Below are positions 1 through 64,000 of a DNA stretch of 64,000 nucleotides, piece after piece. The stretch comes from Streptomyces sp. NBC_01788 (lineage in GTDB: Bacteria > Actinomycetota > Actinomycetes > Streptomycetales > Streptomycetaceae), in assembly GCF_035917575.1 (NCBI RefSeq), contig NZ_CP109090.1, positions 3,472,001 to 3,536,000 of the forward strand. Direction: 5' to 3'. Numbering within the stretch: position 1 is the stretch's first letter; each line of letters starts with the position of its first letter. Position numbers and translations under genes: made by a program. Under the pieces are notes generated by a model. It was given only the letters and a program-made list of their open reading frames with translations, was not told where the DNA came from and ran no database searches.

Positions 1-912
1 GCGGTGGGCTGGCTCGGCTCCTGGGGCCTGCGGCACGTGGCACTGCCCGCCTCCGGTCTCTACCCGATCGCCGTCATGGCCATCGCGGTCACGGCGTACG
101 CCGCCGGCGCGCTGGCCCACGGCAGCGGCTTCCTCGCCGTCTACCTCGCGTCGATGCTGCTCGGCAACGCCAAGCTGCCGCACTGGCCCGCCACCCGCGG
201 CTTCGCCGAGGGACTCGGCTGGATCGCCCAGATCGGCATGTTCGTCATGCTCGGTCTGCTGGTCACCCCGCACGAACTGCTCGACGACGTCCTGCCCGCC
301 CTCGTCATCGGTCTGGTGCTGACCATGGTCGCCCGCCCGCTGGGCGTGGTGGCGAGCCTGCTGCCGTTCCGGGTGCCGTGGCAGGAGCAGACCCTGATGT
401 CCTGGGCCGGACTGCGCGGCGCCGTGCCCGTCATCCTGGCGACGATCCCCATGGTGAACGGGGTCGACGCCACCCACCGCATCTTCAACATCGTCTTCGT
501 CCTGGTCGTCGTCTACACCCTCGTGCAGGGGCCGACCCTGCCCTGGCTCGCCCGCAAGCTGCGGCTGGGCTCCGGCGACGAGGCCGCCGACCTCGGCATC
601 GAGTCGGCGCCCCTGGAGCGGCTGCGCGGCCATCTGCTGTCCGTCGCCATCCCCCACGGATCGCGGATGCACGGCGTCGAGATCAACGAGCTGCGGCTGC
701 CGTCCGGGTCCGCGGTCACCCTGGTCGTCCGCGAGGGCAGGTCCTTCGTACCGCTGCCGACCACCACCCTGCGGCGCGGCGACGAACTCCTCGTGGTCGC
801 CACCGACCCCGTCCGGGAGGCGGCCGAACGGCGGCTGCGCGCGGTCGGCCGAGGCGGCAAGCTGGCCGGATGGCTCGGCGCCGGGGGCGCGGAGGCGGGC
901 AACCGAGGATGA
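1..912 (+). CDS. K+/H+ antiporter, C-terminal part (gene enters from the left)
   Basis: The frame is open from the first base, so the true start lies outside the window. The visible part has several hydrophobic segments typical of the second half of a CPA-type cation/proton antiporter, including the stretch SWAGLRGAVPVILATIP, a hallmark of the NhaP2/CvrA group. A soluble tail of about 100 residues follows (from about residue 205, LRGHLLSVAIPHGSRM) and resembles a TrkA_C/RCK_C regulatory domain. This pairing of membrane exchanger and RCK_C domain is normal for CvrA-like K+/H+ antiporters in the cytoplasmic membrane. The ion specificity is inferred from the family. Confidence 0.85.
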   Translation, partial: AVGWLGSWGLRHVALPASGLYPIAVMAIAVTAYAAGALAHGSGFLAVYLASMLLGNAKLPHWPATRGFAEGLGWIAQIGMFVMLGLLVTPHELLDDVLPALVIGLVLTMVARPLGVVASLLPFRVPWQEQTLMSWAGLRGAVPVILATIPMVNGVDATHRIFNIVFVLVVVYTLVQGPTLPWLARKLRLGSGDEAADLGIESAPLERLRGHLLSVAIPHGSRMHGVEINELRLPSGSAVTLVVREGRSFVPLPTTTLRRGDELLVVATDPVREAAERRLRAVGRGGKLAGWLGAGGAEAGNRG

Positions 913-1117
913 GGGGCGTTCCCCGCGCCCCTGTACGATGACGGGGCACCCTGATCGAACCAACTCTGCCTGACGCAGAGCTGGCGCGACCGTATGGCGG
1001 CCGGGCATCCCCCCTCTCAGCGGATGCCGGCATCTACCGCAGTCCGCGCAAGAGGACAGCTCTCGGCCGCGCCCGCACGCCCGGGCCCGCGCTACCAGGC
1101 GGCAGAAAGGCACGGCC

Positions 1118-2380
1118 GTGGGATCCACGGTCAAATCCTCCCGCCCGGGATACGGGCAGCTGCTGCGCACCCGCGGCGCCTGGACGTTCCTGCTCCCCGG
1201 CTTCGCCGCGCGCCAGCCGTTCGGGATGCTCACCATCTCCATCGTGCTGCTGGTGCAGCACACCACCGGCTCCTATGGCTCGGCCGGCGCCGCCGCTGCC
1301 GTCACCGGCGTCTCCATGGCGCTGTTCGCGCCCTACAGCGGACGCCTCGCCGACCGTTACGGGCAGCGCGCGGTACTGGTCCCCGGTGTTCTCGTGCACA
1401 CCGTCGCGGGGCTGACGCTGACCGCGCTCGCCCTGGCGCACGCCCCCCTGTGGGCGCTGTTCGCGGCGGCCGTGCCGACCGGCGCCTCGATGCCGCAGGC
1501 CGGCCCGATGGTGCGGGCCCGCTGGGGCGTGACGCTCAAGGACTCGCCGCTGATGACCACCGCGGCCGCCTTCGAGTCCGTCACCGACGAGCTGACGTTC
1601 GTCGTCGGCCCCCTCCTGGCGACCGCCCTGTGCACGACCGTCACCCCGGCCGCCGGACTGGTCACCGAGTCCGCGCTCACCCTCGTCGGCGGTCTGCTGT
1701 TCGCCGCCCAGAAGCGCACCCAGCCGCCCGTCACCGGCGGGCACGCGCGCGTGGAGCACGCCTCCGCCCTGCGCGTCCCCGGGGTGCGGGTGCTGATCGC
1801 GACCTTCCTCGGCATCGGCTCGGTCTTCGGCGGCATGCAGGTCTCGCTGGCCGCGTTCACCGAGTCGATCGGCGAGCCCGGCCTCAACGGCGTGCTCTAC
1901 GGAACCTTCGCCGCGGGCAACATGCTCTCCGGCGTCGTGTGCGGCGCCATCGCCTGGAAGAACGCCCCGCAGCACCGTCTCCTCGTCGGCTACATCGCCC
2001 TGGCGCTGGCCGCGTCCGCCCTGTGGACCGCGCACTCGGTGCTGCTCCTGGCGGCGCTCGGCCTCCTGGTCGGCATGTGCATCGCGCCCGCCCTGATCAC
2101 CGGCTACACCCTGGTGGAGGGCCTGGTCCCGGCCGGCGCCCGCACCGAGGCGTTCACCTGGCTCACGGGCGCGGTCGCGCTCGGCCAGGCGGCGGCGGTC
2201 ACGGTCGCCGGACAACTGGAGGACCGTCTGTGGGGCGGCGCCGGCTTCCTGGTGCCGATGGCCGGCACGGTGCTGGCCCTGCTGACCCTGGTGGCCCTCA
2301 GGTCACGGCTCGCGTCCCCGACGCAGGGCCGCACGGTCGCACGTGGCGTCGGTCACCGAGCCCACGTCACAGTGGACTGA
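1118..2380 (+). CDS. MFS transporter
   Basis: A 420-residue, strongly hydrophobic protein with about twelve predicted membrane segments. The loop between segments 2 and 3 carries the MFS signature GRLADRYGQRAVL. The GTG start has a weak purine-rich RBS (AGAAAGG) upstream. A small hairpin with arms CTCTGC/GCAGAG lies at 964-980 in the leader. The gene is separated by about 200 bases from the antiporter and by a regulatory region from fmdB. The substrate cannot be read from sequence. It probably exports a small molecule at the cytoplasmic membrane. No regulator gene is adjacent. Confidence 0.85.
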   Translation: MGSTVKSSRPGYGQLLRTRGAWTFLLPGFAARQPFGMLTISIVLLVQHTTGSYGSAGAAAAVTGVSMALFAPYSGRLADRYGQRAVLVPGVLVHTVAGLTLTALALAHAPLWALFAAAVPTGASMPQAGPMVRARWGVTLKDSPLMTTAAAFESVTDELTFVVGPLLATALCTTVTPAAGLVTESALTLVGGLLFAAQKRTQPPVTGGHARVEHASALRVPGVRVLIATFLGIGSVFGGMQVSLAAFTESIGEPGLNGVLYGTFAAGNMLSGVVCGAIAWKNAPQHRLLVGYIALALAASALWTAHSVLLLAALGLLVGMCIAPALITGYTLVEGLVPAGARTEAFTWLTGAVALGQAAAVTVAGQLEDRLWGGAGFLVPMAGTVLALLTLVALRSRLASPTQGRTVARGVGHRAHVTVD

Positions 2381-2385
2381 TCCTC

Positions 2386-2412
2386 GGGAATACGTCACTA
2401 TGGACCGTCGTT
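2386..2412 (+). promoter_or_regulatory. SigR-type promoter of the fmdB-like gene
   Basis: GGGAAT at 2386-2391 is followed after exactly 18 bases by GTT at 2410-2412. This matches the published Streptomyces SigR (thiol-oxidative stress) consensus GGGAAT-N18-GTT. The -10 element overlaps the first bases of the CIRCE operator, so transcription would start inside that operator. The start codon lies 36 bases beyond the -10. Confidence 0.6.
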
Positions 2413-2437
2413 AGCACTCATCGAGTGAGAGTGCCAG
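2411..2437 (+). promoter_or_regulatory. CIRCE element (HrcA operator)
   Basis: The left arm TTAGCACTC (2411-2419) is separated by 9 bases from GAGTGCCAG (2429-2437). CIRCE is TTAGCACTC-N9-GAGTGCTAA, so the left arm is perfect, the right arm matches 7 of 9, and the spacer length is canonical. HrcA bound here would cover the likely transcription start and sit against the fmdB RBS (AGGAGGAAG). In Streptomyces, CIRCE is best known at groES/groEL loci. Confidence 0.75.
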
Positions 2438-2447
2438 GAGGAAGACA

Positions 2448-2777
2448 GTGCCCACCTATCAGTACCAGTGCACCGAGTGCGGCGACGGCCTCGAGGCGGT
2501 GCAGAAGTTCACCGACGACGCACTCACCGAGTGCCCCGGTTGCGGTGGCCGCCTGAAGAAGGTGTTCTCCGCGGTCGGCATTGTCTTCAAGGGATCCGGC
2601 TTCTACCGCAACGACAGCCGCGGCTCCTCGTCGAGCAGCAGCCCGGCGTCGTCGTCGAAGTCGTCGAGCTCCTCCTCCTCGTCGGGGTCCTCCTCGTCGG
2701 GGTCGACCTCCGGCTCGTCCTCGTCGTCGGGTTCGTCCTCGACGTCCGCGAGCTCGGCCGGCAGCTCCGCCGCCTGA
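2448..2777 (+). CDS. FmdB-family zinc-ribbon protein
   Basis: A 109-residue protein. The N-terminal 45 residues hold a CxxC...CxxC zinc ribbon (residues MPTYQYQCTECG, then CPGCGGRL), the FmdB putative regulatory fold. From about residue 55 the protein is almost entirely serine with a few glycines, a disordered tail. The GTG start follows a strong RBS (AGGAGGAAG). It is controlled by an apparent SigR promoter and CIRCE operator and followed by a strong hairpin, so it is probably monocistronic. The function of FmdB proteins is poorly known. The promoter suggests induction under thiol and heat or protein-folding stress. Confidence 0.85.
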   Translation: MPTYQYQCTECGDGLEAVQKFTDDALTECPGCGGRLKKVFSAVGIVFKGSGFYRNDSRGSSSSSSPASSSKSSSSSSSSGSSSSGSTSGSSSSSGSSSTSASSAGSSAA

Positions 2778-2790
2778 CGTCTTCCTTCCG

Positions 2791-2820
2791 GGACCCCGCC
2801 GTCGTGGGACGGTGGGGTCC
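2791..2820 (+). terminator. Hairpin terminator after the fmdB-like gene
   Basis: GGACCCC-G-CCGTC (2791-2803) pairs with GACGG-T-GGGGTCC (2808-2820) across a 4-base loop, a 13-bp stem with one G-T pair. No U-run follows, as is usual in Streptomyces. Confidence 0.65.
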
Positions 2821-2851
2821 TCGGCGCGCGCGTGGCGCTAGTGTGCTGGTC

Positions 2852-3685
2852 ATGGCGAACGCGGAGATCGGTGTCATCGGCGGTTCCGGCTTCTACTCGT
2901 TCCTCGACGACGTGACCGAGGTCCGGGTGGAGACGCCGTACGGGGAGCCCAGCGACTCCGTCTTCCTCGGTGAGGTCGCCGGCCGGCGGGTCGCCTTCCT
3001 GCCCCGGCACGGCCGCGGCCACCACCTCCCGCCGCATCGCATCAACTACCGGGCCAACCTGTGGGCGCTGCGCTCCGTCGGCGTGCGCCAGGTGATCGGG
3101 CCCTGCGCGGTGGGCGGGCTGCGTCCCGAATACGGTCCGGGCACGCTGCTCGTGCCCGACCAGTTCGTCGACCGTACGAAGTCCAGGGAGCAGACCTACT
3201 TCGACGGACTGCCGCGGACCGACGGCACGGTGCCGAACGTCGTGCACGTCTCGATGGCCGACCCGTACTGCCCGGTGGGCCGCACGGCCGCGCTGAAGGC
3301 GGCGCGCGGGCGGGACTGGGACGCGGTGGACGGCGGCACTCTCGTCGTGGTGGAGGGTCCCCGCTTCTCGACCCGGGCCGAGTCGCTGTGGCACCAGGCG
3401 CAGGGCTGGTCGGTGGTGGGCATGACCGGTCACCCCGAGGCGGCGCTCGCCCGCGAACTGGAGCTCTGCTACACCTCGCTGACCCTGGTCACCGACCTGG
3501 ACGCGGGCGCGGAGACCGGCGAGGGCGTCTCGCACGAGGAGGTGCTGCGGGTCTTCGCCGCCAATGTGGAACGGCTGCGGGGCGTTCTGTTCGACGCGGT
3601 GGCCGCGCTGCCCGCGACCGGGGAGCGGGACTGCCTGTGCGCCGGTGCGCTGGGCGGGATGGACCCGGGGTTCACGCTGCCGTAG
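2852..3685 (+). CDS. mtnP: S-methyl-5'-thioadenosine phosphorylase
   Basis: A 277-residue cytoplasmic enzyme of the purine nucleoside phosphorylase/MTAP family. It cleaves methylthioadenosine with phosphate to adenine and methylthioribose-1-phosphate, salvaging the by-product of polyamine and related SAM-dependent syntheses. Family motifs are clear: an N-terminal phosphate-binding IGVIGGSGFYSF, the LPRHGRGHHLPPHRINYRAN segment, the EGPRFSTRAES motif and GMTGHPEAALARELE. The ATG at 2852 was chosen because it begins the conserved N-terminus. It is separated from the fmdB-like gene by a terminator, so it probably has its own promoter. Confidence 0.9.
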   Translation: MANAEIGVIGGSGFYSFLDDVTEVRVETPYGEPSDSVFLGEVAGRRVAFLPRHGRGHHLPPHRINYRANLWALRSVGVRQVIGPCAVGGLRPEYGPGTLLVPDQFVDRTKSREQTYFDGLPRTDGTVPNVVHVSMADPYCPVGRTAALKAARGRDWDAVDGGTLVVVEGPRFSTRAESLWHQAQGWSVVGMTGHPEAALARELELCYTSLTLVTDLDAGAETGEGVSHEEVLRVFAANVERLRGVLFDAVAALPATGERDCLCAGALGGMDPGFTLP

Positions 3686-3766
3686 CGGGCGGCGGCTTGC
3701 TCCTTCGGGTGAGGGAGTTGTCCACAACCGGCGGGTAGCACACGGGCTCCGGCGGGCGGCGGCGCG

Positions 3767-4507
3767 ATGACTCATCGTGGGCGTGGCAAGCCGAAATCCC
3801 CGTCGCTGGTGGTGGTCCGCATGTCCGTGCCGTCTTCGCCGTATGCGTCTTCGTCGTCGTATGCGCCTTCGTCTTCGTCGTACGCGTCTCCGTCTTCGTC
3901 CTCGCCGCCTTCGTCCCCGCCTGTGCCGTCGTCGCCCCCGCACTCTCCGCGCCTGCCTTCCTTTCCGTACGCGCCCGGCACGGACGCCCCGGCCACGTGT
4001 GAGGTGCCCCACTTCGCGCCGGTGCGCGTGCGCGGCGGGCGGTACGGGCTGCGCCGACTCGTACGGCACCGGGGGCGCGCGGTGGCGGCCGGGCTCGCCG
4101 TGACCGCGGCCGCGCTCGTGGCGGCAGGTCCGCGGGACGCTCCGGACCCGCCTCGCGGCGGACCGGCCCGCGGGCAGCCGGCGCCGGCCGACGGAGCCGG
4201 TCGGGCCTCCGGTGGCCGCGGCGCGGACGAGGTGCGCATGGTGATCGCGCCCGTGCGCATCGCGGACGCGGCCACGGTCCGGCTGCTGCGCCCCGGCGAC
4301 CGGGTCGACGTGATCGCCGCGGAGGATCCGGCGACGGGCGGGCAGGCCCGGGTGGTCGCGCACGGAGCCCGGGTGGCCAAGGTCCCGGAGCCCGTGGACG
4401 ACGTGGCCGGGGGCGGGGCGCTGGTCGCGCTGTCGGTACCGCGCTCCACCGCGGCAGGGCTGGCCGGGGCGAGTGCGACGGCCAGGCTGGCGGTGACCCT
4501 GTGGTGA
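3767..4507 (+). CDS. SAF-domain (CpaB/RcpC-like) protein with Ser/Pro-rich N-terminus
   Basis: The N-terminal 75 residues are low-complexity Ser/Pro/Tyr repeats encoded by reiterated TCTTCGTCG-like triplets. A basic stretch and one hydrophobic segment follow (AVAAGLAVTAAALVAAG, about residue 105). The C-terminal 100 residues (VIAPVRIADAATVRLLRPGD onward) resemble the SAF/RcpC domain of CpaB-type pilus assembly proteins, which sit on the outer face of the membrane. No other tad/flp pilus genes are visible here. The start is uncertain; a downstream codon may be used, which would remove some or all of the repeats. Confidence 0.6.
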   Translation: MTHRGRGKPKSPSLVVVRMSVPSSPYASSSSYAPSSSSYASPSSSSPPSSPPVPSSPPHSPRLPSFPYAPGTDAPATCEVPHFAPVRVRGGRYGLRRLVRHRGRAVAAGLAVTAAALVAAGPRDAPDPPRGGPARGQPAPADGAGRASGGRGADEVRMVIAPVRIADAATVRLLRPGDRVDVIAAEDPATGGQARVVAHGARVAKVPEPVDDVAGGGALVALSVPRSTAAGLAGASATARLAVTLW

Positions 4508-4570
4508 GCCGTAGGTTGCGGAGCTGTTCGTTCCGCACGTCGCAGTCGCATGTCCAAGGAGGAGCCGCAG

Positions 4571-5032
4571 GTGAGCGACAAGAAGGACCCGAACCTCTGG
4601 CAGGGCTTCAAGGCCTTCCTGATGCGCGGGAACGTCGTCGATCTGGCAGTAGCGGTGGTCGTCGGCGCCGCCTTCACCAATATCGTCAACGCGGTGGTGA
4701 AGGGAGTGATCAGTCCGGTCGTCGGAGCGATCGGCACCAAGAACCTCGACCATTACGACTCGTGCCTGAGCGCCACCTGCGAGGGCGATCAGGGCATCCA
4801 GATCATGTGGGGTTCGGTCCTCGGCGCCGCGCTCCAGTTCCTGATCACGGCCGCGGTGGTCTACTTCCTGATGGTCCTGCCCATGGCGAAGTTCCTGGCC
4901 CGCCAGGAGGCACGGAAGCAGGCCAGGGAGGGCGCCGAGGCGACCGTGGAGGTGACCGAGCTGGAGGTGCTCAAGGAGATACGCGACGAGCTGGTCGCCG
5001 CCCGGCGCGACTCCGAATACGGCGAGCGGTAG
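4571..5032 (+). CDS. mscL: Large-conductance mechanosensitive channel MscL
   Basis: An inner-membrane pentameric tension valve that releases solutes on osmotic downshock. The first transmembrane helix carries the conserved FLMRGNVVDLAVAVVVGAAF signature. A periplasmic loop with two cysteines and a second helix (LQFLITAAVVYFLMVL) follow, then a charged C-terminal helix. The GTG at 4571 was chosen because AAGGAGGAG at 4556-4564 lies six bases upstream as an ideal RBS. An in-frame ATG at 4550 would place this RBS inside the coding region. The 153-residue length is usual for actinobacterial MscL. Confidence 0.92.
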   Translation: MSDKKDPNLWQGFKAFLMRGNVVDLAVAVVVGAAFTNIVNAVVKGVISPVVGAIGTKNLDHYDSCLSATCEGDQGIQIMWGSVLGAALQFLITAAVVYFLMVLPMAKFLARQEARKQAREGAEATVEVTELEVLKEIRDELVAARRDSEYGER

Positions 5033-5060
5033 CGTCCGCGCTCCTGCGGGCCCACGTGCC

Positions 5061-5243
5061 TCAGAGGTGGTGGGGAGGCTTCTCGTCCAGGAAGCGCTTG
5101 AGGTCGGCCGCGGAGTCGCCTTCCCCGCGCTCGCCCCACCCGCGGTCGGTGTCGTCCGTGGACTGCTGGTTCAGCGGGTCGTCGAAGATCAGCGCGGCCT
5201 TCGGGTCACGCGGTTCGGGGGCGGGCTCGGGGGCGGTACTCAT
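5061..5243 (-). CDS. Small conserved acidic protein
   Basis: A 60-residue protein beginning MSTAPEPAPEPRDPKAALIF and ending LKRFLDEKPPHHL, convergent with mscL and divergent from the P1 peptidase gene. It is Pro/Asp/Glu-rich with no membrane segment or cysteine. The third-codon G/C bias supports real coding. Similar short proteins occur next to mscL in other Streptomyces as far as recalled, but no function is known. Confidence 0.6.
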   Translation of the reverse strand: MSTAPEPAPEPRDPKAALIFDDPLNQQSTDDTDRGWGERGEGDSAADLKRFLDEKPPHHL

Positions 5244-5308
5244 GCCTCAAGGGTACGGTCCGCGCCGTGCGGCGTGACGTCCCATGCGGGGCGGGGAGAC
5301 TGGCTCCC

Positions 5309-6337
5309 ATGACAGTGGACGCTCTGACGGACGTCGAAGGCCTGCGCGTGGGACACGCGACGCGCACGGGCGGCGGTTGGCTCACCGGCACGACGGTCGT
5401 GCTCGCTCCGGAGGGCGGCGCCGTCGCCGCCGTGGAGGTGCGCGGCGGCGGCCCCGGGACCAAGGAGACCGACGCTCTGGATCCGCGCAACCTGGTGCGG
5501 ACGGTGGAGGCGGTCGTCCTGACCGGCGGCAGCGCCTACGGGCTGGACGCCGCCTCGGGAGTGATGGCCTGGCTGGAGGAGCGGGGGCGCGGGGTCAGGG
5601 TCGGGCCCGACCCTTCGCACGTCGTACCGGTCGTACCCGCCGCCTGCGTGTTCGACCTGGGCCGCGGCGGTGACTTCCGGGCCCGGCCGGACGCGGCCAC
5701 CGGGCGCGCCGCGGTCGAGAGCGCGGCGGCGAGCGAGGTGGGCGAGCGTGTGCCCGAGGGGTGCGTGGGCGCCGGAACAGGAGCGGCCGTCGGACCGCTC
5801 AAGGGAGGGGTCGGCACGGCGAGCACGGTGCTCGACTCGGGCGTCACGGTGGCCGCGCTGGTGGTGGCCAACGCGGTGGGATCGGCGGTCGATCCGGAAA
5901 CGGGGGTGCTGTACGGGGAGTTGTTCCAGGGACCGGTGAAGTATCCCGACGCGCGGGTGCACGAGCGCGCGCGGCTGCGCCTCGCCGAGGCCGCCGCGAG
6001 GAACGTGCCACCCCCGCTGAACACCACCCTGGCGGTGGTCGCCACCGACGCGGACCTGACCAAGGCGCAGGCGCAGAAGCTGGCCGGCACGGCGCACGAC
6101 GGCATCGCGCGCGCCGTACGTCCGGTGCACCTGCTCAACGACGGAGACACGGTGTTCGCGCTGGCGACCGGGGCGCGCCCGCTGGACCCCGGTGCCCCCC
6201 TCGCCCTGAACGAGATCCTCGCGGCGGGCGCGGACCAGGTGACCCGTGCGATCGTCTGCGCGGTGCGGGCCGCGGAGGCGGTGACCGGGCCGGGCGGGGA
6301 GTGGCCTGCCTACGAGCAGCTGTACGGCGCCCGTTGA
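5309..6337 (+). CDS. P1-family (DmpA/NylC-like) N-terminal-nucleophile peptidase
   Basis: A 342-residue member of the P1 aminopeptidase/oligomer hydrolase family. These enzymes mature by cutting their own chain and using the new N-terminal Ser or Thr as nucleophile. The start region (VEGLRVGHATRTGGGWLTGT) and the GGSAYGLDAASGVMAWLEE motif are typical. The sequence LNTTLAVVATD places a likely Asn-Thr autocleavage site at about residues 238/239, as in NylC-type hydrolases. The start ATG at 5309 opens the conserved N-terminus. No signal peptide is seen, so it is probably cytoplasmic. The natural substrate is unknown. Confidence 0.85.
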   Translation: MTVDALTDVEGLRVGHATRTGGGWLTGTTVVLAPEGGAVAAVEVRGGGPGTKETDALDPRNLVRTVEAVVLTGGSAYGLDAASGVMAWLEERGRGVRVGPDPSHVVPVVPAACVFDLGRGGDFRARPDAATGRAAVESAAASEVGERVPEGCVGAGTGAAVGPLKGGVGTASTVLDSGVTVAALVVANAVGSAVDPETGVLYGELFQGPVKYPDARVHERARLRLAEAAARNVPPPLNTTLAVVATDADLTKAQAQKLAGTAHDGIARAVRPVHLLNDGDTVFALATGARPLDPGAPLALNEILAAGADQVTRAIVCAVRAAEAVTGPGGEWPAYEQLYGAR

Positions 6338-6543
6338 CCTTTTGCGGCGCCCGAAGTCCGGACTCTGCTTCGCAACATGCTCTTGACCAGCGGATTTTGA
6401 CGGAATTTCGGTTCCGGCGGGAACTTCTGGCGCGGGCCGGCCGTTTTCGTCACGGACGTTTTCTCGGATCGCGGACATGATGCTCGACCGAGGGGCTACG
6501 GTATGCACCCACAAGGTGACATGCAGCAACGCCGGGAGAAACC

Positions 6544-7290
6544 TTGAGCGTTCCGTACGAGACGACAGCGTACGAGCCACGCGAGTCGCCCGAGTCTCCG
6601 GAGGAGCACCTCGCGCGGCTCCTCGGCCGCGCCCTGAACTCCTTCGAGTTACCCGACGAGACCATACGGCGACTCGACTGCGCCCTGGCCTACGACGGTT
6701 CGTTGCACTCGGCGCACCACAGCGCCGGACTGCACCGGGAGACCTACCGGCACACCTGGTTGCTCGCCGACGGCTCCGCGCTCACCCTCTGGGAGCTGGT
6801 GCACAACACCGCGCCGGGCAGCGAGGTGCAGCACGAGGTGTACGACGACGAGGAGGAGCTGAGCACCGCCACCGCCCGGTTGCCGCTCCCGCCGGACGCG
6901 CCGGAGTTCGAACTGCCGGTGCTGGTCCAGCTCTCGCCGCCGCCCCAGGCACGGCACTCGTACGCGTCCGACGACTCGGCCGACCACGCACGCCGTCTGC
7001 TGCGGCGCGCGGAGAACGCCGACCGGCCGGGCGCGGATGTCGCGTGCCTGCTGGCGGCGGCGTCCGGTCACCGGATCACCCAGGCCTTCGGCCGCCCCTG
7101 CCGCGCGGGCCGGGCCGGACTGTGCTTCTCGCTCTACGAGCATGCGTTCCTGCTGGACGGCGGTGTGGAGATCTCCCTGTGGGAGGTGGAGCACACGGCG
7201 ACCCCCGACGGTCGTCACATGTGCGAGGTGTACGTGACGGAGGACGCGGCCCGCGGCGCGATGGAACGGCGCGCGGCGCAGATGTCCTAG
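6544..7290 (+). CDS. DUF6227-like protein with two similar halves
   Basis: A 248-residue soluble protein starting at a TTG (6544) preceded by GGGAGAAA. It opens with the ESPEEHLARLLGRALNSFEL motif recalled as a Streptomyces DUF6227 family start. The sequence repeats internally: LADGSALTLWELVHNTAPGS in the first half matches LDGGVEISLWEVEHTATPDG in the second, each followed by an EVY segment. This suggests two copies of one fold. There are no catalytic motifs. The preceding 200 bases hold AT-richer sequence and are probably its promoter. The function is unknown. Confidence 0.7.
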   Translation: MSVPYETTAYEPRESPESPEEHLARLLGRALNSFELPDETIRRLDCALAYDGSLHSAHHSAGLHRETYRHTWLLADGSALTLWELVHNTAPGSEVQHEVYDDEEELSTATARLPLPPDAPEFELPVLVQLSPPPQARHSYASDDSADHARRLLRRAENADRPGADVACLLAAASGHRITQAFGRPCRAGRAGLCFSLYEHAFLLDGGVEISLWEVEHTATPDGRHMCEVYVTEDAARGAMERRAAQMS

Positions 7291-7358
7291 AGCCCTTCTG
7301 CCGAAGAGCCCTTGAACCCTTCAGCCGGTGGCGATCGCCCGCTCGGCCGGGGTGAGCC

Positions 7359-7610
7359 TCAGCCGCCGTTGCCGAGTCGGCGCACCAGACCCGCGAAAGC
7401 GTCCCTCTCCTCCGAGGTCAGTTCGACGAACTCCCGGCCGGGTCCGGTACCGCGCTGGAGCGGGAGACCCGGCCTCGGGGCGGACTGCGGTCGAGCGGTC
7501 TCGAGACGGGTGGCGCGCCGGATGCGGGCGAGCCCGATCAGGCAGGCGACGGTCAGCGCGGCGGGGACGGCCACACCAATCCACATCAGGGTCGAGACTT
7601 GCTGAGGCAT
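7359..7610 (-). CDS. Small membrane protein
   Basis: An 83-residue protein with one N-terminal hydrophobic helix (TLMWIGVAVPAALTVACLIGLA), then a basic stretch and a soluble tail ending ELTSEERDAFAGLVRRLGNGG. The ATG at 7610 starts the sensible protein; upstream in-frame codons run into the terminator region. It lies between the DUF6227-like gene (convergent) and fruA (same strand, separated by a terminator). The function is unknown. Confidence 0.55.
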   Translation of the reverse strand: MPQQVSTLMWIGVAVPAALTVACLIGLARIRRATRLETARPQSAPRPGLPLQRGTGPGREFVELTSEERDAFAGLVRRLGNGG

Positions 7611-7627
7611 GTGCTCCAGTAGACACC

Positions 7628-7655
7628 ACGGTCCGGGACTTTGACCCCGGACCGT
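7628..7655 (-). terminator. Terminator of the fructose operon
   Basis: A perfect 10-bp stem, ACGGTCCGGG (7628-7637) with CCCGGACCGT (7646-7655), and an 8-base loop. It lies 67 bases downstream of the fruA stop codon on the minus strand. Confidence 0.75.
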
Positions 7656-7721
7656 GACGTATCTCGCAGGTGCCGTGAACAACTCACAGTGCACCAAAAG
7701 GACAAGGAGGCAAGGAGCGGA

Positions 7722-9938
7722 TCAGGCCGCCACCGGCTGCTTCCGGTCGGCGGGCTCGGCCGACGCTCCCCCGCCCGCCTCGGCGGCAGCCGCACCCGGC
7801 GCCGGCTTGCGCAGGGTCTTCAGGCCGACCACCAGGGCGGTGGTCACGCACACGCCCGCCGCGATGGCGATCAGGTAGAGGAACGGGTTGCCGATCAGCG
7901 GCACCACGAAGATGCCTCCGTGGGGGGCGCGCAGCGTGGCGCCGAAGACCATCGACAGGGCGCCGGTGAGCGCGCCGCCGACCATCGACGACGGGATGAC
8001 GCGCAGCGGGTCGGCCGCCGCGAAGGGGATGGCGCCCTCGGAGATGAAGGAGGCGCCCAGAACCCAGGCGGCCTTGCCGTTCTCCCGCTCGGTGTGGGTG
8101 AACAGCTTGCCGCGCACGGTCGTCGCCAGGGCCATCGCCAGCGGCGGGACCATGCCGGCCGCCATCACCGCGGCCATGATCTTCATGGCCGAGTCGCTGG
8201 GGTTGGAGACCGCGATACCGGCGGTGGCGAAGGTGTAGGCGACCTTGTTGACCGGACCGCCGAGGTCGAAGCACATCATCAGGCCGAGCAGCGCGCCGAG
8301 CAGGACGGCGTTGGTGCCGGTCAGCCCGTTCAGCCAGTCGGTCATGCCCTTCTGCGCGGTGGCGATGGGCTTGCCGATGACCACGAACATCAGGAACCCG
8401 ACGACCGCCGAGGAGATCAGCGGGATCACCACCACCGGCATGATGCCGCGCAGGGCCGCCGGGATGCGCACCTTCTGGATCGCCATCACGACACCACCGG
8501 CGATCAGACCGGCCGCGAGACCGCCGAGGAAACCGGCGTTGATGGTGAGCGCGATCGAGCCGCCGACGAATCCGGGGACGAGGCCCGGGCGGTCCGCCAT
8601 GCCGTAGGCGATGTAGCCGGCCAGCACCGGGACGAGGAAGGCGAAGGCCACGCCGCCGATCTGGAACAGCAGGGCGGCCCAGCTGTCGGCCTGGGTCCAG
8701 ACGAAGTGGTCCATCACCGACGGCGCCTTGTTGATCTCGTAGCCGCCGATCGCGAACCCGAGGGCGATCAGCAGACCGCCCGCGGCCACGAAGGGAACCA
8801 TGTAACTGACGCCGGACATGAGCCACTTGCGCAGCTTCGTACCGTAGCCCTCGCCCGGCTCGCCGCCCCGCTCGACCGGCGTGCCGCCGGGCGCGGGGGC
8901 CGTGCCGCTCACCTCGCCGCGCGCTGCCTTGGCGCGGACCTCGGTGATCAGTTCGCCGGGACGGTTGATTCCCGCCTTCACGCCGACGTCGATGACCGGC
9001 TTGCCGACGAAGCGGTCCTTGTCGCGTACGGGGACGTCGTGGGCGAAGATCACGCCGTCGGCCGCCGCGATCACCGCCGGGTCGAGCCGGTCGAAGCCGG
9101 CCGAACCCTGGGTCTCGACGACCACCTCGACGCCCGCCTCGCGGCCGGCGTTCTCCAGCGACTCGGCCGCCATGTAGGTGTGCGCGATACCGGTGGGGCA
9201 GGAGGTGACGGCGACGATCCGGAACGGACGGTCGCCGGAAGCGCCGGCGGTACCGGAAGCGCCCGCCGCGGCGGCCGCGTCCGTGGCGGCCGCTTCCGTG
9301 GCGGTCCCGTCCGGTGCCGGGGTCCCGTCCGGTGCCGGGGTCCCGTCCGGTGCCGGGGTCGTGTCGGCCGCCACGGCGCCGGAGGAGGCCGCCCCCGGCG
9401 TCGCGGCGGTGTCTTCGGGGGCGTCCGTCGCCCGCGTGGAGGCGCCCTCGGCGGTCGCGGCGGCGCCCTCGGCACCTGCCGTGGCCTCGCCGGGAGCCTC
9501 GTCCCCGCGGATGAGCGCGGCAGCAGCAGCAGCGTCGTCCACCGAGCGCAGCGCGGAGGTGAACTCGTTGTTCATCAGCTGCCGGGCCAGCGAGGACAGG
9601 ATCTTCAGATGGGCGTCGTCGGCGCCGGCCGGGGCCGCGATCAGGAAGATCAGGTCGGCGGGGCCGTCCGCCGCGCCGAAGTCGATCCCGGCCGCGCTGC
9701 GCCCGAAGGCGAGCGTCGGCTCGGCGACGTGCTCGCTGCGGCAGTGCGGGATGCCGATGCCACCGTCCAGGCCGGTCGGCATCTGCGCCTCGCGGGCGGC
9801 CACGTCGGCCAGGAAGCCCTCCAGGTCGGTCACCCGGCCCTCGGCCACCATCCGTTCGGCGAGGGAGCGCGCCGCCGCTTGCTTGGTGTCGGCGGACAGG
9901 TCGAGGTCGACCAGGTCCGCGGTGATCATGTCGCTCAT
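7722..9938 (-). CDS. fruA: Fructose PTS permease EIIABC
   Basis: A 738-residue enzyme II that imports fructose and phosphorylates it to fructose-1-phosphate. The order is EIIA (phospho-histidine in GIGIPHCRS near residue 65), a long Ala/Thr/Pro linker, EIIB (phospho-cysteine in SCPTGIAHTYMAAE near residue 250), then EIIC with about nine or ten membrane segments. The ATG at 9938 follows a perfect AAGGAG. It is the last gene of fruR-fruK-fruA, 154 bases after fruK, and is followed by a terminator. The linker contains a three-copy hexapeptide repeat. Induction by fructose-1-phosphate through FruR is the expected control. Confidence 0.95.
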   Translation of the reverse strand: MSDMITADLVDLDLSADTKQAAARSLAERMVAEGRVTDLEGFLADVAAREAQMPTGLDGGIGIPHCRSEHVAEPTLAFGRSAAGIDFGAADGPADLIFLIAAPAGADDAHLKILSSLARQLMNNEFTSALRSVDDAAAAAALIRGDEAPGEATAGAEGAAATAEGASTRATDAPEDTAATPGAASSGAVAADTTPAPDGTPAPDGTPAPDGTATEAAATDAAAAAGASGTAGASGDRPFRIVAVTSCPTGIAHTYMAAESLENAGREAGVEVVVETQGSAGFDRLDPAVIAAADGVIFAHDVPVRDKDRFVGKPVIDVGVKAGINRPGELITEVRAKAARGEVSGTAPAPGGTPVERGGEPGEGYGTKLRKWLMSGVSYMVPFVAAGGLLIALGFAIGGYEINKAPSVMDHFVWTQADSWAALLFQIGGVAFAFLVPVLAGYIAYGMADRPGLVPGFVGGSIALTINAGFLGGLAAGLIAGGVVMAIQKVRIPAALRGIMPVVVIPLISSAVVGFLMFVVIGKPIATAQKGMTDWLNGLTGTNAVLLGALLGLMMCFDLGGPVNKVAYTFATAGIAVSNPSDSAMKIMAAVMAAGMVPPLAMALATTVRGKLFTHTERENGKAAWVLGASFISEGAIPFAAADPLRVIPSSMVGGALTGALSMVFGATLRAPHGGIFVVPLIGNPFLYLIAIAAGVCVTTALVVGLKTLRKPAPGAAAAEAGGGASAEPADRKQPVAA
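9303..9356. repeat. Three 18-bp tandem repeats in the fruA linker
   Basis: Three consecutive identical 18-bp units at 9303-9320, 9321-9338 and 9339-9356 encode PAPDGT three times in the flexible EIIA-EIIB linker. The copy number probably varies between strains without changing function. Confidence 0.85.
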
Positions 9939-10092
9939 CGCGGGCTCCTTAGCGCGCGTATCGCCCGGTCACTGAGATGGGCGGGGGTGGGGACGGGGGA
10001 GGTGAGGGGAGAGTGGGGAGTGCGGGGAGAGTCGTCAGGGGTGCGGGCCGTGGGAGGCGTCGTACGGCACCGGGTGCGGGGCGGGCGGCCGG

Positions 10093-11040
10093 TCATGTCA
10101 CCGGCTCCGTCAGCGCGCGGTCCACCGGCACGTCCGGTGTGACGGTCACCGCCGCCGGGTCCAGGTCGGCGGGGGTCGGCATCAGGCTGCCCGGCAGCTG
10201 GACGGCGGCCGCGCCGTGGGCGACGGCGAGAGCGAGGGCCTCCGGACCGGTGCCGCCGGCGATCAGGAACCCGGCGAGGGAGGAGTCGCCGGCCCCGACG
10301 TTGCTGCGGACGGCGTCCACGCGCGCGCTGCCGAACCAGGCGCCCGCGTCGTCGACGAGCAACTGTCCGTCGGCGCCCAGGCTCGCGAGCACGGTGCGCG
10401 CGCCGAGTCCGCGCAGTTCCTCGGCCGCCTTCACCGCGTCGCCGACCGTCGCCAGCGAGCGCCCGACGGCCTCGGCGAGTTCCGCGGCGTTCGGCTTGAC
10501 CAGGTCCGGGCCCTCGCGCAGCGCCTCGAGCAACGCGGGCCCGGAGGTGTCCAGGGCGATGCGCACACCGGCCGCGTGCGCCTGCGCGACCAGGTCGGCG
10601 TACCAGGACGGTGCGAGTCCCCGGGGCAGGCTGCCGCAGCACGCGATCCAGTCGGCGCCGCGCGACTGCCGCCGCACGGTCTCCAGCAGCAACTCCTGCT
10701 CTTCCGCCGAGAGTTCAGGACCCGGTGCGTTGATCTTCGTCAGGACGCCGTCGGCCTCCGCGAGCGCGATGTTCGAGCGGGTGGCCCCGGCGACCGGCAC
10801 CGGCGCGACGTCGATGCCCTGTGCGTCGAGCAGTTCCGCGACGAGTGCGCCCGGTGCGCCGCCCAGGGGAAGGACGACGACCGTGCGCTGCCCGGCGGCC
10901 GCGACGGCGCGCGAGACGTTCACGCCCTTGCCGCCCGGGTCCATGCGCTCGCCGGTGGCCCGGACGACCTGGCCGCGTTCGAGCGCGGGGACCTCGTAGG
11001 TGCGGTCCAGGGAGGGGTTGGGGGTGACGGTGACGATCAT
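10093..11040 (-). CDS. fruK: 1-phosphofructokinase
   Basis: A 315-residue PfkB-family sugar kinase. It converts fructose-1-phosphate made by FruA to fructose-1,6-bisphosphate in the cytoplasm. The N-terminus MIVTVTPNPSLDRTYEV and the glycine motif MDPGGKGVNVSRAVAAAG are typical of 1-phosphofructokinases. The C-terminal PfkB signature with the catalytic Asp is present in NVGAGDSSLAGFLIAG. The start ATG overlaps the fruR stop by four bases, indicating translational coupling. Confidence 0.93.
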   Translation of the reverse strand: MIVTVTPNPSLDRTYEVPALERGQVVRATGERMDPGGKGVNVSRAVAAAGQRTVVVLPLGGAPGALVAELLDAQGIDVAPVPVAGATRSNIALAEADGVLTKINAPGPELSAEEQELLLETVRRQSRGADWIACCGSLPRGLAPSWYADLVAQAHAAGVRIALDTSGPALLEALREGPDLVKPNAAELAEAVGRSLATVGDAVKAAEELRGLGARTVLASLGADGQLLVDDAGAWFGSARVDAVRSNVGAGDSSLAGFLIAGGTGPEALALAVAHGAAAVQLPGSLMPTPADLDPAAVTVTPDVPVDRALTEPVT

Positions 11041-11798
11041 GCGCGTACTACTTCCGTGCCGCCGCGCTCGATGGCGGCCGCGTCTTCGGGACTCAATCCG
11101 CTGTCGGTGATCAGCAGGTCCACGTCGTCCAGACCGCCGAAGCGGGCGAAGTGCTCCTGGCCGTGCTTGGCGGAGTCGGCGAGCAGCACCACACGGCGGG
11201 CGGCGGCCATCGCCGCGCGCTTCACCGCGGCCTCGGCGAGGTCGGGGGTGGTCAGACCGTGTTCGGCGGAGAAGCCGTTGGCGGCGACGAACAGCACGTC
11301 GGCGCGGATCTCGCCGTAGGCCCGCAGCGCCCAGGCGTCCACGGCGGCACGCGTGCGGTTGCGCACCCGCCCGCCCACGAGGTGGAGCTGGAGGCCGGGG
11401 TGGTCCGCGAGGCGGGCCGCGATCGGCAGGGAGTGCGTGACGACGGTGAGCGAGGCCTCCAGGGGCAGGGCGGCGGCCACACGGGCCACCGTCGTGCCGG
11501 CGTCGAGGATCAGCGTGCCCTCGGCCGGCAGTTCGGCCAGGGCCGCCTTGGCGATGCGGTCCTTCTCGTCGGCTGCGGTGGACTCGCGCTCGGTGAGGTC
11601 CGGCTCGAAGTCGAGACGGCCGGCCGGGATGGCGCCGCCGTGCACCCTGCGCAGCAGGCCCGCGCGGTCGAGGGCCTTCAGGTCGCGGCGGATCGTCTCC
11701 GCCGTCACCTGGAACTCCTCGGCGAGCGACACGACGTCCACGCGGCCGCCGTCCCTGGCGAGCCGGAGGATCTCCTGCTGCCGCTCCGGTGCGTACAT
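11037..11798 (-). CDS. fruR: DeoR-family repressor of the fructose operon
   Basis: A 253-residue DeoR/GlpR-type regulator. The N-terminal winged helix includes RQQEILRLARDGGRVDVVSL and the DeoR signature TAETIRRDLKALDRAGLLRRVHGGA. The C-terminal sugar-phosphate sensor has DAGTTVARVAAAL and the VADVLFVAANGF-like segment. Being first in the operon with fruK and fruA, it most likely senses fructose-1-phosphate and autoregulates. A 10-bp inverted repeat sits just upstream of its start codon. The assignment as FruR rests on operon context. Confidence 0.88.
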   Translation of the reverse strand: MYAPERQQEILRLARDGGRVDVVSLAEEFQVTAETIRRDLKALDRAGLLRRVHGGAIPAGRLDFEPDLTERESTAADEKDRIAKAALAELPAEGTLILDAGTTVARVAAALPLEASLTVVTHSLPIAARLADHPGLQLHLVGGRVRNRTRAAVDAWALRAYGEIRADVLFVAANGFSAEHGLTTPDLAEAAVKRAAMAAARRVVLLADSAKHGQEHFARFGGLDDVDLLITDSGLSPEDAAAIERGGTEVVRA

Positions 11799-11817
11799 GT
11801 CCGTCCGCCTCCGACTG

Positions 11818-11886
11818 ATGCCCGAACTTGTGGTTTCTCCTCGGAGCGTACGCCGAGACGTCGGGGAAGTAAACAGGTTCGGGCAT
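11818..11886 (-). promoter_or_regulatory. Inverted repeats upstream of fruR, probable operators
   Basis: ATGCCCGAAC (11818-11827) and its exact reverse complement GTTCGGGCAT (11877-11886) lie 49 bases apart in the fruR leader, starting 20 bases before the start codon. The spacing of about 59 bases centre to centre would allow looping by an oligomeric DeoR-type repressor. Confidence 0.5.
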
Positions 11887-12013
11887 CGAACCGGGCATGA
11901 ACGGACTTCCGGTTGCGTCCGGGTCACGGTGAGCCCACGGCACCGCTCGTGCGCCGGACAGGCCCAGCGCCACCCACACGCCGAGAGGCCCAATGCCACC
12001 CACACACGCCGAA

Positions 12014-12064
12014 GGGCCCGGCACCACTCGGGGACACTTAGTGTCCCACTCGGGTGCCGGGCCC
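12014..12064. terminator. Long hairpin downstream of the DHA2 transporter
   Basis: The outer stem GGGCCCGGCACC (12014-12025) pairs with GGTGCCGGGCCC (12053-12064). The inner stem GGGACAC/GTGTCCC (12031-12047) has loop TTA. A symmetric ACTCG/ACTCG internal loop separates the two stems. It lies 23 bases beyond the stop of the minus-strand transporter. Confidence 0.8.
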
Positions 12065-12086
12065 CCTCGGCCCTCGTTCGCGCAGG

Positions 12087-13676
12087 TCAGCCCACCAGCT
12101 CGCCCGTCCGCTCCGCCACCGCGGAACGCTCCCCGGCCTCCCCCGTCTCCCCGGCCTCACCGGCGCCCTCCGCCTCCCGGCCCGGCCGCTTGGGCAGGGC
12201 CGACATCAGGACGAAGATGACGCCCAGCACCGCCGCCACCCACACCAGCGCGTGCTGGAAGGCGTTGACGAAGGCGGGGCCGACCTCGGCCGGGGTCAGA
12301 CGGTCGCCGATGACCCCGAAGAAGACCACCGACACCAGGCCGAGCCCCAGCGCGTTGCCCATCTGCTGCACGGTGTTGATCAGCCCGGACGCCGAACCGG
12401 CGTGCTCGCGCGGGACCTCCGAGAGCACCGCGTCGGTCAGCGGCGCCACGATCAGGCCCATGCCCAGGCCCATGACGACCAGCGGGAGCGCCATCTGCCA
12501 GGGGGCGATGTGCAGGCCGTACCGCTCGGACTCCGCGATGTAGAGCAGGACGCCGACCGCCATCACCAGCGCGCCCGCCTGGAGCACCTTGCGTCCGAAG
12601 CGCGGGACCAGCTTCTGCACGGAGACCCCGGCCGCGACGGACACGGCGATCGAGAACGGCACGCCCGTCAGGCCCGCCCGCAGCGGGCTCCAGTGCAGGC
12701 CGACCTGCATGTACAGCGTCCAGACCAGGAAGAACACGCCCAGCGCGACACCGAAGACGGTCTGCACCGCGATGCCCGCGGCGAAGCTCTTCACCCGGAA
12801 CAGCGACAGTTCGATGAGCGGCGAGCCGTCCCGCGCCGCCTTGCTCCGCTCGTACGCCACCAGCGCCGCGAAGACCACCAGCGCGCCCGCCATCGAGAGG
12901 TACCCCCACAGCGGCCAGCCCAGCTCGCGGCCCCGGGTCAGCGGGTAGAGCAGCATCAGCAGGCCCAGGGTGACCAGGGCGGCACCCACGAGGTCCAGCT
13001 TCAGTGCCCGGGGCGCCTTGGACTCGCTGATGAAACGGTTGCCGAGGACGAGGGCCAGGACGCCGACCGGCAGGTTGATCAGGAAGATCGGCCGCCACTC
13101 CAGCCCGAACAGGTTCCACTCGGTGAGCAACGCGCCGAGCAGCGGGCCGGAGACCGCGCCCAGACCGACGATCGCGCCGAACAGGCCGAAGACCTTGCCG
13201 CGTTCGTGCGCCGGGAAGGTGGCGTGCACGATCGACAGCACCTGCGGGACCATCATCGCCGCCATGGCGCCCTGCAGGATGCGGGCGGCGACCAGCATCT
13301 CGGGGTTCGCGGCGAAGCCGCACAGCGCGGAGGCGACGGTGAAGCCGGCGATGCCGAGGAGGAACAGCCGCTTGCGGCCGTGGATGTCGCCGAGCCGGCC
13401 GCCGGTGATCAGACCGGCCGCGAAGGCGAGGGCGTACCCGGCGGTGATCCACTGGATCTGGCTGAAGGACGCGCCGGCGTCCCGCTGGATGGACGGAATC
13501 GCGATGTTGACGATCGTGACGTCCACGAGGTCCATGAAGGCCGCGGTCATCACGATCGCCAGGGCGAACCAGCGACGGCGGTCGGCGGGCGGGGCCGAGG
13601 CCGGCGTCGTGGTCGAGTTCGGGACCTGCGTCGGGACCGGGGCCGGGCCGTCGGCAGGGGTTTCGGTGGAGGACAT
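12087..13676 (-). CDS. DHA2-family (14-helix) MFS drug exporter
   Basis: A 529-residue membrane protein with about fourteen hydrophobic segments after a soluble Pro/Thr-rich N-terminus. It carries DHA2 signatures: the motif MTAAFMDLVDVTIVNIAIPS in helix 1, GRLGDIHGRKRLFL in the 2-3 loop, and the helix-5 motif GLGAVSGPLLGALL. It would export hydrophobic drugs in exchange for protons. It is divergent from the WYL regulator at 13739, with a 62-base shared promoter region containing an imperfect palindrome, so that regulator probably controls it. The C-terminus is Glu/Gly-rich. Confidence 0.9.
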   Translation of the reverse strand: MSSTETPADGPAPVPTQVPNSTTTPASAPPADRRRWFALAIVMTAAFMDLVDVTIVNIAIPSIQRDAGASFSQIQWITAGYALAFAAGLITGGRLGDIHGRKRLFLLGIAGFTVASALCGFAANPEMLVAARILQGAMAAMMVPQVLSIVHATFPAHERGKVFGLFGAIVGLGAVSGPLLGALLTEWNLFGLEWRPIFLINLPVGVLALVLGNRFISESKAPRALKLDLVGAALVTLGLLMLLYPLTRGRELGWPLWGYLSMAGALVVFAALVAYERSKAARDGSPLIELSLFRVKSFAAGIAVQTVFGVALGVFFLVWTLYMQVGLHWSPLRAGLTGVPFSIAVSVAAGVSVQKLVPRFGRKVLQAGALVMAVGVLLYIAESERYGLHIAPWQMALPLVVMGLGMGLIVAPLTDAVLSEVPREHAGSASGLINTVQQMGNALGLGLVSVVFFGVIGDRLTPAEVGPAFVNAFQHALVWVAAVLGVIFVLMSALPKRPGREAEGAGEAGETGEAGERSAVAERTGELVG

Positions 13677-13697
13677 GCCGCCACACTACGCAGGCCT

Positions 13698-13716
13698 TAG
13701 GTCAGATCATGTCCTA
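13698..13716. promoter_or_regulatory. Imperfect palindrome in the divergent promoter
   Basis: TAGG-T-CA-N5-TG-T-CCTA (13698-13716) pairs at six of the eight outer positions. It sits midway between the divergent DHA2 exporter and WYL regulator starts, the expected place for an operator of that regulator. Confidence 0.35.
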
Positions 13717-13738
13717 GTTCTACGGCATTCTCGTATGT

Positions 13739-14788
13739 ATGACGACGGACACTCCGGCCCGGCTCCTCCAGCTCCTGTCCCTCCTCCAGACCCCCCGGGA
13801 GTGGCCCGGCGGTGAACTCGCCGAGCGGCTCAGGGTGTCCCGGCGCACGGTCCGGCGGGACATCGACCGGCTGCGTGAGCTGGGCTATCCGGTGCAGGCG
13901 ACCAAGGGGGCCGACGGCGGCTACCGGCTGGTCGCGGGCAAGGCCATGCCGCCCCTCGTACTCGACGACGAGGAGGCGGTGGCGATCGCGGTCGGGCTGC
14001 GCGCGGGAGCCGGGCACGCGATCGAGGGCATGGACGAGGCGTCGGTACGGGCGCTGGCGAAGCTGGAGCAGGTGCTGCCGACCCGGCTGCGGCACCGCGT
14101 CTCCACACTTCAGGCCGCGACGACCCCGCTGACCAGCGGGGACGGGGCGAGTGTCGCCACGGAGACGCTCACCGTCATGGCCTCCGCGGTGGCGGGGTAC
14201 GAGCGGCTGCGGTTCGCGTACCGGGCCGGCGACGGAGCCGTGTCGCGGCGACTGACCGAGCCGTACCGGCTCGTGTCGACCGGCCGGCGCTGGTACCTCG
14301 TGGCGTACGACCTGGACCGGGCGGACTGGCGGACGTTCCGTGTCGACCGGGTGAGCGAGCCCTTCGCCACCGGTGCGCGGTTCACTCCGCGGGAGCTGCC
14401 GACGGGGAGCGCGGCCGAGTACCTCCGGCAGTCGATGTACCAGCGGCAGGAGACCTACACGTTCACGGTGACCTTCACCGATCCGGCCGAGGCGGTCGCG
14501 GCGCGGCTGCCCGCGTGGCTCGGCCCGCTGGAGCCCCTCGACACGGGCGGGTGCCGGCTGCGGGCCACGGTCGGCGACAAGGTGGAGTGGCTCGCGGTGC
14601 GGCTGGCGATGCTGGGCTACGAGTTCACGGTGCTGGAACCTGATGAACTCGTGCAGTGCGTACGGCGGTTGGGCGCACGGCTGACGCGGGCCGGCGGGGG
14701 CGCCGCAGAGCAAGGAGAGGGCCCGGCGGCGCAACGGGAGGGCGGGGCGGCCGTCTTGTCCTCCGGTCTCACGGAGGAGGTTCCGTAG
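13739..14788 (+). CDS. HTH-WYL transcriptional regulator
   Basis: A 349-residue YafY/PafC-like regulator. The N-terminal winged helix has LLQLLSLLQTPREWPGGELA and the recognition segment VSRRTVRRDIDRLRELGYPV. The middle WYL domain runs from about residue 150, with the WYL-equivalent RRWYLVAYDLDRADWRTFRVDR region split over two strands. The C-terminal WCX-like extension ends at LVQCVRRLGARL. WYL domains bind nucleic acids or small ligands. Its divergent placement next to the drug exporter suggests local control of that gene. The last 35 residues are Gly/Glu-rich. Confidence 0.85.
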   Translation: MTTDTPARLLQLLSLLQTPREWPGGELAERLRVSRRTVRRDIDRLRELGYPVQATKGADGGYRLVAGKAMPPLVLDDEEAVAIAVGLRAGAGHAIEGMDEASVRALAKLEQVLPTRLRHRVSTLQAATTPLTSGDGASVATETLTVMASAVAGYERLRFAYRAGDGAVSRRLTEPYRLVSTGRRWYLVAYDLDRADWRTFRVDRVSEPFATGARFTPRELPTGSAAEYLRQSMYQRQETYTFTVTFTDPAEAVAARLPAWLGPLEPLDTGGCRLRATVGDKVEWLAVRLAMLGYEFTVLEPDELVQCVRRLGARLTRAGGGAAEQGEGPAAQREGGAAVLSSGLTEEVP

Positions 14789-14810
14789 GCCGGCTCGCGC
14801 CCACGCCCCT

Positions 14811-14887
14811 TCTCCGGACCGTGCCCGGAGGGCAGAAGTGGAGCCGGGCTCCGGCGCCCCGGGGGGAGAGGCGCCGAAACCCGGCTC
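14811..14887. terminator. Two hairpins after the WYL gene
   Basis: CTCCGG/CCGGAG (14811-14830) is followed by a larger hairpin with GAGCCGGG (14841-14848) and CGGCGCC (14852-14858) pairing with GGCGCCG (14870-14876) and CCCGGCTC (14880-14887). It separates the WYL gene from the convergent hrdD. Confidence 0.6.
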
Positions 14888-15235
14888 TGGGAAGGTCCCG
14901 GCGCCGGGGGGGAGTGCGTCGGGACGTGGCTCTGGACATCTGTGCGTCCCCGAGGGGGGACGGGCCCGGTCCGGTGGACGGAACCGTCCGGGAACCGAAC
15001 TCCTGGGCTCGGAAAGGTTGTTCCCGTGCCCTCGCTGCTTCAAGCGACGGTACACGGCCATGTTTGCGCGCCCTTTCGCCACCCGGCGTACGCGGTCGCC
15101 CGGCGCACCGTCGGCCTCACGCGCCCGGTCTCACCACACCCCGGCCAGGTTGCCCGCCCGGACAACCGTGAGCCGTGACGACGGCGCGGGCACGTCCCTG
15201 GACGAATCCATGGCCGGATCCCGCTCGGAACAGCC
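14888..15235. other. Intergenic region between terminator and hrdD
   Basis: About 350 bases downstream of hrdD. Open frames here have no recognisable protein features. No RNA gene was seen. Confidence 0.4.
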
Positions 15236-16234
15236 TCACGCCGCCGCGTCGAAGCCGGTGTCGCGGGCCAGCTTCTTCAGTTCCAGCAGCGCGTGCTTCT
15301 CGATCTGGCGGATGCGTTCACGCGTCAGGCCGTGCTCCTTGCCGACCTCGGTCAGCGTACGCTCGCGGCCGTCCTCTATGCCGTACCGCATCTTGATGAT
15401 CGAGGCAGTGCGCTGGTCGAGGCGGCCGATGAGGTCGTCGAGCTCCTCGCTGCGCAGCAGCGTCATGACCGACTGCTCCGGCGAGACGGCGGAGGTGTCC
15501 TCCAGCAGGTCCCCGAACTGGGTCTCGCCCTCGTCGTCCACCGACATGTTCAGCGAGACCGGGTCGCGGGCCCAGTCGAGAACGTCCGAGACACGCTCGG
15601 GCGTCGAGCCGAGCTCCGCGGCTATCTCCGCGGGCTCCGGGTCGCGGCCGTGCTCGCGGTTGAACTCGCGCTGGACACGGCGGATGCGGCCCAGCTCCTC
15701 CACCAGGTGGACGGGCAGCCGGATGGTGCGGGACTGGTCGGCTATCGAGCGCGTGATCGCCTGGCGGATCCACCATGTGGCGTAGGTCGAGAACTTGAAG
15801 CCCTTGCGGTAGTCGAACTTCTCCACCGCGCGCACCAGGCCCGCGTTGCCCTCCTGGACCAGGTCCAGCAGGGGCAGGCCGCTGCGCGGGTAGCGTCGGG
15901 CGACCGCGACGACCAGGCGCAGGTTGGAGCGGATGAAGACGTCCTTGGCCCGCTCCCCCTGGGCCACCAGGGCCCGGAGTTCCTCGTCGGCGGCGTCCGC
16001 CTTCGTCCCTTCGTGCCCGTCGAGGATCTGCTGCGCGAACACACCCGCTTCGATGATCTGGGACAGCTCGACCTCCTTGGCGGCGTCGAGCAGCGGTGTA
16101 CGCGCGATCTCGTCGAGATACATGCCGACCAGGTCGCGATCGGCGATCTCGCCGCCATGGGCGCGAACACTGCTTGCCGCGTTCGCCGTCTCGCCGGTGG
16201 CGGACTGACGACGGGCGACGGCACGGGTTGCCAT
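15236..16234 (-). CDS. hrdD: RNA polymerase principal-like sigma factor HrdD
   Basis: A 332-residue group 2 sigma-70 factor. It has the region 1.2 motif DLVGMYLDEIARTPLLD. Regions 2.1-2.4 are nearly identical to the principal sigma factor (DLVQEGNAGLVRAVEKFDYR, then FSTYATWWIRQAITR). Region 3 follows, and region 4 ends with GLTRERIRQIEKHALLELKK. Region 1.1 and the long acidic insert of HrdB are absent. The length of 332 matches HrdD of other Streptomyces as remembered. The ATG at 16234 follows AAGGGAG. HrdD is dispensable and stress-linked in studied species. A SigR-type promoter is present upstream. Confidence 0.9.
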   Translation of the reverse strand: MATRAVARRQSATGETANAASSVRAHGGEIADRDLVGMYLDEIARTPLLDAAKEVELSQIIEAGVFAQQILDGHEGTKADAADEELRALVAQGERAKDVFIRSNLRLVVAVARRYPRSGLPLLDLVQEGNAGLVRAVEKFDYRKGFKFSTYATWWIRQAITRSIADQSRTIRLPVHLVEELGRIRRVQREFNREHGRDPEPAEIAAELGSTPERVSDVLDWARDPVSLNMSVDDEGETQFGDLLEDTSAVSPEQSVMTLLRSEELDDLIGRLDQRTASIIKMRYGIEDGRERTLTEVGKEHGLTRERIRQIEKHALLELKKLARDTGFDAAA

Positions 16235-16327
16235 GCGTGCTCCCTTGCGATGGTGGGTCAGCGGGTGGTCCTTCAGATGCTCGGCACCTGCCTCGGAACT
16301 CTCCTCGGGTGCCCGGCATCCGATGGA

Positions 16328-16357
16328 AACAACGACTGGAATCCGGACAGAATTCCC
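16328..16357 (-). promoter_or_regulatory. SigR-type promoter of hrdD
   Basis: On the minus strand GGGAAT (16357-16352) is followed after 18 bases by GTTGTT (16333-16328), an exact fit to GGGAAT-N18-GTT. A transcript would have a leader of about 90 bases before the hrdD ATG. SigR control of hrdD is established in S. coelicolor. Nothing else was recognised in the rest of the 438-base region between hrdD and the dioxygenase gene. Confidence 0.7.
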
Positions 16358-16672
16358 AACCCGCCCGCCAATTTTCTGATCATGCAGTACCCTGTCTCGC
16401 CACAGCCGTCGAACTCTGCCGTCGACGGCTATGGAACCGCAGGTCAGGGCGGCGCCGAGGGGCGTCCCGGATCCTTCACGGACCCCGCCGGTCGCCCCGG
16501 ATGCGAGACCCCACTCACACCGATGGCGCCACTTCAGGGAAGAGCGTCCTCTTCGACCACCTTCCACCCTGATGGACGAATCGCACTCGCGGAAGGTTGC
16601 CGCAAACCCGGACTCTCGGGAAAATCCAAGATTCTCCACACCCTCGTCTTACGCAGCGGGGGCGCGCGTGTC

Positions 16673-17458
16673 TCAGCCGAACTGCACGGAACGCTTGGCC
16701 AGGCCCATCCAGAAGCCGTCGATCACGGTCCTCTGCGTACCCAGCTCGCCCCCGGCCTCCGCCGCACCCATGGTCACGAACAGCGGGGCGAAGTGCTCGG
16801 TGCGCGGGTGGGCGTACCGGCCGGCCGGGGCCTTGTCGAGGAAGTCCAGCAGGGCGTCCCAGTCGCGGGACTCCAGGGCACGCCGGCCCCAGTCGTCGAA
16901 CTCGGCGGACCAGCTCGGCACCCCGGCGTGGCGCAGGGCGGCCAGGTTGTGGGTGAAGAAGCCGGAGCCGACGATCAGCACGCCCTCGTCGCGCAGCGGC
17001 GCCAGCCTGCGGCCGATGTCCATGAGCCTGACCGGGTCGAGGGTCGGCATGGAGACCTGGAGCACGGGGATGTCGGCGGCGGGGAACATCTCGACGAGCG
17101 GGACGTAGGCGCCGTGGTCGAGGCCGCGGTCCGGGACGTCCTGCACGGGCATTCCGGGCGCGCGCAGCAACTTCCGCACGCTCTCGGCGAGTTCGGGTGC
17201 ACCGGGGGCGGCGTAGCGCACCCGGTAGTAGTGCTCGGGGAAGCCCCAGAAGTCGTAGACGAGGGGGACCGTCTCGATGGCGCCGAGGGCCAGCGGGGCC
17301 TCCTCCCAGTGTGCGGAGACCACGAGGATCGCCTTGGGGCGGGGCAGCTCGGCGGACCAGGCGGCGAGCTGGCCGGGCCAGACCGGGTCGTCCGCGAGCG
17401 GCGGAGCACCGTGGCCGAGGTAGAGGGCGGGCATGCGCTCTCGGGTGGCAGCGGACAT
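16673..17458 (-). CDS. DODA-type class III extradiol dioxygenase
   Basis: A 261-residue member of the YgiD/4,5-DOPA dioxygenase family, which opens catechol-type aromatic rings with a non-haem metal. Conserved histidines are visible in YLGHGAPPL, VVSAHWEEAPL, RGLDHGAYVPL, SGFFTHNLAALRH and TEHFAPLF, forming the metal site and active-site bases. The length is normal. It is divergent from a MarR regulator across 99 bases with palindromic sequence, a common pairing in which the regulator responds to the aromatic substrate. The true substrate is not determined. Confidence 0.88.
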   Translation of the reverse strand: MSAATRERMPALYLGHGAPPLADDPVWPGQLAAWSAELPRPKAILVVSAHWEEAPLALGAIETVPLVYDFWGFPEHYYRVRYAAPGAPELAESVRKLLRAPGMPVQDVPDRGLDHGAYVPLVEMFPAADIPVLQVSMPTLDPVRLMDIGRRLAPLRDEGVLIVGSGFFTHNLAALRHAGVPSWSAEFDDWGRRALESRDWDALLDFLDKAPAGRYAHPRTEHFAPLFVTMGAAEAGGELGTQRTVIDGFWMGLAKRSVQFG

Positions 17459-17480
17459 GATGGCGGCTCCCTGAAAGATG

Positions 17481-17535
17481 CTTGAAAACTAAAGCTCCAA
17501 GCCCCACGGTACGTCCAATTTGTTTAAACTTCAAG
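17481..17535. promoter_or_regulatory. Palindromic sites between dioxygenase and MarR genes
   Basis: CTTG...CAAG spans 17481-17501, and TTGTTTAAACTTCAAG (17520-17535) is centred on the perfect palindrome GTTTAAAC at 17522-17529. Both are AT-rich islands in GC-rich DNA and fit MarR-type operators controlling the divergent pair. Confidence 0.5.
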
Positions 17536-17557
17536 AAGCTGCTCGTACAGTGGACTC

Positions 17558-18097
17558 ATGAACACGGCACCCGCTTCCGCCCCCGAGCCCGCACCCACGC
17601 CCCCCGACGCCGATGCCCACCGCTGGCTCACCGCCGAGGAGCAGGGCGTCTGGCTTTCCTACCGGCACGCCACCACCCTGCTCGAGGACCACCTCGACCG
17701 CCAGCTCCAGCGCGACGCGGGCATGCCGCACATCTATTACGGCCTCCTCGTCAAGCTCGCCGACGCCCCGCGGTACCGGCTGCGGATGACCGAACTGGCC
17801 ATGGACGCCAAGATCACCCGCTCCCGCCTCTCCCACGCGATCGCCCGCCTGGAGAAGAACGGCTGGGTGCGCCGCGAGGACTGTCCCTCCGACAAGCGCG
17901 GCCAGTTCGCGGTCCTCACCGACCAGGGTCTCCAGGTGCTGCGCCGCACCGCGCCGGGTCATGTGACCGCCGTACGCCAGGCGCTCTTCGACCGTCTCAC
18001 CCCGGAACAGCAGAAGTCCCTCGGCGAGATCATGCAGATCGTCGCCGAGGGACTCCAGCCGAACGAAGCGGGTGCGGACCTGCCCTGGCTCCGCTGA
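17558..18097 (+). CDS. MarR-family transcriptional regulator
   Basis: A 179-residue winged-helix regulator. After a Pro/Ala-rich N-terminus it has the MarR core: a dimerisation helix (SYRHATTLLEDHLDRQLQ), a DNA-binding helix-turn-helix (LRMTELAMDAKITRSRLSHA), and the wing with the conserved RREDCPSDKRGQFAVLTDQG. MarR proteins usually repress a neighbouring gene until an aromatic ligand binds. The divergent DODA dioxygenase is the obvious target. ATG start at 17558. Confidence 0.9.
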   Translation: MNTAPASAPEPAPTPPDADAHRWLTAEEQGVWLSYRHATTLLEDHLDRQLQRDAGMPHIYYGLLVKLADAPRYRLRMTELAMDAKITRSRLSHAIARLEKNGWVRREDCPSDKRGQFAVLTDQGLQVLRRTAPGHVTAVRQALFDRLTPEQQKSLGEIMQIVAEGLQPNEAGADLPWLR

Positions 18098-18189
18098 GGG
18101 GCGGAGAGGTACGGGACAGGTGCGTGGTTTACGGCCCCGGTGGGCGCCTCAACTGGCTCTGAGCAGGCGCCTCATCGGGTGCCCCGGTG

Positions 18190-19743
18190 TCAGTGGACGA
18201 TGACCGGCACCGCCGTCTCGTCCTCGGCGCCCGCGCCGGACCCGTCCCCGGACCCGTTCACCTTGGTGCCGCCCGGACGCCCCGCGTTGACGAGGGTCAG
18301 GGCGATCACGGCGGCCACGACCAGGATGCCGACGGCGAACCAGACCGCGCTGGTGTAGCCGTGCACCATGCTCTCCAACTGCACCAGCTGCTGCTGGGGC
18401 CTGGTGGCGGCACCCTTGATGTGGTCCTGGATGTACGAGGTCGTGGCCGAGGCCGCGATCGTGTTCAGCAGGGCCGTACCGATGGCGCCGCCCACCTGCT
18501 GGGAGGTGTTGACCATCGCGGAGGCGACACCCGCGTCACGCGGCTGGACACCCTGCGTGGCCAGGGACATGGCCGGCATGAACGCCGTACCCATGCCGAG
18601 GCCCAGCAGCAGCATCGCGGGCAGCAGCAGGGTGGCGTAGGAGGAGTCGAGCTCCAGCTGGGTCAGCAGCAGCATGCCGGTGGCGGCGACCAGGAAGCCG
18701 GGGCCCATCAGCAGCCGCGGTGCCACCCGGGTCATCAGGCGGGTGCCGATCTGGGTGGAGCCGGTGATCATGCCGACGACCATCGGAAGGAAGGCGAAGC
18801 CGGTCCGCACCGGCGTGTACCCCCGCACGACCTGGAGGTAGTACGTCAGGAAGAGGAACAGGCCGAACATCCCGATGACCGCGAGGCCCAGCGACAGGTA
18901 GATCCCGCCGCGGTTGCGGTCGGTGACCACGCGCAGCGGCAGCAGCGGGGCCTTCACTCGCGACTCGACCAGCGCGAAGGTCAGCAGCAGAACGGCGGAC
19001 GCGACGAACATCGAGACGGTCAGGGTGTCGCTCCAGCCCTCGGACTCGGCGCGGGTGAAGCCGTACACCAGGGAGACCAGGCCGAGGGTGGACAGCACCA
19101 CGCCCGGGATGTCGAGCGGCGCGCGGTTGCGGCCGCCGGCCGGCTCGCGGATGACGAAGTAGGCCCCGGCCGCGGCGACGATCGCGAACGGGATGTTCAC
19201 GAAGAACGTCCAGCGCCAGTCCAGGTACTCGGTGAGGAATCCGCCGAGGATCAGACCGACGGCGCCACCGCCACCGGCGATCGCGCCGTATATGCCGAAC
19301 GCCTTGGCGCGCTCCTTGGCGTCGGTGAACGTCACCGCGAGCAGGGAGAGCGCGGCGGGCGCGAGCAGCGCGCCGAAGACGCCCTGCAGCGCGCGGGCGC
19401 CGAACATCATCGCGCCGGTGGTGGCCGCGCCGCCGAGCGCGGAGGCCGCCGCGAAGCCGGTCAGACCGGTCACGAAGGCCCGCTTGCGGCCCCAGAGGTC
19501 GGCGATACGGCCGCCGAAGAGCAGCAGTCCGCCGAAGGCGAGGGCGTAGGCCGTGACGACCCACTGCCGGTTGCCGTCGGAGATGCCCAGGTCGCGCTGG
19601 GCGGAGGGCAGCGCGATGTTCACGATGGTCGCGTCCAGCACGACCATCAGCTGGGCGAGCGCGATGAAGACGAGCGCCTTCCAGCGGCTCGGATCACCGG
19701 ACGCCTCCGGGACGCCGGGAGCCTTTGCGGCTGTTTCAGACAT
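18190..19743 (-). CDS. DHA2-family MFS drug exporter
   Basis: A protein of about 517 residues with fourteen predicted membrane segments and DHA2 signatures (AQLMVVLDATIVNIALPS in helix 1, GRIADLWGRKRAFV in the loop, GGGGAVGLILGGFL in helix 5). The C-terminal tail is hydrophilic (Gly/Ser/Asp). The ATG at 19743 was preferred; a GTG twelve bases upstream is also in frame. Neither has a good RBS. It lies downstream of a tetR gene on the same strand, with a 218-base CU-rich leader between, so TetR probably represses it. The exported drug is unknown. Confidence 0.88.
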   Translation of the reverse strand: MSETAAKAPGVPEASGDPSRWKALVFIALAQLMVVLDATIVNIALPSAQRDLGISDGNRQWVVTAYALAFGGLLLFGGRIADLWGRKRAFVTGLTGFAAASALGGAATTGAMMFGARALQGVFGALLAPAALSLLAVTFTDAKERAKAFGIYGAIAGGGGAVGLILGGFLTEYLDWRWTFFVNIPFAIVAAAGAYFVIREPAGGRNRAPLDIPGVVLSTLGLVSLVYGFTRAESEGWSDTLTVSMFVASAVLLLTFALVESRVKAPLLPLRVVTDRNRGGIYLSLGLAVIGMFGLFLFLTYYLQVVRGYTPVRTGFAFLPMVVGMITGSTQIGTRLMTRVAPRLLMGPGFLVAATGMLLLTQLELDSSYATLLLPAMLLLGLGMGTAFMPAMSLATQGVQPRDAGVASAMVNTSQQVGGAIGTALLNTIAASATTSYIQDHIKGAATRPQQQLVQLESMVHGYTSAVWFAVGILVVAAVIALTLVNAGRPGGTKVNGSGDGSGAGAEDETAVPVIVH

Positions 19744-19771
19744 GGGTGTACCCACTTCGGGACTTCGTGAC

Positions 19772-19862
19772 GGAAAAGACGGAGAGACAGAGAGAGGCAG
19801 GGAGAGGCAGGGAGGGACAGGAAGGCGAGAGGAGGCGAGAGGAGAAGAGTCGGGAAGTTACG
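19772..19862 (-). repeat. Pyrimidine-rich repetitive leader before the exporter
   Basis: On the plus strand this is almost pure purine with short direct repeats (GAGGCAGGGA twice, GCGAGAGGAG-type units twice). On the transcribed minus strand it is CU-rich. It lies in the leader of the exporter mRNA, which otherwise lacks a clear RBS. Confidence 0.6.
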
Positions 19863-19961
19863 GAAAGAGACTGGAACGGGCTGGAAAAGACGGAGAAAAC
19901 GGCGTCGGAAGGTCGCGGCCGGCCTCACGGCCGACTCGGGTCCGGTTGCGCTTCCGGCCGG

Positions 19962-20615
19962 TCAGGCCCGGCGGAGTTCCTCCAAGGTCGCGGTCGTACC
20001 CGGAAGGGCGGATCGGGCCGGGGCCCGCAGCCCGTCCAGGAACAGTTGCAGATGACGGTGCACGAAGCGGTCGATGCTGCCGCAGCCGGTGCCGGCCAGC
20101 GGCCGGGAGAGCTGGGCCACGGCGACCATCACGTCGCCGACGCCCACGTCGGGGCGCAGTTGCCCGGCCTCCTTGGCGCGGTTCATGACCTCCTCGACGA
20201 GGTGTTCGATCCTTTCACGGGCGGCTTCCAGGTCGGGGTGATGCCGGTCGAACGTGCTGGAGACCATCGGGCACAGCGCGCTGATCCGCTCGTCGGCGGA
20301 GGCGTGCACGAAGTGCTCCAGGGCGCCGAAGGCGTCACCCGTCTCCGCGAGCGCCCGCTCGGCCGCCCGCGCCGTACGGTCCATGACGGAGCAGACGACC
20401 TCGCGTACGAGGGCGTCACGGTCCGGGAAGTTGCGGTACAGCGTGGCGTTGCCGACGCCGGCCCGGCGGGCGATCTCGTCGAGCGGCACCTCGGGGCCGT
20501 ACTCGACGAACATCTCGCCGGCGGCGGTGACGATGCGCTCCCGGTTGCGCAGGGCATCGGCGCGAAGCCGGGTCGCCTTGCGGTGCTCGGGGTTCGCGGT
20601 CGTCGCGGCTTGCAC
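19962..20615 (-). CDS. TetR-family transcriptional regulator
   Basis: A 217-residue TetR regulator. The N-terminal helix-turn-helix reads RERIVTAAGEMFVEYGPEVP then EIARRAGVGNATLYRNFPDR. The C-terminal helical domain (about residues 80-210) would bind an inducer. The GTG at 20615 was chosen because GAGGAG lies eight bases upstream. A longer frame runs back into the GGTCGG-repeat region and is unlikely. It precedes the DHA2 exporter on the same strand and probably controls it. Confidence 0.88.
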   Translation of the reverse strand: MQAATTANPEHRKATRLRADALRNRERIVTAAGEMFVEYGPEVPLDEIARRAGVGNATLYRNFPDRDALVREVVCSVMDRTARAAERALAETGDAFGALEHFVHASADERISALCPMVSSTFDRHHPDLEAARERIEHLVEEVMNRAKEAGQLRPDVGVGDVMVAVAQLSRPLAGTGCGSIDRFVHRHLQLFLDGLRAPARSALPGTTATLEELRRA

Positions 20616-20628
20616 GGTGCACTCCTCA

Positions 20629-20735
20629 AGTCGGTCGGTCGGCCACTCGGCCGACCCTTGCTCGCCCGCCCGCCGGTTGGTTGGTCGGTCGGCCGGTCGG
20701 CCCATCGATTGGCCGGTCGGTCATCCGACGGCCGG
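20629..20735. repeat. Cluster of GGTCGG repeats upstream of tetR
   Basis: Six GGTCGG copies, some overlapping, are packed within about 100 bases directly upstream of the tetR RBS (the rest of 20616-21003 shows no gene). They may form a multi-site operator or be a simple-sequence expansion. Confidence 0.55.
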
Positions 20736-21003
20736 TGCGTCGGGCGGGGTTGCGATCCGGGGAACGAGTCCCCGTTTCGCGCGGACACACAGCCAAACGG
20801 GGAAGAGGTCCCCGGTTATTTCCGGACCGCCGCGAGTTTTCTCGTGACCTGAGTCACACCCGCCTGGGCGTACGCATTCGCACGGCCGGACGCCCCGTCG
20901 CACGTCCGGACCGCTCCAGCGCGCGCCGAACGCCCAGGCGACACAGGGTGATCGCAAGGGTGCAGCCGGAAACCGGTGGCTGCCTGGCGCGAAAGGTGAA
21001 CGC

Positions 21004-22299
21004 ATGCAGGCGCAGCCGCCCCGCCGCCGTATAGGCCCGATACCCAAGCGCCGTGCGGTCGCCATGGCCTCCGTCACGGCGCTGATCCTCGCGGTCGGCA
21101 CCTCGGCGGGAACCGGTCACCTCACGGCGGGCGGCACGGCGCCCGACACCGGAACGTCCGCGCTGGCCCGCTCCCCCGCCCTGACCCCCTGCATGATCAG
21201 CGGAGCCTCTTCGGTCCAGATGTCGGAGGGCGTCCCCACCACCGGCGGCTACGCCCGCTCCCTCGGTACCGTCCACGCCCTGACCCTGATGATCGACTTC
21301 TCCGACTCGCCCGGCGAGGACGACGCGCTCGACCGCTTCCACGAGTTCTTCCCGCAGACCCAGGAGTGGTTCCACACCGCCTCCTACGGCCGCCTCGACT
21401 ACCGCGCGGAGACCCCGATCACCCGGTGGCTGCGCATGCCGAAACCGTTCAAGGACTACGGCCTGGAGCGCGGCGCCCCGTTCGACCCCGGCTACCGCCA
21501 GCTGATCAAGGACATAGTCGCGGCCGCCGGCCCGACGGTGGACTTCCGGGACTACGACCTGATCAACATCCTCATGACGCCGAACGCGGGTCCCTCCGCC
21601 CTGGACACGGTCCTGTCGGTGACCTTCGCCGGCAATTCGGACGCTCCCGTCGCCAACGGCGTCGCGATGGCCAACGTCTCCTTCATCTACTCCCGCCAGG
21701 ACGACGGCTCCGGCTCCTTCGAGAAAACCGGCTTCCGCGTCCTGCCCCACGAGAACGGCCATGTCTTCGGACTGCCCGACCTCTACACCCAGGAGGGCGG
21801 GGAGGCGGTCGGCCACTGGGACATCATGAGCGAGGACTGGGGCGCCAACAACGATCTGCTCGGCTGGCACAAGTGGAAGCTGGGCTGGCTGGACGCCTCC
21901 CAGGTGAGCTGCGCGTCCAAGAAGGGCTCCACCGAGTACACCCTCACCCCGCTGGGCCGCGTGGGCGGCCACAAACTGGTCTTCGTCCCCCTCGACGGAC
22001 GGACCGGTTACGCCCTCGAACTGCGCACGCTCTCGGGCAACGACGAGGACGTGTGCCGGCCGGGCATCCTGGTCTACAAGGTCGACGCCGAGGTCGACAC
22101 CGGGCAGGGCCCGATCACGGTCCGCGACTCCCACCCCAACTCCGGCGGCTGCACCCACAGCCCCAACGTCGAGGCGGAGCTCTCCGACGCGCCCTTCGCG
22201 CCGGGCGAGTCCTTCAAGGACCCCAAGGCACATCTCCGCGTCGACGTGGTCTCGGCCGGCCACGCGGGGAACTACCGGATACGGGTCACCCGGCAGTGA
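21004..22299 (+). CDS. Secreted M6-like metalloprotease
   Basis: A 431-residue protein with a signal peptide: basic QPPRRRIGPIPKRR, then hydrophobic AVAMASVTALILAVGTSA. The mature domain has the zinc motif HENGHVFGLPD (an HExxH-type variant with Asp beyond), as in M6/immune-inhibitor-A peptidases, followed by the downstream IMSEDWG Met-turn equivalent. A beta-rich C-terminal region follows. It is expected to act outside the cell as an endopeptidase. No dedicated regulator or chaperone gene is adjacent. The physiological target is unknown. Confidence 0.85.
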   Translation: MQAQPPRRRIGPIPKRRAVAMASVTALILAVGTSAGTGHLTAGGTAPDTGTSALARSPALTPCMISGASSVQMSEGVPTTGGYARSLGTVHALTLMIDFSDSPGEDDALDRFHEFFPQTQEWFHTASYGRLDYRAETPITRWLRMPKPFKDYGLERGAPFDPGYRQLIKDIVAAAGPTVDFRDYDLINILMTPNAGPSALDTVLSVTFAGNSDAPVANGVAMANVSFIYSRQDDGSGSFEKTGFRVLPHENGHVFGLPDLYTQEGGEAVGHWDIMSEDWGANNDLLGWHKWKLGWLDASQVSCASKKGSTEYTLTPLGRVGGHKLVFVPLDGRTGYALELRTLSGNDEDVCRPGILVYKVDAEVDTGQGPITVRDSHPNSGGCTHSPNVEAELSDAPFAPGESFKDPKAHLRVDVVSAGHAGNYRIRVTRQ

Positions 22300-22323
22300 C
22301 GCGCGGCCCGCGCGGACGCGGAC

Positions 22324-22380
22324 GGAGCGGACGGGGGCGGAGCGGACGGGGGCGGAGCGGACGCGGACGGAGCGGACGCA
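22324..22380. repeat. 15-bp tandem repeats between protease and IclR genes
   Basis: Nearly four copies of GGAGCGGACGGGGGC-like units at 22324-22338, 22339-22353, 22354-22368 and 22369-22380. The last two units diverge at the 3' side (GCGGAC). They lie in the intergenic space, possibly within the promoter region of the IclR gene. Confidence 0.8.
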
Positions 22381-22554
22381 AACCGTACAGGCACGGTCGG
22401 CGCGGACCTGGAGCATACGCACGCACGCGAACCCCGCGGACGCGGCCGTCGCGGGCCTGAACCGTTCGCACGCGGACCGCGCGGACGCGCGAACGGACTA
22501 CCGTAGGCCGCCGTAGGCCTGCTGCGACCACCGCCGTACCGGAGAACCGAACCG

Positions 22555-24201
22555 ATGCCCGCGAACACCACGACGGATCCGGAGGCCCATGAGGCCGCCG
22601 GCGTCGACGACGCCCGCACCGGGCCCTCCACGCCAGGCGCGCACCCGGCCGCATCCCCCGTCGGACCGGCCGCCGCACCCGCCGAAGCCGTGACCCCGCT
22701 GATGCGGGGCGTGGCCGTGCTGCGGGAGCTGACGCGGGCCGGAGGGACGCTGAGCCCCAGCGCCCTGGAACGTGCCACGGGCCTCGCCCGCTCGACGGTG
22801 GACCGCATCACGGCGACGCTCGCGCGGATGGGATACGCACGCCTCGACGGCCGGGACGTCGTCCTCACCCCCCGACTGATGGAACTGGGCAACGCCTACC
22901 TGGCCTCCCTGCGCCTGCCGGCCCTGCTCGGCGCGCGCGCCGACGCGCTCGCCGACGAACTGGACGAGTCGGTGTCCCTGGCGGTCGGCGACCGCGACGG
23001 AATCCGCTTCATCCACCAGGCGACCCGCCGCCGCGCGATGTCGTTGAGCTTCCGTATCGGCGACCTGCTCCCGGCCGAACGCACCGCGCCGGGCGCCCTG
23101 TTCGCCACCGAGTGGACGGACGAGGACTGGCACCGCTGGCACGAGCGCCGCTCGACGGACCCGGAGGACCGGAACTTCCCGGCGGTACCGCAACGCGCCC
23201 CCGGCCCGGACGACTTCGAGGAGCGAACCGCTCAAGCGGGCCGCGAGGGCTGGTCGTTGGACGACCAGCTGATCGAACCGGGCCTGGTCGCGGTCTCCGT
23301 GCCGGTACGGAACCCCGCCGACGGCCGGATCGCGTGCGTGGCGAACGTGGTGAGCCACACCAGCCGCCACTCGGCTCATGATCTGCGCACGACGCTGCTG
23401 CCCCGTCTGCGGAAGACGGTCGCGGCCATGGAACGGGACCTGCGCGAGGCCCCGCCCCCGGCTTCCGTGCCGCCGCCGTCGGGCCTGGCGACCTGGACGG
23501 CCGCCTCGAAACAGGAACTGGGCCGCGACTTCGTCGAATCCCTGGCCCGCGGACTGACGGTCCTGACGGCCTTCGACGAGGGCCGGCCCGCCCTGACCCT
23601 GACCGAGGTCGCGAAGGCCACGGGCCTGGCCAGGGCGACGGCCCGCAGGGCGCTGATCACCTACGAGCACCTGGGCCTGGTGAGCCAGTCCAAGGACACC
23701 CGCACGTTCACGCTCACCCCCCGGGTCCTGTCCCTTGGCTTCCCGCCGCTCTCCCGCGCCACCCTGTCCGGGATCGCCCAGCCGCATCTGGAGGACCTGG
23801 CGGCCCGGGTGCACGAGACGACGTCACTCGCCGTACTGACGCCGTCCGGCGAGGAGATCCAGTACACGGCCCGTGCCACCACGAGCCGCATCATGAGCGT
23901 CGACATCACGGTCGGCGCCCGCCTCCCGGCCCGCGCGACGTCCCTGGGCCGAGCCCTCCTGACAGGCCACGGCCACGCCCTGTCCGACGAGGAACTGGAA
24001 CAGGGCGTTCGCTCGATCGCCGTCCCCCTCCACGACCGCGCGGGCCGAGCGGTCGCCGCGACGAACATCGCCTTCCACGCGGCCCGCCACACCCGCGAGG
24101 AATGCGTCGAGCACCTCCTCCCCGCCCTGACCCGCACCGCCCACCACATGGAGGAAGACCTCCACATGGCCTCACGCTTCACCCGTGTCGCCCTGACCTG
24201 A
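22555..24201 (+). CDS. Double IclR-family regulator (two HTH-effector units in one chain)
   Basis: A 548-residue protein, about twice the usual 250-270. Unit 1 (about residues 45-290) has an IclR winged helix (PLMRGVAVLRELTRAGGTLS, then GLARSTVDRITATLARMGYA) and a complete effector domain. Unit 2 (about 315-535) repeats the plan (SLARGLTVLTAFDEGRPALT, GLARATARRALITYEHLGL) with an effector domain shortened in its middle, jumping from the LGRALLTG helix region to IAVPLHDRAGRAVAATNIAF. The unit-2 HTH resembles the PcaR/PcaU/CatR-type aromatic catabolism IclR group. The targets are unknown; no catabolic genes are adjacent. Confidence 0.85.
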   Translation: MPANTTTDPEAHEAAGVDDARTGPSTPGAHPAASPVGPAAAPAEAVTPLMRGVAVLRELTRAGGTLSPSALERATGLARSTVDRITATLARMGYARLDGRDVVLTPRLMELGNAYLASLRLPALLGARADALADELDESVSLAVGDRDGIRFIHQATRRRAMSLSFRIGDLLPAERTAPGALFATEWTDEDWHRWHERRSTDPEDRNFPAVPQRAPGPDDFEERTAQAGREGWSLDDQLIEPGLVAVSVPVRNPADGRIACVANVVSHTSRHSAHDLRTTLLPRLRKTVAAMERDLREAPPPASVPPPSGLATWTAASKQELGRDFVESLARGLTVLTAFDEGRPALTLTEVAKATGLARATARRALITYEHLGLVSQSKDTRTFTLTPRVLSLGFPPLSRATLSGIAQPHLEDLAARVHETTSLAVLTPSGEEIQYTARATTSRIMSVDITVGARLPARATSLGRALLTGHGHALSDEELEQGVRSIAVPLHDRAGRAVAATNIAFHAARHTREECVEHLLPALTRTAHHMEEDLHMASRFTRVALT

Positions 24202-24257
24202 CTCCCCACCGCCCCAATCCGGTACGCTGACGCCTGTGGCCCACGGGACCACGATCC

Positions 24258-24330
24258 GCCTTCGTAGCTCAGGGGATAGAGCACCGCTCTCCTAAAGCGG
24301 GTGTCGCAGGTTCGAATCCTGCCGGGGGCA
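24258..24330 (+). tRNA. tRNA-Arg (anticodon CCT)
   Basis: A complete cloverleaf of 73 nt. The acceptor GCCTTCG pairs with CGGGGGC using two G-T pairs. The anticodon stem CCGCT/AGCGG encloses the loop CTCCTAA with anticodon CCT, and the T-arm contains GGTTCGAATCC. CCA is not encoded. It is the only intact copy; its 3' 44 bases recur downstream as att sites. It reads the rare AGG codon. Confidence 0.95.
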
Positions 24331-24332
24331 CA
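24289..24332 (+). repeat. att copy 1 (left end, inside the intact tRNA-Arg)
   Basis: A 44-bp core running from the anticodon loop (CTCCTAAAG) to GGGGGCACA just past the tRNA 3' end. The same core is at 33744 and 39498. About 100 bp to its right (terminator and the GGCTGCGGGCAGAGGTGGGG stretch) also resemble the right flank of att copy 2. Confidence 0.9.
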
Positions 24333-24349
24333 GCAAAACGCCTGGTCAG

Positions 24350-24380
24350 AGGCCCTTCCGTCCCACGGGCGGGAGGGCCT
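24350..24380 (+). terminator. tRNA terminator hairpin
   Basis: AGGCCCT (24350-24356) pairs with AGGGCCT (24374-24380), with further pairing inside the loop. A similar hairpin follows the att copy at 33744. Confidence 0.7.
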
Positions 24381-24443
24381 TCGTACTCGCAGCACACATA
24401 TGGCACACATGCGGCTGCGGGCAGAGGTGGGGAGCTGTGCGAG

Positions 24444-24791
24444 ATGCCCGCGAAGAACGAGCTGTCCCGGCGCCGGTACGAGAAGCTGGTCGACCGGCTG
24501 GAGTCGTTGATGCGGGCCGCTCTGAAGCCGCAGTACGAGGGGTATCTCGGGCAGCTGGTCCTGGGCAGCGACGACCTCACAAAGATGGGCGACCTCAAGG
24601 ACGTTCGGCAGGCGGCGCGGGAGGCCGGGCAGCGTCTGGGCTGGAAGACCTCCACTCGCCTCGTCGGTGGCCGGCTCTTCGTGCTCGACGAGCGGTCAGT
24701 GCCTGAGCACATCGAGGCGCTGGCCGAGGACGAGACCGCTGCCGCGATGGACCGGGCCTGGCGGGATGGCCGACGACCTAGGCTGCTCTGA
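24444..24791 (+). CDS. Small helical protein next to the integrase, unknown
   Basis: A 115-residue basic protein (KNELSRRRYEKLVDRLESLM at the start). It is rich in helix-forming residues and lies between att copy 1 and the integrase 3' end. The codon bias supports translation. The start ATG follows a weak purine stretch. No excisionase or HTH motif could be recognised with confidence. The position suggests an element-borne gene, but no function can be assigned. Confidence 0.5.
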   Translation: MPAKNELSRRRYEKLVDRLESLMRAALKPQYEGYLGQLVLGSDDLTKMGDLKDVRQAAREAGQRLGWKTSTRLVGGRLFVLDERSVPEHIEALAEDETAAAMDRAWRDGRRPRLL

Positions 24792-24925
24792 CCCGGAAAG
24801 ACCGGAAGGCCGCCTCCACCGGTTCCATACCAGTGACGGCGGCCCCCTCCGTTTGCCGTTTCCCGGCACGGATCAAACCCACATCACGCCGAGTCCTCCT
24901 CCAGGGCGGCCACCGCCTCGGCGGC

Positions 24926-26098
24926 CTAGCGGGCCTTCCGCTCGGCCTTCTCCAGCCTGGTCTTCGCCTTGGCCAACTGCTTGGCACGCCGCTTGTGCAT
25001 CTTCTTCGAGACCTCGTCGAGACGGTCCGGGAAGAGATGCCCGTACGTGTCCAGGGTCAGCGTCGCCGACTTGTGGCCCAGCATCGTCTGGACGACGTTG
25101 ACGTCCGCACCGCTGGCGATGGCGAGCGAGGCGGCCGTGTGGCGCAGCTTGTGCGGGGTGACCTTGAGGTGCCCCAGTCCGGCTTTCACGACCGCCGGCG
25201 CGAAGAGCCGCTGCCGGAAGTTACGGGCCCGCAGCGGCCCGCCCTGCGGGGCGGTGAACAGGAGCTCATCCTCGTCCCGCCCCTCGACGTGGGGCTTCAA
25301 CTCCTTCGCCAGGAATCTCGGGATCGGTACGGACCGGCGTTCGTGGTTCTTGGGAGTGTCGAGATAGAGCTTGCCGTTGTCCTCGACGTACGCCTCGACG
25401 ATGTGGGCACGGCAGGCGTCCAGGTCGACTCGGCCCACCTTCAGCGCGGACGCCTCACCCCAGCGCAGACCCGTGTAGGCCAGCAGCAGGATGAACACCC
25501 GGTAGGCGCCTGCCGCGTCGGCGAGTCCGTCCACCTGCAGGTCGTCGAGATAGACGTGATCGGTGGGGGCTGCCTTCGGGAGAGGCACTCCGAGGGCCGG
25601 ATTGACGGCCAGACGACGGGACTGGACCGCATAGCCAAGGACCCGGCTGAGGACGACGTATGCCTTCCGTACCGAGCGAGGGCTGAGCTTCCTGCCGCCC
25701 GTCGCCTCGCCGGACAGCATGTCGCCCAGCCACTCGGCGACGTCCTCGAAGTGAATGCGGTCCAGGGACGTCGTTCCCCACCGCGGCATCACATGGACAT
25801 CGAGAACCCCCCGATAGCGATTGCGCGTCGAGCGCTTGAGGTGGATCTGGGCGGCCAGCCAGGAGTCGGCGACCTCAGCGAACTTCACGCGCCCGGCGGC
25901 CGGGTCCCGATAGGAGCCGTCGGTGAGCCGGGACTCCAGCCTGGTCCGCTCGGCCTCGGCGTCGGCCTTGCGGGCCACGGTCTGCATCTTCGGCCTGCCG
26001 TCGGGGCCGTACCAGCGCACGCGGTAGCGACCGGGCGGAGTACGGCCCGCCTTCCTGGCCGCCGCCACGGCTGCGACTCGCACGGGAAGCCTGCCCAT
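24926..26098 (-). CDS. int: Tyrosine-recombinase integrase
   Basis: A 390-residue phage-type integrase. An N-terminal arm-binding region (PPGRYRVRWYGPDGRPKMQT) is followed by a SAM-like core-binding domain (about residues 75-165) and the catalytic domain. Catalytic residues are visible: the first Arg in TGLRWGEASAL, the HKLRHTAASLAI box, and the final His and Tyr in LGHKSATLTLDTYGHLF. The ATG at 26098 gives the expected N-terminus; the longer frame upstream is not conserved-looking. It is the only complete integrase in the island and points toward att copy 1, so it probably catalyses recombination between the tRNA-Arg att sites. Confidence 0.92.
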   Translation of the reverse strand: MGRLPVRVAAVAAARKAGRTPPGRYRVRWYGPDGRPKMQTVARKADAEAERTRLESRLTDGSYRDPAAGRVKFAEVADSWLAAQIHLKRSTRNRYRGVLDVHVMPRWGTTSLDRIHFEDVAEWLGDMLSGEATGGRKLSPRSVRKAYVVLSRVLGYAVQSRRLAVNPALGVPLPKAAPTDHVYLDDLQVDGLADAAGAYRVFILLLAYTGLRWGEASALKVGRVDLDACRAHIVEAYVEDNGKLYLDTPKNHERRSVPIPRFLAKELKPHVEGRDEDELLFTAPQGGPLRARNFRQRLFAPAVVKAGLGHLKVTPHKLRHTAASLAIASGADVNVVQTMLGHKSATLTLDTYGHLFPDRLDEVSKKMHKRRAKQLAKAKTRLEKAERKAR

Positions 26099-26330
26099 CG
26101 GCCCGCTGGGCGGCCCTGCCAGGCCCACGCGCGCCCGCTGACCCACCCGGCCGGGCATCCGTCCAGCTCCGTCGCGTCCGTCCCCGCGCAGGTCAGCGCG
26201 GGGACGGACGTCCCTGCCGGGACGGACCTCTCCGTACCAGCACCCGCGTCCGTACCAAGTGTGACCAGCCACGCGACGGATGCAACGGACGCACCACAGA
26301 CCACCACTGCACGCGATCGGAGGCACCACC

Positions 26331-27074
26331 ATGCCCGACAGCCACACCGATACGAGTTCCACCCACCGGGCAGCAAGGTATGCCGTTGGACCGTCCAAGG
26401 GCCGGTCCAACGGGAATGCCTCCGCCCCGGGGGTGGCGGAGGACCTCCGGCACCGAGGGATGCCTGAGCAGGAGCAGCGTGCCGGCACAGGGACCGTCGT
26501 GCTGCCGCGCGCCGCCGAAGCCGCCGCCCTGCACCGCATCGCCCGTCGCCGCAAGCGCAAAGACACCCAGCGAAAGCAGCGCGTCGACGTGCGTTACAGC
26601 GTCGAGGAGAAGGCCGCCATCCTCGCCAGGGCACGGTCGCTGAACATCGCCGGCGCCCACTACATCGGCGCCGTCGTCATGGCCCACATCCACGGCGAAC
26701 TCGCCCTGCCCGGACAGCGCACAACGCTGGACGACTACATCGACGAGCTGACCGCTCTGCGCGAACAAGTCGCCAAGATCGGCAACAACGTCAACCAAAT
26801 CGCCCGGAAGCTCAACTCCGGCGGCCATCCACACCCTGTGGACCGTGCCGCCATGTCCCAGACCGAGCGCACCCTGACGACGGTCCGTGCTGCCGTCGGC
26901 GAGATCGCGGCAGCGGCGAACCGGGCCGTCACCAAGAAGGCGGCCTCCTCGCCCGCTATCTCTTCCTCCACCCCGCCGCCGGCGACCTCTTCCCCGACTG
27001 GAACCGCCAGATCACTGGCTGCGTCGCCCGACTGCGCGCCATCGCCGGCACCGCACCCGACGCTCCCGACCTGA
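26331..27074 (+). CDS. MobC-like relaxosome protein with altered C-terminus
   Basis: The core from about residue 80 to 200 (VDVRYSVEEKAAILARARSL, then IGNNVNQIARKLNSGGH) matches MobC/mobilisation accessory proteins. These bind the transfer origin and help a relaxase nick DNA. ATG 26331 follows GGAGG. No relaxase gene follows. Beyond about 26940 the frame enters DNA whose other frame encodes an unrelated regulator remnant, so the last 45 residues (Ser/Pro-rich) are probably not native. It is divergent from the integrase. Likely a relic of mobilisation functions. Confidence 0.7.
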   Translation: MPDSHTDTSSTHRAARYAVGPSKGRSNGNASAPGVAEDLRHRGMPEQEQRAGTGTVVLPRAAEAAALHRIARRRKRKDTQRKQRVDVRYSVEEKAAILARARSLNIAGAHYIGAVVMAHIHGELALPGQRTTLDDYIDELTALREQVAKIGNNVNQIARKLNSGGHPHPVDRAAMSQTERTLTTVRAAVGEIAAAANRAVTKKAASSPAISSSTPPPATSSPTGTARSLAASPDCAPSPAPHPTLPT

Positions 27075-27373
27075 CCAACCTGGTCGGAGAACTCCTCCTC
27101 AAGAGCCCCGACTTCGCGGGCCTGTGGGAACGCTACGAGGTGACCGGACGCAAACCCGCGCAGAAGACCTTCCAGCACCCCCAGGTCGGCATGGTCACCC
27201 TCACGTCCCATTCCCTGCACGTGGAAGGCACCCCGGGACAGCGCATCGACATCTACACCGCCGAACCCGGCGCCCCCGACCACGACGCCCTGCTCCTGCT
27301 CGACATGACCACGCCCCGACCCGAGCACGGTTCCGCGCCATCCACCCCGGGAGCGATCCGCCGGCAGCCGTGA
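26942..27373 (+). pseudogene. 3' end of an XRE/MmyB-type regulator
   Basis: In the frame ending at TGA 27371-27373 the DNA encodes LFPDWNRQITGCVARLR, ELLLKSPDFAGLWERYEVTG and TFQHPQVGMVTLTSHSLHVE. This is characteristic of the ligand-binding domain of XRE-family MmyB-like regulators. The N-terminal HTH and the start are missing; upstream in this frame lies the mobC-like coding region. A deletion or recombination has joined the two genes near 26940. Confidence 0.7.
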
Positions 27374-27485
27374 GCCACCGCCGCTGTCCGGCAGGAACGC
27401 GCCGCCACGGCATGCGCCCGTGACCATCCGGCTCCCTGCCGACGGCTTGGAGCCGACCCGCTCCCCGCAGGCCGGCCCGTCCAGG

Positions 27486-27902
27486 TCAGGCAGTGCGCCT
27501 CGCAAGCGGGGCGTCCGCCGTGACCGTCTCCATGAGCCGCCCGGCCTCCTCCTCCGTGGCGGCGGGCGGCACGACGAGCAGGTCCCAACGGCCGTACCCG
27601 GGAGCGAGCAGGCAGATGGTGTGTTCGGCTCGCGGCAAGTCCGTCCGGCGCAGGTGCACCTTCTGGTCCTCGATGAGCATCCCGTCCCCGGACAGCGACC
27701 ACATCGCCCCGTTCACCAGAACGCTGCTGATGTGCCCCCAGCGGTGCGGCAGCCCGGCGAGCAGTCCGGGGAGCTCGGCGGTCAGGTCGTAGGACCTCGG
27801 CCACCAGGCCCCGTCGATACGACGGGCGGAGCCGTCATGGAAGGTCTGCTCTCCCAGCCGGAGCCGGGCGGAAGGCGGGTGAAGCGAAAGGGTGGTGGTC
27901 AT
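27486..27902 (-). CDS. DUF5994 family protein (copy 1 of 3)
   Basis: A 138-residue soluble protein carrying the family signature DGAWWPRSYDLTAELPGLLA and the end motif GRWDLLVVPP. ATG 27902 follows AGGAG. It lies 83 bases downstream of the small gene at 27986-28294 on the same strand, probably one operon. Two paralogues are at 29876 and 31788. DUF5994 proteins are common in Streptomyces, often in several copies, with no known biochemical role. Confidence 0.85.
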   Translation of the reverse strand: MTTTLSLHPPSARLRLGEQTFHDGSARRIDGAWWPRSYDLTAELPGLLAGLPHRWGHISSVLVNGAMWSLSGDGMLIEDQKVHLRRTDLPRAEHTICLLAPGYGRWDLLVVPPAATEEEAGRLMETVTADAPLARRTA

Positions 27903-27985
27903 GAGGACTCCTGGGGCGGTAGGGGTGGGGGACTCGCCACGGTCGGGGGTTCGGCGGGCGACGGCCCGCCCGGCGGCCACACGCA

Positions 27986-28294
27986 TTACGCCGTCTCGCC
28001 CGGATGTGTCCGGTCGACCGGCGGCCTGCTGGCCTCCAGCCAGGAGCGGAGCGAGCCGGCGCCCCGCTCGGGGTCGAGCGTGAGGTGCAGACGCGTCCCT
28101 CTACCTGACGGGGACGCCGGGTAACTGCGTTGCTCGCCCCCTGCGAACAGCAGCCGGAGAGCGTCCGCGACGTGCCGGGCCGCTTCGGCGTCCATGGAGA
28201 CGATGCGGACCTCGACCCTGCCCCCGGCGGGAGGGGCATCCGGAACGTCCAAGGTCAGGGATGAGTACGGTGAGTGCAGGGATTCGGTGGTCAT
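27986..28294 (-). CDS. Small protein upstream of DUF5994 copy 1
   Basis: A 102-residue protein starting MTTESLHSPYSSLTLDVPD. A segment VRIVSMDAEAARHVADALRL resembles a small alpha/beta fold. It is basic and Pro-rich at the end. The ATG at 28294 was chosen because the longer frame lacks protein character. It is divergent from the STAS-GNAT gene and followed by DUF5994 copy 1. The function is unknown. Confidence 0.5.
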   Translation of the reverse strand: MTTESLHSPYSSLTLDVPDAPPAGGRVEVRIVSMDAEAARHVADALRLLFAGGEQRSYPASPSGRGTRLHLTLDPERGAGSLRSWLEASRPPVDRTHPGETA

Positions 28295-28669
28295 CGGGCG
28301 GAACCTGTCCCGGGCCGGAAACGGCCCGTGAGGTGTCACGCGGCCCCTACCGAGCCGCGCGCCGAGGACGAGACCAGCCCTGTCACCGGTGTCCGAAGTA
28401 CCCTCGACCCTCCCCACCGTACTCCTGGCACCCTCGGCGCAGCCGCTTCCCGTCGCAGGCGACGTAGGGTTGACGTACCGAGGGCACCACGCACTCCGGC
28501 CGCCGCGCCGGGTCGTCCTCGGCGAGAGACGAACCCGGGCCGCCCCCAGCGGTCGGCGCGGAGACGGGTCGGCATCATGTCCGCCGCGGTCGAAGCAACT
28601 CCACGCAAGCGCATCATGGCTGGGGCCGCGCTGAGCAGCCGCGCTGGTCCACGCCCCAGGGGAAGCGTG
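28295..28669. other. Divergent promoter region, 375 bases
   Basis: It lies between the minus-strand pair and the STAS-GNAT gene. No gene, operator or clear sigma consensus was recognised. Confidence 0.35.
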
Positions 28670-29650
28670 ATGGCCTTTCCCCGGCTGGACATCCGTCGGC
28701 GGAACCGAGGGGAGCGGACGCAAGTCACGCTCGCCGGTGACATCGGACCGGCCACGACGCCGCTGCTGCGGGCCGCATTGGAGCAGTGTCTGCTGGACGG
28801 TGTCACCGTGATCGACATCGACCTGGCCACGGTCGGCTCCTGCGACGCCAGGGGCTTGGACATCCTCCTGTCGGCGTCACGGCGCGCCGGCCGGGTTCAC
28901 GCCTCCCTGCGGCTGCACCACCCGTGCGCGCAGATCACCCAGCTCCTCGCCGTCACCGGATCCGCTTCGCTGCTCCTTGCGGCTCCCGTGAGCCCCGTTC
29001 CGCCCGCCGCACCCGGCGACCTCATGAGTACCGCGCCGCGGGCGCCCGAGGACCCCGCTCGTCGGCCGGATCAGCCGGTCCTCAAGGACGCGATCCGCCT
29101 TCGCCGGCTGACCCGCTGGCAGGCCGAAGACATGCGCGAGGACATCGCGGACCTGGCCGCGGAGTCTGTCGCGGACACCCCCGGCGAGGCGTACCACGAC
29201 CGTGGAGACTTCCTGCGCCGCTTGGCGGTCACGGCCCACCGCCCCGGCTTCGCGCTGCTGGTCGCCGAGACGACGGTGCTGGTCGGTTGCGCCTTCGGTT
29301 TTCCGGTGGGCCCTGACGGCTCCGGCCGACGGGGGTTCGACGGAACGCTCCAGGAGACCATCCAGCGGCTCACCTCCCGCGCGCGGTTCGTCGTCCTCAC
29401 CCAGGTCGTGGCCCATCCGCACGCTCAGCACCGCGACATCGCCCGCCGCCTGCAACAGCGTCTGCTCGCAGACCTGCACTCCTCCCTCGGGGTCACCCTG
29501 CTGCATCCTGCCGACCAGGCAGGACAAGCCTCCTTCTCGTCCTGGGGCTGGCAGAACATGGGTGAGGTCGTCGGGCTGCCCGGCCCCGTCGCCCCCTGCG
29601 TGCTGAGCCTGCCTGCCGAAGGGCTTGTCCCCGGCACGCCGATGATGTGA
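28670..29650 (+). CDS. STAS domain fused to GNAT-like acetyltransferase domain
   Basis: A 326-residue fusion. Residues 1-110 form a STAS/anti-sigma-antagonist domain (RTQVTLAGDIGPATTPLLRA, then VTVIDIDLATVGSCDARGLD). In SpoIIAA-type proteins the loop reads DSxG and its Ser is phosphorylated. Here it is DARG, so it cannot be switched that way. From about residue 135 a GNAT-like domain follows (IRLRRLTRWQAEDMREDIAD, VVAHPHAQHRDIARRLQQRL). The ATG at 28670 has AGGGGAAG upstream. Nearby lie a PP2C phosphatase and three DUF5994 genes. A stress-signalling role is inferred only. Confidence 0.75.
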   Translation: MAFPRLDIRRRNRGERTQVTLAGDIGPATTPLLRAALEQCLLDGVTVIDIDLATVGSCDARGLDILLSASRRAGRVHASLRLHHPCAQITQLLAVTGSASLLLAAPVSPVPPAAPGDLMSTAPRAPEDPARRPDQPVLKDAIRLRRLTRWQAEDMREDIADLAAESVADTPGEAYHDRGDFLRRLAVTAHRPGFALLVAETTVLVGCAFGFPVGPDGSGRRGFDGTLQETIQRLTSRARFVVLTQVVAHPHAQHRDIARRLQQRLLADLHSSLGVTLLHPADQAGQASFSSWGWQNMGEVVGLPGPVAPCVLSLPAEGLVPGTPMM

Positions 29651-29875
29651 CGGAGGGACGATGAGCCGGCGTTCGTACCGGCCTCGGCGGTCACGCCACC
29701 CGTCGCCTGCCGTACGAACGTATCTCCGCGCAACGGCTGCGCACCGCGCCGCCCGCGACGGCCGGGAGTAACCTGGCAGGTACCGAGAGCTTTTCGGGCG
29801 CGCGACCACGGCGGCGCCGTTCCCGGCGAGTAACAGACACGGGCAGCCGCAAGCCGCCCGGGACGGGACCGCACG

Positions 29876-30388
29876 ATGGACGCCATCACCAAGCCCGCCG
29901 AAGATCCGGCACCAGCTGACGGACACACCTACCGGATGCCCTCGCCCCGGCTGCGCCTCACGCGGGACGCCAGCCACGGCCCGCTGGACGGAGCGTGGTG
30001 GCCGCGCTGCGACGCACTGGAGCTGGAGCTGCCCGCGCTGGTCGGCTCCTTGGATCCGAGCGTCGGCACCGTCACCCACGTCACCGTGGGGACCGCCGCC
30101 TGGCCCGATGCCCCGCAGAAGGTGATGGCGCCCGGGCATGTGATCGAGGTGGTCCTGACCGACCTCGCCACTGAGGCGCATGCCATCACCGTGGACTGCG
30201 GCACCGTGGGACGCTGGGAACTGCTGGTGATCCCACCGGACGAGCCGGCCGGAACGGCTGCCGGGTTGCTGATCGCTGCCGCCGACCCCGGGAACTCGCT
30301 GCCGGCTCCGCGCCTGCTCGCACTCGCCGAGTGCGGCCCCGACGGCCGGGACACATGGGAGTCGGAAGGAGGAGCCGGACTCAGGTGA
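29876..30388 (+). CDS. DUF5994 family protein (copy 2 of 3)
   Basis: A 170-residue protein with the signature LDGAWWPRCDALELELPALV and GRWELLVIPPDEPAG. It is longer at the C-terminus than the other copies, where about 30 residues lose family character. It follows the STAS-GNAT gene by 225 bases and precedes the phosphatase by 140 bases on the same strand. The Arg-Cys in place of Arg-Ser after WWP distinguishes it from copies 1 and 3. Confidence 0.85.
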   Translation: MDAITKPAEDPAPADGHTYRMPSPRLRLTRDASHGPLDGAWWPRCDALELELPALVGSLDPSVGTVTHVTVGTAAWPDAPQKVMAPGHVIEVVLTDLATEAHAITVDCGTVGRWELLVIPPDEPAGTAAGLLIAAADPGNSLPAPRLLALAECGPDGRDTWESEGGAGLR

Positions 30389-30527
30389 GCAGCCCGATCT
30401 GGTGGGGCTCGCGCGTGCCCGTGCCGATGCGGACGTCTACGACCCCTCGATGGAGCGATGACACCGACAGACCCTGCGTCGTCCCAGTCCGCCGCACTGA
30501 CCAGCCCGGCCCGTGGCGGGTGAGTGG

Positions 30528-31721
30528 ATGACGACCGGACGGCGCGCGGACCGCTCCGAGAGCTTCGGGGAAGCTCTGCTGGGCGAGGTCCTCGATCGCG
30601 CGCATGAACTGCCGCCCCATCTCATCGGGCCCTTGGTCGCCGACGTAGTGGGGCGGCTCGGGGGCCGCCGACCGCAGGTGCTGCTGCAGGACTACGGACA
30701 ACTGCTGCTGGTGCCCCTGCCCGGCGACGGCCTCACGGGGGGCGAACCGCTGGTGATCGACGACTCCGAGGCGGGCCGCTGCTTTCTCGACGCTCACCCC
30801 GTCGAGCTGCCCGAGGACGACGGCGTGCGGGTCCACCTCCCGCTGCTGGACGGCGGCGACCAGGTCGGGGTCATGGCAGTGACGTTGGACAGCGTCGATG
30901 ACCACGACCGCCGCATACTGCGCAGGATCGCCGGCCTGGTGGCCGACCTACTGGTGACCAAGCACGGCTACTCCGACCTTTTCTTCGGTGTCCGACGCGG
31001 TGAACCGATGAGCGTCGCCGCGGAGATCCAGTGGTCCCTGCTGCCACCGCTGGCGATGATCATGCCTCGCATCGCCGTGGCTGGGATCCTGGAACCCGCC
31101 TACGACGTTGCGGGGGACAGCTTCGACTACGCCCTCAACGGAGACATCCTCCACGTGGCCATGATCGACGCGATGGGCCACGGCCTGGACGCAGCCACGA
31201 TGGCCACCGTGGCCATCGGTGCCTACCGCCACGCCCGCCGCGCCAGCACGGGGCTACCGGAGATCTACGGCTTCATGGACCGCGCTGTGGCGGACCAGTT
31301 CGGCCCCGAGCACTTCGTCACCGCGCAGATGCTGCAGCTGGACACCACGACGGGGCATCTTCAGTGGGTCAATGCCGGGCACCCGTCACCGATGCTCGTC
31401 CGTGATCATCGAGTAGCCCTCCGGCTGACCGGTCCGACGACCCTCCCTGTCGGCTTCGGCGGTCCGGAGCCGCAGGTGTGCGAGATGAAGCTGGAGCCGG
31501 GGGACCGCCTCCTCTGCTTCACCGACGGACTGATCGAGGAACACACGATGGGTGAAGAGCAGTTCGGAGAGGGCCATCTGATCAACTGGGTGAACCAGTT
31601 GGAGAGAACCGGCCGCGGGATCCGGGCGGTGGCGCGCGCCTTGTCCCATACGCTCAAGCGGGCGCGGGGCGGACGCACCACCGACGACGCGACGCTGCTC
31701 CTGGTGGAGTGGCGCGGCTGA
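30528..31721 (+). CDS. GAF/PP2C (SpoIIE-type) serine phosphatase
   Basis: A protein of about 397 residues. The N-terminal 150 residues resemble a GAF-like sensor (PQVLLQDYGQLLLVPL, LDDHDRRILRRIAGLVADLL-type segment). The C-terminal 240 are a PP2C/SpoIIE domain with metal motifs VAGDSFDYALNGD, MIDAMGHGLDAATMA, NAGHPSPMLV and DGLIEE. Such enzymes dephosphorylate anti-sigma-antagonists. The neighbouring STAS protein lacks the phosphorylatable Ser, so its partner may be elsewhere. The ATG at 30528 (after GGGTGAG) was preferred over the GTG at 30513. Confidence 0.88.
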   Translation: MTTGRRADRSESFGEALLGEVLDRAHELPPHLIGPLVADVVGRLGGRRPQVLLQDYGQLLLVPLPGDGLTGGEPLVIDDSEAGRCFLDAHPVELPEDDGVRVHLPLLDGGDQVGVMAVTLDSVDDHDRRILRRIAGLVADLLVTKHGYSDLFFGVRRGEPMSVAAEIQWSLLPPLAMIMPRIAVAGILEPAYDVAGDSFDYALNGDILHVAMIDAMGHGLDAATMATVAIGAYRHARRASTGLPEIYGFMDRAVADQFGPEHFVTAQMLQLDTTTGHLQWVNAGHPSPMLVRDHRVALRLTGPTTLPVGFGGPEPQVCEMKLEPGDRLLCFTDGLIEEHTMGEEQFGEGHLINWVNQLERTGRGIRAVARALSHTLKRARGGRTTDDATLLLVEWRG

Positions 31722-31787
31722 CTCACCACTGTCGTCCGCACGTCCGCCGGCCTCGGCCGGGGGACGGCTCGTCAGTCCCGACCGACC

Positions 31788-32255
31788 CTACCCGCTCCCG
31801 GTGTCGATGAGGATCTGTTCCGCCTGGCTGATGTTGTCGGCCCGGACGGCCTGGGTCATCGCGGCATGTGCGGCTTCTGGTGTCGCGTGCGGCGGGACCA
31901 CCAGCAGCGAGAACACGTCCTGGTCGCCCCGGGTGATCAGGACGGTGCCATCGCCCACCGGGAAGGAGTCGATGTGCACCACCCGGTCGTCGACGACGAT
32001 CCGCGTCGGGAGGCCTTCCCAGGCCGCGGCGTCCAACCCGACACGCGTCACGGGGCCGAGATGTGCGATGAGGGCGCTCAGCAGCCCGGGCAGCTCGGCA
32101 CCGATGTCGCGCGACCGCGGCCACCACGCACCGTCCAGGACGCCTTCACGCGACTCCGTCGTCTCCAGCCGGAGCAGCGCACACCCCGGCCGCACGGCCG
32201 CGTGAACACCACTCGGCAGATGCCGGGAAACAGGGGGTGAGCCGGAGCCGGTCAT
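31788..32255 (-). CDS. DUF5994 family protein (copy 3 of 3)
   Basis: A protein of about 155 residues with VLDGAWWPRSRDIGAELPGL and VFSLLVVPPHATPEAAHAAM. It is convergent with the phosphatase gene. The start may be ATG 32255 or a GTG at 32291; neither RBS is strong. Together with copies 1 and 2 it makes three diverged members within 5 kb, so the duplication is not recent. Confidence 0.8.
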   Translation of the reverse strand: MTGSGSPPVSRHLPSGVHAAVRPGCALLRLETTESREGVLDGAWWPRSRDIGAELPGLLSALIAHLGPVTRVGLDAAAWEGLPTRIVVDDRVVHIDSFPVGDGTVLITRGDQDVFSLLVVPPHATPEAAHAAMTQAVRADNISQAEQILIDTGSG

Positions 32256-32778
32256 AAGGGACCACCCGTCTTCCAGAAACGGTGCGAACACGGGACTCGC
32301 CTCGTCCCTTCCACGCTACTCCGTGTAGCCCCGGGAGCCGGAATCACCGGGATCGGCCCGACCCCGGTGCCGGCGTCGACGGGAGGAACCGCAGTCGCGG
32401 CATTACGCTTCAGGAAAGGGGCGTATGCGGAAGCGCAGCGGCAACCGGACGCCGGACGTTCCGAGCAGTGGCCGCATATGTCCTCAGCGCCACCCCCCGC
32501 AGGAGGGGACGCGTGGATGACAAGCCACTGGCCTCCGCGGGCAACACCTGGGTCCGCCTCGTCGCGACCGGAGGCCCCTCGTGGCGTCGCCGAGGTCGTC
32601 CGCCGCTGCTCACCTCGACCGAGCAGCGCAGCTGCCCCACCGGCCGCGCGTCCCGTCTCCGTCTCACCTCCATCGACTGGCAGACACGCCTCACAGCCCG
32701 CACAGTCCTGGCTGGCATCCAGTGGATCAGCCCCCGTCAGCGCCCGCACCGTCGGCCACGAGCCCGAGAGCGACAGCC
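32256..32778. other. 523-base divergent region
   Basis: It lies between DUF5994 copy 3 and the small winged-helix gene. Frames here show no domain, RBS or family motif. Probably promoters only. Confidence 0.3.
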
Positions 32779-33063
32779 ATGACGACACTCCGTGAACGCA
32801 AGACCTACCGCAAAGCGATTCTCCGAGCCCTGTACGGGGCAGTCGAACGCAATCGCCCCCAGGTCAGCGGATCGACGCTCCGTAACGAGGTCCGTCTTCC
32901 CGACGCGGACCTCTCCGCAGCCTGCGCCTACCTGGCCGACGCAGGCCTGATCATGGTCGACTGGACATCGCACAAGACTCCCGCCACCACCTCGCTGACC
33001 CATGAGGGCATCCGCTTCATGGAGGAGGAAGAAGATTCGGCTGCACCCCCTCAGGGTGACTGA
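32779..33063 (+). CDS. Small winged-helix-like protein
   Basis: A 94-residue protein (MTTLRERKTYRKAILRALYG at the start). The predicted helices and a strand pair at LIMVDWTSHKTPATTSLTHE followed by GIRFME suggest a compact winged-helix fold, as in small DNA-binding or PadR-like proteins. It has an acidic C-terminus. The start ATG 32779 lacks a strong RBS. It is the last gene of segment A. The function is unknown. Confidence 0.6.
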   Translation: MTTLRERKTYRKAILRALYGAVERNRPQVSGSTLRNEVRLPDADLSAACAYLADAGLIMVDWTSHKTPATTSLTHEGIRFMEEEEDSAAPPQGD

Positions 33064-33397
33064 CGTGGCGCCCGGGTCGGGTCAGTCCGACCACCTGGTG
33101 ACCACCGGCCGTCGCGCTCTTCGCTGGGGATGTGGCCTTCATCGCGGTAGTGGAGTCTCGGCACGTTCACCATTGCGCCACCCGCTGACGACGGTGGCAG
33201 CGGTATATCTCCCGTCGACGGAGGTCATAGGGTTGTGAGCGGAAGTGCACGGCAGGAAACGCCGTGCCCGCGGAGAGCGATATCCGTGTCCGTGGCGTGA
33301 GAAATAGGTGCGGGGGCACGGCGAGCATTCCTCGACCGTCGGCCGGAGTGGAATTGTCGACCGTGCAGGGCCGGTGTGGTTGCCAGAAGGTTCATTT
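33064..33397. other. Gene-free stretch before the att arm
   Basis: 334 bases without recognisable gene or signal. Confidence 0.3.
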
Positions 33398-33743
33398 TGC
33401 TACCGGGTAGCACTTCGCGCCGAAGGCTTGCGCTGACAAACCTTCGGCGCGAACGCAGCGAGCGACCAGGGCGGACCGGCGGTCGTCATGGGCAGCCTGA
33501 AGCGCTCCGGTAAGCGTGCACTGCAGCTGCGCGCCCAGACCATGACACGAGTGGCAGGACTTCTCACGTCTGCGGCACAGGGCGGGTGGGTGGCCGTCTC
33601 GCGGGCAGCCCCCGCCGGAACGGATTCGGCACACATGAGGACGGGAAACCCCGCGAACAAGCGAGAACTACGGAGGGGTGTCTGACCAGGTCAGCCGTCC
33701 TGCGGTCGACGTTTGTACAGGTCACGGACCTGACGAGGGAAAA
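33398..33743. repeat. att-arm repeat, copy 1 (left of att 2)
   Basis: 346 bases, near-identical over most of the length to 39152-39497, which abuts att copy 3. The last 55 bases before the core are identical. It begins with the palindrome TGCTACC-G-GGTAGCA (33398-33412), equivalent to the second operator palindrome of the vapB gene at the other copy, although no vapBC genes remain here. It represents the internal arm of the att site shared by two related elements. Confidence 0.9.
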
Positions 33744-33787
33744 CTCCTAAAGCGGGTGTCGCAGGTTCGAATCCTGCCGGGGGCACA
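33744..33787 (+). repeat. att copy 2
   Basis: The 44-bp tRNA-Arg 3' core, identical to att copy 1, without the 5' half of the tRNA. Its right flank resembles that of copy 1 for about 100 bp, including the terminator. Confidence 0.95.
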
Positions 33788-33943
33788 GCAAAACGCCTGG
33801 TCAGAGGCCCTTCCGTCCGACGAACGGGAGGGCCTTCGTACGCGCGGTACGCATATGGCACGCGTGCGGCTGCGGGCAGAGGTGGGGCTTTCCAGCCCCG
33901 CCCACGCCATATGCCTGAGAAGGCCCGTCTACGATCAGCCGCC

Positions 33944-34837
33944 ATGGACTGGCTGGAGCGGATCGCGAAGCTGAGGCAGTGGACCAGGAGTGGGACTCGC
34001 GCTCCGCACAAGCCGCTGCTGCTCCTGTACGCCCTCGGCCGGTTCCAGGAGGATGCCGACGGCGATCTGCAATACACCGCGGTGGAGCAGGACCTGCAGC
34101 GCCTGCTGACCGAGTACGGCCCGCCCAACAAGACGACGCCCGCCTACCCCTTCCATCACCTGGTCAGCGACGGCGTATGGGAAGTGCGCACCGATCGCGG
34201 GCCTGGCAGCCCCGGAAGTGGGGTCCGGGACCTCCGGGAGACAGGCGCCACCGGACGACTCGCGCCGGACTTGAGAGCGGCGCTGCGACGTGAACCGCAA
34301 CTGCTCGGCAGAATCGCAGGATTGCTGCTCGACCTGCACTTCCCACCCTCCCTCCACAGCGAACTGTGCGAAGCCGTCGGCCTGGAACTGGAGTCGGCGG
34401 AGACCGAGCAGCTCTCGACGGCACGCAGGCAGCGGGACCCGCGGATGCGGGAGCTGGTACTGACCGCCTACGAGTACCGGTGCGCCTTCTGCGGTTACGA
34501 CGGCAGGATCGGCGCGGTGCCAGTCGGGCTGGAGGCCGCCCACGTGCGCTGGTGGGCGTTCGGCGGCCCCGATGGCATCGAGAACGGGCTGTGCCTGTGC
34601 TCGCTGCACCACAAGCTCTTCGACAAGGGTGTCCTCGGTGTGGGAGACGGCCACCGCATCCTGGTCTCACAGCGCTTCGTCGGCCACAGCGCAGCCGCCC
34701 GCAGGCACGTCATAGCCCTCGCGGGCCGTCCACTCGTCGGCCCACAGCCCGGCGCGCGCCCTGTTGCTGCCGCTCACCGCGACTGGCACACCCGTCAGGT
34801 CTTCCACGGCGAGCCGCGCCCTGCTACGACTGCCTGA
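33944..34837 (+). CDS. Phosphorothioate-dependent type IV restriction endonuclease (SBD-HNH)
   Basis: A 297-residue protein. The N-terminal half matches the sulfur-binding domain of ScoMcrA/SprMcrA-like enzymes (WTRSGTRAPHKPLLLLYALG, TTPAYPFHHLVSDGVWEVRT). The C-terminal half is an HNH nuclease with zinc cysteines (CAFCGYDGRIGAV, LEAAHVRWWAFGGPDGIENG, LCLCSLHHKLFDKG). Such enzymes cut DNA carrying backbone sulfur made by Dnd systems, so they exclude phosphorothioated DNA. ATG 33944 starts the conserved N-terminus. The SRA domain of the larger ScoMcrA is absent. It is the first gene after att copy 2. Confidence 0.9.
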   Translation: MDWLERIAKLRQWTRSGTRAPHKPLLLLYALGRFQEDADGDLQYTAVEQDLQRLLTEYGPPNKTTPAYPFHHLVSDGVWEVRTDRGPGSPGSGVRDLRETGATGRLAPDLRAALRREPQLLGRIAGLLLDLHFPPSLHSELCEAVGLELESAETEQLSTARRQRDPRMRELVLTAYEYRCAFCGYDGRIGAVPVGLEAAHVRWWAFGGPDGIENGLCLCSLHHKLFDKGVLGVGDGHRILVSQRFVGHSAAARRHVIALAGRPLVGPQPGARPVAAAHRDWHTRQVFHGEPRPATTA

Positions 34838-35006
34838 CCGCTGCAGCCAGCCCTCATGAGACGCCCCCTTCACGGAACGTGCGTTCGATCTGAAAGATGG
34901 GCACGGTCGCGTGCCAGTTCGGTACGTCGCTCGTTAGGCAGCGCAGTCGAAGCGCTGAGTGGGCAAGCGCTGGTGGTCCTTGCCCAACTGCTACGGGAGG
35001 GGACCC

Positions 35007-35225
35007 ATGGGCGATCGCAGCACCATCGAGTGGACTGAGGCGACCTGGAATCCCACCACCGGTTGCCATCGCATCTCCCCCGGGTGCGACAACTGTTACG
35101 CACTGACGTTATCCAGACGCCTCAAGGCGATGGGGTGGCGAAGTACCAAGCCGACGGTGACCCCAGGACATCCGGTCCCGGCTTCGGCCTCACCCTGCAT
35201 CCGGACACGCTGGCCCGCAGGGCGG
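35007..35225 (+). pseudogene. DUF5131 (phage Gp37/Gp68-like) gene fragment
   Basis: ATG 35007 follows GGGAGGGG and encodes [20 protein letters not shown] then [19 protein letters not shown], the three-cysteine start of DUF5131 proteins. A frameshift occurs at about 35135. The expected continuation ([20 protein letters not shown]) is in another frame. The gene then stops at the IS5 fragment near 35240, so at least two thirds is missing. Confidence 0.75.
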
Positions 35226-35250
35226 AGGGCGGCGGCAGGCCGGTGACCGG

Positions 35251-35906
35251 GAATGCCTGGCGGCGATCATCTTCGTGGCCACCTCGGGCTGCACCTGGCG
35301 GCAGCTGCCGCCGGTGTTCGGGCCGGCCTGGCCCACGGTCTACCGGCGCTTTGCCCAGTGGAGCCGGGATCGGGTCTGGGTCAGGCTCCACCGGCTCGTT
35401 CTCGACGAACTCGGAGCCCGCGGTGAGCTGGACTGGTCACGGTGCGCGATCGACTCCGTCAGCGTCCGAGCGTCAAAAGGGGGCCACTGACCGGACCGAA
35501 TCCGACCGATCGCGGCAAGCCGGGATCGAAAATCCACCTGATCACCGACCGGAACGGACTGCCGCTGTCACTGGGGATCTCTGGTGCTAATACCCACGAC
35601 AGCCTTGGCCTGGAGCCGCTGGTGCGCGGTATCCCGCCCATCCGCTCCCGTCGCGGCCCGCGCCGCCGGCGCCCGGCCGAGCTCCACGCCGACAAGGGCT
35701 ACGACTACGACCACCTGCGCCGATGGCTCCGCTCACGCGGCATCCGCCACCGGATCGCCCGCAAGGGCATCGAGTCCTCCAAACAGCTGGGCCGCCACCG
35801 CTGGGTCGTCGAGAGGACGGTTTCCTGGCTCGCCGGCTGCCGACGCCTGCACCGCCGCTACGAACGCAAGGACGAGCACTGCCTCGCCTTCGTCGGTATC
35901 GCAGCA
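35251..35906 (+). pseudogene. IS5-family transposase, truncated at both ends
   Basis: A two-frame DDE transposase. Frame 1 carries ECLAAIIFVATSGCTWRQLP and the first Asp in CAIDSVSVRAS. A slippery AAAAGGGGG near 35475 allows the usual -1 frameshift to GKPGSKIHLITDRNGLPLSL, then the second Asp in ADKGYDYDH and the Glu in RWVVERTVSWLAGC. The N-terminal about 60 residues and the last residues after FVGIAA are missing. Its second frame continues in phase into an MFS remnant. Confidence 0.85.
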
Positions 35907-36878
35907 CGGGTCGGGATGCGGCCGGTGCTGCACACCTCACTTCTCGTCATGCCCGTACTGCTCGCGCTGGTCGGCCTGGTCAGAGGAACCGTTGGGCTCG
36001 TGGTGCTCGTCATGGCCCTCGGCGCCGTGCACGGCGCCATCGACACGGCCATGAACACCCATGCCGTCACGATCGAGCGGCGCCTCGGACGTCCCATCCT
36101 CAACGGCTGTCACGCCGCCTGGAGCACCAGCGCTGTCGTGGCCTCACTCGCCACGGCCGCCTTGGAACGTGCCGGCATTCCGTTCACCCCACACCTCGTC
36201 GCAACCGCCGCCCTGCTCATGGCCGGGAGCCTGCTGCTGGGCCTGCTCCTGGCGGAGACCGGCACGGGGGACCACGCCCGCGCGTCCTCGCCCGCGTCGC
36301 GCCGAAGGGGCCTGCGCGGCGGCTGGGGCCGCCAGGTCGTGACACTCGGCCTGACCGGCACGGCCCTGATGGTCTGCGAAGGCGCCGCCCTTGGCTGGAG
36401 CGCGATCTTCCTGCACGACTCCCGGGGCGCATCACTCGGTCTCGCGGCCACTGCAGTGACCGCGTACACCGGCGCTCAGGCGGTCGGCCGGGTGATCGGC
36501 GACCGCCTGACCCTGCGCCATGGCCCTCAAGTTCTGTTCCGTGCCGGCAGCCTCCTTGCGGCATGCGGTCTGGCGATGGCGCTGCTCTCGCCGAGTCCGG
36601 TCGCGGCCATCGGAGGCTTTGCCGTCGCGGGTGCGGGCGCGTCCGTCCTGATCCCGCTGGCCTACAGCGCAGTCGGTCAGGCGAAGGCGGACACCCCGGA
36701 AGCCGCGACGCTGATCTCCCGGTTCACCACCTTCACCTACGCGGGGACCCTGTTCGGCCCCGCCGTGATCGGCTGGGCCGCTGAGCTCGCGGGCCTCACC
36801 TGGACGCTGACGGCGCTCATTCCCGTGCTGTGCGCTGTCGCATTCCTGAGCCGACTACCCAGCCGCCCACAGCTCTGA
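35907..36878 (+). pseudogene. MFS transporter lacking its N-terminus, fused to the transposase
   Basis: About 323 residues with ten or so hydrophobic segments (LLVMPVLLALVGLVRGTVGL, then DTAMNTHAVTIERRLGRPIL, a motif of FucP-like/AraJ-like permeases). The first helix and the signature loop are absent. Because the transposase frame runs into it without a stop, a single chimeric frame spans 35442-36878. It is unlikely to be functional as a transporter. Confidence 0.75.
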
Positions 36879-36924
36879 GGGATCTGCCCACGATCGGGTG
36901 ACATCTGAACTGGCTTGCCCTGCA

Positions 36925-36976
36925 GCCGACCGCCTGAGCGCCGGTGTACGCCGTCACTGCTGTGGCCGCGAGACCG
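36925..36976 (-). repeat. Inverted copy of an MFS fragment
   Basis: The reverse complement of 36925-36976 matches about 36440-36491 inside the MFS remnant with two mismatches. It encodes GLAATAVTAYTGAQAVG on the minus strand. An isolated, inverted scrap of the same or a sister gene. Confidence 0.8.
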
Positions 36977-37029
36977 TGGGCGGCAGGGCTTCCGGCTTCG
37001 CAGCACATATATGTGAGGGGCTCCTCAAC

Positions 37030-37460
37030 CTACAGTTGCTGCTCCCACGGATTGACCACCAGAGCCCCGGTTCGGGCCATGTGCTTGATGTTGCGGGTGG
37101 CAACCGTCCAGCCGTTGGCCAGGGCGGTGGCAGCGATCAGTGCGTCCGGCGGGTCGATGCTGGTGCCGGCGGCCCTGAGCGTCTTGTGGACGGTGAGATA
37201 GGCGGCCGCTTCCGGTTCGCCGATCGGCGCGATGCGGTCACGGTATTCGTGCCGCACCGCAGCGAGGGCCCGAGCGTAGCGGGCCTGGCGTACAGGATCC
37301 GGAGCAGCGGCTACACCGGCCTCGATCTCGGCCATGGTGATCACGCCCTCAGGAAGCGGTTGGGCCTGGCCGTGGAGCGGAACCAGGCCAGGACACGGGG
37401 ATCGGGCTTCGCACGGGTCGTCAGCTCGGCGACGACATTGGTGTCGAACAGGTAGATCAC
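37030..37460 (-). pseudogene. VapC-like PIN toxin split by a frameshift
   Basis: GTG 37460 opens with IYLFDTNVVAELTTRAKPDP (first active-site Asp) but reaches TGA near 37340. The rest (VITMAEIEAGVAAAPDPVRQ, then SIDPPDALIAATALANGWTV) is in another frame to 37030. A one-base indel around 37338-37356 would restore a PIN domain with all acidic residues. The start overlaps the antitoxin stop (GTGA). Either a real loss of toxin activity or a sequencing error. Confidence 0.75.
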
Positions 37461-37729
37461 TCGGCGTCCGTCTGCTCGTCGTAGGAGCGGGCACCGAACT
37501 CCAGACCCTCGAAGGGCCGGGAGAGCAGGAACTCCTCGAAGCCGTCGTTGCTCAGGGCCACCCAGCGGTGCAGCATCTCTGGCAGTGCCTCGATCTCCGT
37601 GTCGGCTAGCTCTGCGTCGAAGTGCCGACGCTGGTCCTCAGGCAGGGACTCCCGGATGTCGCGAATGGTCCGCAACGGGTGCGACGACGGGGGTGGCGTG
37701 TGAGGCACACCGCTCGGGGCTGTGGTCAT
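37457..37729 (-). CDS. Antitoxin of the frameshifted VapC locus
   Basis: A 90-residue acidic protein (TTAPSGVPHTPPPSSHPLRT, then IRDIRESLPEDQRRHFDAEL) ending FGARSYDEQTDAE. Its stop overlaps the toxin start by four bases. The ATG at 37729 has GGAGGGG at proper spacing. It lacks an obvious AbrB or Phd fold, but the size, charge and coupling fit an antitoxin. It may persist because it still protects against related toxins, which is inference. Confidence 0.65.
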   Translation of the reverse strand: MTTAPSGVPHTPPPSSHPLRTIRDIRESLPEDQRRHFDAELADTEIEALPEMLHRWVALSNDGFEEFLLSRPFEGLEFGARSYDEQTDAE

Positions 37730-37936
37730 CGGCATCCCCTCCACTTGATCAGGCTGCGTACTGCTGCTGGTCCCAGGCTACGGGTTCCCACCTGCCCGCT
37801 CACAGCTTTGGGAACGGGAGCGGAGCATCCGTCCGCCTGCCCGCCGAACCACAGCGGCAGTTCTTACGGGGTTCGCCCGATCGCCCTCGTCCATGAGGCG
37901 ATGAGGCTCCGCATCAGGCACCCACCCCCGGCCCAG

Positions 37937-38065
37937 CAGCCGACCAGAACGGATTCAGCACACATGAGGCCGGGAACAGATGAGAACACATGGGAACCGC
38001 GGAGAAGTGATTTCGCAGGTCAGATGCGCTGCGGGCTACGTTTACGCAGTTCACGGCCTCGCCCA
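37937..38065. repeat. Degenerate remnant of the att arm
   Basis: The sequence from AACGGATTCAGCACACATGA onward aligns with the last third of the 346-bp att arm (equivalent to 33615-33735), with many substitutions. No core follows. It also holds one CATGGGAAC motif. It suggests an older att end that lost its core. Confidence 0.65.
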
Positions 38066-38435
38066 CCCAGGATTTCCGGAAGAGGTCAGTAGAGCCCACC
38101 GCTGGACCCGCGACATCCTGCGGGGATCGCCGTTAGCGGAGGACGCCGAGCTGAGCGCGAACGCGATCCTCCACACGGCCAGCGGTCAGGCATCCGGCAG
38201 CTTCCATCTGGCCTTGGCGGTCTCCGCGCAGGTGATCGCGCTCTCGGTCACGGACGACGGAGGCACGGGCACGGCCCCCAAGGTCGAGCACCAGAGCCAG
38301 GACGCCGAACACGGCCGCGGTCTGGGAATGGTCAGCGCCATCGCCCACAGGATCGTGGTCCACGACAGCGACGGCGGCCACACGGTCACCGCGGAACTCT
38401 GGCTCAGCCTTCGTGGGGCACTTTCGGGCGGGTGA
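37980..38435 (+). CDS. RsbW-like anti-sigma factor ATPase
   Basis: A frame of 151 residues whose last 125 form a HATPase_c_2 domain: PEEVSRAHRWTRDILRG, the N-box DAELSANAILHTASGQ, the G1 box VTDDGGTGTAP, and the G2 box HGRGLGMVSAIAHRI. It could phosphorylate a STAS partner or bind a sigma factor. The first 20 codons lie within the decayed att arm, so the original 5' end may be replaced. Overlaps the 3' end of the convergent vapC by 32 bases. Confidence 0.75.
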   Translation: MRTHGNRGEVISQVRCAAGYVYAVHGLAHPGFPEEVSRAHRWTRDILRGSPLAEDAELSANAILHTASGQASGSFHLALAVSAQVIALSVTDDGGTGTAPKVEHQSQDAEHGRGLGMVSAIAHRIVVHDSDGGHTVTAELWLSLRGALSGG

Positions 38436-38871
38436 CCGGTACGACGGTGAGGAGGTCGTCCAACCCTTTGAAGTCGTCGGGGTTGGTGGTGAAGAGAGGG
38501 AGGTCCTCGGCCACGGCGATGGCGGCGATCATCAGGTCGGCCATCCGGCGGCGCGGCTTACGGCCCGCACTGATCACCGCGGCACAGATGCGACCGTAGA
38601 TGCGGGCTGCCTCGGCGTCGAAGGGGATGGGGTCGAACTCGTTCTCGGCGCGTTGCAGAACGTCGAGCCTGCGGGCGCGTTCGGCGTGTTCGTCGTAGCC
38701 GCTCTGTTCGTCGTTGCGACGGACCTCGTGCGGACCGGCGGACAACTCGGCCAGGGTGATGGCGGTGATCGCCATTTCGTCCGGCAGTTCCTCGGGGGCC
38801 ACCCACCGGCGCAGAATCATGATGTTGGTGTCGAGGAGTCCCTGCTCGTACGTCGAGCGGTCAGCGGGCAT
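38404..38871 (-). CDS. VapC-like PIN-domain toxin
   Basis: A 155-residue PIN RNase. Active-site acids are in GLLDTNIMILRRW (Asp), ITLAELSAGPHE (Glu), and RRRMADLMIAAIAV and TTNPDDFKGL (Asp). The ATG at 38871 lies inside the 3' end of the upstream antitoxin gene (overlap of 11 bases), typical of coupled TA genes. Such toxins cleave specific tRNA or rRNA sites until neutralised. Distinct in sequence from the broken toxin at 37030. Confidence 0.88.
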   Translation of the reverse strand: MPADRSTYEQGLLDTNIMILRRWVAPEELPDEMAITAITLAELSAGPHEVRRNDEQSGYDEHAERARRLDVLQRAENEFDPIPFDAEAARIYGRICAAVISAGRKPRRRMADLMIAAIAVAEDLPLFTTNPDDFKGLDDLLTVVPVTRPKVPHEG

Positions 38872-39130
38872 AGGGATCGTCCAGGTAGATGTCGGCCGTG
38901 GTGTCCTGGTCGGCGCGGAATGTGTCGAGGTCGATGTCGGGGGCGGTCCTGGACATCGCGGCGAACTCCTGGCGGGAGACGAACCGACGGCGGCGTCGCA
39001 GAGGGACGAGCTGACCGATCGGGTGTCCGTCACGGGTGACGGTGAACGACTGGCCGCCCTGTATGGCGTCCATGATCTCTCGGGACCGGTTGCGCAGATC
39101 CCGCTGGGTGATTTCGGGCTGAACGCTCAT
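38861..39130 (-). CDS. Phd/YefM-type antitoxin
   Basis: An 89-residue antitoxin. The N-terminal DNA-binding part reads EITQRDLRNRSREIMDAIQG and FTVTRDGHPIGQLVPLRRRR. The acidic C-terminus (DIDLDTFRADQDTTADIYLD) wraps the toxin. ATG 39130 was chosen over one three codons upstream. Two overlapping palindromes directly upstream are its probable operator, giving conditional cooperative autoregulation with VapC. Confidence 0.88.
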   Translation of the reverse strand: MSVQPEITQRDLRNRSREIMDAIQGGQSFTVTRDGHPIGQLVPLRRRRRFVSRQEFAAMSRTAPDIDLDTFRADQDTTADIYLDDPYAR

Positions 39131-39140
39131 ACCAACCACC

Positions 39141-39166
39141 GTAGCACCCGGTGCTACTGGGTAGCA
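39141..39166 (-). promoter_or_regulatory. Overlapping vapB operator palindromes
   Basis: GTAGCACC-C-GGTGCTAC (39141-39157) is a perfect 17-base palindrome and overlaps TGCTACTGGGTAGCA (39152-39166). They lie 11 bases upstream of the antitoxin ATG. The second palindrome also survives at 33398-33412 without its genes. Confidence 0.75.
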
Positions 39167-39497
39167 CTCACGTCGAAGACCTGCGCTGAAAGCCTTCGGC
39201 CGCGAACGCAGCGAGCGACCAGGGCGGACCGGCGGTCGTCATGGGCAGCCTGAAGCTCTCCGGCAAGCGTGCACTGCATCGGCGCGGCCCAGACCGTGAC
39301 ACGAGTGGCAGGACTTCTCACGTCTGCGGCACAGGGCGGGTGGGTGGCCGTCTCGCGGGCAGCCCCCGCCGGAACGGATTCGGCACACATGAGGACGGGA
39401 AACCCCGCGAACAAGCGAGAACCACGGAGGGGCATCTGACCAGGTCAGCCGTCCTGCGGTCGACGTTTGTACAGGTCACGGACCTGACGAGGGAAAA
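39152..39497. repeat. att-arm repeat, copy 2 (left of att 3)
   Basis: 346 bases paired with 33398-33743. It is equal in length and differs mainly in the first 120 bases. Confidence 0.9.
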
Positions 39498-39541
39498 CTC
39501 CTAAAGCGGGTGTCGCAGGTTCGAATCCTGCCGGGGGCACA
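39498..39541 (+). repeat. att copy 3
   Basis: The identical 44-bp tRNA-Arg core. The right flank (ACGCGATACCGCTCTGACC) is unlike the other copies. Confidence 0.95.
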
Positions 39542-39580
39542 ACGCGATACCGCTCTGACCTGCATCGGAGCATCAGAAAA

Positions 39581-39607
39581 GCCCCTCGGAAGTGATCTCC
39601 GAGGGGC
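39581..39607. terminator. Bidirectional terminator after att 3
   Basis: GCCCCTCGGA (39581-39590) pairs with TCCGAGGGGC (39598-39607), flanked by AAAA and TTTT. Just beyond are two CATGGGAACG repeats (39619-39638). Confidence 0.85.
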
Positions 39608-39699
39608 CTTTTGACCCTTCATGGGAACGCATGGGAACGCGCCGTCAGGCAGCGTCCTCCGTAGGAACGCCGGGCGTCTCCTCCGGTTCCTGGGCGGCA

Positions 39700-40233
39700 C
39701 ACGTCACCACACGCATCCAGCACCCCGGCGTTCCGCAGATCTACGACGCCGCACTCGACAAGTCGTACGAGCGGCTGTACCTGGTGATGGAACTCGCCGA
39801 CGGGATCCCATTCGGCGACTACGTCGCCCCCGACCAAGCCGCTGCCGGTGTCCTGGGCGGCCGGGGTGACAGCGCAGGTGTGCACGGTGCTGTCCGGTGC
39901 GCACGCCGTCCCGGTCGTCCACCGGGGCTTCCAGCCCGCCAACACCTGGGCCAGGTGACGGTCACCCTGCAGGGGTTCGAGGCCTTCCTCCGCCAGGTGC
40001 GGGCCGTGGACAGCGACGCCTGCGACGAGGCGATAGAACTGCGGCGCGCCATCGGATTCCTGGAACTGTCCGAGGGACGACTCGTCGAGGCCCGGCGGAT
40101 GCTCCAGTCGCTCCACGCCGACATGTGCGTGGTCTGCGGCCCCGACGACGAGGACACCGTGGAAATCGCCGATGCCCTGGCGTGGATCCGTCTCACCCTG
40201 GACGGTGCACACCGGGAAACACCGGAGACCTGA
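39700..40233 (+). pseudogene. Serine/threonine protein kinase remnant
   Basis: Frame 39592-40233 contains kinase N-lobe text (IQHPGVPQIYDAALDKSYER, LYLVMELADGIPFGDY). After a frameshift near 39840 the C-lobe catalytic loop appears in another frame as VVHRGFQPANTW, where a working kinase has HRDxKPxN, so the catalytic Asp is Gly. A TPR-like tail follows (AIELRRAIGFLELSEGRLVE). Most of the C-lobe is gone. Confidence 0.75.
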
Positions 40234-40580
40234 CCGAGTAGCTTGCTGCCCGACCGCGACCTACCGCGAGATCGCCGGATGATGCGGCCACGAACTCACC
40301 TCCAGCATTCGACCGAGCCATCGCTGTCAATGAGGATGCGACGCCGTGGCGCTGCGGTGGTTCTGACTCGTCCACTGACTGACGTCTCGCCTGACCTCGT
40401 GCGCCCCAACGAGCCTCCCCGGCCGAGACCACCCTGCCGGCGGTCGGGATGGTCTTCGGATCGCAAGCTATTGCCCCAAACTTCGAGCCCTCACCCATGA
40501 CGGGGATCGTGCCGCCCGAGGTGCCCTGAGGCGGCCGCTCGTGTAAGCAGGAACTCCTGGCCCCGGGCGAGGAGGCGGGC
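40234..40580. other. 347 bases without a recognisable gene
   Basis: Between the kinase remnant and the exporter. No motif seen except the exporter RBS at its end. Confidence 0.35.
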
Positions 40581-41816
40581 GTGGAGCAGCGATCGGTAGC
40601 AGGTCTCGACGATCTCACGGCGTTCCTGGCCCGGCTCACCGGCCTGTTGCTGCGCTCGTCCGGCGAGGGCGCCCACCTCATCGAGCGAGCCGTGGTCGGC
40701 AGCGCCCGTGCCTTCGGCGGCGTCGCGTCCCTGCTGCTGGTGCCGGAGGCGGCGGCGCTCACGGTCACCGCCGCGGACGGCGGTACCCGCACCGTCATCG
40801 TGCACGGCTTCCCGGAGGTCTTTCGCCTCGACCAGGTCGCCGCGCTCAAGCCGTTCCTCGCCGAAGTGCGGGCAGGCCGGACCGGAATCGCGGAGGCCGA
40901 TCGCGGGCTGATGGAGATCGAGGCGGCGCCGCCACCGTACCCGTGGTGGCTGAAGTTCCTCGGCATCGTGCTGTTCGCGCTGGGTTTCGCACCGTTGATG
41001 CAGCCCACCTGGTACGAGATCGCCACCACGACCGTGCTCGGTGCGCTCGCCGCGGCTCTCGCGGTCACCGCCGACCGTGTGCCCCGGCTGCACCGGTTCC
41101 TTCCGCTGACGGTGTCGACGGCGGTCTCCGTCGTCACGATCGAGCTGTTCGCCGGCAATCCTGCACACGGCGGTCCCGTCCTGCTGATGCTCCCGGCGCT
41201 GTTCTATTTCATTCCCGGCGACTATCTGAGCGCGGCGACCGCCGAGCTGGCCGCCGGCCTGATCACCACCGGTGCGATACGGCTCATCTACTCCGTCTTC
41301 CTGCTGGTCCAGCTGTACGTCGGCGTCCTGCTCGGCGTCCTTTTCGCCGGCGCCTCCCCCCACGCCCTCTTTGACGTCGCCGCCCACTCCGACCTGCCCC
41401 GGTGGGCGCTGTTTTTGGCCTGGATCGTCTTCACAGCGGGCACCCTGCTCGCCTTCGCGATCCCCTTACGCTTCTTCTGGCCGCTGCTCCTGCTCGTCTA
41501 CGTCACCGTCGGCGTGCAGTCGGCACTCACAAAGCTCGCCGGGGAGACGGGCAGCACCTTCGTCGCCGCGGTCGTCCTTGCCGCCACGGCCACGCTGATC
41601 GCGCGCGGGCCGCGCCGCCCACCCCGGCTGATCCTGATCCTGCCCGGCTTCTTCACGCTCACCGTCGGCTCGCTCGGCATGCGCGGTCTGACCACTTTGG
41701 TCGGCGGCTACGTCGAGGGTTTCCAGGACCTGCTGAAGCTGGTCACGATCGTCACCGCCCTCGCCATCGGCCTCGTGGTCGGCGAAGCACTCACGCAGGG
41801 GCACAGCGAAACCTGA
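40581..41816 (+). CDS. ThrE-type threonine/serine exporter
   Basis: A 411-residue membrane protein. The N-terminal soluble domain (about residues 1-125; LLLRSSGEGAHLIERAVVGS) matches the ThrE_1 domain. Ten or so membrane segments follow, with the ThrE pattern AATTTVLGALAAALAVTADR and the FFTLTVGSLGMRGL region near the end. GTG 40581 follows GAGGAGG. It would export small hydroxy amino acids using the proton gradient. It lies alone among remnants in segment C. Confidence 0.8.
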   Translation: MEQRSVAGLDDLTAFLARLTGLLLRSSGEGAHLIERAVVGSARAFGGVASLLLVPEAAALTVTAADGGTRTVIVHGFPEVFRLDQVAALKPFLAEVRAGRTGIAEADRGLMEIEAAPPPYPWWLKFLGIVLFALGFAPLMQPTWYEIATTTVLGALAAALAVTADRVPRLHRFLPLTVSTAVSVVTIELFAGNPAHGGPVLLMLPALFYFIPGDYLSAATAELAAGLITTGAIRLIYSVFLLVQLYVGVLLGVLFAGASPHALFDVAAHSDLPRWALFLAWIVFTAGTLLAFAIPLRFFWPLLLLVYVTVGVQSALTKLAGETGSTFVAAVVLAATATLIARGPRRPPRLILILPGFFTLTVGSLGMRGLTTLVGGYVEGFQDLLKLVTIVTALAIGLVVGEALTQGHSET

Positions 41817-41829
41817 GCGAGGCGGCACC

Positions 41830-42189
41830 ATGACCCGCGCACCGGCAGCCCTCACCAAGCAGGACTACGCGGCCCACATCAGGCGGGCCGCCCGCAGCGC
41901 GGCCGACGCCGGTCTCACCTTCCTCAACATCAAGCGCACGCAACGAGTGTCCCTGACGGTCCGGCTGGAAGCTACTCGGCCGCACGACGCCCGACAGCTG
42001 ACCACAACCGGATCGAGCATGGGCGCAGCCCGGCCACCCTGTGCGGTAAGGCACCGGACAGCTACACTGCGGGGCTTTCAGCTGCGCGACTGGATCACCT
42101 CGCTCCGCGGCCTCCACCCCGCCATAGGATCACGGCATCTCACTGCGCGGCCTGCGAGCCGCCGTCGATGGGGATGGTCTGTCCAGTGA
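41830..42189 (+). CDS. Possible small gene, 5' part only
   Basis: The frame starts 13 bases after the exporter stop. The first 40 codons (MTRAPAALTKQDYAAHIRRA onward) have the expected codon bias. Beyond about 41955 the bias is lost. It is probably a gene start joined to unrelated DNA. Confidence 0.25.
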   Translation: MTRAPAALTKQDYAAHIRRAARSAADAGLTFLNIKRTQRVSLTVRLEATRPHDARQLTTTGSSMGAARPPCAVRHRTATLRGFQLRDWITSLRGLHPAIGSRHLTARPASRRRWGWSVQ

Positions 42190-42470
42190 TGGACTTGGCG
42201 CTGTCTGAGGCGAGGAAGAGGGCCAGTGCGGCGATGTCGTCGGGGTCGGTGAAGCGTTTGAAGGACTGGATGCTCAGGGCGTCGGCGGTGACGTCCGGCA
42301 GGCTGCGGCCACTGGCATCGGCCCGACCCTGCAGGACCCGCTGGATGCGCTCGCCGGCGACGGCGCCGGGGGCGATCGCGTTGACGCGGACGCCGACGTC
42401 GCCGAGTTCGACGGCGAGGGTCTCGGTGAGGCCGATCAATCCTCGCTTGGTGGTCGCATAGGGGCTGCGG
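42140..42470 (-). pseudogene. 3' half of a short-chain dehydrogenase (SDR) gene
   Basis: It encodes SPYATTKRGLIGLTETLAVE (active-site YxxxK), VGVRVNAIAPGAVAGERIQR, DPDDIAALALFLASDSAKSI and the usual end GQTIPIDGGSQAAQ. The Rossmann N-terminus with the cofactor motif is missing; the frame runs upstream into an antiporter fragment on the opposite strand. Confidence 0.85.
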
Positions 42471-43370
42471 TTGCTGCACGGCTCCGGGGTCCTCGCGGTG
42501 CTCACCACCGCGTTGTTCCTGGCCGAGTACGCCGCCGACGCCGACGACGTGATGACCCGGCTGGCCGGGCACACCGTCTGGGACGTCGTGGACACGCTCG
42601 TCACCGGGGTCGCGTTCGGACTGGTCGGCCTGGAGTTGCACAACGCGCTGCGCACGGCGTCGGGCCGGTGGGGCGAGCTGCTGGGCTGGGCGGGCGTGGT
42701 CGTAGCCGTGGCGGTGCTCGTGCGGCTGGTGTGGCTGCTGCCGGCCACCTGGTTCACCAGACGGCTGCACGCGCGGCGGGATCAGAACGAGGACATCCCC
42801 ACGACCTGGCGGGAAACCGTCGTCATGTGGTGGTCCGGGATGCGCGGCGTGGCCTCGGTGGCGCTCGCCCTGGCCATTCCGCTGAAGACGGACAGCGGCG
42901 CGCCCTTCCCCGACCGGAACGAGATCGTGTTCATCGCCTTCGCGGTGATCATGGCGACGCTCGTGGTCCAGGGGCTCACGCTGCCGTGGCTGGTGAAGTG
43001 GCTGGGGGTGCGGGCGGACACCGAACGGGAGAAGGCGTTCGAGGAGGAGCTGGCGGCGCGGGCGGCGAAGGCGGCCAGGCGGCGGCTCCGGGAGATCGAG
43101 GAGGTCGAGGACCTGTCTGAGGGGGTGGCCGAACAGCTGCTGCGGAGGGTCGCCGACATCGGGCTGCGGATCAGCCCGCAGCTGGGTGACGAGGAGCGCA
43201 GGGAGGGCCATGACAAGCGCGTACGAAGGCTGAAGCGGCTGCGGCGGATCCAGAGCGAGATGCTGAGCGCGGCGCGGCACGAGGTGCTGGCGGCGCGCAG
43301 GGAGCCGGGGGCCGACCCGGAGATCGTGGACCGGGTACTGCGCCACCTGGACGTACGCAGTCTGCGGTGA
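42471..43370 (+). pseudogene. C-terminal part of a CPA1 Na+/H+ antiporter
   Basis: About 299 residues begin in mid-helix (HGSGVLAVLTTALFLAEYAA) and include WWSGMRGVASVALALAIPLK and the long charged C-terminal tail (KAARRRLREIEEVEDLSEGV). A complete protein is about 530 residues. No RBS precedes the first possible start, and the sequence abuts the SDR fragment head to head. Confidence 0.85.
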
Positions 43371-43969
43371 GCCGCGCTCGGCGTACGGGCCCGGACGGTG
43401 CCGACCGCGTAACGCCCCTCCAGCAGCCGCGGCAGCCCTGCCCGCTCGATCGCGCTCGTGCGGTCGTGGATGCCTGCGCAGATCGACGCGTTCACCTCCT
43501 TGCGGACCGTCGGGAGGTACATTTCCCGCAGGGTCTGACAACGAGCCGTCTGTCGCGCAGCGGCGTGCCAAGACGCTCTGTCAGAGAGTAGGGCAGGCGT
43601 TGACAGTGCCCTGCCTCGGTCGCTGTGTGGCTAGCTGTGAGGGCGCGTCAGCCGGTGCCGTTCGGGTCGTCCCAGCGGCCGCCGGCTCCGAGCATGCGAC
43701 GCGGGCACCGGGGTGCTGCGGGCTGGGTTCCGAGTACTCCACGGGCTCGCAGCTCCGCAAGGGCGGGTAGTCCGGGAAGGGCGTCGAGAAGATCGGCCTG
43801 GGCAACGCGGATGCTGTGCGCGGCTTGGGGGCCGGTGCCAAGGGTGCGGCGGGCGGTCACACCGATCATCGTACGGGCGGCCTGGCCTGCATGCCCGAGA
43901 CCCGCACCAAACGGGGATGGTGCCGGTCTCGGGCATGTCAACGACGGGCGAACCGCTGGCGTCACAGTG
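43371..43969. other. 600 bases of unassigned fragments
   Basis: Minus-strand frames with good codon bias (MYLPTVRKEVNASICAGIHD near 43440-43520; TMIGVTARRTLGTGPQAAHS near 43720-43880) look like pieces of genes, but no family was recognised and no intact gene is present. Confidence 0.35.
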
Positions 43970-44086
43970 TTACAGCTGGGGGACCTTGCCGAAGTCGGCG
44001 GTCCTGTCAGTCGGTTCGGGACCTTTCGTCCGCTGGTAGTGGGTGACCTTCCAGCCGTTGTCCGTCCAGCGCAGCGACATGGACAT
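43970..44086 (-). pseudogene. 3' end of a conjugative-element-type protein
   Basis: The minus frame reads SMSLRWTDNGWKVTHYQRTK and stops at 43970. This style of ending is seen in accessory transfer proteins of actinomycete integrative elements. Related sequence upstream to 44190 is in other frames. Low confidence. Confidence 0.35.
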
Positions 44087-44207
44087 GGTGAGCCATCCCC
44101 GTCTCGACGGGGATCTCCGTGAGGACGGCGGGCCCTTGGAATGCCCGAGCCGCGAGGATGGTGCCGATGCCGCGCCTGCCCGCGGTCACGTTGCCGGTGA
44201 CGATTGT

Positions 44208-45362
44208 TCAACGGGCGCCGCCGTCGGGGTGCAGGACGACCTTGGTCCATCCGTTGTCACGGGCGTCGAAGTGCTGGTAGGCCTCGGCGGCCCGGTCCAG
44301 CGGGAGCTCGTGGGAGACGATCCAGGACGGTGTGGCCTTGCCCTGCTGGATCAGGTTGCACAGCTGGCGGTTGTAGGCCTTGATGTTGGCCTGCCCGTTG
44401 CCGACCGACTGGCCCTTGAACCAGAACAGACCGTAGTCGAAGGCGAATTCACCGTGCTGGTACAGCTTGTCGGGGCTGCCGGGGTCTTGCGGGACGAAGA
44501 TGCCGACCACGCCGATGGTGCCGGTGAACTTCACCGACTCCACCAGGTTGTTCAGCGTCATGTTGGGGTGCTCATGGCCCTGGGGGTCGTGGGCCTGGTA
44601 GCCCACGCACTCACAGCCCCGGTCCGCCCCGAGTCCGTTTGTGTGCTCGTTGACCTGGTCGACGGGCGAGGCCTTGGAATCGTCGATGGGAATTGCCCCG
44701 ATCTGCTCGGCCAGCGCGAGGCGGTCCGGATGGCGGTCCACGACCATGACCTTGGATGCGCTCTTGAGGTTCGCCGACAGTGCGGCCATCAGGCCGACCG
44801 GGCCGGCACCGTAGATCACCACGGTGTCGCCGGGCCGTACCTTGGCCAGTTCCGTGCAGTGCCAACCGGTGGGGAAGACGTCGGAGAGCATCACGTAGTC
44901 GGTCTGCCGCTCCCGGGCCTCCTCCGGCAGGACCAGACAGTTGTGGTCACCGTAGGGCACGCGCAGCAGCTCAGCCTGCCCGCCACTGTACGGGCCCATG
45001 TCGGCGAAGCCGTAGGCGGCACCAGCCGTCCTCGGGTTGTCGGCAGTGGTCAGGCAGAACGCGGTCAGCCCCTGCTCGCAGTTCCGGCAGAAGCCGCAGC
45101 TGATGTTGAACGGCAGGCAGACCAGGTCCCCGACCCTGACCCGGTCGACCCCGGCGCCGACCTCGGTCACCTCCCCCAGGTTCTCGTGGCCGAAGATCCG
45201 TCCCTGCTCGAAGTCGGTGCGGCCCTCATACATGTGCAGGTCCGAACCGCAGATGTTGGTGCTGGTGATCCTCACCAGCACATCGGTGGGCCGTTCGATG
45301 CGTGCGTCGGGGACATCCTTCACACTGACGGTACGCGGCCCGTCATAGACAACAGCCTTCAT
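44208..45362 (-). CDS. Zinc-dependent formaldehyde/alcohol dehydrogenase (glutathione-independent type)
   Basis: A 384-residue medium-chain dehydrogenase. The catalytic zinc site is in NICGSDLHMYEGR and GHENLGEVTEVGAGV. Structural zinc cysteines are in CGFCRNCEQGLTAFC. The NAD-binding motif is VVIYGAGPVGLMAALSA. The GRTDFEQGRIFGHENLG and FADMGPYSGGQAE segments are typical of glutathione-independent formaldehyde dehydrogenases, which oxidise formaldehyde to formate with NAD+. The ATG at 45362 follows AAGGGGAA. Intact cargo of segment C. Confidence 0.88.
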   Translation of the reverse strand: MKAVVYDGPRTVSVKDVPDARIERPTDVLVRITSTNICGSDLHMYEGRTDFEQGRIFGHENLGEVTEVGAGVDRVRVGDLVCLPFNISCGFCRNCEQGLTAFCLTTADNPRTAGAAYGFADMGPYSGGQAELLRVPYGDHNCLVLPEEARERQTDYVMLSDVFPTGWHCTELAKVRPGDTVVIYGAGPVGLMAALSANLKSASKVMVVDRHPDRLALAEQIGAIPIDDSKASPVDQVNEHTNGLGADRGCECVGYQAHDPQGHEHPNMTLNNLVESVKFTGTIGVVGIFVPQDPGSPDKLYQHGEFAFDYGLFWFKGQSVGNGQANIKAYNRQLCNLIQQGKATPSWIVSHELPLDRAAEAYQHFDARDNGWTKVVLHPDGGAR

Positions 45363-46088
45363 GGCTTCCCCTTCGATTGCTTCACCACACGATGGCCGGC
45401 ATCAGGAGCCGCGCGGGGGAACAGGTCACTCTGGACGATTCAGGCGACGGGAACCGGCACGCCGACTAGTCCCGGGCAGGCGCCGGAACAATCCCGCGCT
45501 CCGCAACGCCCTCGACCTGATGACCACTACCACCACCGCTCTTCCACCCTCCCACCCTCATCAGGCGTGTCAAGCCGCGGTCCGGAAGTCCCTGTGGAGC
45601 CTGTCCGTGGGACGTCCGGGTCCCAGGAGAATGGGCGTGCCGCACCTGTGTTTCCGAGCCCGGATCCCACCAGGCCGCATGTTTCCGGCTCCGCGGCCTG
45701 CTGCCGGCTGCGGCCCGTAGACGCCGGCGCAGCCGCAGACAGCGTCGGCGTCGCCGATACCACCTGCGCGAGCAGATGGCCTGTCCTCAGTGGCCATGAG
45801 CGGCCCACACAGACGGCCGAGGGCCCCGCCCCCTGTTGGAGGCGGGGCCTTTGTCGCCCCCAAATGGTCTGCGGTGCTCACCTCTTCGACGACGCAGCTG
45901 GTGTCGGCAGACTGCCCCGCCCTCGTTCCCACAGGCTCGTGGGGGCCCCTCATGGGAACGTCATGGGAACGGAAGGCCATGCAAAGGCAGGGAACGATCA
46001 GACAGGGACGGAAGACTGTACCCCGCTGACCAGCAGGAACGGTGAACCCAGGGGAAGATCATGACGGGCAGGGAAGACCATAGGGTCT
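45363..46088. other. Right-end region of segment C
   Basis: About 725 bases with no supported gene. It holds a strong hairpin with T-run (GGCCCCGCC 45822-45830, GGCGGGGCC 45841-45849, then TTTG). Two CATGGGAACG repeats (45951-45960 and 45962-45971) come next, then the att core. The same CATGGGAACG pair lies near the other end of segment C. Confidence 0.6.
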
Positions 46089-46133
46089 CTCCTAAAAGCG
46101 GGTGTCGCAGGTTCGAATCCTGCCGGGGGCACA
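46089..46133 (+). repeat. att copy 4 (one extra A)
   Basis: The core has CCTAAAAGCGG instead of CCTAAAGCGG and is otherwise identical to copies 1-3. It is preceded by a left flank unrelated to the 346-bp arm. Confidence 0.92.
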
Positions 46134-46212
46134 GAGAAAAGGGCCAGCTCAGGAGGGGTTACCTCCCAGGCTGGCTCTTCGGCGTTTCAGGGGCCGTGCC
46201 ACAGGCGTGCCA

Positions 46213-46329
46213 CTACGGGCCCGCAGGGTCCTTCTCGGAGGAGTCGGAGACCGCTCCCCCACCGACCCGGATCATGGCACCGAGCCGATCGGCGATGGCC
46301 CGGTCCCGGTCGCTGGTCGTGTGCTGATA
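46213..46329 (-). pseudogene. 3' end of a decayed integrase (segment D)
   Basis: The minus strand encodes YQHTTSDRDRAIADRLGAMI and stops at 46213. This is the typical end of a phage-type tyrosine recombinase, starting exactly at the catalytic Tyr. Upstream the frame meets the serine hydrolase stop codon. The same end, more decayed, follows att copy 5. Confidence 0.75.
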
Positions 46330-46330
46330 G

Positions 46331-47575
46331 TCAGCTCTCGGCCGGGACCACGGCGCCGAAGGAGGCGGCGGCGATCTGCTGGATGTAGCGGATCTCGGTG
46401 CCGTTGAGGTTGGTGGGGTTGACGGAATAGACGATCGTGCGGGAGAGGTCGCGGGTGGAGAACACACCACTGGTGTAGCCAGGGCGGGAGCCGGTCTTGC
46501 CCCAGACCACGACGCCGTTGGAGGCCTTGACTCGCATCAGCCCCATGGTCATACAGGCCCGGCCGGCGTCGGCCTCGGTACGGCACTGGCTGCTGTGGAA
46601 ACTGGGGAGGTCGGGAACCGTGAAGAGCTCGGCCTGCTGGGCCGACGGAAGGAAGCGGCCACGGAAGAGCGCGGTCATGAAACGGTCGAGGTCGGCGGGG
46701 GTGGAGATCATGCCACCCTCGGCCCAGGGCCAGGGACTCTGCTCAGTGACGTCCACCGGATGCGTGGTGCCGTCCGAGGACTTGACCGTCAGGTAGCCGT
46801 CGGAGTGCGGGCTCGGCAGCCGCGGGTCGTCGGCGTCGGGGACATAGGTGTCGTGCAGGGCGAGAGGCCGGGTAATCCGGGACCGCACCTCGTCGGCGAA
46901 GGTGTGCCCGGTGATCTTCTCGACCAGTAGGCCGGCGACGTAGTAGTTCATCCCGTTGTATTGCTGCGCGGTGCCCGGCGCGAACTGCATCGGCTGGCCC
47001 GCCATCAAGTCGATCACCTGCTGCGGGGCGAAGCTCTTCCGGCGGTTGGCGGCGAACCATTCGGGGCTGCCGTCGCCGAACTCCGGGTTATGGGCGCCGC
47101 CCGGCAGGCCGCTGGTGTGGTTGAGCAGCTGGCCGATCGTGACGGGCGGCAGGTCGGCAGGCAGGACGCCCGGCAAGTACCGCTGCACGGGCTCGTCCAG
47201 ATCGATCCGGTGTTCGGCGGCGAGCTGGAGGACGATCGTGGCGGTGAAGACCTTGGAGATGCTGCCGATCCGTATGTGTCCATTGGACGGCACGCCCTGA
47301 CCGGTCTCCAGGTTGCCCACGCCCGATGTGCCCGACCAGTGGCCCGTCCTACCAGTGATCCGTAGCAGCGCGCCGGTGACGTCCACATTCGGCAGGCCGC
47401 CGATGGCCGCCTTCAGCGCGACCGGGTCCAGCCCAGGCAGCGGCGCGGTGGCGGCAGCGGGTGTTGGGCCTAACGTGGCGGCGGCGGGAACAGCCACCCC
47501 TGTGGCCAGGGTCATCAGCAGGCTGCCGCAGACAGCCAGGTTGGTCCAACGGGTGCGAATAGCAAAGCTGTTCAC
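46331..47575 (-). CDS. Secreted serine hydrolase (beta-lactamase/D-Ala-D-Ala carboxypeptidase type)
   Basis: A 414-residue protein with a signal peptide (LAVCGSLLMTLATGVAVPAA). It has a class C-like fold: SxxK nucleophile in IGSISKVFTA, YxN-type motif in QYNGMNYYVAG and KTG equivalent in VWGKTGSRPGYT. It would hydrolyse peptidoglycan peptides or related amide/ester bonds outside the cell. GTG 47575 follows GGAGAG. Its stop lies two bases from the integrase remnant. The protein appears complete. Confidence 0.88.
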   Translation of the reverse strand: MNSFAIRTRWTNLAVCGSLLMTLATGVAVPAAATLGPTPAAATAPLPGLDPVALKAAIGGLPNVDVTGALLRITGRTGHWSGTSGVGNLETGQGVPSNGHIRIGSISKVFTATIVLQLAAEHRIDLDEPVQRYLPGVLPADLPPVTIGQLLNHTSGLPGGAHNPEFGDGSPEWFAANRRKSFAPQQVIDLMAGQPMQFAPGTAQQYNGMNYYVAGLLVEKITGHTFADEVRSRITRPLALHDTYVPDADDPRLPSPHSDGYLTVKSSDGTTHPVDVTEQSPWPWAEGGMISTPADLDRFMTALFRGRFLPSAQQAELFTVPDLPSFHSSQCRTEADAGRACMTMGLMRVKASNGVVVWGKTGSRPGYTSGVFSTRDLSRTIVYSVNPTNLNGTEIRYIQQIAAASFGAVVPAES

Positions 47576-47896
47576 GATGCGGCTCTCCAAACTCGTGGTG
47601 GTCGGGCGGTGATCGACCGGCCCGACCACGAGTCTCTTCCGCGCCGGCAGCCCAGCTCATCAGGGGACGTCCCTGAGTAAGCCCTGATCGAGCCCTGACA
47701 ACTGATTCGGAATCGGATTACGGAAGACCGGAGATCACAGTTCAGGCTGTCGGCCCCGATACGGGACGAAGCGGCGGCTCGGGACCAAGGGATCGCATGC
47801 CGTAACCGTGCCCGATGCAGGGGTCAGCCTCGGTCAACAGGGTTCGCCGGCGGCTGTATCCGTGCCCAGTAGAGGTTGTCCCGTATGAGGTGCGGG

Positions 47897-48578
47897 TTAT
47901 CCGGTGAGGGCCAGGTTGTGGAGTCGGGCGATGCCGAGCATGGCCTGGTGAACGCCGTTGCCCTTGAGCCGGCAGTCCCGCAGGATCTTCCAGTTCTTCA
48001 GCCGCGACAGGGCGCGTTCCACGCGAGCTCGCGCCCGGCGGTGGATGTTCGTTCTCCGCTTCCTGTCGGGGGCTGAGATGCGTCTGACCTCGTCGTTTGC
48101 GGTGCGGGATGAGCAGGCCGGTTCCCTGGTAGCCGCCGTCAGCGATGGTCGGTGCGCCGCGGCAGGCCCGATCGACGCCGGACTCCGTGAACGCCCGGCA
48201 GTCGTTGCGGCTGCCGGGCAACGGCAAGCCGATCGCCACCACCAGGCGGCTGTTGGCGTCGATGACGACCTGCAGGTTGGTCGAGTATCGATAGTTCTTG
48301 CTCGAGGCGGCGATGCTGCGGTCGCGGGTAGGCACCAGGGTGCCGTCCACGATGTAGACGGTGTCCTTGCGTAGCCGGCGGGCCGGTGAGATGGCCGGCA
48401 GGGGCGCGAGGTGATCGAGAATGCGGTCGGCGGCGGACTGGGAGACGCCGAACAGCGGCGCCACCTGCCGCAACGTGAGGCTCATGCGCCAGTACGTCGC
48501 CACCAGCAACACCCGGTCCTCCAGCGGCAGCCGCCACGGCCGGCCCCGCTGAACGTCACCACCGCGACGCCGTACCAA
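47897..48578 (-). pseudogene. IS5/DDE_Tnp_4 transposase with frameshift
   Basis: It encodes RGRPWRLPLEDRVLLVATYW, FGVSQSAADRILDHL, the first catalytic Asp in VYIVDGTLVPTRD, and the second in IADGGYQGTGLLIPH. A frameshift near 48055 moves the last third (ARVERALSRLKNWKILRDCR, with the Glu) to another frame ending at TAA 47897-47899. The N-terminus also seems shortened. An IS remnant. Clear terminal repeats were not identified. Confidence 0.82.
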
Positions 48579-48632
48579 CGCGCGGGCGGCCGGCGGCGCT
48601 TGCGCACCCTCGTCGAGAAGGAAGGGAACCTT

Positions 48633-48998
48633 GTGAAGGATTCTCCACTTTGGTGGCTATTCGCGGCGATAAGCGCCCTCATCTGGTTTTCTGTAATGCT
48701 CCCCGCCATGCCTACACGAGCGCACAAGGCATTCGTCTCCCTTGGTCCAGTGCTGGCTTTTGTCCCACTGGCGGCATACTGCTTGAAATACAAGGAGCCT
48801 TTTACGGAAATGCTCCCCATTTACTGTGCGCTGGTCGTCTCCGTGCCGTCAGGGATTCTGGGGCACCGTAAGGCGCTGCGGGAAGTGCTGGCGGACCCCA
48901 ATGTTCCCTACGACGAGGCGGCGGGTCCATGGACGCTACAGGCGGCTTGCGCTCTCGCGGTATTCCTCGGCCTCGCTGCCTACTATGTGGGCCATTAA
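48633..48998 (+). CDS. Small integral membrane protein
   Basis: A 121-residue protein with four hydrophobic stretches (WWLFAAISALIWFSVMLPAM, SLGPVLAFVPLAAYCL, IYCALVVSVPSGILG, ALAVFLGLAAYYVGH). The GTG at 48633 was chosen for the GAAGGGA RBS; the longer frame overlaps the IS. The codon bias is less extreme than in the core. The function is unknown. Confidence 0.6.
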   Translation: MKDSPLWWLFAAISALIWFSVMLPAMPTRAHKAFVSLGPVLAFVPLAAYCLKYKEPFTEMLPIYCALVVSVPSGILGHRKALREVLADPNVPYDEAAGPWTLQAACALAVFLGLAAYYVGH

Positions 48999-49703
48999 AG
49001 CCGCGGCGCCGACCGCCCCAGCCACGACGTGTTCTGACCTCGTGCACTGTGTGCCTGCCTCCGGGCGGGAGAGGTCGTATGGCGATGGTGAGGGCGAGGA
49101 GGATGCGGCAGCAGAGGCCGCGTCAGCTGCACGACGGAGTTGCGGTACAGCAGCGAAGTACAGCAACCAAAGCGACCCACCCCGGTCGGCGACGCACTTA
49201 CAGGACCTCAGCGCAACCGGTGCGACCGTCAACGACCGATCCACATAGAGCTACGGATCAAAAAGCTTCGGGAGCAAGTAGTTGAGTGGCATCCTGGCCA
49301 TCTTCTGGCCAGGACGCCACTAGCTAGTCTGGCGCTGTTTGCAAACGCCCAGTTCACGGGCCCAGTCGGGTGCGATCGGTGGTCGGCCTTGAAAACCGTC
49401 GTACTCCCAGCGCGGTACAACAGCAGGTTGGGCCCGCTGTAAATCTGCCGTGGGGCCGTCTCCGGTCCGTCCGAGGCCGGCCAACGGCAACCGCTAATAG
49501 TCAACAACGACCATGAAGGCGCGACTCACAGCCGCGGGCAGTGGTACGGGGCCCGGGGTGCAGTCTGGTTGCTGGGATCTGGCAGGAATCGCGTTCGCAG
49601 GCTGCCCGATGAGGGATCTTCCGTGTGACGCCGGGGTGCGTGATGCTGTGTGGGTCGCCGGCACCGCGGAGGGCGACCACACACGCAGGGGGAGCGGCGG
49701 CGC
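48999..49703. other. 705 bases without a recognised gene; one long hairpin
   Basis: A hairpin at 49286-49320 (GTGGCATCCTGGCCA/TGGCCAGGACGCCAC with one mispair, loop TCTTC) is the only strong structure and may be a terminator. GCGGTACAGCA-containing sequence near 49141 resembles 52854-52882. Confidence 0.5.
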
Positions 49704-50297
49704 ATGGACCGGATAAAGCTGTCCGGACTGCGGTGGGGCAGCCGAGTCCATTTCCTTCTCGCCTGGGTGCTGTGCGTGCTCGCGCTGCTGCTCGCGGCGG
49801 CGACCTGGCTGCCGGGACCGAATAGGGTCCCTTTCGCTGCCGTGGTCTTCCTGTGCGTTGCGATCTTCCCGGTCTTCGGGGCCGCCGGGCTGCGGGCTAT
49901 GGGCTCCGAAGGCCGCAGTGCCCTGCTGGGCAAGTGGAACGGCGACCGGATGGGCCGATTCGTACTGAGTCTGTCGATCGGTCTGAAGTGCTGCTACGTG
50001 GCAGTGTTCGTCGTGGTGCTGCTGGCCCTCGCGACCGCTGGTGCGGCGCAGGACGCCGAGACCGACGGGCACGGCGGCTACTACTACACCCGGTACATCA
50101 AGACGGAGCGGCGCAGCGAACAGGTCGCGCTCACGGAGGACGAGTACCACGAGGCCCGCAGGGCCCAGACCCGTACCGTCGCCGCCGTATCCGCCTTCTT
50201 CCACGCCATGAGCGGCTTTCTGGTCCTTGTGGCCGCGTCGCCTGAGGCCACCCGGCGCGTGGAGACCGAATTGGAACTGGCGTCAGGCACCGACTGA
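49704..50297 (+). CDS. Membrane protein, three or four helices
   Basis: A 197-residue protein. Hydrophobic segments are HFLLAWVLCVLALLLAAATW, FAAVVFLCVAIFPVFGAAGL, CCYVAVFVVVLLALATAGAA and AFFHAMSGFLVLVAA. The loop between the third and fourth is polar with YYYTRYIK. ATG 49704 has GGGGGAG upstream. No family was recognised and no partner gene is evident. Confidence 0.6.
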   Translation: MDRIKLSGLRWGSRVHFLLAWVLCVLALLLAAATWLPGPNRVPFAAVVFLCVAIFPVFGAAGLRAMGSEGRSALLGKWNGDRMGRFVLSLSIGLKCCYVAVFVVVLLALATAGAAQDAETDGHGGYYYTRYIKTERRSEQVALTEDEYHEARRAQTRTVAAVSAFFHAMSGFLVLVAASPEATRRVETELELASGTD

Positions 50298-50571
50298 GCC
50301 CAGCGCGAGCTGCTGTGCGGACGTGATCTCGAGGTCTTTGGACGAGGCGTGGACGGGATTTGTCACCTCGATCCTGGCGCAGTAAGAAACGGCGTGGATG
50401 GGGAGGGTGGAAGGCGTCGTACGACGGTCCGATGACAGTACCTGGGCGGCGTGCTTCCGGGCCGACTTGGACCTGGCGTGCCCGACGGGTCGGCACGGTC
50501 CCTGCGGCGCTCCCGGCTGCGCTCGCGAGGGAGCGCCCCGCAGCGCGTGGCTGCGGGGCGCCCAGTGGGGT

Positions 50572-50778
50572 TCAGTCGACCGTCTGCCCGTCGTTCGTAC
50601 CGCCCCTGCAGGTCCCGGTATGGGGCACGGCCGGGTTCGACCAATCGACCGTTCCGCCGGCCTGCGTGCACTCACCCGGGGTGAGGCTGGCGGCGGTGGC
50701 GGTGGCGGCACCTGTGAGGCCGAGTCCGGCGAGGGCCGCCGTGGCGATGACGGCGGCGAGGATTCGTCGAATGCGCAT
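50572..50778 (-). CDS. Small secreted protein
   Basis: A 68-residue protein with a signal peptide (MRIRRILAAVIATAALAGLG, cleavage probably after ATA). The mature part of about 38 residues has two cysteines (GECTQAGGTVDW, GTCRGGTNDGQ) likely forming one disulfide. Streptomyces make many such small exported proteins of unknown role. It is convergent with the membrane gene at 49704. Confidence 0.7.
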   Translation of the reverse strand: MRIRRILAAVIATAALAGLGLTGAATATAASLTPGECTQAGGTVDWSNPAVPHTGTCRGGTNDGQTVD

Positions 50779-51127
50779 TCGGTTCCCCTTTCACGGATTG
50801 CCTCAATCGGGGCACTAGTCAGCTTGACCTTCACCCATGTGGGTGGCACGCCATGCTGCGCCATTCGGGTGACATTGCTTACCTGAACGTAAGGTCTCAC
50901 CTGCGAGGGCCGGCCGTCTCCCTGCGTGCGGCCAGACGCGCGCTCGCAGCATCCTGTGGGACCCCACCGGTTTCTTCTGACCGGATCAGAGTCTCGACGA
51001 CGGGAGTAGACGCGCGAACGCTCCTGTCCCAGTGGCTCGACGACGGGCTCCTATCGCTCGCCCCTGTCGGTCAAGATCGAAGAATGTACGGTCCGCGATA
51101 CAGACACATGATCTTGCCGCGGCCGGC
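50779..51127. other. 349 bases, promoter region of the small secreted gene
   Basis: No gene or operator recognised. Confidence 0.3.
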
Positions 51128-51376
51128 GTTGACCGGGTGCCACCCTCCGACAGCCAACCCGCCGGGGTCATCGCCCGCCGCCGGGCCATCGGAGACCACA
51201 TCCGCGCCGCACGCCTCCGCGCCAACCTCACCCAAGAGCGCCTCGCAGAACTGGCCGGCATGGACCGCCAGGCCGTGAACCGCATCGAGCAGGGCCCCAC
51301 GCCTCACCCCGGGTGGACACGCTCATCCGCACCGCCGCCGCGCTAGACAACACCGCTCGCCGACCTTGTGGCATGA
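51128..51376 (+). pseudogene. XRE-type HTH gene broken by two indels
   Basis: It encodes RRRAIGDHIRAARLRANLTQ then RLAELAGMDRQAVNRIEQG. The rest (SPRVDTLIRTAAALD, then TPLADLVA and stop 51374-51376) is in two other frames. A complete protein would be about 70 residues. Confidence 0.75.
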
Positions 51377-51450
51377 GGGAGGCCCCGCCCATCCGCCCCG
51401 AAGCGGACAGGCGAGGCCGTGGGGCGAGCAGGCGGACCAAGCGTCCGCGG

Positions 51451-51615
51451 TCAGAGGACCGCTTCCTGCGGGGGTGCGGCCAGGTAGCCGCCAGCCTGGA
51501 ACATGCCGGCGAATGCTCCTGGGCCGTGCCGTTCGTCGAGCCACCGGCACAGCCGGATCGTGTCCCCGCTGACGATGGCGGCCACGACCAGGTCGTGAAC
51601 GTACTGCGTCCGCAT
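51451..51615 (-). CDS. Small protein of unknown function
   Basis: A 54-residue protein (MRTQYVHDLVVAAIVSGDTI, then RLCRWLDERHGPGAF). It has strong G/C third positions and GGGGTGAG nine bases upstream. The short predicted helices may form a small soluble fold. It lies between the HTH remnant and the GYD gene. Confidence 0.45.
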   Translation of the reverse strand: MRTQYVHDLVVAAIVSGDTIRLCRWLDERHGPGAFAGMFQAGGYLAAPPQEAVL

Positions 51616-51696
51616 ATCCGGACACTCACCCCGATGCCAGGGCAAACGTCCGGATCAGGTGTGAGCCCGTACACCACTTCCCTGGACGCAACCTCG

Positions 51697-51993
51697 TCAG
51701 ACAGTCGCCTTGGTGATGATGCGTTCCATCTCCCCCTGGCCGAAGGCCCGCAGAGTCGTGGAACGGATGTTGCCCACCCCGCCGAGATGCAGGAGCGCTG
51801 CGGTAGCAGTTTCGTCGTCGGGTGCCTCAACGACGGCCACGAGGTCGTACGGACCGACGGTCCAGTAGATGTTCAGGAGCTTCGCCCCGATCTTCTGTGC
51901 CGCTGCACCGAAGGTCTCAGCGCGCTTCGCGGTGGCCTTGTAGTCTCGGACCCCCTGATCGGTCCAGTTCATCAGCGTGATGTACGTCGGCAT
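51697..51993 (-). CDS. GYD-domain protein
   Basis: A 98-residue protein of the GYD family (MPTYITLMNWTDQGVRDYKA; signature VGPYDLVAVVEAPDDETATA). GYD proteins form ferredoxin-like alpha/beta dimers, sometimes near oxidoreductases; the role is unknown. ATG 51993 follows GGGAG. Complete. Confidence 0.9.
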   Translation of the reverse strand: MPTYITLMNWTDQGVRDYKATAKRAETFGAAAQKIGAKLLNIYWTVGPYDLVAVVEAPDDETATAALLHLGGVGNIRSTTLRAFGQGEMERIITKATV

Positions 51994-52369
51994 GTTCTCC
52001 CACCTTCACGAGGAAACACATCGCGAGCTCAATCCTGGACATCGGGGCTGACACCTGCACGGGATACGCACCCGAACGAGCGATACGAGCACCTACAGGC
52101 GGTTGATAACGGTGGATTGGATCCAGGGAGGCACTCGCACAACAGCCACGCCGACCCGCGGTGTGACACTTGACTGCTCCTGAGGTCCGGTCCCAGCTAC
52201 CCTGCTCCACCGTCCGTCGGAGTGCCTGTCGGGGGCAGGCTGACATCCACACCTGACCTCAACGACAGCGGATGCCACCGGATCGCCGCGGAGTATGTGC
52301 AGCCAGGCGGCGCCTGTGCGCGCGAACGCCTCCCGGTATCTATGGCAGAACCAAGAAACCACTCCCCGC
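51994..52369. other. 376 bases without a recognised gene
   Basis: No supported frame or signal. Confidence 0.3.
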
Positions 52370-52657
52370 TCAAGGACTCTGCCGACGCCGCTTTCCGTTT
52401 GATCGGAGGCCTTTGCATCCAGGCCGCCAAGTTCCGGATATCCACAGGCCGTCCAGTATTGCGCCGGCAGCAATGAGCAGGAAGGGAATTCCGTACCACT
52501 TCCAGTCGGCATTCCCGATGAGCACTCCAACCGCCAGGACGCCGAGTGATCCAGTAGGCAGGATCAGCTTGTAGCGCCACGGTTGACTCACCCGCGTGAA
52601 AGCCCCGGCAAGGGCCATCAAAGCCAGAAAGAGCAGACACCAGTCTTCCGCTTCCAC
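52370..52657 (-). CDS. Small membrane protein
   Basis: A 95-residue protein with three hydrophobic segments (WCLLFLALMALAGAF, LILPTGSLGVLAVGVLIG, GIPFLLIAAGAILDGLW) and a basic C-terminus. The GTG at 52657 was chosen because AAGGAG lies eight bases upstream; the longer frame is not protein-like. The function is unknown. Confidence 0.6.
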   Translation of the reverse strand: MEAEDWCLLFLALMALAGAFTRVSQPWRYKLILPTGSLGVLAVGVLIGNADWKWYGIPFLLIAAGAILDGLWISGTWRPGCKGLRSNGKRRRQSP

Positions 52658-53017
52658 CGATGCGCTCCTTCTGAAGGTCGTCAGGGGCGGTGAAGGCCAG
52701 GTCGCCGGGGTCTCGTTGCGCCCCGAGAGTGCCTCCACATGCTTGCCCGACAGCCGGACATTGTGAGGCTGTCCGAGGACGGGCCTCAGCCGACCAATCG
52801 CCTGCAAGGGGCCGACGAACGGCTTCCTCTGAGAGAAAGGGCCAGCGGAGCCGCTGCGGTACAGCACAGAAGCACAGCAACCGTGGCAACCATCGGTGAA
52901 CATCCTGAGCCGCTGGCATCCGCTTGACCAGGTCGACAGGCCTCAGCAACCTCTCCGCCCGTAGTTTTCAGGTGTCTTGGTCATCCTCCGGTCCGACGAG
53001 GGGTCGAAGGGCTGATT
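52658..53017. other. 360 bases up to the IS200/IS605 end
   Basis: No gene recognised. The last 20 or so bases adjoin the transposon end and would be copied as TnpB guide sequence. Confidence 0.35.
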
Positions 53018-53027
53018 CTTGACGTGC

Positions 53028-53049
53028 TCCCTGGCCTAAAGTCCAGGGA
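53028..53049 (-). ncRNA. Right-end hairpin, probable part of an omega RNA
   Basis: A 7-bp stem with the tnpB stop codon (53036-53038) in its loop. In studied elements the tnpB 3' end and right end are transcribed as the omega RNA, whose guide comes from the flanking DNA (here below 53018). The full RNA 5' end cannot be placed. Confidence 0.5.
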
Positions 53050-54283
53050 TTCCGGCCTGGGCCGGCTGGCCCTTCCGGGGGCTTCCTGCTTCAACGCGCT
53101 GTGCCGGGACTTTCGTCCTGGTCTTACCGGCGCTCCACGAGGCGTTTGGTGTCTCCGCCCGTCCGGCGGCGACGATGCGGCGTCCTTCGAACAGGACGTT
53201 GCGGGCTGCATTGTGGTCGCGGTCGTGCACAGCCCCGCACTGGCCGCACGTCCACTGACGGACGTGCAGGGGCTTGGGGCCGTCCCGGAAACCGCAGGCC
53301 GAGCAGACCTGAGAGGACGGGAAGGCCCGGCCCGCTCTGGCGAAGGTCCGGCCGTGCTTGACCGCCTTGTACTCCAGCATGCCGACGAACGCGGACCATC
53401 CCGCGTCGTGCACGGACTTGGCAAGCCGGGTACGGCCGAGACCGGACACCGCGAGGTCCTCCACGAACACCGCTTGGTTGTCGCGGATGATCTGTGTGGA
53501 AACCTTGTGGTGCCAGTCCCGGCGCCGGTCCGCCACCTTGGCGTGTTGGCGAGCGACCTTGATGCGGGCCTTGGCCCGGTTCTTCGATCCCTTCACCTTG
53601 CGGGACAGCTCCCGCCCAGGGCGCTTGAGCTTCTTCTCGGCCCTGCGCAGGAAGCGGGGGCTGTCGATCTTCCGGCCGTCGGACAGGACGGCGAAGGCGG
53701 ACAGGCCCAGGTCGATCCCGGCGTCGGTTTCCAGTTCGGGGAGTATGTCGGGCTCGGTGTCCACGACGAAGCTGAGGAAGTACCGTCCGCAGCTGTCCTT
53801 GGTGACGGTCAGGGACGTGGGTGCGGCCGGAAGCCGGCGGGACCACTTGACCTTGAGGTTGCCGACCTTGGCCACGTACACCGTGCCGTCGTCCTGGAGG
53901 GAGAAGGCGTTGGTGTTGAGGCGGATCGACTGCCGGGTGTCCTTCTTCGACTTGTACCGGGGCGGGCCGACCTTGCGGCCCTGCCGCTTGCCCTTGACCG
54001 AGTCGAAGAAGTTCTTGCAGGCGGTGTCCAGGTCCCGCAGAGACTGTTGCAGGACGACCGCCGACACGTCGGAGAGCCAGGCGCGTTCATCGGTGTGCTT
54101 GGCCTGGGTGATGCGCAGTCGGGACAGATCCGCTGATTTCACGTACGGCAGCCCGGCCGCGTGTGCCTCCTTGCGGTCGCGCAGGCAGTCGTTCCACACC
54201 ACGCGGGCGCACCCGAACGCCCTGGCCAGCGCACGGCGCTGGGCGGCGTCCGGGCAGGCCCGGTAGTTGTAGCGGAGCCGCAT
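53036..54283 (-). CDS. tnpB: TnpB RNA-guided nuclease (OrfB transposase accessory)
   Basis: A 415-residue TnpB. The N-terminal helix-turn-helix-like region (YRACPDAAQRRALARAFGCA) and OrfB core are followed by a RuvC nuclease with the three acids in DAGIDLGLSAFAVL, VFVEDLAVSGL and HDRDHNAARNVLF. A zinc finger is in CSACGFRDGPKPL and CGQCG. All key residues are kept, so the enzyme may be active. It cuts DNA matched by its omega RNA guide next to a TAM, favouring element retention. ATG 54283. Confidence 0.92.
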   Translation of the reverse strand: MRLRYNYRACPDAAQRRALARAFGCARVVWNDCLRDRKEAHAAGLPYVKSADLSRLRITQAKHTDERAWLSDVSAVVLQQSLRDLDTACKNFFDSVKGKRQGRKVGPPRYKSKKDTRQSIRLNTNAFSLQDDGTVYVAKVGNLKVKWSRRLPAAPTSLTVTKDSCGRYFLSFVVDTEPDILPELETDAGIDLGLSAFAVLSDGRKIDSPRFLRRAEKKLKRPGRELSRKVKGSKNRAKARIKVARQHAKVADRRRDWHHKVSTQIIRDNQAVFVEDLAVSGLGRTRLAKSVHDAGWSAFVGMLEYKAVKHGRTFARAGRAFPSSQVCSACGFRDGPKPLHVRQWTCGQCGAVHDRDHNAARNVLFEGRRIVAAGRAETPNASWSAGKTRTKVPAQRVEAGSPRKGQPAQAGIPGL

Positions 54284-54310
54284 GACCGAGACCCTACTAC
54301 GATTGGTCTC

Positions 54311-54772
54311 ATGGATCAGGAGAACGACTACAGGCGTGGCAGACACGTTGTCTCGGCGATGCATGTGCACTTGGTCTTTGTGACGAAGTACCGGCGTGGA
54401 GTCTTCAACGACGAGATGCTGACGCGCTGCGAAGAGATCATGCGCAAGGTGTGCGAGGACTTTGAGGCGGAGCTGAAGGAGTTCAACGGCGAACGCGATC
54501 ACGTCCACCTCCTGGTGCACTATCCGCCCAAGGTCGCCGTCTCCAAGCTGGTCAACAGCCTCAAGGGCGTTTCCGCCCGCCGGATACGCCAGGAGTTCAC
54601 CGGCCGGATCAACCGCGCCCTCATGCACGGGCACCTGTGGTCGCCCTCGTACTTCTCCGCGTCCTGCGGCGGAGCACCGTTGGCGATCGTCCGCCAGTAC
54701 ATCGAGCAGCAAAAACGCCCGCTCCAAGGCGCGGGTCAGAGCAGTCCTGAGATGCATTCATCCCCGGCGTGA
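54311..54772 (+). CDS. tnpA: TnpA Y1 transposase (IS200/IS605)
   Basis: A 153-residue HUH single-strand transposase. The HUH motif is in RDHVHLLVHYPPK, and the catalytic Tyr is in AIVRQYIEQQKRP. The start is at ATG 54311. It works as a dimer on the subterminal hairpins. The last 15 residues (AGQSSPEMHSSPA) extend into the left-end hairpin. It looks complete. Confidence 0.92.
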   Translation: MDQENDYRRGRHVVSAMHVHLVFVTKYRRGVFNDEMLTRCEEIMRKVCEDFEAELKEFNGERDHVHLLVHYPPKVAVSKLVNSLKGVSARRIRQEFTGRINRALMHGHLWSPSYFSASCGGAPLAIVRQYIEQQKRPLQGAGQSSPEMHSSPA

Positions 54773-54780
54773 AGGCCGGG

Positions 54781-55104
54781 CTATCTGCAAGAGTCCCGGT
54801 AATCGCCGGTGGCGACGAGGTAGTCGATCACCCGGACCATCGCGGGGATGCCAGGGTCGCGAACAATGAGCCCGTCCCAGCAGTAGAAGTAACTGCCGTC
54901 CAGACACTCGCCGCTGCCCTTCCAGCTCTCCATCATGCGCCGCACCTGATCCAGGGTCATCACCGTCCCGGACCACCGGTTGCCGTCGGCGAAGATCACC
55001 CACATGTCGACGTCGCACACCTCGTCCAGGCCCTCGCCTGCGCCCGGCACGAAACGGATCTCGTATCCCTCGTGCTTCACCCGGTAGAACGGGCCGTCCC
55101 ACAT
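54781..55104 (-). CDS. Hypothetical protein ending at the IS junction
   Basis: A 107-residue acidic protein (MWDGPFYRVKHEGYEIRFVP; many Trp/Tyr; WVIFADGNRWSGTVMTLDQV). ATG 55104. Its TAG stop (54781-54783) coincides with the outer edge of the IS200/IS605 left end, so the insertion may have removed or replaced the native C-terminus. It resembles small immunity- or DUF-type proteins, but no family is assigned. Confidence 0.6.
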   Translation of the reverse strand: MWDGPFYRVKHEGYEIRFVPGAGEGLDEVCDVDMWVIFADGNRWSGTVMTLDQVRRMMESWKGSGECLDGSYFYCWDGLIVRDPGIPAMVRVIDYLVATGDYRDSCR

Positions 55105-55298
55105 GGCGCCCCCAAGACCGTTGTGAACCGATTCAGGCCAGTCGGGATGGAGGCGAAACGGCCCCGGGCGGTCAGTCCCAAGGAGAAGGGCAAGAGCCAG
55201 CCAGGTTTCGGGCCGTCTGCCAGCCGCGTTGCGTCACGCTCTCGCGCCGCGCGTCACATCCGCGCAGGGCCGGTCCCGCCCGGCCCTGCGCGGCACGC

Positions 55299-58076
55299 TC
55301 AGCCGTCGGTCGGGGCTGCGGCGTGCGGTCCGCCGTCGAGCATGCGGTCCACGACCCGCGCTGTCGCGAGACCGTCCCCGGGCTCGCAGAAGTCCGTTAT
55401 GAACTGAGCGTACTTCTCCCGGTACTCCGCTTCGACGGCATCGACGTCGCGCAGGGCCTTGACCAGTTCTTCGGAGGTCTGCAGCAGCGGGCCGGGCGCC
55501 CGGGTGATGAGGTCGAAGTACAAGCCGCGCAGCGTGTCCCGGTAGTGCTCCAGGTCGTAGGTGAAGAACACTATCGGCTTACCCGAGTGCGCGAAGTCGA
55601 AGAACGCCGAGGAGTAGTCGGTGATCAGCACATCGGCGACGAGGTACAGATCGGCGATGTCCGGGTAGCGGGTGACATCCCACACGAAGCCCCGGCCTGC
55701 ACCCGGTATGTTGTCGTGAACCCTCGGATGCTTGCGGAAGAGCAGCACATGGTCGTGACCGAGTTCGGCCTGGGCCGCGGCCAGGTCGATCCGCAGATCG
55801 AGCTTGTACAGCTTGCTCGCGTGCTTCTGGTCTTCCCGCCAGGTAGGAGCGTAGAGCACCACCTTCTTGCCCTCGGGCAGGCCGAGCCGCTCCCTGACCC
55901 GCGCGGCCCGCGCGTCGCGGTCGGGGGCGTGGAAGACGTCGTTGCGCGGATAACCGCTCTCGAGCATTTCACCTTCGATGGTGTACGCCCTGCGCATGAT
56001 CTCTGTGGTGTACGCGTTCGGCGACACCACGAAGTCGAACTGCCGGTAGCTGTGCGGCAGGCTGGCGATATAGGCGGGATTCGACTTGGTAGTGCCTTGG
56101 AGGTCCTTGCCGATCTTCTTCAGCGGCGTGCCGTGCCAGGTCTGCACGACCCGCTGCCCGGGGCGGGTGACGAACCAGTCGCCCACCGTCGTGTTGACGA
56201 CGATGTAGCGGCTGCGCGCCAGTGCCTCGTACCACTCGCGGCTGCCACGGCCCACCACGCGCGCTCCCGACGGCATCTCGGGCAGCCCCCCGTCCTGGGT
56301 CCAGATGTGCTCGACGTCGACCCCCCGGCGCACCAGCTCCTCGTAGACCGCCCGCGGCGAGTCCGAGAACTGCTTGCCGCTGAGGCTCATGTAGAGCACC
56401 GCGTCGCGCAAGGGGAGCTCGCGCTGCTCGTGGAAGTACTCCTCGCACAGCATGCGCTGCCGGTAGGCGCCGTGCTCACCGGGGCCGAGCAGCCGTTGCG
56501 GCTCGATGAAGATGCGGTCGAAGTGGCGGCGGTCCACGGTGTAAGCACGCTGCGGGCCACTGAAGCGCATGGGCAGCTCCTGCACCTGCTCCGGACGCAA
56601 GGTCACCGGGACGTCCCCGGACTTGTCCCAGGCGTCCGCGTCGCGGAAGTACAGGTACCAGCGACCGGGGCACAGGGGCAGCTCAGGACCGTGTGCCTGC
56701 GGGGCCGCCTCGGGCTCGATCCGGATCGTGAACCGCCCGTCGGCAAGCTCGACCGGCAGCTCCTTCTCCTCGAAGCGGACCCCGTGTCGCAGGATGACCT
56801 TCTTCCCGGCCGCTTCCTCACCGGGATACGCACCCTCGAGCACCAGCTCCCCCGACCCCGACACGGTCATCGCGTCGACCACGGGTCGGACGGCTCGCGT
56901 TGCCAGCACCAGCCTGCCGGGCCCGTCGCGGTGGACGGCCAGCTCGCGGCCAGGGGCAATCCGGTGCCTGCCGGTCGTGAAGCCCTCGGCGAGGAGGGCC
57001 GCCTGGCCCCGGCCGTCGGCTCCCCTCAAGGTCACCTTGAATTGCCGGGTCTTGGTTCCCGGCAGGTCGTTCGCGGCCAGCTCGGCAAGACTGAAGACCG
57101 ACTGGAAGCGCCGGAACGAGTCAGGGGAACCGGACAGGGAAGTGAGCGGGCTGTCGAGCCTGGTGTCGCCTTCGACGACGGTCACGGCGGTGGGGGCCTT
57201 GGCGCCGCTGCGTGCCCTGGTGACCAGTCGCAGCTCGCCGTCCGCGACGGTGCAGGACTCGACCTCGACAGGGGGCTGCTGCACCGTGATGCTCACGGCA
57301 TTCTTGGTGAAGCCGACCACGAGACGTGAGCCGTCCGCCAGATGACGAACCTGGTTGTGCCCGGCCGTGCCCGCGTCGTGCTGGCGCACCCGCGCGCCGT
57401 AGGCCCCGCCCGGTCCCAGGATCCCGACGTGCAGAAACCACTGGCCGGCACCCTGTCCGGCGAGCTCGCGCAGCCGACGAGCAGAGACGGCGATTTCGAA
57501 GCCCGTCTGGTCGTAGCAGTGCAGGGCCTGTCCGGAGGCGACGGTGGCCTGCTCGCTGCGGGTGCGGCGCACGCGCAGTCTGATGCGGCGGCCGGTCTCG
57601 TCGTTCTTCAGCACCGCGAATCGGCCGATGGCGCGGCTCGATGGACGCGGCAGGTTCGCGACAAACGCGTACCCTTCCCATACCAGATCGTCGCCGCGCC
57701 AGTCGACCGAGGTGAGCTGCGCCGTCACCCGCAGGTCGCGACGCGTGAGCGCGGTGATCCGTTCAGGCAGCGCCAGGCCCCGCAGCCCCGGCAGCACCAG
57801 CCGGGGGCGCCGGGCGCCTGCCACGAGGAAGCCGCCCGGGTCCCTGCGCTGGTGCCGGACCACCTCGACAAGATCCTCGGCGCGCCCCTCGGCAGCGAGA
57901 TACCACATGACGCGCTCGACCGGAGGGAGGGCAGTGAGCACCCCCTCGCCGTGGACGTCGAGGAGTTCCCGCGCCGCGGCACGCAACTCCTCACGCTCAG
58001 CCTGCGAGTTCTCGGGAAAGTATCGCAAGATCCCCCGTACTCTTGCCGACGCGAGATCGGCGAGAGACTGCGCCAT
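55299..58076 (-). CDS. CDP-glycerol/ribitol glycerophosphotransferase (teichoic acid polymerase)
   Basis: A protein of about 925 residues. The C-terminal 380 are the TagF/TarL-type domain: SGKQFSDSPRAVYEELVRRG, WYEALARSRYIVVNTT, QTWHGTPLKKIGKDLQGTT, FRKHPRVHDNIP, and ITDYSSAFFDFAHSGKPIVF. The N-terminal 500 are beta-rich regions of the kind found between a GT2 domain and the polymerase domain in larger Streptomyces proteins; the GT2 domain is absent here. It would polymerise polyol phosphates at the membrane for wall teichoic acid. The ATG at 58076 has AAGGGCG upstream. Confidence 0.82.
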   Translation of the reverse strand: MAQSLADLASARVRGILRYFPENSQAEREELRAAARELLDVHGEGVLTALPPVERVMWYLAAEGRAEDLVEVVRHQRRDPGGFLVAGARRPRLVLPGLRGLALPERITALTRRDLRVTAQLTSVDWRGDDLVWEGYAFVANLPRPSSRAIGRFAVLKNDETGRRIRLRVRRTRSEQATVASGQALHCYDQTGFEIAVSARRLRELAGQGAGQWFLHVGILGPGGAYGARVRQHDAGTAGHNQVRHLADGSRLVVGFTKNAVSITVQQPPVEVESCTVADGELRLVTRARSGAKAPTAVTVVEGDTRLDSPLTSLSGSPDSFRRFQSVFSLAELAANDLPGTKTRQFKVTLRGADGRGQAALLAEGFTTGRHRIAPGRELAVHRDGPGRLVLATRAVRPVVDAMTVSGSGELVLEGAYPGEEAAGKKVILRHGVRFEEKELPVELADGRFTIRIEPEAAPQAHGPELPLCPGRWYLYFRDADAWDKSGDVPVTLRPEQVQELPMRFSGPQRAYTVDRRHFDRIFIEPQRLLGPGEHGAYRQRMLCEEYFHEQRELPLRDAVLYMSLSGKQFSDSPRAVYEELVRRGVDVEHIWTQDGGLPEMPSGARVVGRGSREWYEALARSRYIVVNTTVGDWFVTRPGQRVVQTWHGTPLKKIGKDLQGTTKSNPAYIASLPHSYRQFDFVVSPNAYTTEIMRRAYTIEGEMLESGYPRNDVFHAPDRDARAARVRERLGLPEGKKVVLYAPTWREDQKHASKLYKLDLRIDLAAAQAELGHDHVLLFRKHPRVHDNIPGAGRGFVWDVTRYPDIADLYLVADVLITDYSSAFFDFAHSGKPIVFFTYDLEHYRDTLRGLYFDLITRAPGPLLQTSEELVKALRDVDAVEAEYREKYAQFITDFCEPGDGLATARVVDRMLDGGPHAAAPTDG

Positions 58077-58363
58077 GAGCAACGCCCTTCTAACGTGCCA
58101 GTAAAATCCAAGCCATCGCACGTTAACGGAGTCACCCGTGTGCCGCACGTTTCGCGTGATAACAGTGCGGGCACATGCAGCTTGCCCCGGGCAGGGTCCT
58201 TTGCGTGATCGGGTTCTGTCCGGGTTCATCCGGGGAGCCCGGGGGAGGCCAGGGGGCGGTGGTGGTCGCGGGGTATGTGAGGCGTCCTCGAGGTAGTGGC
58301 CCCCTTCCCGGTGGAGATCGACCTCGGCGGGTCTGACCCGCGCGCTGCTCAGCCGTCACAGTG

Positions 58364-58377
58364 CTGCCGGGGGCACA
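58364..58377 (+). repeat. att copy 5 (partial core)
   Basis: Only the last 14 bases of the core (CTGCCGGGGGCACA) remain. The adjoining right flank (AGAGAAAAGGGCCAGCTC and the terminator hairpin) is closely similar to that of att copy 4, confirming homology. Confidence 0.8.
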
Positions 58378-58439
58378 GAGAAAAGGGCCAGCTCGGGAGG
58401 GTTTCCCTCCTGAGCTGGCCCTTCGTCATGTTCGAGGCT

Positions 58440-58567
58440 GTGCCACGCGCGTGCCGCTTGTGCCATCGAGATGCCACCTCCCCTGGCCGGAGGTGCCTCC
58501 CCCGCCCTCGTGGATCATGGCTTCGAGCCGATGGCGACGGCCTGACTCAAGTACTGGTCATGTGCTG
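58440..58567 (-). pseudogene. 3' end of a more decayed integrase (segment E)
   Basis: Collinear with 46205-46326. The minus strand starts QHMTST then hits TGA. Restoring frame gives RRHRLEAMIHEGG, matching ADRLGAMIRVGG of the segment D remnant. The similarity ends at the same base (GTGCTG) in both. Confidence 0.65.
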
Positions 58568-58571
58568 CGGA

Positions 58572-59429
58572 TCAGCGCCGCGCGGAAGGCCAGGGTGCGG
58601 ATTGAGCAGGGAAACCGGCAGGAGTCTCGGCAGGGGCCACACGTCCTGCGCTGTGGCGCGGATGCCATGGGCCGTGGCTCGGCGCCACGGGCCGTACCGG
58701 CGGTGCGGCGCTCGGGGGGTCAGCGGGCTGGTTCACCGTGCCCGGGGCCTGCGCGGGCTGGTTCACCGTGCCCGGGGCCTGCGCGAGTCCGGTGGCCCAC
58801 AGCTGGTCGACACGCGAGCGCTCGGTGGCGTTCGGGTAGCGGTTGGTGCAGGACGTGCCGGCGTAGCCACCCGACATCAGCTCACTGCACGGCCCGCTGT
58901 AGTCGTCCGGCAGGCCCAGTATGTGCCCGGTCTCGTGGGTGACGACGCGGACCGAGTCGTACTGCTGGTTCTGGTTGTAGTCGAGGAAGACGTAGCCACT
59001 TCCGTGGCCGTTGGTGGAGGCGTAGGACCCGCGCGAGTCGTTGCCCTCGTAGTAGGAGAAGTCGGCACCGCTCGACGCCTCCTGGAGCTTGACGTTGGAC
59101 TCGGAGCTGTTCCAGATCGAGGCCGCGCTCGATATCTGCGAACGGAAGCTCGGTGCGTGGGAGGCGTTGTAGTAGACAGTCACCGCCTGCGCGTTCGGCT
59201 GGGCGGCACGCTTCTCGGCGACGGACTTGAGCACCGCCCCGAAGAACGCCTTGTTGTTCGCGGCCTCCTCACCCGACCCGGCGTACCGTGCCACGGAGGT
59301 ACCGGCGGCAGCGGACGGGGTGGCGGCCGGCTGGGCGCTCGCCGGCACGGCCGCCATCAGCGTGCTCGAGGCCAGACCCAGGCCGAGAGCGAGGGCGAGG
59401 AGTCTCGCGGACGTTCGGGACGACTTCAT
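58572..59429 (-). CDS. Snapalysin (small neutral metalloprotease) with C-terminal extension
   Basis: A 285-residue secreted M7 peptidase. Signal peptide [20 protein letters not shown], then a propeptide (to about residue 85). The catalytic domain contains [14 protein letters not shown] and the zinc motif [17 protein letters not shown]...CTNRY form the disulfide. Family members usually end soon after VDQLW. Here about 70 extra Pro/Ala-rich residues follow, starting with a doubled [10 protein letters not shown]. The extension ends next to the decayed integrase, so it may result from loss of the native stop. ATG 59429 has AGGAG. Confidence 0.88.
58725..58784. repeat. Two 30-bp tandem repeats in the snapalysin extension
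   Basis: Identical 30-bp units at 58725-58754 and 58755-58784 encode [10 protein letters not shown] twice. Confidence 0.9.
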
Positions 59430-60000
59430 GTGGGGGGCTCCTACTCACTCGGTGACGCCGAGCGCCCGGTGCGCGGTCGACCATGCGTGAACACCGGTTC
59501 CGAACTGCGGCGACGTCCTGTGGGTCGACATTCTTAGAACGGCTCCACAGGGAGCGCAAAGGGCCCCGCCACTACGTCGCCTCGTAGGTCCCGGGACCTC
59601 GCCAGGGCAGTGCACGGGCCTCCGGTTCCGCACATGGCGGCGGGAGGGGAAGCTGTCGCGTCGTCAGAAGCCTTACGGCACGGGGCAGCGGGCGCGCGGA
59701 CCGACCGAGTGGAATTCCGGGACGCACGACGGGATCCGAATACGGACTAAGACGGACAAAAGCACAGATACCCGTCATGCCACGACTACTAAGTGCGCCG
59801 GTTGATTGGTGGAGCGCTGTGACCGACGTCATAGAACATGGGCTTCCGTGGCTTTCGCGCCCCGTGGACCCCGGGGCCTGCAGGGAGTCACCCTCGGCGC
59901 TGGGCGGCATCCCTCACCGCTGAGCCGCCGCCACTCAGCAAGTGCACATACGGGCCTTCTCCCTGCTGCCTTCCGGACGTGGTGGCACGGATCGCCTGGT
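59430..60000. other. 571 bases without a recognised gene
   Basis: Upstream of snapalysin. Frames here lack protein features. It presumably includes the snapalysin promoter. No LysR-type regulator gene, often found beside snapalysin, is present. Confidence 0.4.
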
Positions 60001-60441
60001 TCAGCGAGGCGCGTACGCCACACGCTCGAAGGGCCACTCACGGGACAGCCAGTCGCTGACCACGCGGTAGAGCTCAGCGTCGAGGGAAGCGTTATCCGCC
60101 CGGACCCAGGAGCGGACGTCAGTGACACCGGGGTCTTGGGGTGAGCCGTATATGTAGACACAGCCGATGACGTCATCCCCAGGGACCGACAGGACGGTGT
60201 AGGTGAAGCCGACGCGCCGGTCGAAGTCCTCCGCGTGCAGGCGCAGGTCGTCGAGGTTGGCCTCCAGGGACATGCCCCCCGGAGGCGGCCAGGAGCGGCC
60301 GGCGAAGTCGGGGTTGGCTCGAATGTGGGCGATGCTGGAGGTCCAGGCGGCGTGATCGGCAGCATTGTGCTGAGGACCGAGGGGCTCCAGGCGGAAGCGG
60401 TCGGTGGCAGGCGGGTGCGGTACGGCGAAATCGGGAGCCAC
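60001..60441 (-). CDS. GNAT-family N-acetyltransferase
   Basis: A 146-residue protein resembling the RimJ/RimL-like group. The N-terminal strand (FRLEPLGPQHNAADHAAWTS) is followed by GFTYTVLSVPGDDVIGCVYI, a typical beta strand before the acetyl-CoA site. It ends with WLSREWPFERVAYAPR. The acetyl-CoA loop Q/RxxGxG is not evident, so activity is uncertain. GTG start at 60441 with a weak RBS. Confidence 0.65.
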   Translation of the reverse strand: MAPDFAVPHPPATDRFRLEPLGPQHNAADHAAWTSSIAHIRANPDFAGRSWPPPGGMSLEANLDDLRLHAEDFDRRVGFTYTVLSVPGDDVIGCVYIYGSPQDPGVTDVRSWVRADNASLDAELYRVVSDWLSREWPFERVAYAPR

Positions 60442-60595
60442 GAGGAACTGGTCAGGTGAAGTCTCCGCGGGAGGTTACCCCCGGGCCCCTGCCGATCTCT
60501 CGCGAATATTGGGAGACAGCACCGATAGCCGTCGTGATGAACCCCGACACCAGCAACTCCGGACAGGCGTGAACCCACGAATGCTGATCCGGTCG

Positions 60596-61366
60596 TCACG
60601 AAAACGGGCGACGGCACCAGAACCGGCCCGCGATCCAACTCCTGAGGCGGTGGCCGACGGAGCCTCTTCCTTCCTCGCGGGCTGACGGGGCCGTTCGCAC
60701 TGGCTCCGGCGCCACCGGCCGGTCTGCGGGGGAGCCGGCAGGCTTCGGTTCGTACGGGCAGAGCGGCGCGTGAAGGCCTTTCTGCGGTTGCAAGGCGCCG
60801 CGGATCAGAGTGCAGCGGTGGTGGCGGTCGGGGCGGACGCGGGAGGTACGCCACCCCGTATGCCCCGTGGAGGCGAGGGCATGGTCAACGCCGCCTGCCA
60901 GGGCTTCTGCGGTATCCGCGAAGATCCAGCCCGTTGCATACACGCTGTCCTGGCCGAGCCACTGCATGCGAATGACCGGTCTGCTCAGGACAGTCTCGAA
61001 CCAGGTGGCGCACTGCTCGGCGAGCTGTTCTGCCGTCCCGCTCGCGTGGAAGAACCCGTTCTCGGGTGTCTCGTGGAGGTTGAAGAGCTGGTCGCAGACC
61101 TTGCCGGCACGCATATGGGTGCCGTGGAAGTGCACCGCCCATTCGCCGAGTATCAGGCGCCGCTCGCTGTCGCTGAGAGAGATGTGGACCAGCAGCGATG
61201 AGTCGTCCTCGGGGCGGCCGACGCTGCTGTATGCCGGCGGCACGCGCCATGAAGCGGCTCGGGCCTGCAGGGTCGCGATGAAAGCCAGCTCGCCCGCATC
61301 GAAGTCCCAAGGCTCCTCGCCGTCCTCCTGAGGGTCTTCAACTACGAACCAGGGGTTGCTGTCCAC
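60596..61366 (-). CDS. Hypothetical protein, possibly altered C-terminus
   Basis: A 256-residue soluble protein (VDSNPWFVVEDPQEDGEEPW at the start). Residues 1-175 look native, with an acidic N-terminus and a mixed alpha/beta pattern (WAVHFHGTHMRAGKVCDQLF). After about residue 180 it becomes Arg/Pro-rich without fold character, suggesting a frameshift or a joined tail. GTG start. It is the last gene before att copy 6. The function is unknown. Confidence 0.5.
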   Translation of the reverse strand: MDSNPWFVVEDPQEDGEEPWDFDAGELAFIATLQARAASWRVPPAYSSVGRPEDDSSLLVHISLSDSERRLILGEWAVHFHGTHMRAGKVCDQLFNLHETPENGFFHASGTAEQLAEQCATWFETVLSRPVIRMQWLGQDSVYATGWIFADTAEALAGGVDHALASTGHTGWRTSRVRPDRHHRCTLIRGALQPQKGLHAPLCPYEPKPAGSPADRPVAPEPVRTAPSAREEGRGSVGHRLRSWIAGRFWCRRPFS

Positions 61367-61462
61367 GGGCCGAGTCTAGAACTCCGCCACCGCCCTTTCG
61401 CCGAGGGATACATGTCCGCGGACATCACCGCAGGAAACAGCGGGCCCCGATGTTCGGCCAGG

Positions 61463-61500
61463 AAAGCGGGTGTCGCAGGTTCGCATCCTGTCGGGGGCAG
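61463..61500 (+). repeat. att copy 6 (diverged core, right end of the island)
   Basis: AAAGCGGGTGTCGCAGGTTC is exact. The rest has GCATCC for GAATCC, TGTCGG for TGCCGG and an altered end. It is followed by a hairpin (GGGCCG...CGGCCC) related to those after copies 4 and 5. It marks the return to core-like sequence. Confidence 0.85.
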
Positions 61501-61632
61501 AGAGGGAAGGGCCGACTCGGGAGGGGGTTCCTTCCGGGCCGGCCCTTCGTCGTGTTCGGGGTCGGGCCACACGTGGGCCACTGGAGTCCGCGCTGGGTCC
61601 ACATGGCCGCACCGGCGGAACGGGGCGTCAGG

Positions 61633-63351
61633 TCAGCGGTCGTACTCGGTGCTCTCCCCGCTGCTGAAGCAGGTTCCCGGGTCGGTTGTCGTCGGCGGAC
61701 GTTCCTTGAGGATCTGTCGGGCTCGTACCTCTCCCCAACTGGTCTCGTACCAGGACGCCGTTGCCGGGCCGAGCCCCTTCGCCAGGGGACCGAGGACGCA
61801 GGACCGCATGGGCTCTCTCAGCCTGTCCAGAGCCGGGACCGCGTCCGCCGAGAGGCCACGCGCGTAGTCCAGGTCGAAGTTGTGGGTCTTCTCGTACCGC
61901 CGCACGTTGTTCTCGGCGATCAGCCCGTCGGGAGAGGCCAGGCCGAAGGCGAGGGCCACGGCAGCGGCCGACGCGGCGACGGCGCGGGGCAGCCAGCGTG
62001 CGCCCCAGACTCCGGCGGCCATGATCAGCAGGATGACCAGGCCGAGCCACAGCTCCACGGTCACGACGGAGATCCGCAGCCGCGTCAGCCCGTACGCCTC
62101 GACGTACATGCCCATGCGACGTACCGCCGAGGCGACCACGACCAGGGTGAGTGCGCAGAGGGTGCCGAGGACTCCTCGCACCAGGTTCCGGTCACCGGGC
62201 CCGCGGCGCGGTGCCCAGCGCAGCGCGAAGACGATGACCAGGAGGGTGAGGAGCGTTGCGAACAGGAGTTGCCAGAAGCCCTGCCGCGCGTACTCGGAGT
62301 AGGTCTGGCCGGTCTTGTCCAGGACGGCCTTGTACCCGCCGAAGAGGACGGCTAGCTGGATGGCGTTGAAGACGGCGAACAGCACGCACAGCACGAGCAG
62401 GGGAAGCGCCCACTCAGCCCGGCCGCGGGCGCGGCCCGGGCTTGTCTTGAGGCTGTCCCACCGCAGAGGGGCGGCGGCGGTGTGAGCCGCCGCGAGGGCA
62501 CCGAAGACCCCGAGGGCGAACAGCACCAGGCGCCAGGGGCCATCGCCGACGGACGTGTCCGGGACCATCCTGCTCAGCAGGTCGGCGAAGGCCGCGTCGG
62601 CCCCGGCGAACAGTGCGCCGAAGACGAGGAGGAGCACAGCCGTCACTGCGAGGGCGCGCAGCGCGGAGCCCAGGCTGCCGGAGGCGTTGCCGGCACGGGT
62701 GCGCACTCCTCGCCAGCCCCAGCGTGCGCCCTTGGGCAGCGAGTCGAGCAGTCCCAACGGGCTGAGGACGACGCCGGACCAGGTCCGCGAGCCGTGGAGG
62801 GCAAGCGATGCGAGACCGATGGCGGTGGCCACGGCGAGGAGGGAAGGCCACTGGGCGGCGCGGACCGCCGGAACCAGCAGGAGGGCGAGTCCTCCGATGC
62901 CCCAGGAGAGCGTCCAGGGACGGGCTTGTACCCGGCCTGCCTGGCGCGCGGCGAAGTAGGCGGTGACCGCGGCCGGCAGGGCGACGAGGAACAGGTTGGC
63001 GCCCATACCGTCGTTGAGCAGCACCATGCTGAGCACACCGGTGGCGAGTGCCGCCCAGAGGACGTCGGTGTTCACGGTGGAGGGCGGTTCGCGGCGCAGG
63101 TCGGGCAACGAGGGTTTGTAGGGGTAGGCGCCCGCGTACAGAGGGCTGGGAGGAGTGGGCGGAAGGTACGGCGGGTGCCCGGCGCTGACGGTTTCGCCGG
63201 GCCGCGTGTCCGTCGCCGCGCGCGACCTGCCCTCCGGTGGTGTTCCCGCCCGCTGTGCTCCCCCCGTTTCCGCGGCCTCTCGCTCAGGTATTCGCCCCGA
63301 CTGCCTGGACCGCTCGGGCGGTTCGGCGGGCACAGGTAATTTCTCTGTCAT
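61633..63351 (-). CDS. DUF4173-type polytopic membrane protein
   Basis: A 572-residue protein. The N-terminal 95 residues are soluble and Pro/Arg-rich. About twelve membrane segments follow, with the DUF4173 features VFGALFAGADAAFADLLSRM, GGYKAVLDKTGQTYSEYARQ, TLVVVASAVRRMGMYVEAYG and YGLTRLRISVVTVELWLGLV. The C-terminal cytoplasmic or external segment includes YARGLSADAVPALDRL. ATG 63351 has GGGGG upstream. The function is unknown. Probably core chromosome. Confidence 0.85.
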   Translation of the reverse strand: MTEKLPVPAEPPERSRQSGRIPEREAAETGGAQRAGTPPEGRSRAATDTRPGETVSAGHPPYLPPTPPSPLYAGAYPYKPSLPDLRREPPSTVNTDVLWAALATGVLSMVLLNDGMGANLFLVALPAAVTAYFAARQAGRVQARPWTLSWGIGGLALLLVPAVRAAQWPSLLAVATAIGLASLALHGSRTWSGVVLSPLGLLDSLPKGARWGWRGVRTRAGNASGSLGSALRALAVTAVLLLVFGALFAGADAAFADLLSRMVPDTSVGDGPWRLVLFALGVFGALAAAHTAAAPLRWDSLKTSPGRARGRAEWALPLLVLCVLFAVFNAIQLAVLFGGYKAVLDKTGQTYSEYARQGFWQLLFATLLTLLVIVFALRWAPRRGPGDRNLVRGVLGTLCALTLVVVASAVRRMGMYVEAYGLTRLRISVVTVELWLGLVILLIMAAGVWGARWLPRAVAASAAAVALAFGLASPDGLIAENNVRRYEKTHNFDLDYARGLSADAVPALDRLREPMRSCVLGPLAKGLGPATASWYETSWGEVRARQILKERPPTTTDPGTCFSSGESTEYDR

Positions 63352-63592
63352 AGGACCCCCTCCCAACCGGCCCCAGAACGCCCGTACTTGGGCGCGTCGA
63401 GCGGGTACCGGTGTCGCTTGCGAAGCATGCCGCCATGATCGACAGGGCGGCGTGCCCGCAAGGGTAACGGGACCGGCGGGGACGTCCGCGCTCGCGCAGC
63501 TCCCGAAGGCATGGCGGATCCGGCCCGGGGCTCTCGCCGTGCTTCGGCCTCTCGGCGCAACCGGGGGGCAGGTTCGGAGAGTCGTACCCGCC

Positions 63593-64000
63593 GTGGCAGA
63601 AGAACGTGCAGAGCGCAGCCTGATGTTGTCGCCCGCCGCCTCTACGGCAGTGGGCATCGGCGGTCTGACCATCGCCGCCGTGGCGAGTTGGAGCAGCCTC
63701 CTGCTGGTCGTGCAGGGGCGGGTGATCCCCGGCTGGGTCGTGAGTGCGGTTGTCCTTGTCCTGTCGCTCGTTCTCCGACGGTCCCTCATCCGGAGCGGCG
63801 GCACGGCGGGCGCTTCGAGGCTCCCGCAGAAGCGGGCCGCGTGGGCTCGGCTGGGGAGCATTCTGCTGATCACCGCGGCGGTGCTCGGCACGGCAGGGGG
63901 AGCGGCCGACGACCTGATCTTCATCGCGAAATACCACGTGCTGCGCCCTGAGGGGCCGGGGGGCTGCACGGCCGTGGTGCGGGAGACGTCCTTTCTCATG
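63593..64000 (+). CDS. Small membrane protein, continues past the window
   Basis: GTG 63593 (GGAGAG ten bases upstream) opens a frame that is still open at the last base, 136 codons in. Three hydrophobic segments are visible (VGIGGLTIAAVASWSSLLLV, GWVVSAVVLVLSLVL, LGSILLITAAVLGTAGG). It is divergent from the DUF4173 gene. No family was recognised. Confidence 0.55.
   Translation, partial: MAEERAERSLMLSPAASTAVGIGGLTIAAVASWSSLLLVVQGRVIPGWVVSAVVLVLSLVLRRSLIRSGGTAGASRLPQKRAAWARLGSILLITAAVLGTAGGAADDLIFIAKYHVLRPEGPGGCTAVVRETSFLM

What the first reader, a model, noticed from the sequence alone, without database searches (positions are those of the whole stretch)
24289..61500. Six tRNA-Arg(CCT) att copies in tandem: a five-segment accretion island with one complete integrase
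The tRNA 3' end recurs at 24289, 33744, 39498, 46089, 58364 (partial) and 61463 (diverged), always in the same orientation and always at a change of gene content. Copies 1-3 are identical over 44 bp, copy 4 has one inserted A, and copies 5 and 6 are progressively decayed. Only the first segment keeps a full integrase, so the rest could move only in trans. Six-fold stacking is more than the two or three sites usually reported for CIME-type accretion. The gradient of decay suggests younger insertions nearest the tRNA.
Basis: partly seen in the sequence, partly recalled or inferred. Interest (0 to 1): 0.85.

Follow-up and report, generated by a model that had tools for sequence, protein, structure and literature searches.

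The report
Stacked mobile cassettes behind one tRNA
Behind one arginine tRNA gene of a Streptomyces chromosome, pieces of mobile DNA, some of them small toxin-antitoxin gene pairs, have piled up in a row at copies of one joining site, and related species carry some of the same pieces in other orders and numbers.

Summary
tRNA-Arg(CCT) at 24258-24331 is followed by five same-strand copies of its 3' part, two of them identical to it over 44 bp. This is tandem accretion, a known kind, but the reading needs correction.

The island does not end at copy 6: the chromosomal flank conserved in relatives starts 17-19 kb beyond the window (island about 56-59 kb). The segments are not single elements: parts of segments 1 and 2 are separate core-bounded units in relatives, namely a cargo block (Z) and two 1.1-1.2 kb PIN toxin-antitoxin units (X, Y), in the opposite order in one relative and more alike than the average flank.

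Segment 1 looks like a decayed mobilizable element: integrase and MobC, no relaxase found. Segments 1 and 2 share both att arms, so that integrase may serve segment 2. Copies 4-6 have another right-arm type; segment 4 starts with a C-terminal integrase relic.

In 78 other genomes the counts are 44x1, 23x2, 10x3 and 1x6 copies; own 5 by the same rule. Three near relatives, not chosen at random, have 8 matches on one contig each. New variant of a known kind: cassette-like toxin-antitoxin units in a tRNA att array. Mobility was not tested.

The parts
24258..24331 (+). tRNA-Arg(CCT), attB host gene; copy 1 of the core is its 3' part from 24289
24332..24432 (+). right (P') arm of type A with hairpin, 91% like the arm after copy 2
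24444..24791 (+). 115-aa ORF between tRNA and integrase, no Pfam or NCBIfam match
24926..25987 (-). tyrosine integrase (type A), the only integrase match found in the island
   Evidence: 39 of 52 relatives lie within 1.5 kb of a tRNA-Arg or core match
26331..27074 (+). MobC-like mobilisation protein; the relaxase that follows in relative G049 was not found here
27468..32335 (.). module Z (STAS, SpoIIE and DUF5994 genes): in core-bounded segments without integrase match in G380 (94.4%) and G144 (83.6%)
33398..33743 (+). left (P) arm of segment 1, 95% like the arm at 39152-39497
33744..33787 (+). core copy 2
33788..33887 (+). right arm type A of segment 2
33944..34837 (+). HNH protein, matching the phosphorothioated-DNA-binding restriction endonuclease model; cargo of segment 2
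   Evidence: Pfam HNH_2; NCBIfam NF045808 345.7 bits, cutoff 180
36976..38064 (.). module X: PIN-type toxin-antitoxin unit, PIN frame interrupted here; self-standing core-bounded 1.13-kb segment in G279 (97.1%); diverged left-arm match at 37934-38056, no core beside it
38399..39497 (.). module Y: Phd-type antitoxin 38861-39130 and PIN toxin 38404-38871 (both -), then the P arm 39152-39497; self-standing 1.21-kb segment in G142 and G279
39498..39541 (+). core copy 3, followed by right arm type B
40581..45362 (.). cargo of segment 3: ThrE-like exporter, SDR fragment, part of a Na+/H+ exchanger, zinc alcohol dehydrogenase
46087..46133 (+). core copy 4 with one inserted A
46134..46335 (+). right arm type C, including a C-terminal integrase relic at 46234-46329 (-)
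58364..58458 (+). copy 5: last 13 bp of the tRNA plus right arm type C
61463..61582 (+). copy 6 (37 bp, 95%) plus right arm type C; starts a sixth segment that runs past the window to about 80.6-83.4 kb (window numbering)

Best explanation
A tRNA-Arg(CCT) attachment hotspot in which several tyrosine-integrase elements and integrase-less derivatives have stacked by site-specific recombination. Each arrival recombines at the core that runs from the anticodon loop to the 3' end, brings its own tRNA 3' end plus a right arm that usually begins with a strong hairpin, and pushes older units outwards. Decay removes integrases and relaxases and fuses neighbours where a core is lost. Some units are small core-bounded cassettes, among them 1.1-1.2 kb toxin-antitoxin units (X, Y). 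Shown: repeated cores and arms, arm types, an integrase relic, fused units, the same units in other orders and copy numbers in relatives. Inferred: horizontal sharing of X and Y, action of the type A integrase on type-A-armed cassettes in trans or in cis, and the hairpin ending tRNA transcription.
For: Cores and arms. Short and filled sites: tRNA-to-flank distance 5-147 kb in 107 of 111 genomes, four outliers. Modules self-standing elsewhere: Z (G380, G144), Y (G142, G279), X (G279, G130, G202). Order Y-X in G279 against X-Y here. Y is 93.6% and 95.3% identical to G142 and G279, X 97.1% to G279; flank matches over 500 bp left of the tRNA are 73-87% (G142) and 85-88% (G279). Of 9 other genomes with X at 84% or more over 500 bp or more, 8 have a core within the fetched flank of about 1.5 kb (the ninth, G149, lies about 1.9 kb behind its tRNA); 0 of 8 with X at about 70-73% do. 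Y: 7 of 11 at 84% or more over 700 bp or more. 0 of 45 background 4-kb windows hold a core match. 70 nt after the core fold at a median of -36.9 against -25.6 kcal/mol for random 70-mers; 78% against 27% reach -30. 39 of 52 type A integrase loci have a tRNA-Arg or core match within 1.5 kb.
Against: No excision circle, restored junction or transfer was looked for in cells. Block R itself is 94-97% identical in G142, G279 and G380, so conserved stretches can be as alike as X and Y; horizontal sharing rests on the average flank. 4 of 11 genomes with close Y and 1 of 9 with close X have no core in the fetched flank. 13 of 52 integrase loci have no match within 1.5 kb: 6 have a tRNA or CCT core further away, 4 only 69-71% matches, 3 none, on contigs that end within 0.7 kb. 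No clear integrase arm sites: 2 near-repeats between the arms, against 0-9 in 20 shuffles. The decay gradient is not significant. In G380 the stretch from 61607 to the flank is largely collinear with the window's genome (83-94%), so the sixth segment is old and shared there; no further core match was found in it.
Confidence: 0.8

Rival explanations
1. The array grew by a few ordinary integrations, and the later shuffling of units is homologous (RecA) recombination between repeated arms and cores after chromosomal transfer, not integrase action on cassettes.
For: Arms of copies 2 and 3 are 95-98% identical over 200-390 bp, long enough in principle for homologous exchange; one integrase match remains in the island.
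Against: X has a core at its edge in G279, G202, G182 and G130, where the arm beside it is only 72-79% like the window's type A left arm, which leaves mainly the 43-bp core as common homology.
Confidence: 0.3
2. Cassettes move only as passengers of larger composite elements (cis-mobilisation of an integrase element with its neighbours); small units are leftovers after internal deletion and are never mobile alone.
For: This is the published model for CIMEs (PMC5704250 and PMC7563491, passages) and is proposed for Streptomyces AICE/DAICE tandems (PMC9513070, passages).
Against: X or Y is the first unit behind the tRNA in G202, G375 (X) and G356 (Y, with an X fragment after it), and Y has different neighbours in G142 and G279.
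Confidence: 0.4
3. The extra copies are chance or conserved tRNA-like sequence unrelated to mobile elements.
For: Copies 5 and 6 are short and diverged.
Against: 0.00 expected by chance for the core at up to 3 mismatches; short sites in relatives; shared arms.
Confidence: 0.01

Closest known systems
CIME / tandem accretion (Streptococcus salivarius survey PMC7563491; review PMC5704250)
   Same: Elements without integrase or conjugation genes, bounded by att sites, in tandem with an integrase-bearing element; the survey reports CIMEs of 1.2-13 kb and the most decayed ones farthest from the target gene (section 19).
   Different: The survey reports 33 two-element and 4 three-element islands in 75 genomes. 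Here 6 copies, and 8 matches on one contig of a relative; some small units are toxin-antitoxin pairs shared between genomes.
Accretion of AICEs/DAICEs at a Streptomyces tRNA-Arg (PMC9513070; S. avermitilis Sav3708/Sav3728 in PMC3218068)
   Same: Same genus, a tRNA-Arg site, direct repeats, different integrases at one site, an old remnant.
   Different: One to three elements plus a remnant there (section 13). In this window no TraB-type family was found among the 30 ORFs scanned, and most units have no integrase. Whether it is the same tRNA-Arg gene was not tested.
SGI1 tandem arrays (PMC2297512)
   Same: Up to six copies in tandem at one att site.
   Different: Those are copies of one element in transconjugants (passages); here the contents differ.
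Integron cassette arrays (general knowledge recalled, not tested by function)
   Same: Several small cassettes in a row at one recombination site, including toxin-antitoxin cassettes.
   Different: The integrase is far below the integron model's cutoff (TIGR02249 43.7 bits, cutoff 265); the shared joining site is a tRNA core with long arms.

Membership tests
CIME (cis-mobilizable element), segments 2-5 | Bounded by direct att repeats of the target gene | tested here: met
   weak for segment 5, whose left copy is 13 bp
CIME (cis-mobilizable element), segments 2-5 | No integrase or transfer genes of its own | tested here: met
   no other PF00589 match in the island at E 0.01; no relaxase, TraB or FtsK family among the ORFs scanned; not every small ORF was scanned
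CIME (cis-mobilizable element), segments 2-5 | Derived by decay of an ICE or IME | tested here: inconclusive
   integrase relic at 46234-46329 for segment 4; no such relic seen for X and Y
CIME (cis-mobilizable element), segments 2-5 | Mobilised with a neighbouring element | not testable with these tools
   needs an excision or mating assay
IME (segment 1) | Own integrase | tested here: met
IME (segment 1) | Relaxase, or oriT with mobilisation genes | tested here: not met
   MobC present; no relaxase-domain match here, one in the related element of G049; oriT not tested
AICE | FtsK/SpoIIIE-type TraB, replication protein, integrase | tested here: not met
   no TraB or replication family among 30 ORFs scanned; integrase present
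Integron | IntI-type integrase | tested here: not met
Integron | attC folded single-strand cassette sites | not tested
   folding of cassette ends as attC was not examined

The most novel reading that the evidence does not exclude
tRNA-Arg(CCT) in Streptomyces is a platform for an integron-like cassette system. Minimal units (core, right arm with hairpin, one toxin-antitoxin or other small operon, left arm) circulate between species as separately mobile cassettes, inserted and excised by tyrosine integrases of co-resident elements, with toxin-antitoxin units helping to keep the array.
Probability: 0.3. Interest if true: 0.75.

Novelty: new variant of a known kind. Interest (0 to 1): 0.55.

Why it matters
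Two island resources whose rules I saw would miss such units: Islander counts tandem members only if each has its own integrase (4 tandems of 3 or more in a set of 3919 islands; passages of PMC4383910), and TIGER/Islander excludes islands under 2 kb (passages of PMC12424338). If these cassettes move, toxin-antitoxin genes and other small operons have a route between Streptomyces chromosomes that such counts do not see, and arrays in related species give a ready system to test trans-mobilisation of CIMEs.

Tried and rejected
Copy 6 as the right end of the island: rejected. The DUF4153 gene next to it is far from tRNA-Arg in single-contig relatives such as G093 and G005, and the conserved block R, present in 150 of 150 genomes, lies at about 88 kb in window numbering.

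Copies 4-6 sharing a right flank because it is the native chromosomal flank: not excluded. The type C cluster (single linkage) also holds the flank directly behind the tRNA in G109 and G052, where another integrase follows, but also in single-copy short sites (G029, G123, G043, G041, G086, G053). The seven shortest sites have other flanks.

A relaxase remnant at 26735-27004: rejected; the match covers residues 1-103 of the G049 frame, upstream of its relaxase domain (132-233) and overlapping mobC.

Integrase arm-binding repeats in the type A arms: not above shuffles. Plasmid search with the first 15 kb: no record covers 80% of it; the 15 listed of 98 records match the SpoIIE-gene region or an IS5-type transposase. 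41 viral-contig stretches with the exact core were not followed up.

Rows dropped before counts: I chose by hand the rows for the tRNA/R table. It has 111 genomes (own included) of 150 with tRNA and R on one contig; of the 39 left out, one (G127) shares a contig and was missed by oversight; it was fetched afterwards and has one copy, giving 78 genomes in the census. Of 110 others in the table, 26 with R inverted and 7 outside 5-70 kb were left out. One dropped genome (G124) shows 3 copies in its first 17 kb. G380, G142 and G279 were chosen because they match the window best, not at random. Not counted in the X test: short X matches in G356, G131 and G142; the first two, and one of two places in G142, have a core near.
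Full report
Observation. tRNA-Arg(CCT) lies at 24258-24331. Its 3' part, from the anticodon loop to the end, recurs on the same strand at 33744 and 39498 (both exact), 46087-46132 (one inserted A), 58364 (last 13 bp only) and 61463 (37 bp, 95%). At up to 3 mismatches none is expected by chance. Six other places in the genome match: two are tRNA-Arg genes by ARAGORN (CCG, TCT), the rest are weaker or partial.

Arms. The repeats reach beyond the core. Copies 1 and 2 share about 100 bp on the right (type A), copies 2 and 3 share about 346 bp on the left, copies 4, 5 and 6 share 95-120 bp on the right (type C), and copy 3 has a third right arm (type B). So segments 1 and 2 have similar arms at both ends. 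The 70 nt after 153 core copies fold at a median of -36.9 kcal/mol, random 70-mers from the same regions at -25.6; 78% against 27% reach -30 (the script's 'non-tRNA' subset leaves out two contig-first copies that are not at a tRNA). A terminator role is inferred.

Gene content. Segment 1 has the only integrase match of the island and MobC. The related type A element of G049 (probably S. cyaneochromogenes MK-45, inferred from equal contig lengths) also has a relaxase, not found here. Of 52 loci with relatives of this integrase, 39 have a tRNA-Arg or core match within 1.5 kb of its end. Segment 2 carries a protein matching the phosphorothioated-DNA restriction endonuclease model and two PIN units; the genome has 8 PIN matches, two of them here (p about 1e-5 for 5.75 kb, 0.001 for 56 kb, chosen after the fact). 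Segment 4 begins with a relic that aligns over 34 positions, 73.5% identical, near the C-terminal end of the G109 integrase frame, so it probably once stood beside its own integrase.

Extent. A conserved block R was found in 150 of 150 genomes of the genus. Matches of 250 bp or more to the flank of relatives start at about 80.6 kb in 10 of 77 and most often (34 of 77) at about 83.4 kb in window numbering, 17-19 kb past the window end. No further core match was found in that stretch. In G380 the stretch from 61607 to the flank is largely collinear, 83-94% identical, so the sixth segment is older than the split from G380.

Census. The tRNA-to-R distance is 5-147 kb in 107 of 111 genomes, own 63.7 kb; four are outliers. 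In 78 other genomes with R in the same orientation and 5-70 kb away, copy numbers are 44x1, 23x2, 10x3, 1x6; own is 5 by the same rule, which misses the 13-bp copy (77 genomes, G127). Contiguity across contigs is not shown.

Units and shuffling. Module Z (27468-32335) lies in a core-bounded segment without integrase match in G380 (94.4%) and in G144 (83.6%). Module Y (38399-39497) makes up 91% of a core-bounded 1.21-kb segment in G142 and in G279, 93.6% and 95.3% identical. Module X (36976-38064) makes up 96% of a 1.13-kb segment in G279, 97.1% identical. Flank matches over 500 bp left of the tRNA are 73-87% identical for G142 and 85-88% for G279, so X and Y look horizontally shared, though the conserved block R is itself 94-97%. 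The order is Y then X in G279, X then Y here; here X has no core beside it and a diverged left-arm match at 37934-38056. Segment 2 is therefore most simply a fusion of at least three units.

Wider test. In 392 genomes, 9 others hold X at 84% identity or more over at least 500 bp; 8 of them have a core within about 1.5 kb, and the ninth (G149) lies about 1.9 kb behind its tRNA. None of 8 genomes with X at about 70-73% has a core there. For Y (84% or more over at least 700 bp), 7 of 11 others do, with the core 113-133 bp before Y. Background: 0 of 45 windows of 4 kb. Of 18 fetched loci with Y at 82% identity or less, 6 have a whole 82% match to the tRNA within the locus and one a fragment; ARAGORN calls anticodon TCT in the two checked. 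Other small core-bounded units encode an antitoxin-toxin-like pair (G100, G128; my reading of the sequences, no Pfam match for the G100 pair), an HTH gene beside a short ORF (G279), a PIN_3 protein (G279) and Uma2 (G082, with a similar protein in G007); three more short units (G010, G128 s5, G148) were read by eye only and look like none of these.

Mechanism. Successive site-specific integration, decay and fusion explain the anatomy. That the type A integrase moves integrase-less units in trans is plausible for segment 2 by its arms but not shown, and doubtful for segments 4-6. Homologous recombination between arms is the main rival for the shuffling; movement only in cis is the main rival for single-cassette mobility.

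Known work. Accretion of one to three elements at a Streptomyces tRNA-Arg is published (PMC9513070, passages and section 13), as are tandem AICEs in a tRNA-Arg of S. avermitilis (PMC3218068, passages), CIMEs from 1.2 kb upwards in S. salivarius (PMC7563491, passages and section 19) and six-fold SGI1 arrays (PMC2297512, passages). Nine searches of the open-licence library gave, among the rows listed (3 to 20 each), no title that names toxin-antitoxin cassettes in tRNA att arrays of Streptomyces; beyond the passages and sections named I saw listings only, and most subscription papers are not held.

Noticed in passing
G000 chromosome 5324637-5309457 (-) and 3931887-3928402 (-): Two further places that match the tRNA (one is tRNA-Arg CCG by ARAGORN) have a partial repeat downstream (about 15 kb and 3.5 kb) and an integrase match close by; they look like other islands.
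   Followed up: no
block R, L062:4577-5373, in relatives: In 26 of 110 other genomes of the tRNA/R table, R is inverted relative to the tRNA, so the right flank has turned over in some lineages.
   Followed up: no
L293, L295, L296, L298-L300: Distant relatives of toxin-antitoxin module Y lie near a match to another tRNA; ARAGORN gives tRNA-Arg with anticodon TCT in L296 and L298.
   Followed up: partly
window 53036-54769: A TnpB-type protein and an IS200-like transposase, divergent, in segment 4.
   Followed up: no
window 35207-35891: IS5-type transposase stretch; similar copies lie near the ends of G279 contigs C51 and C20, where the assembly may break inside the array.
   Followed up: partly
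L237-L277: 41 stretches of viral contigs carry the exact 43-bp core, so phages or prophage flanks may use the same site.
   Followed up: no
window 36437-36488 and 36925-36976: A 52-bp inverted repeat (96%) about 0.4 kb apart ends where the match of module X to G279 begins.
   Followed up: no
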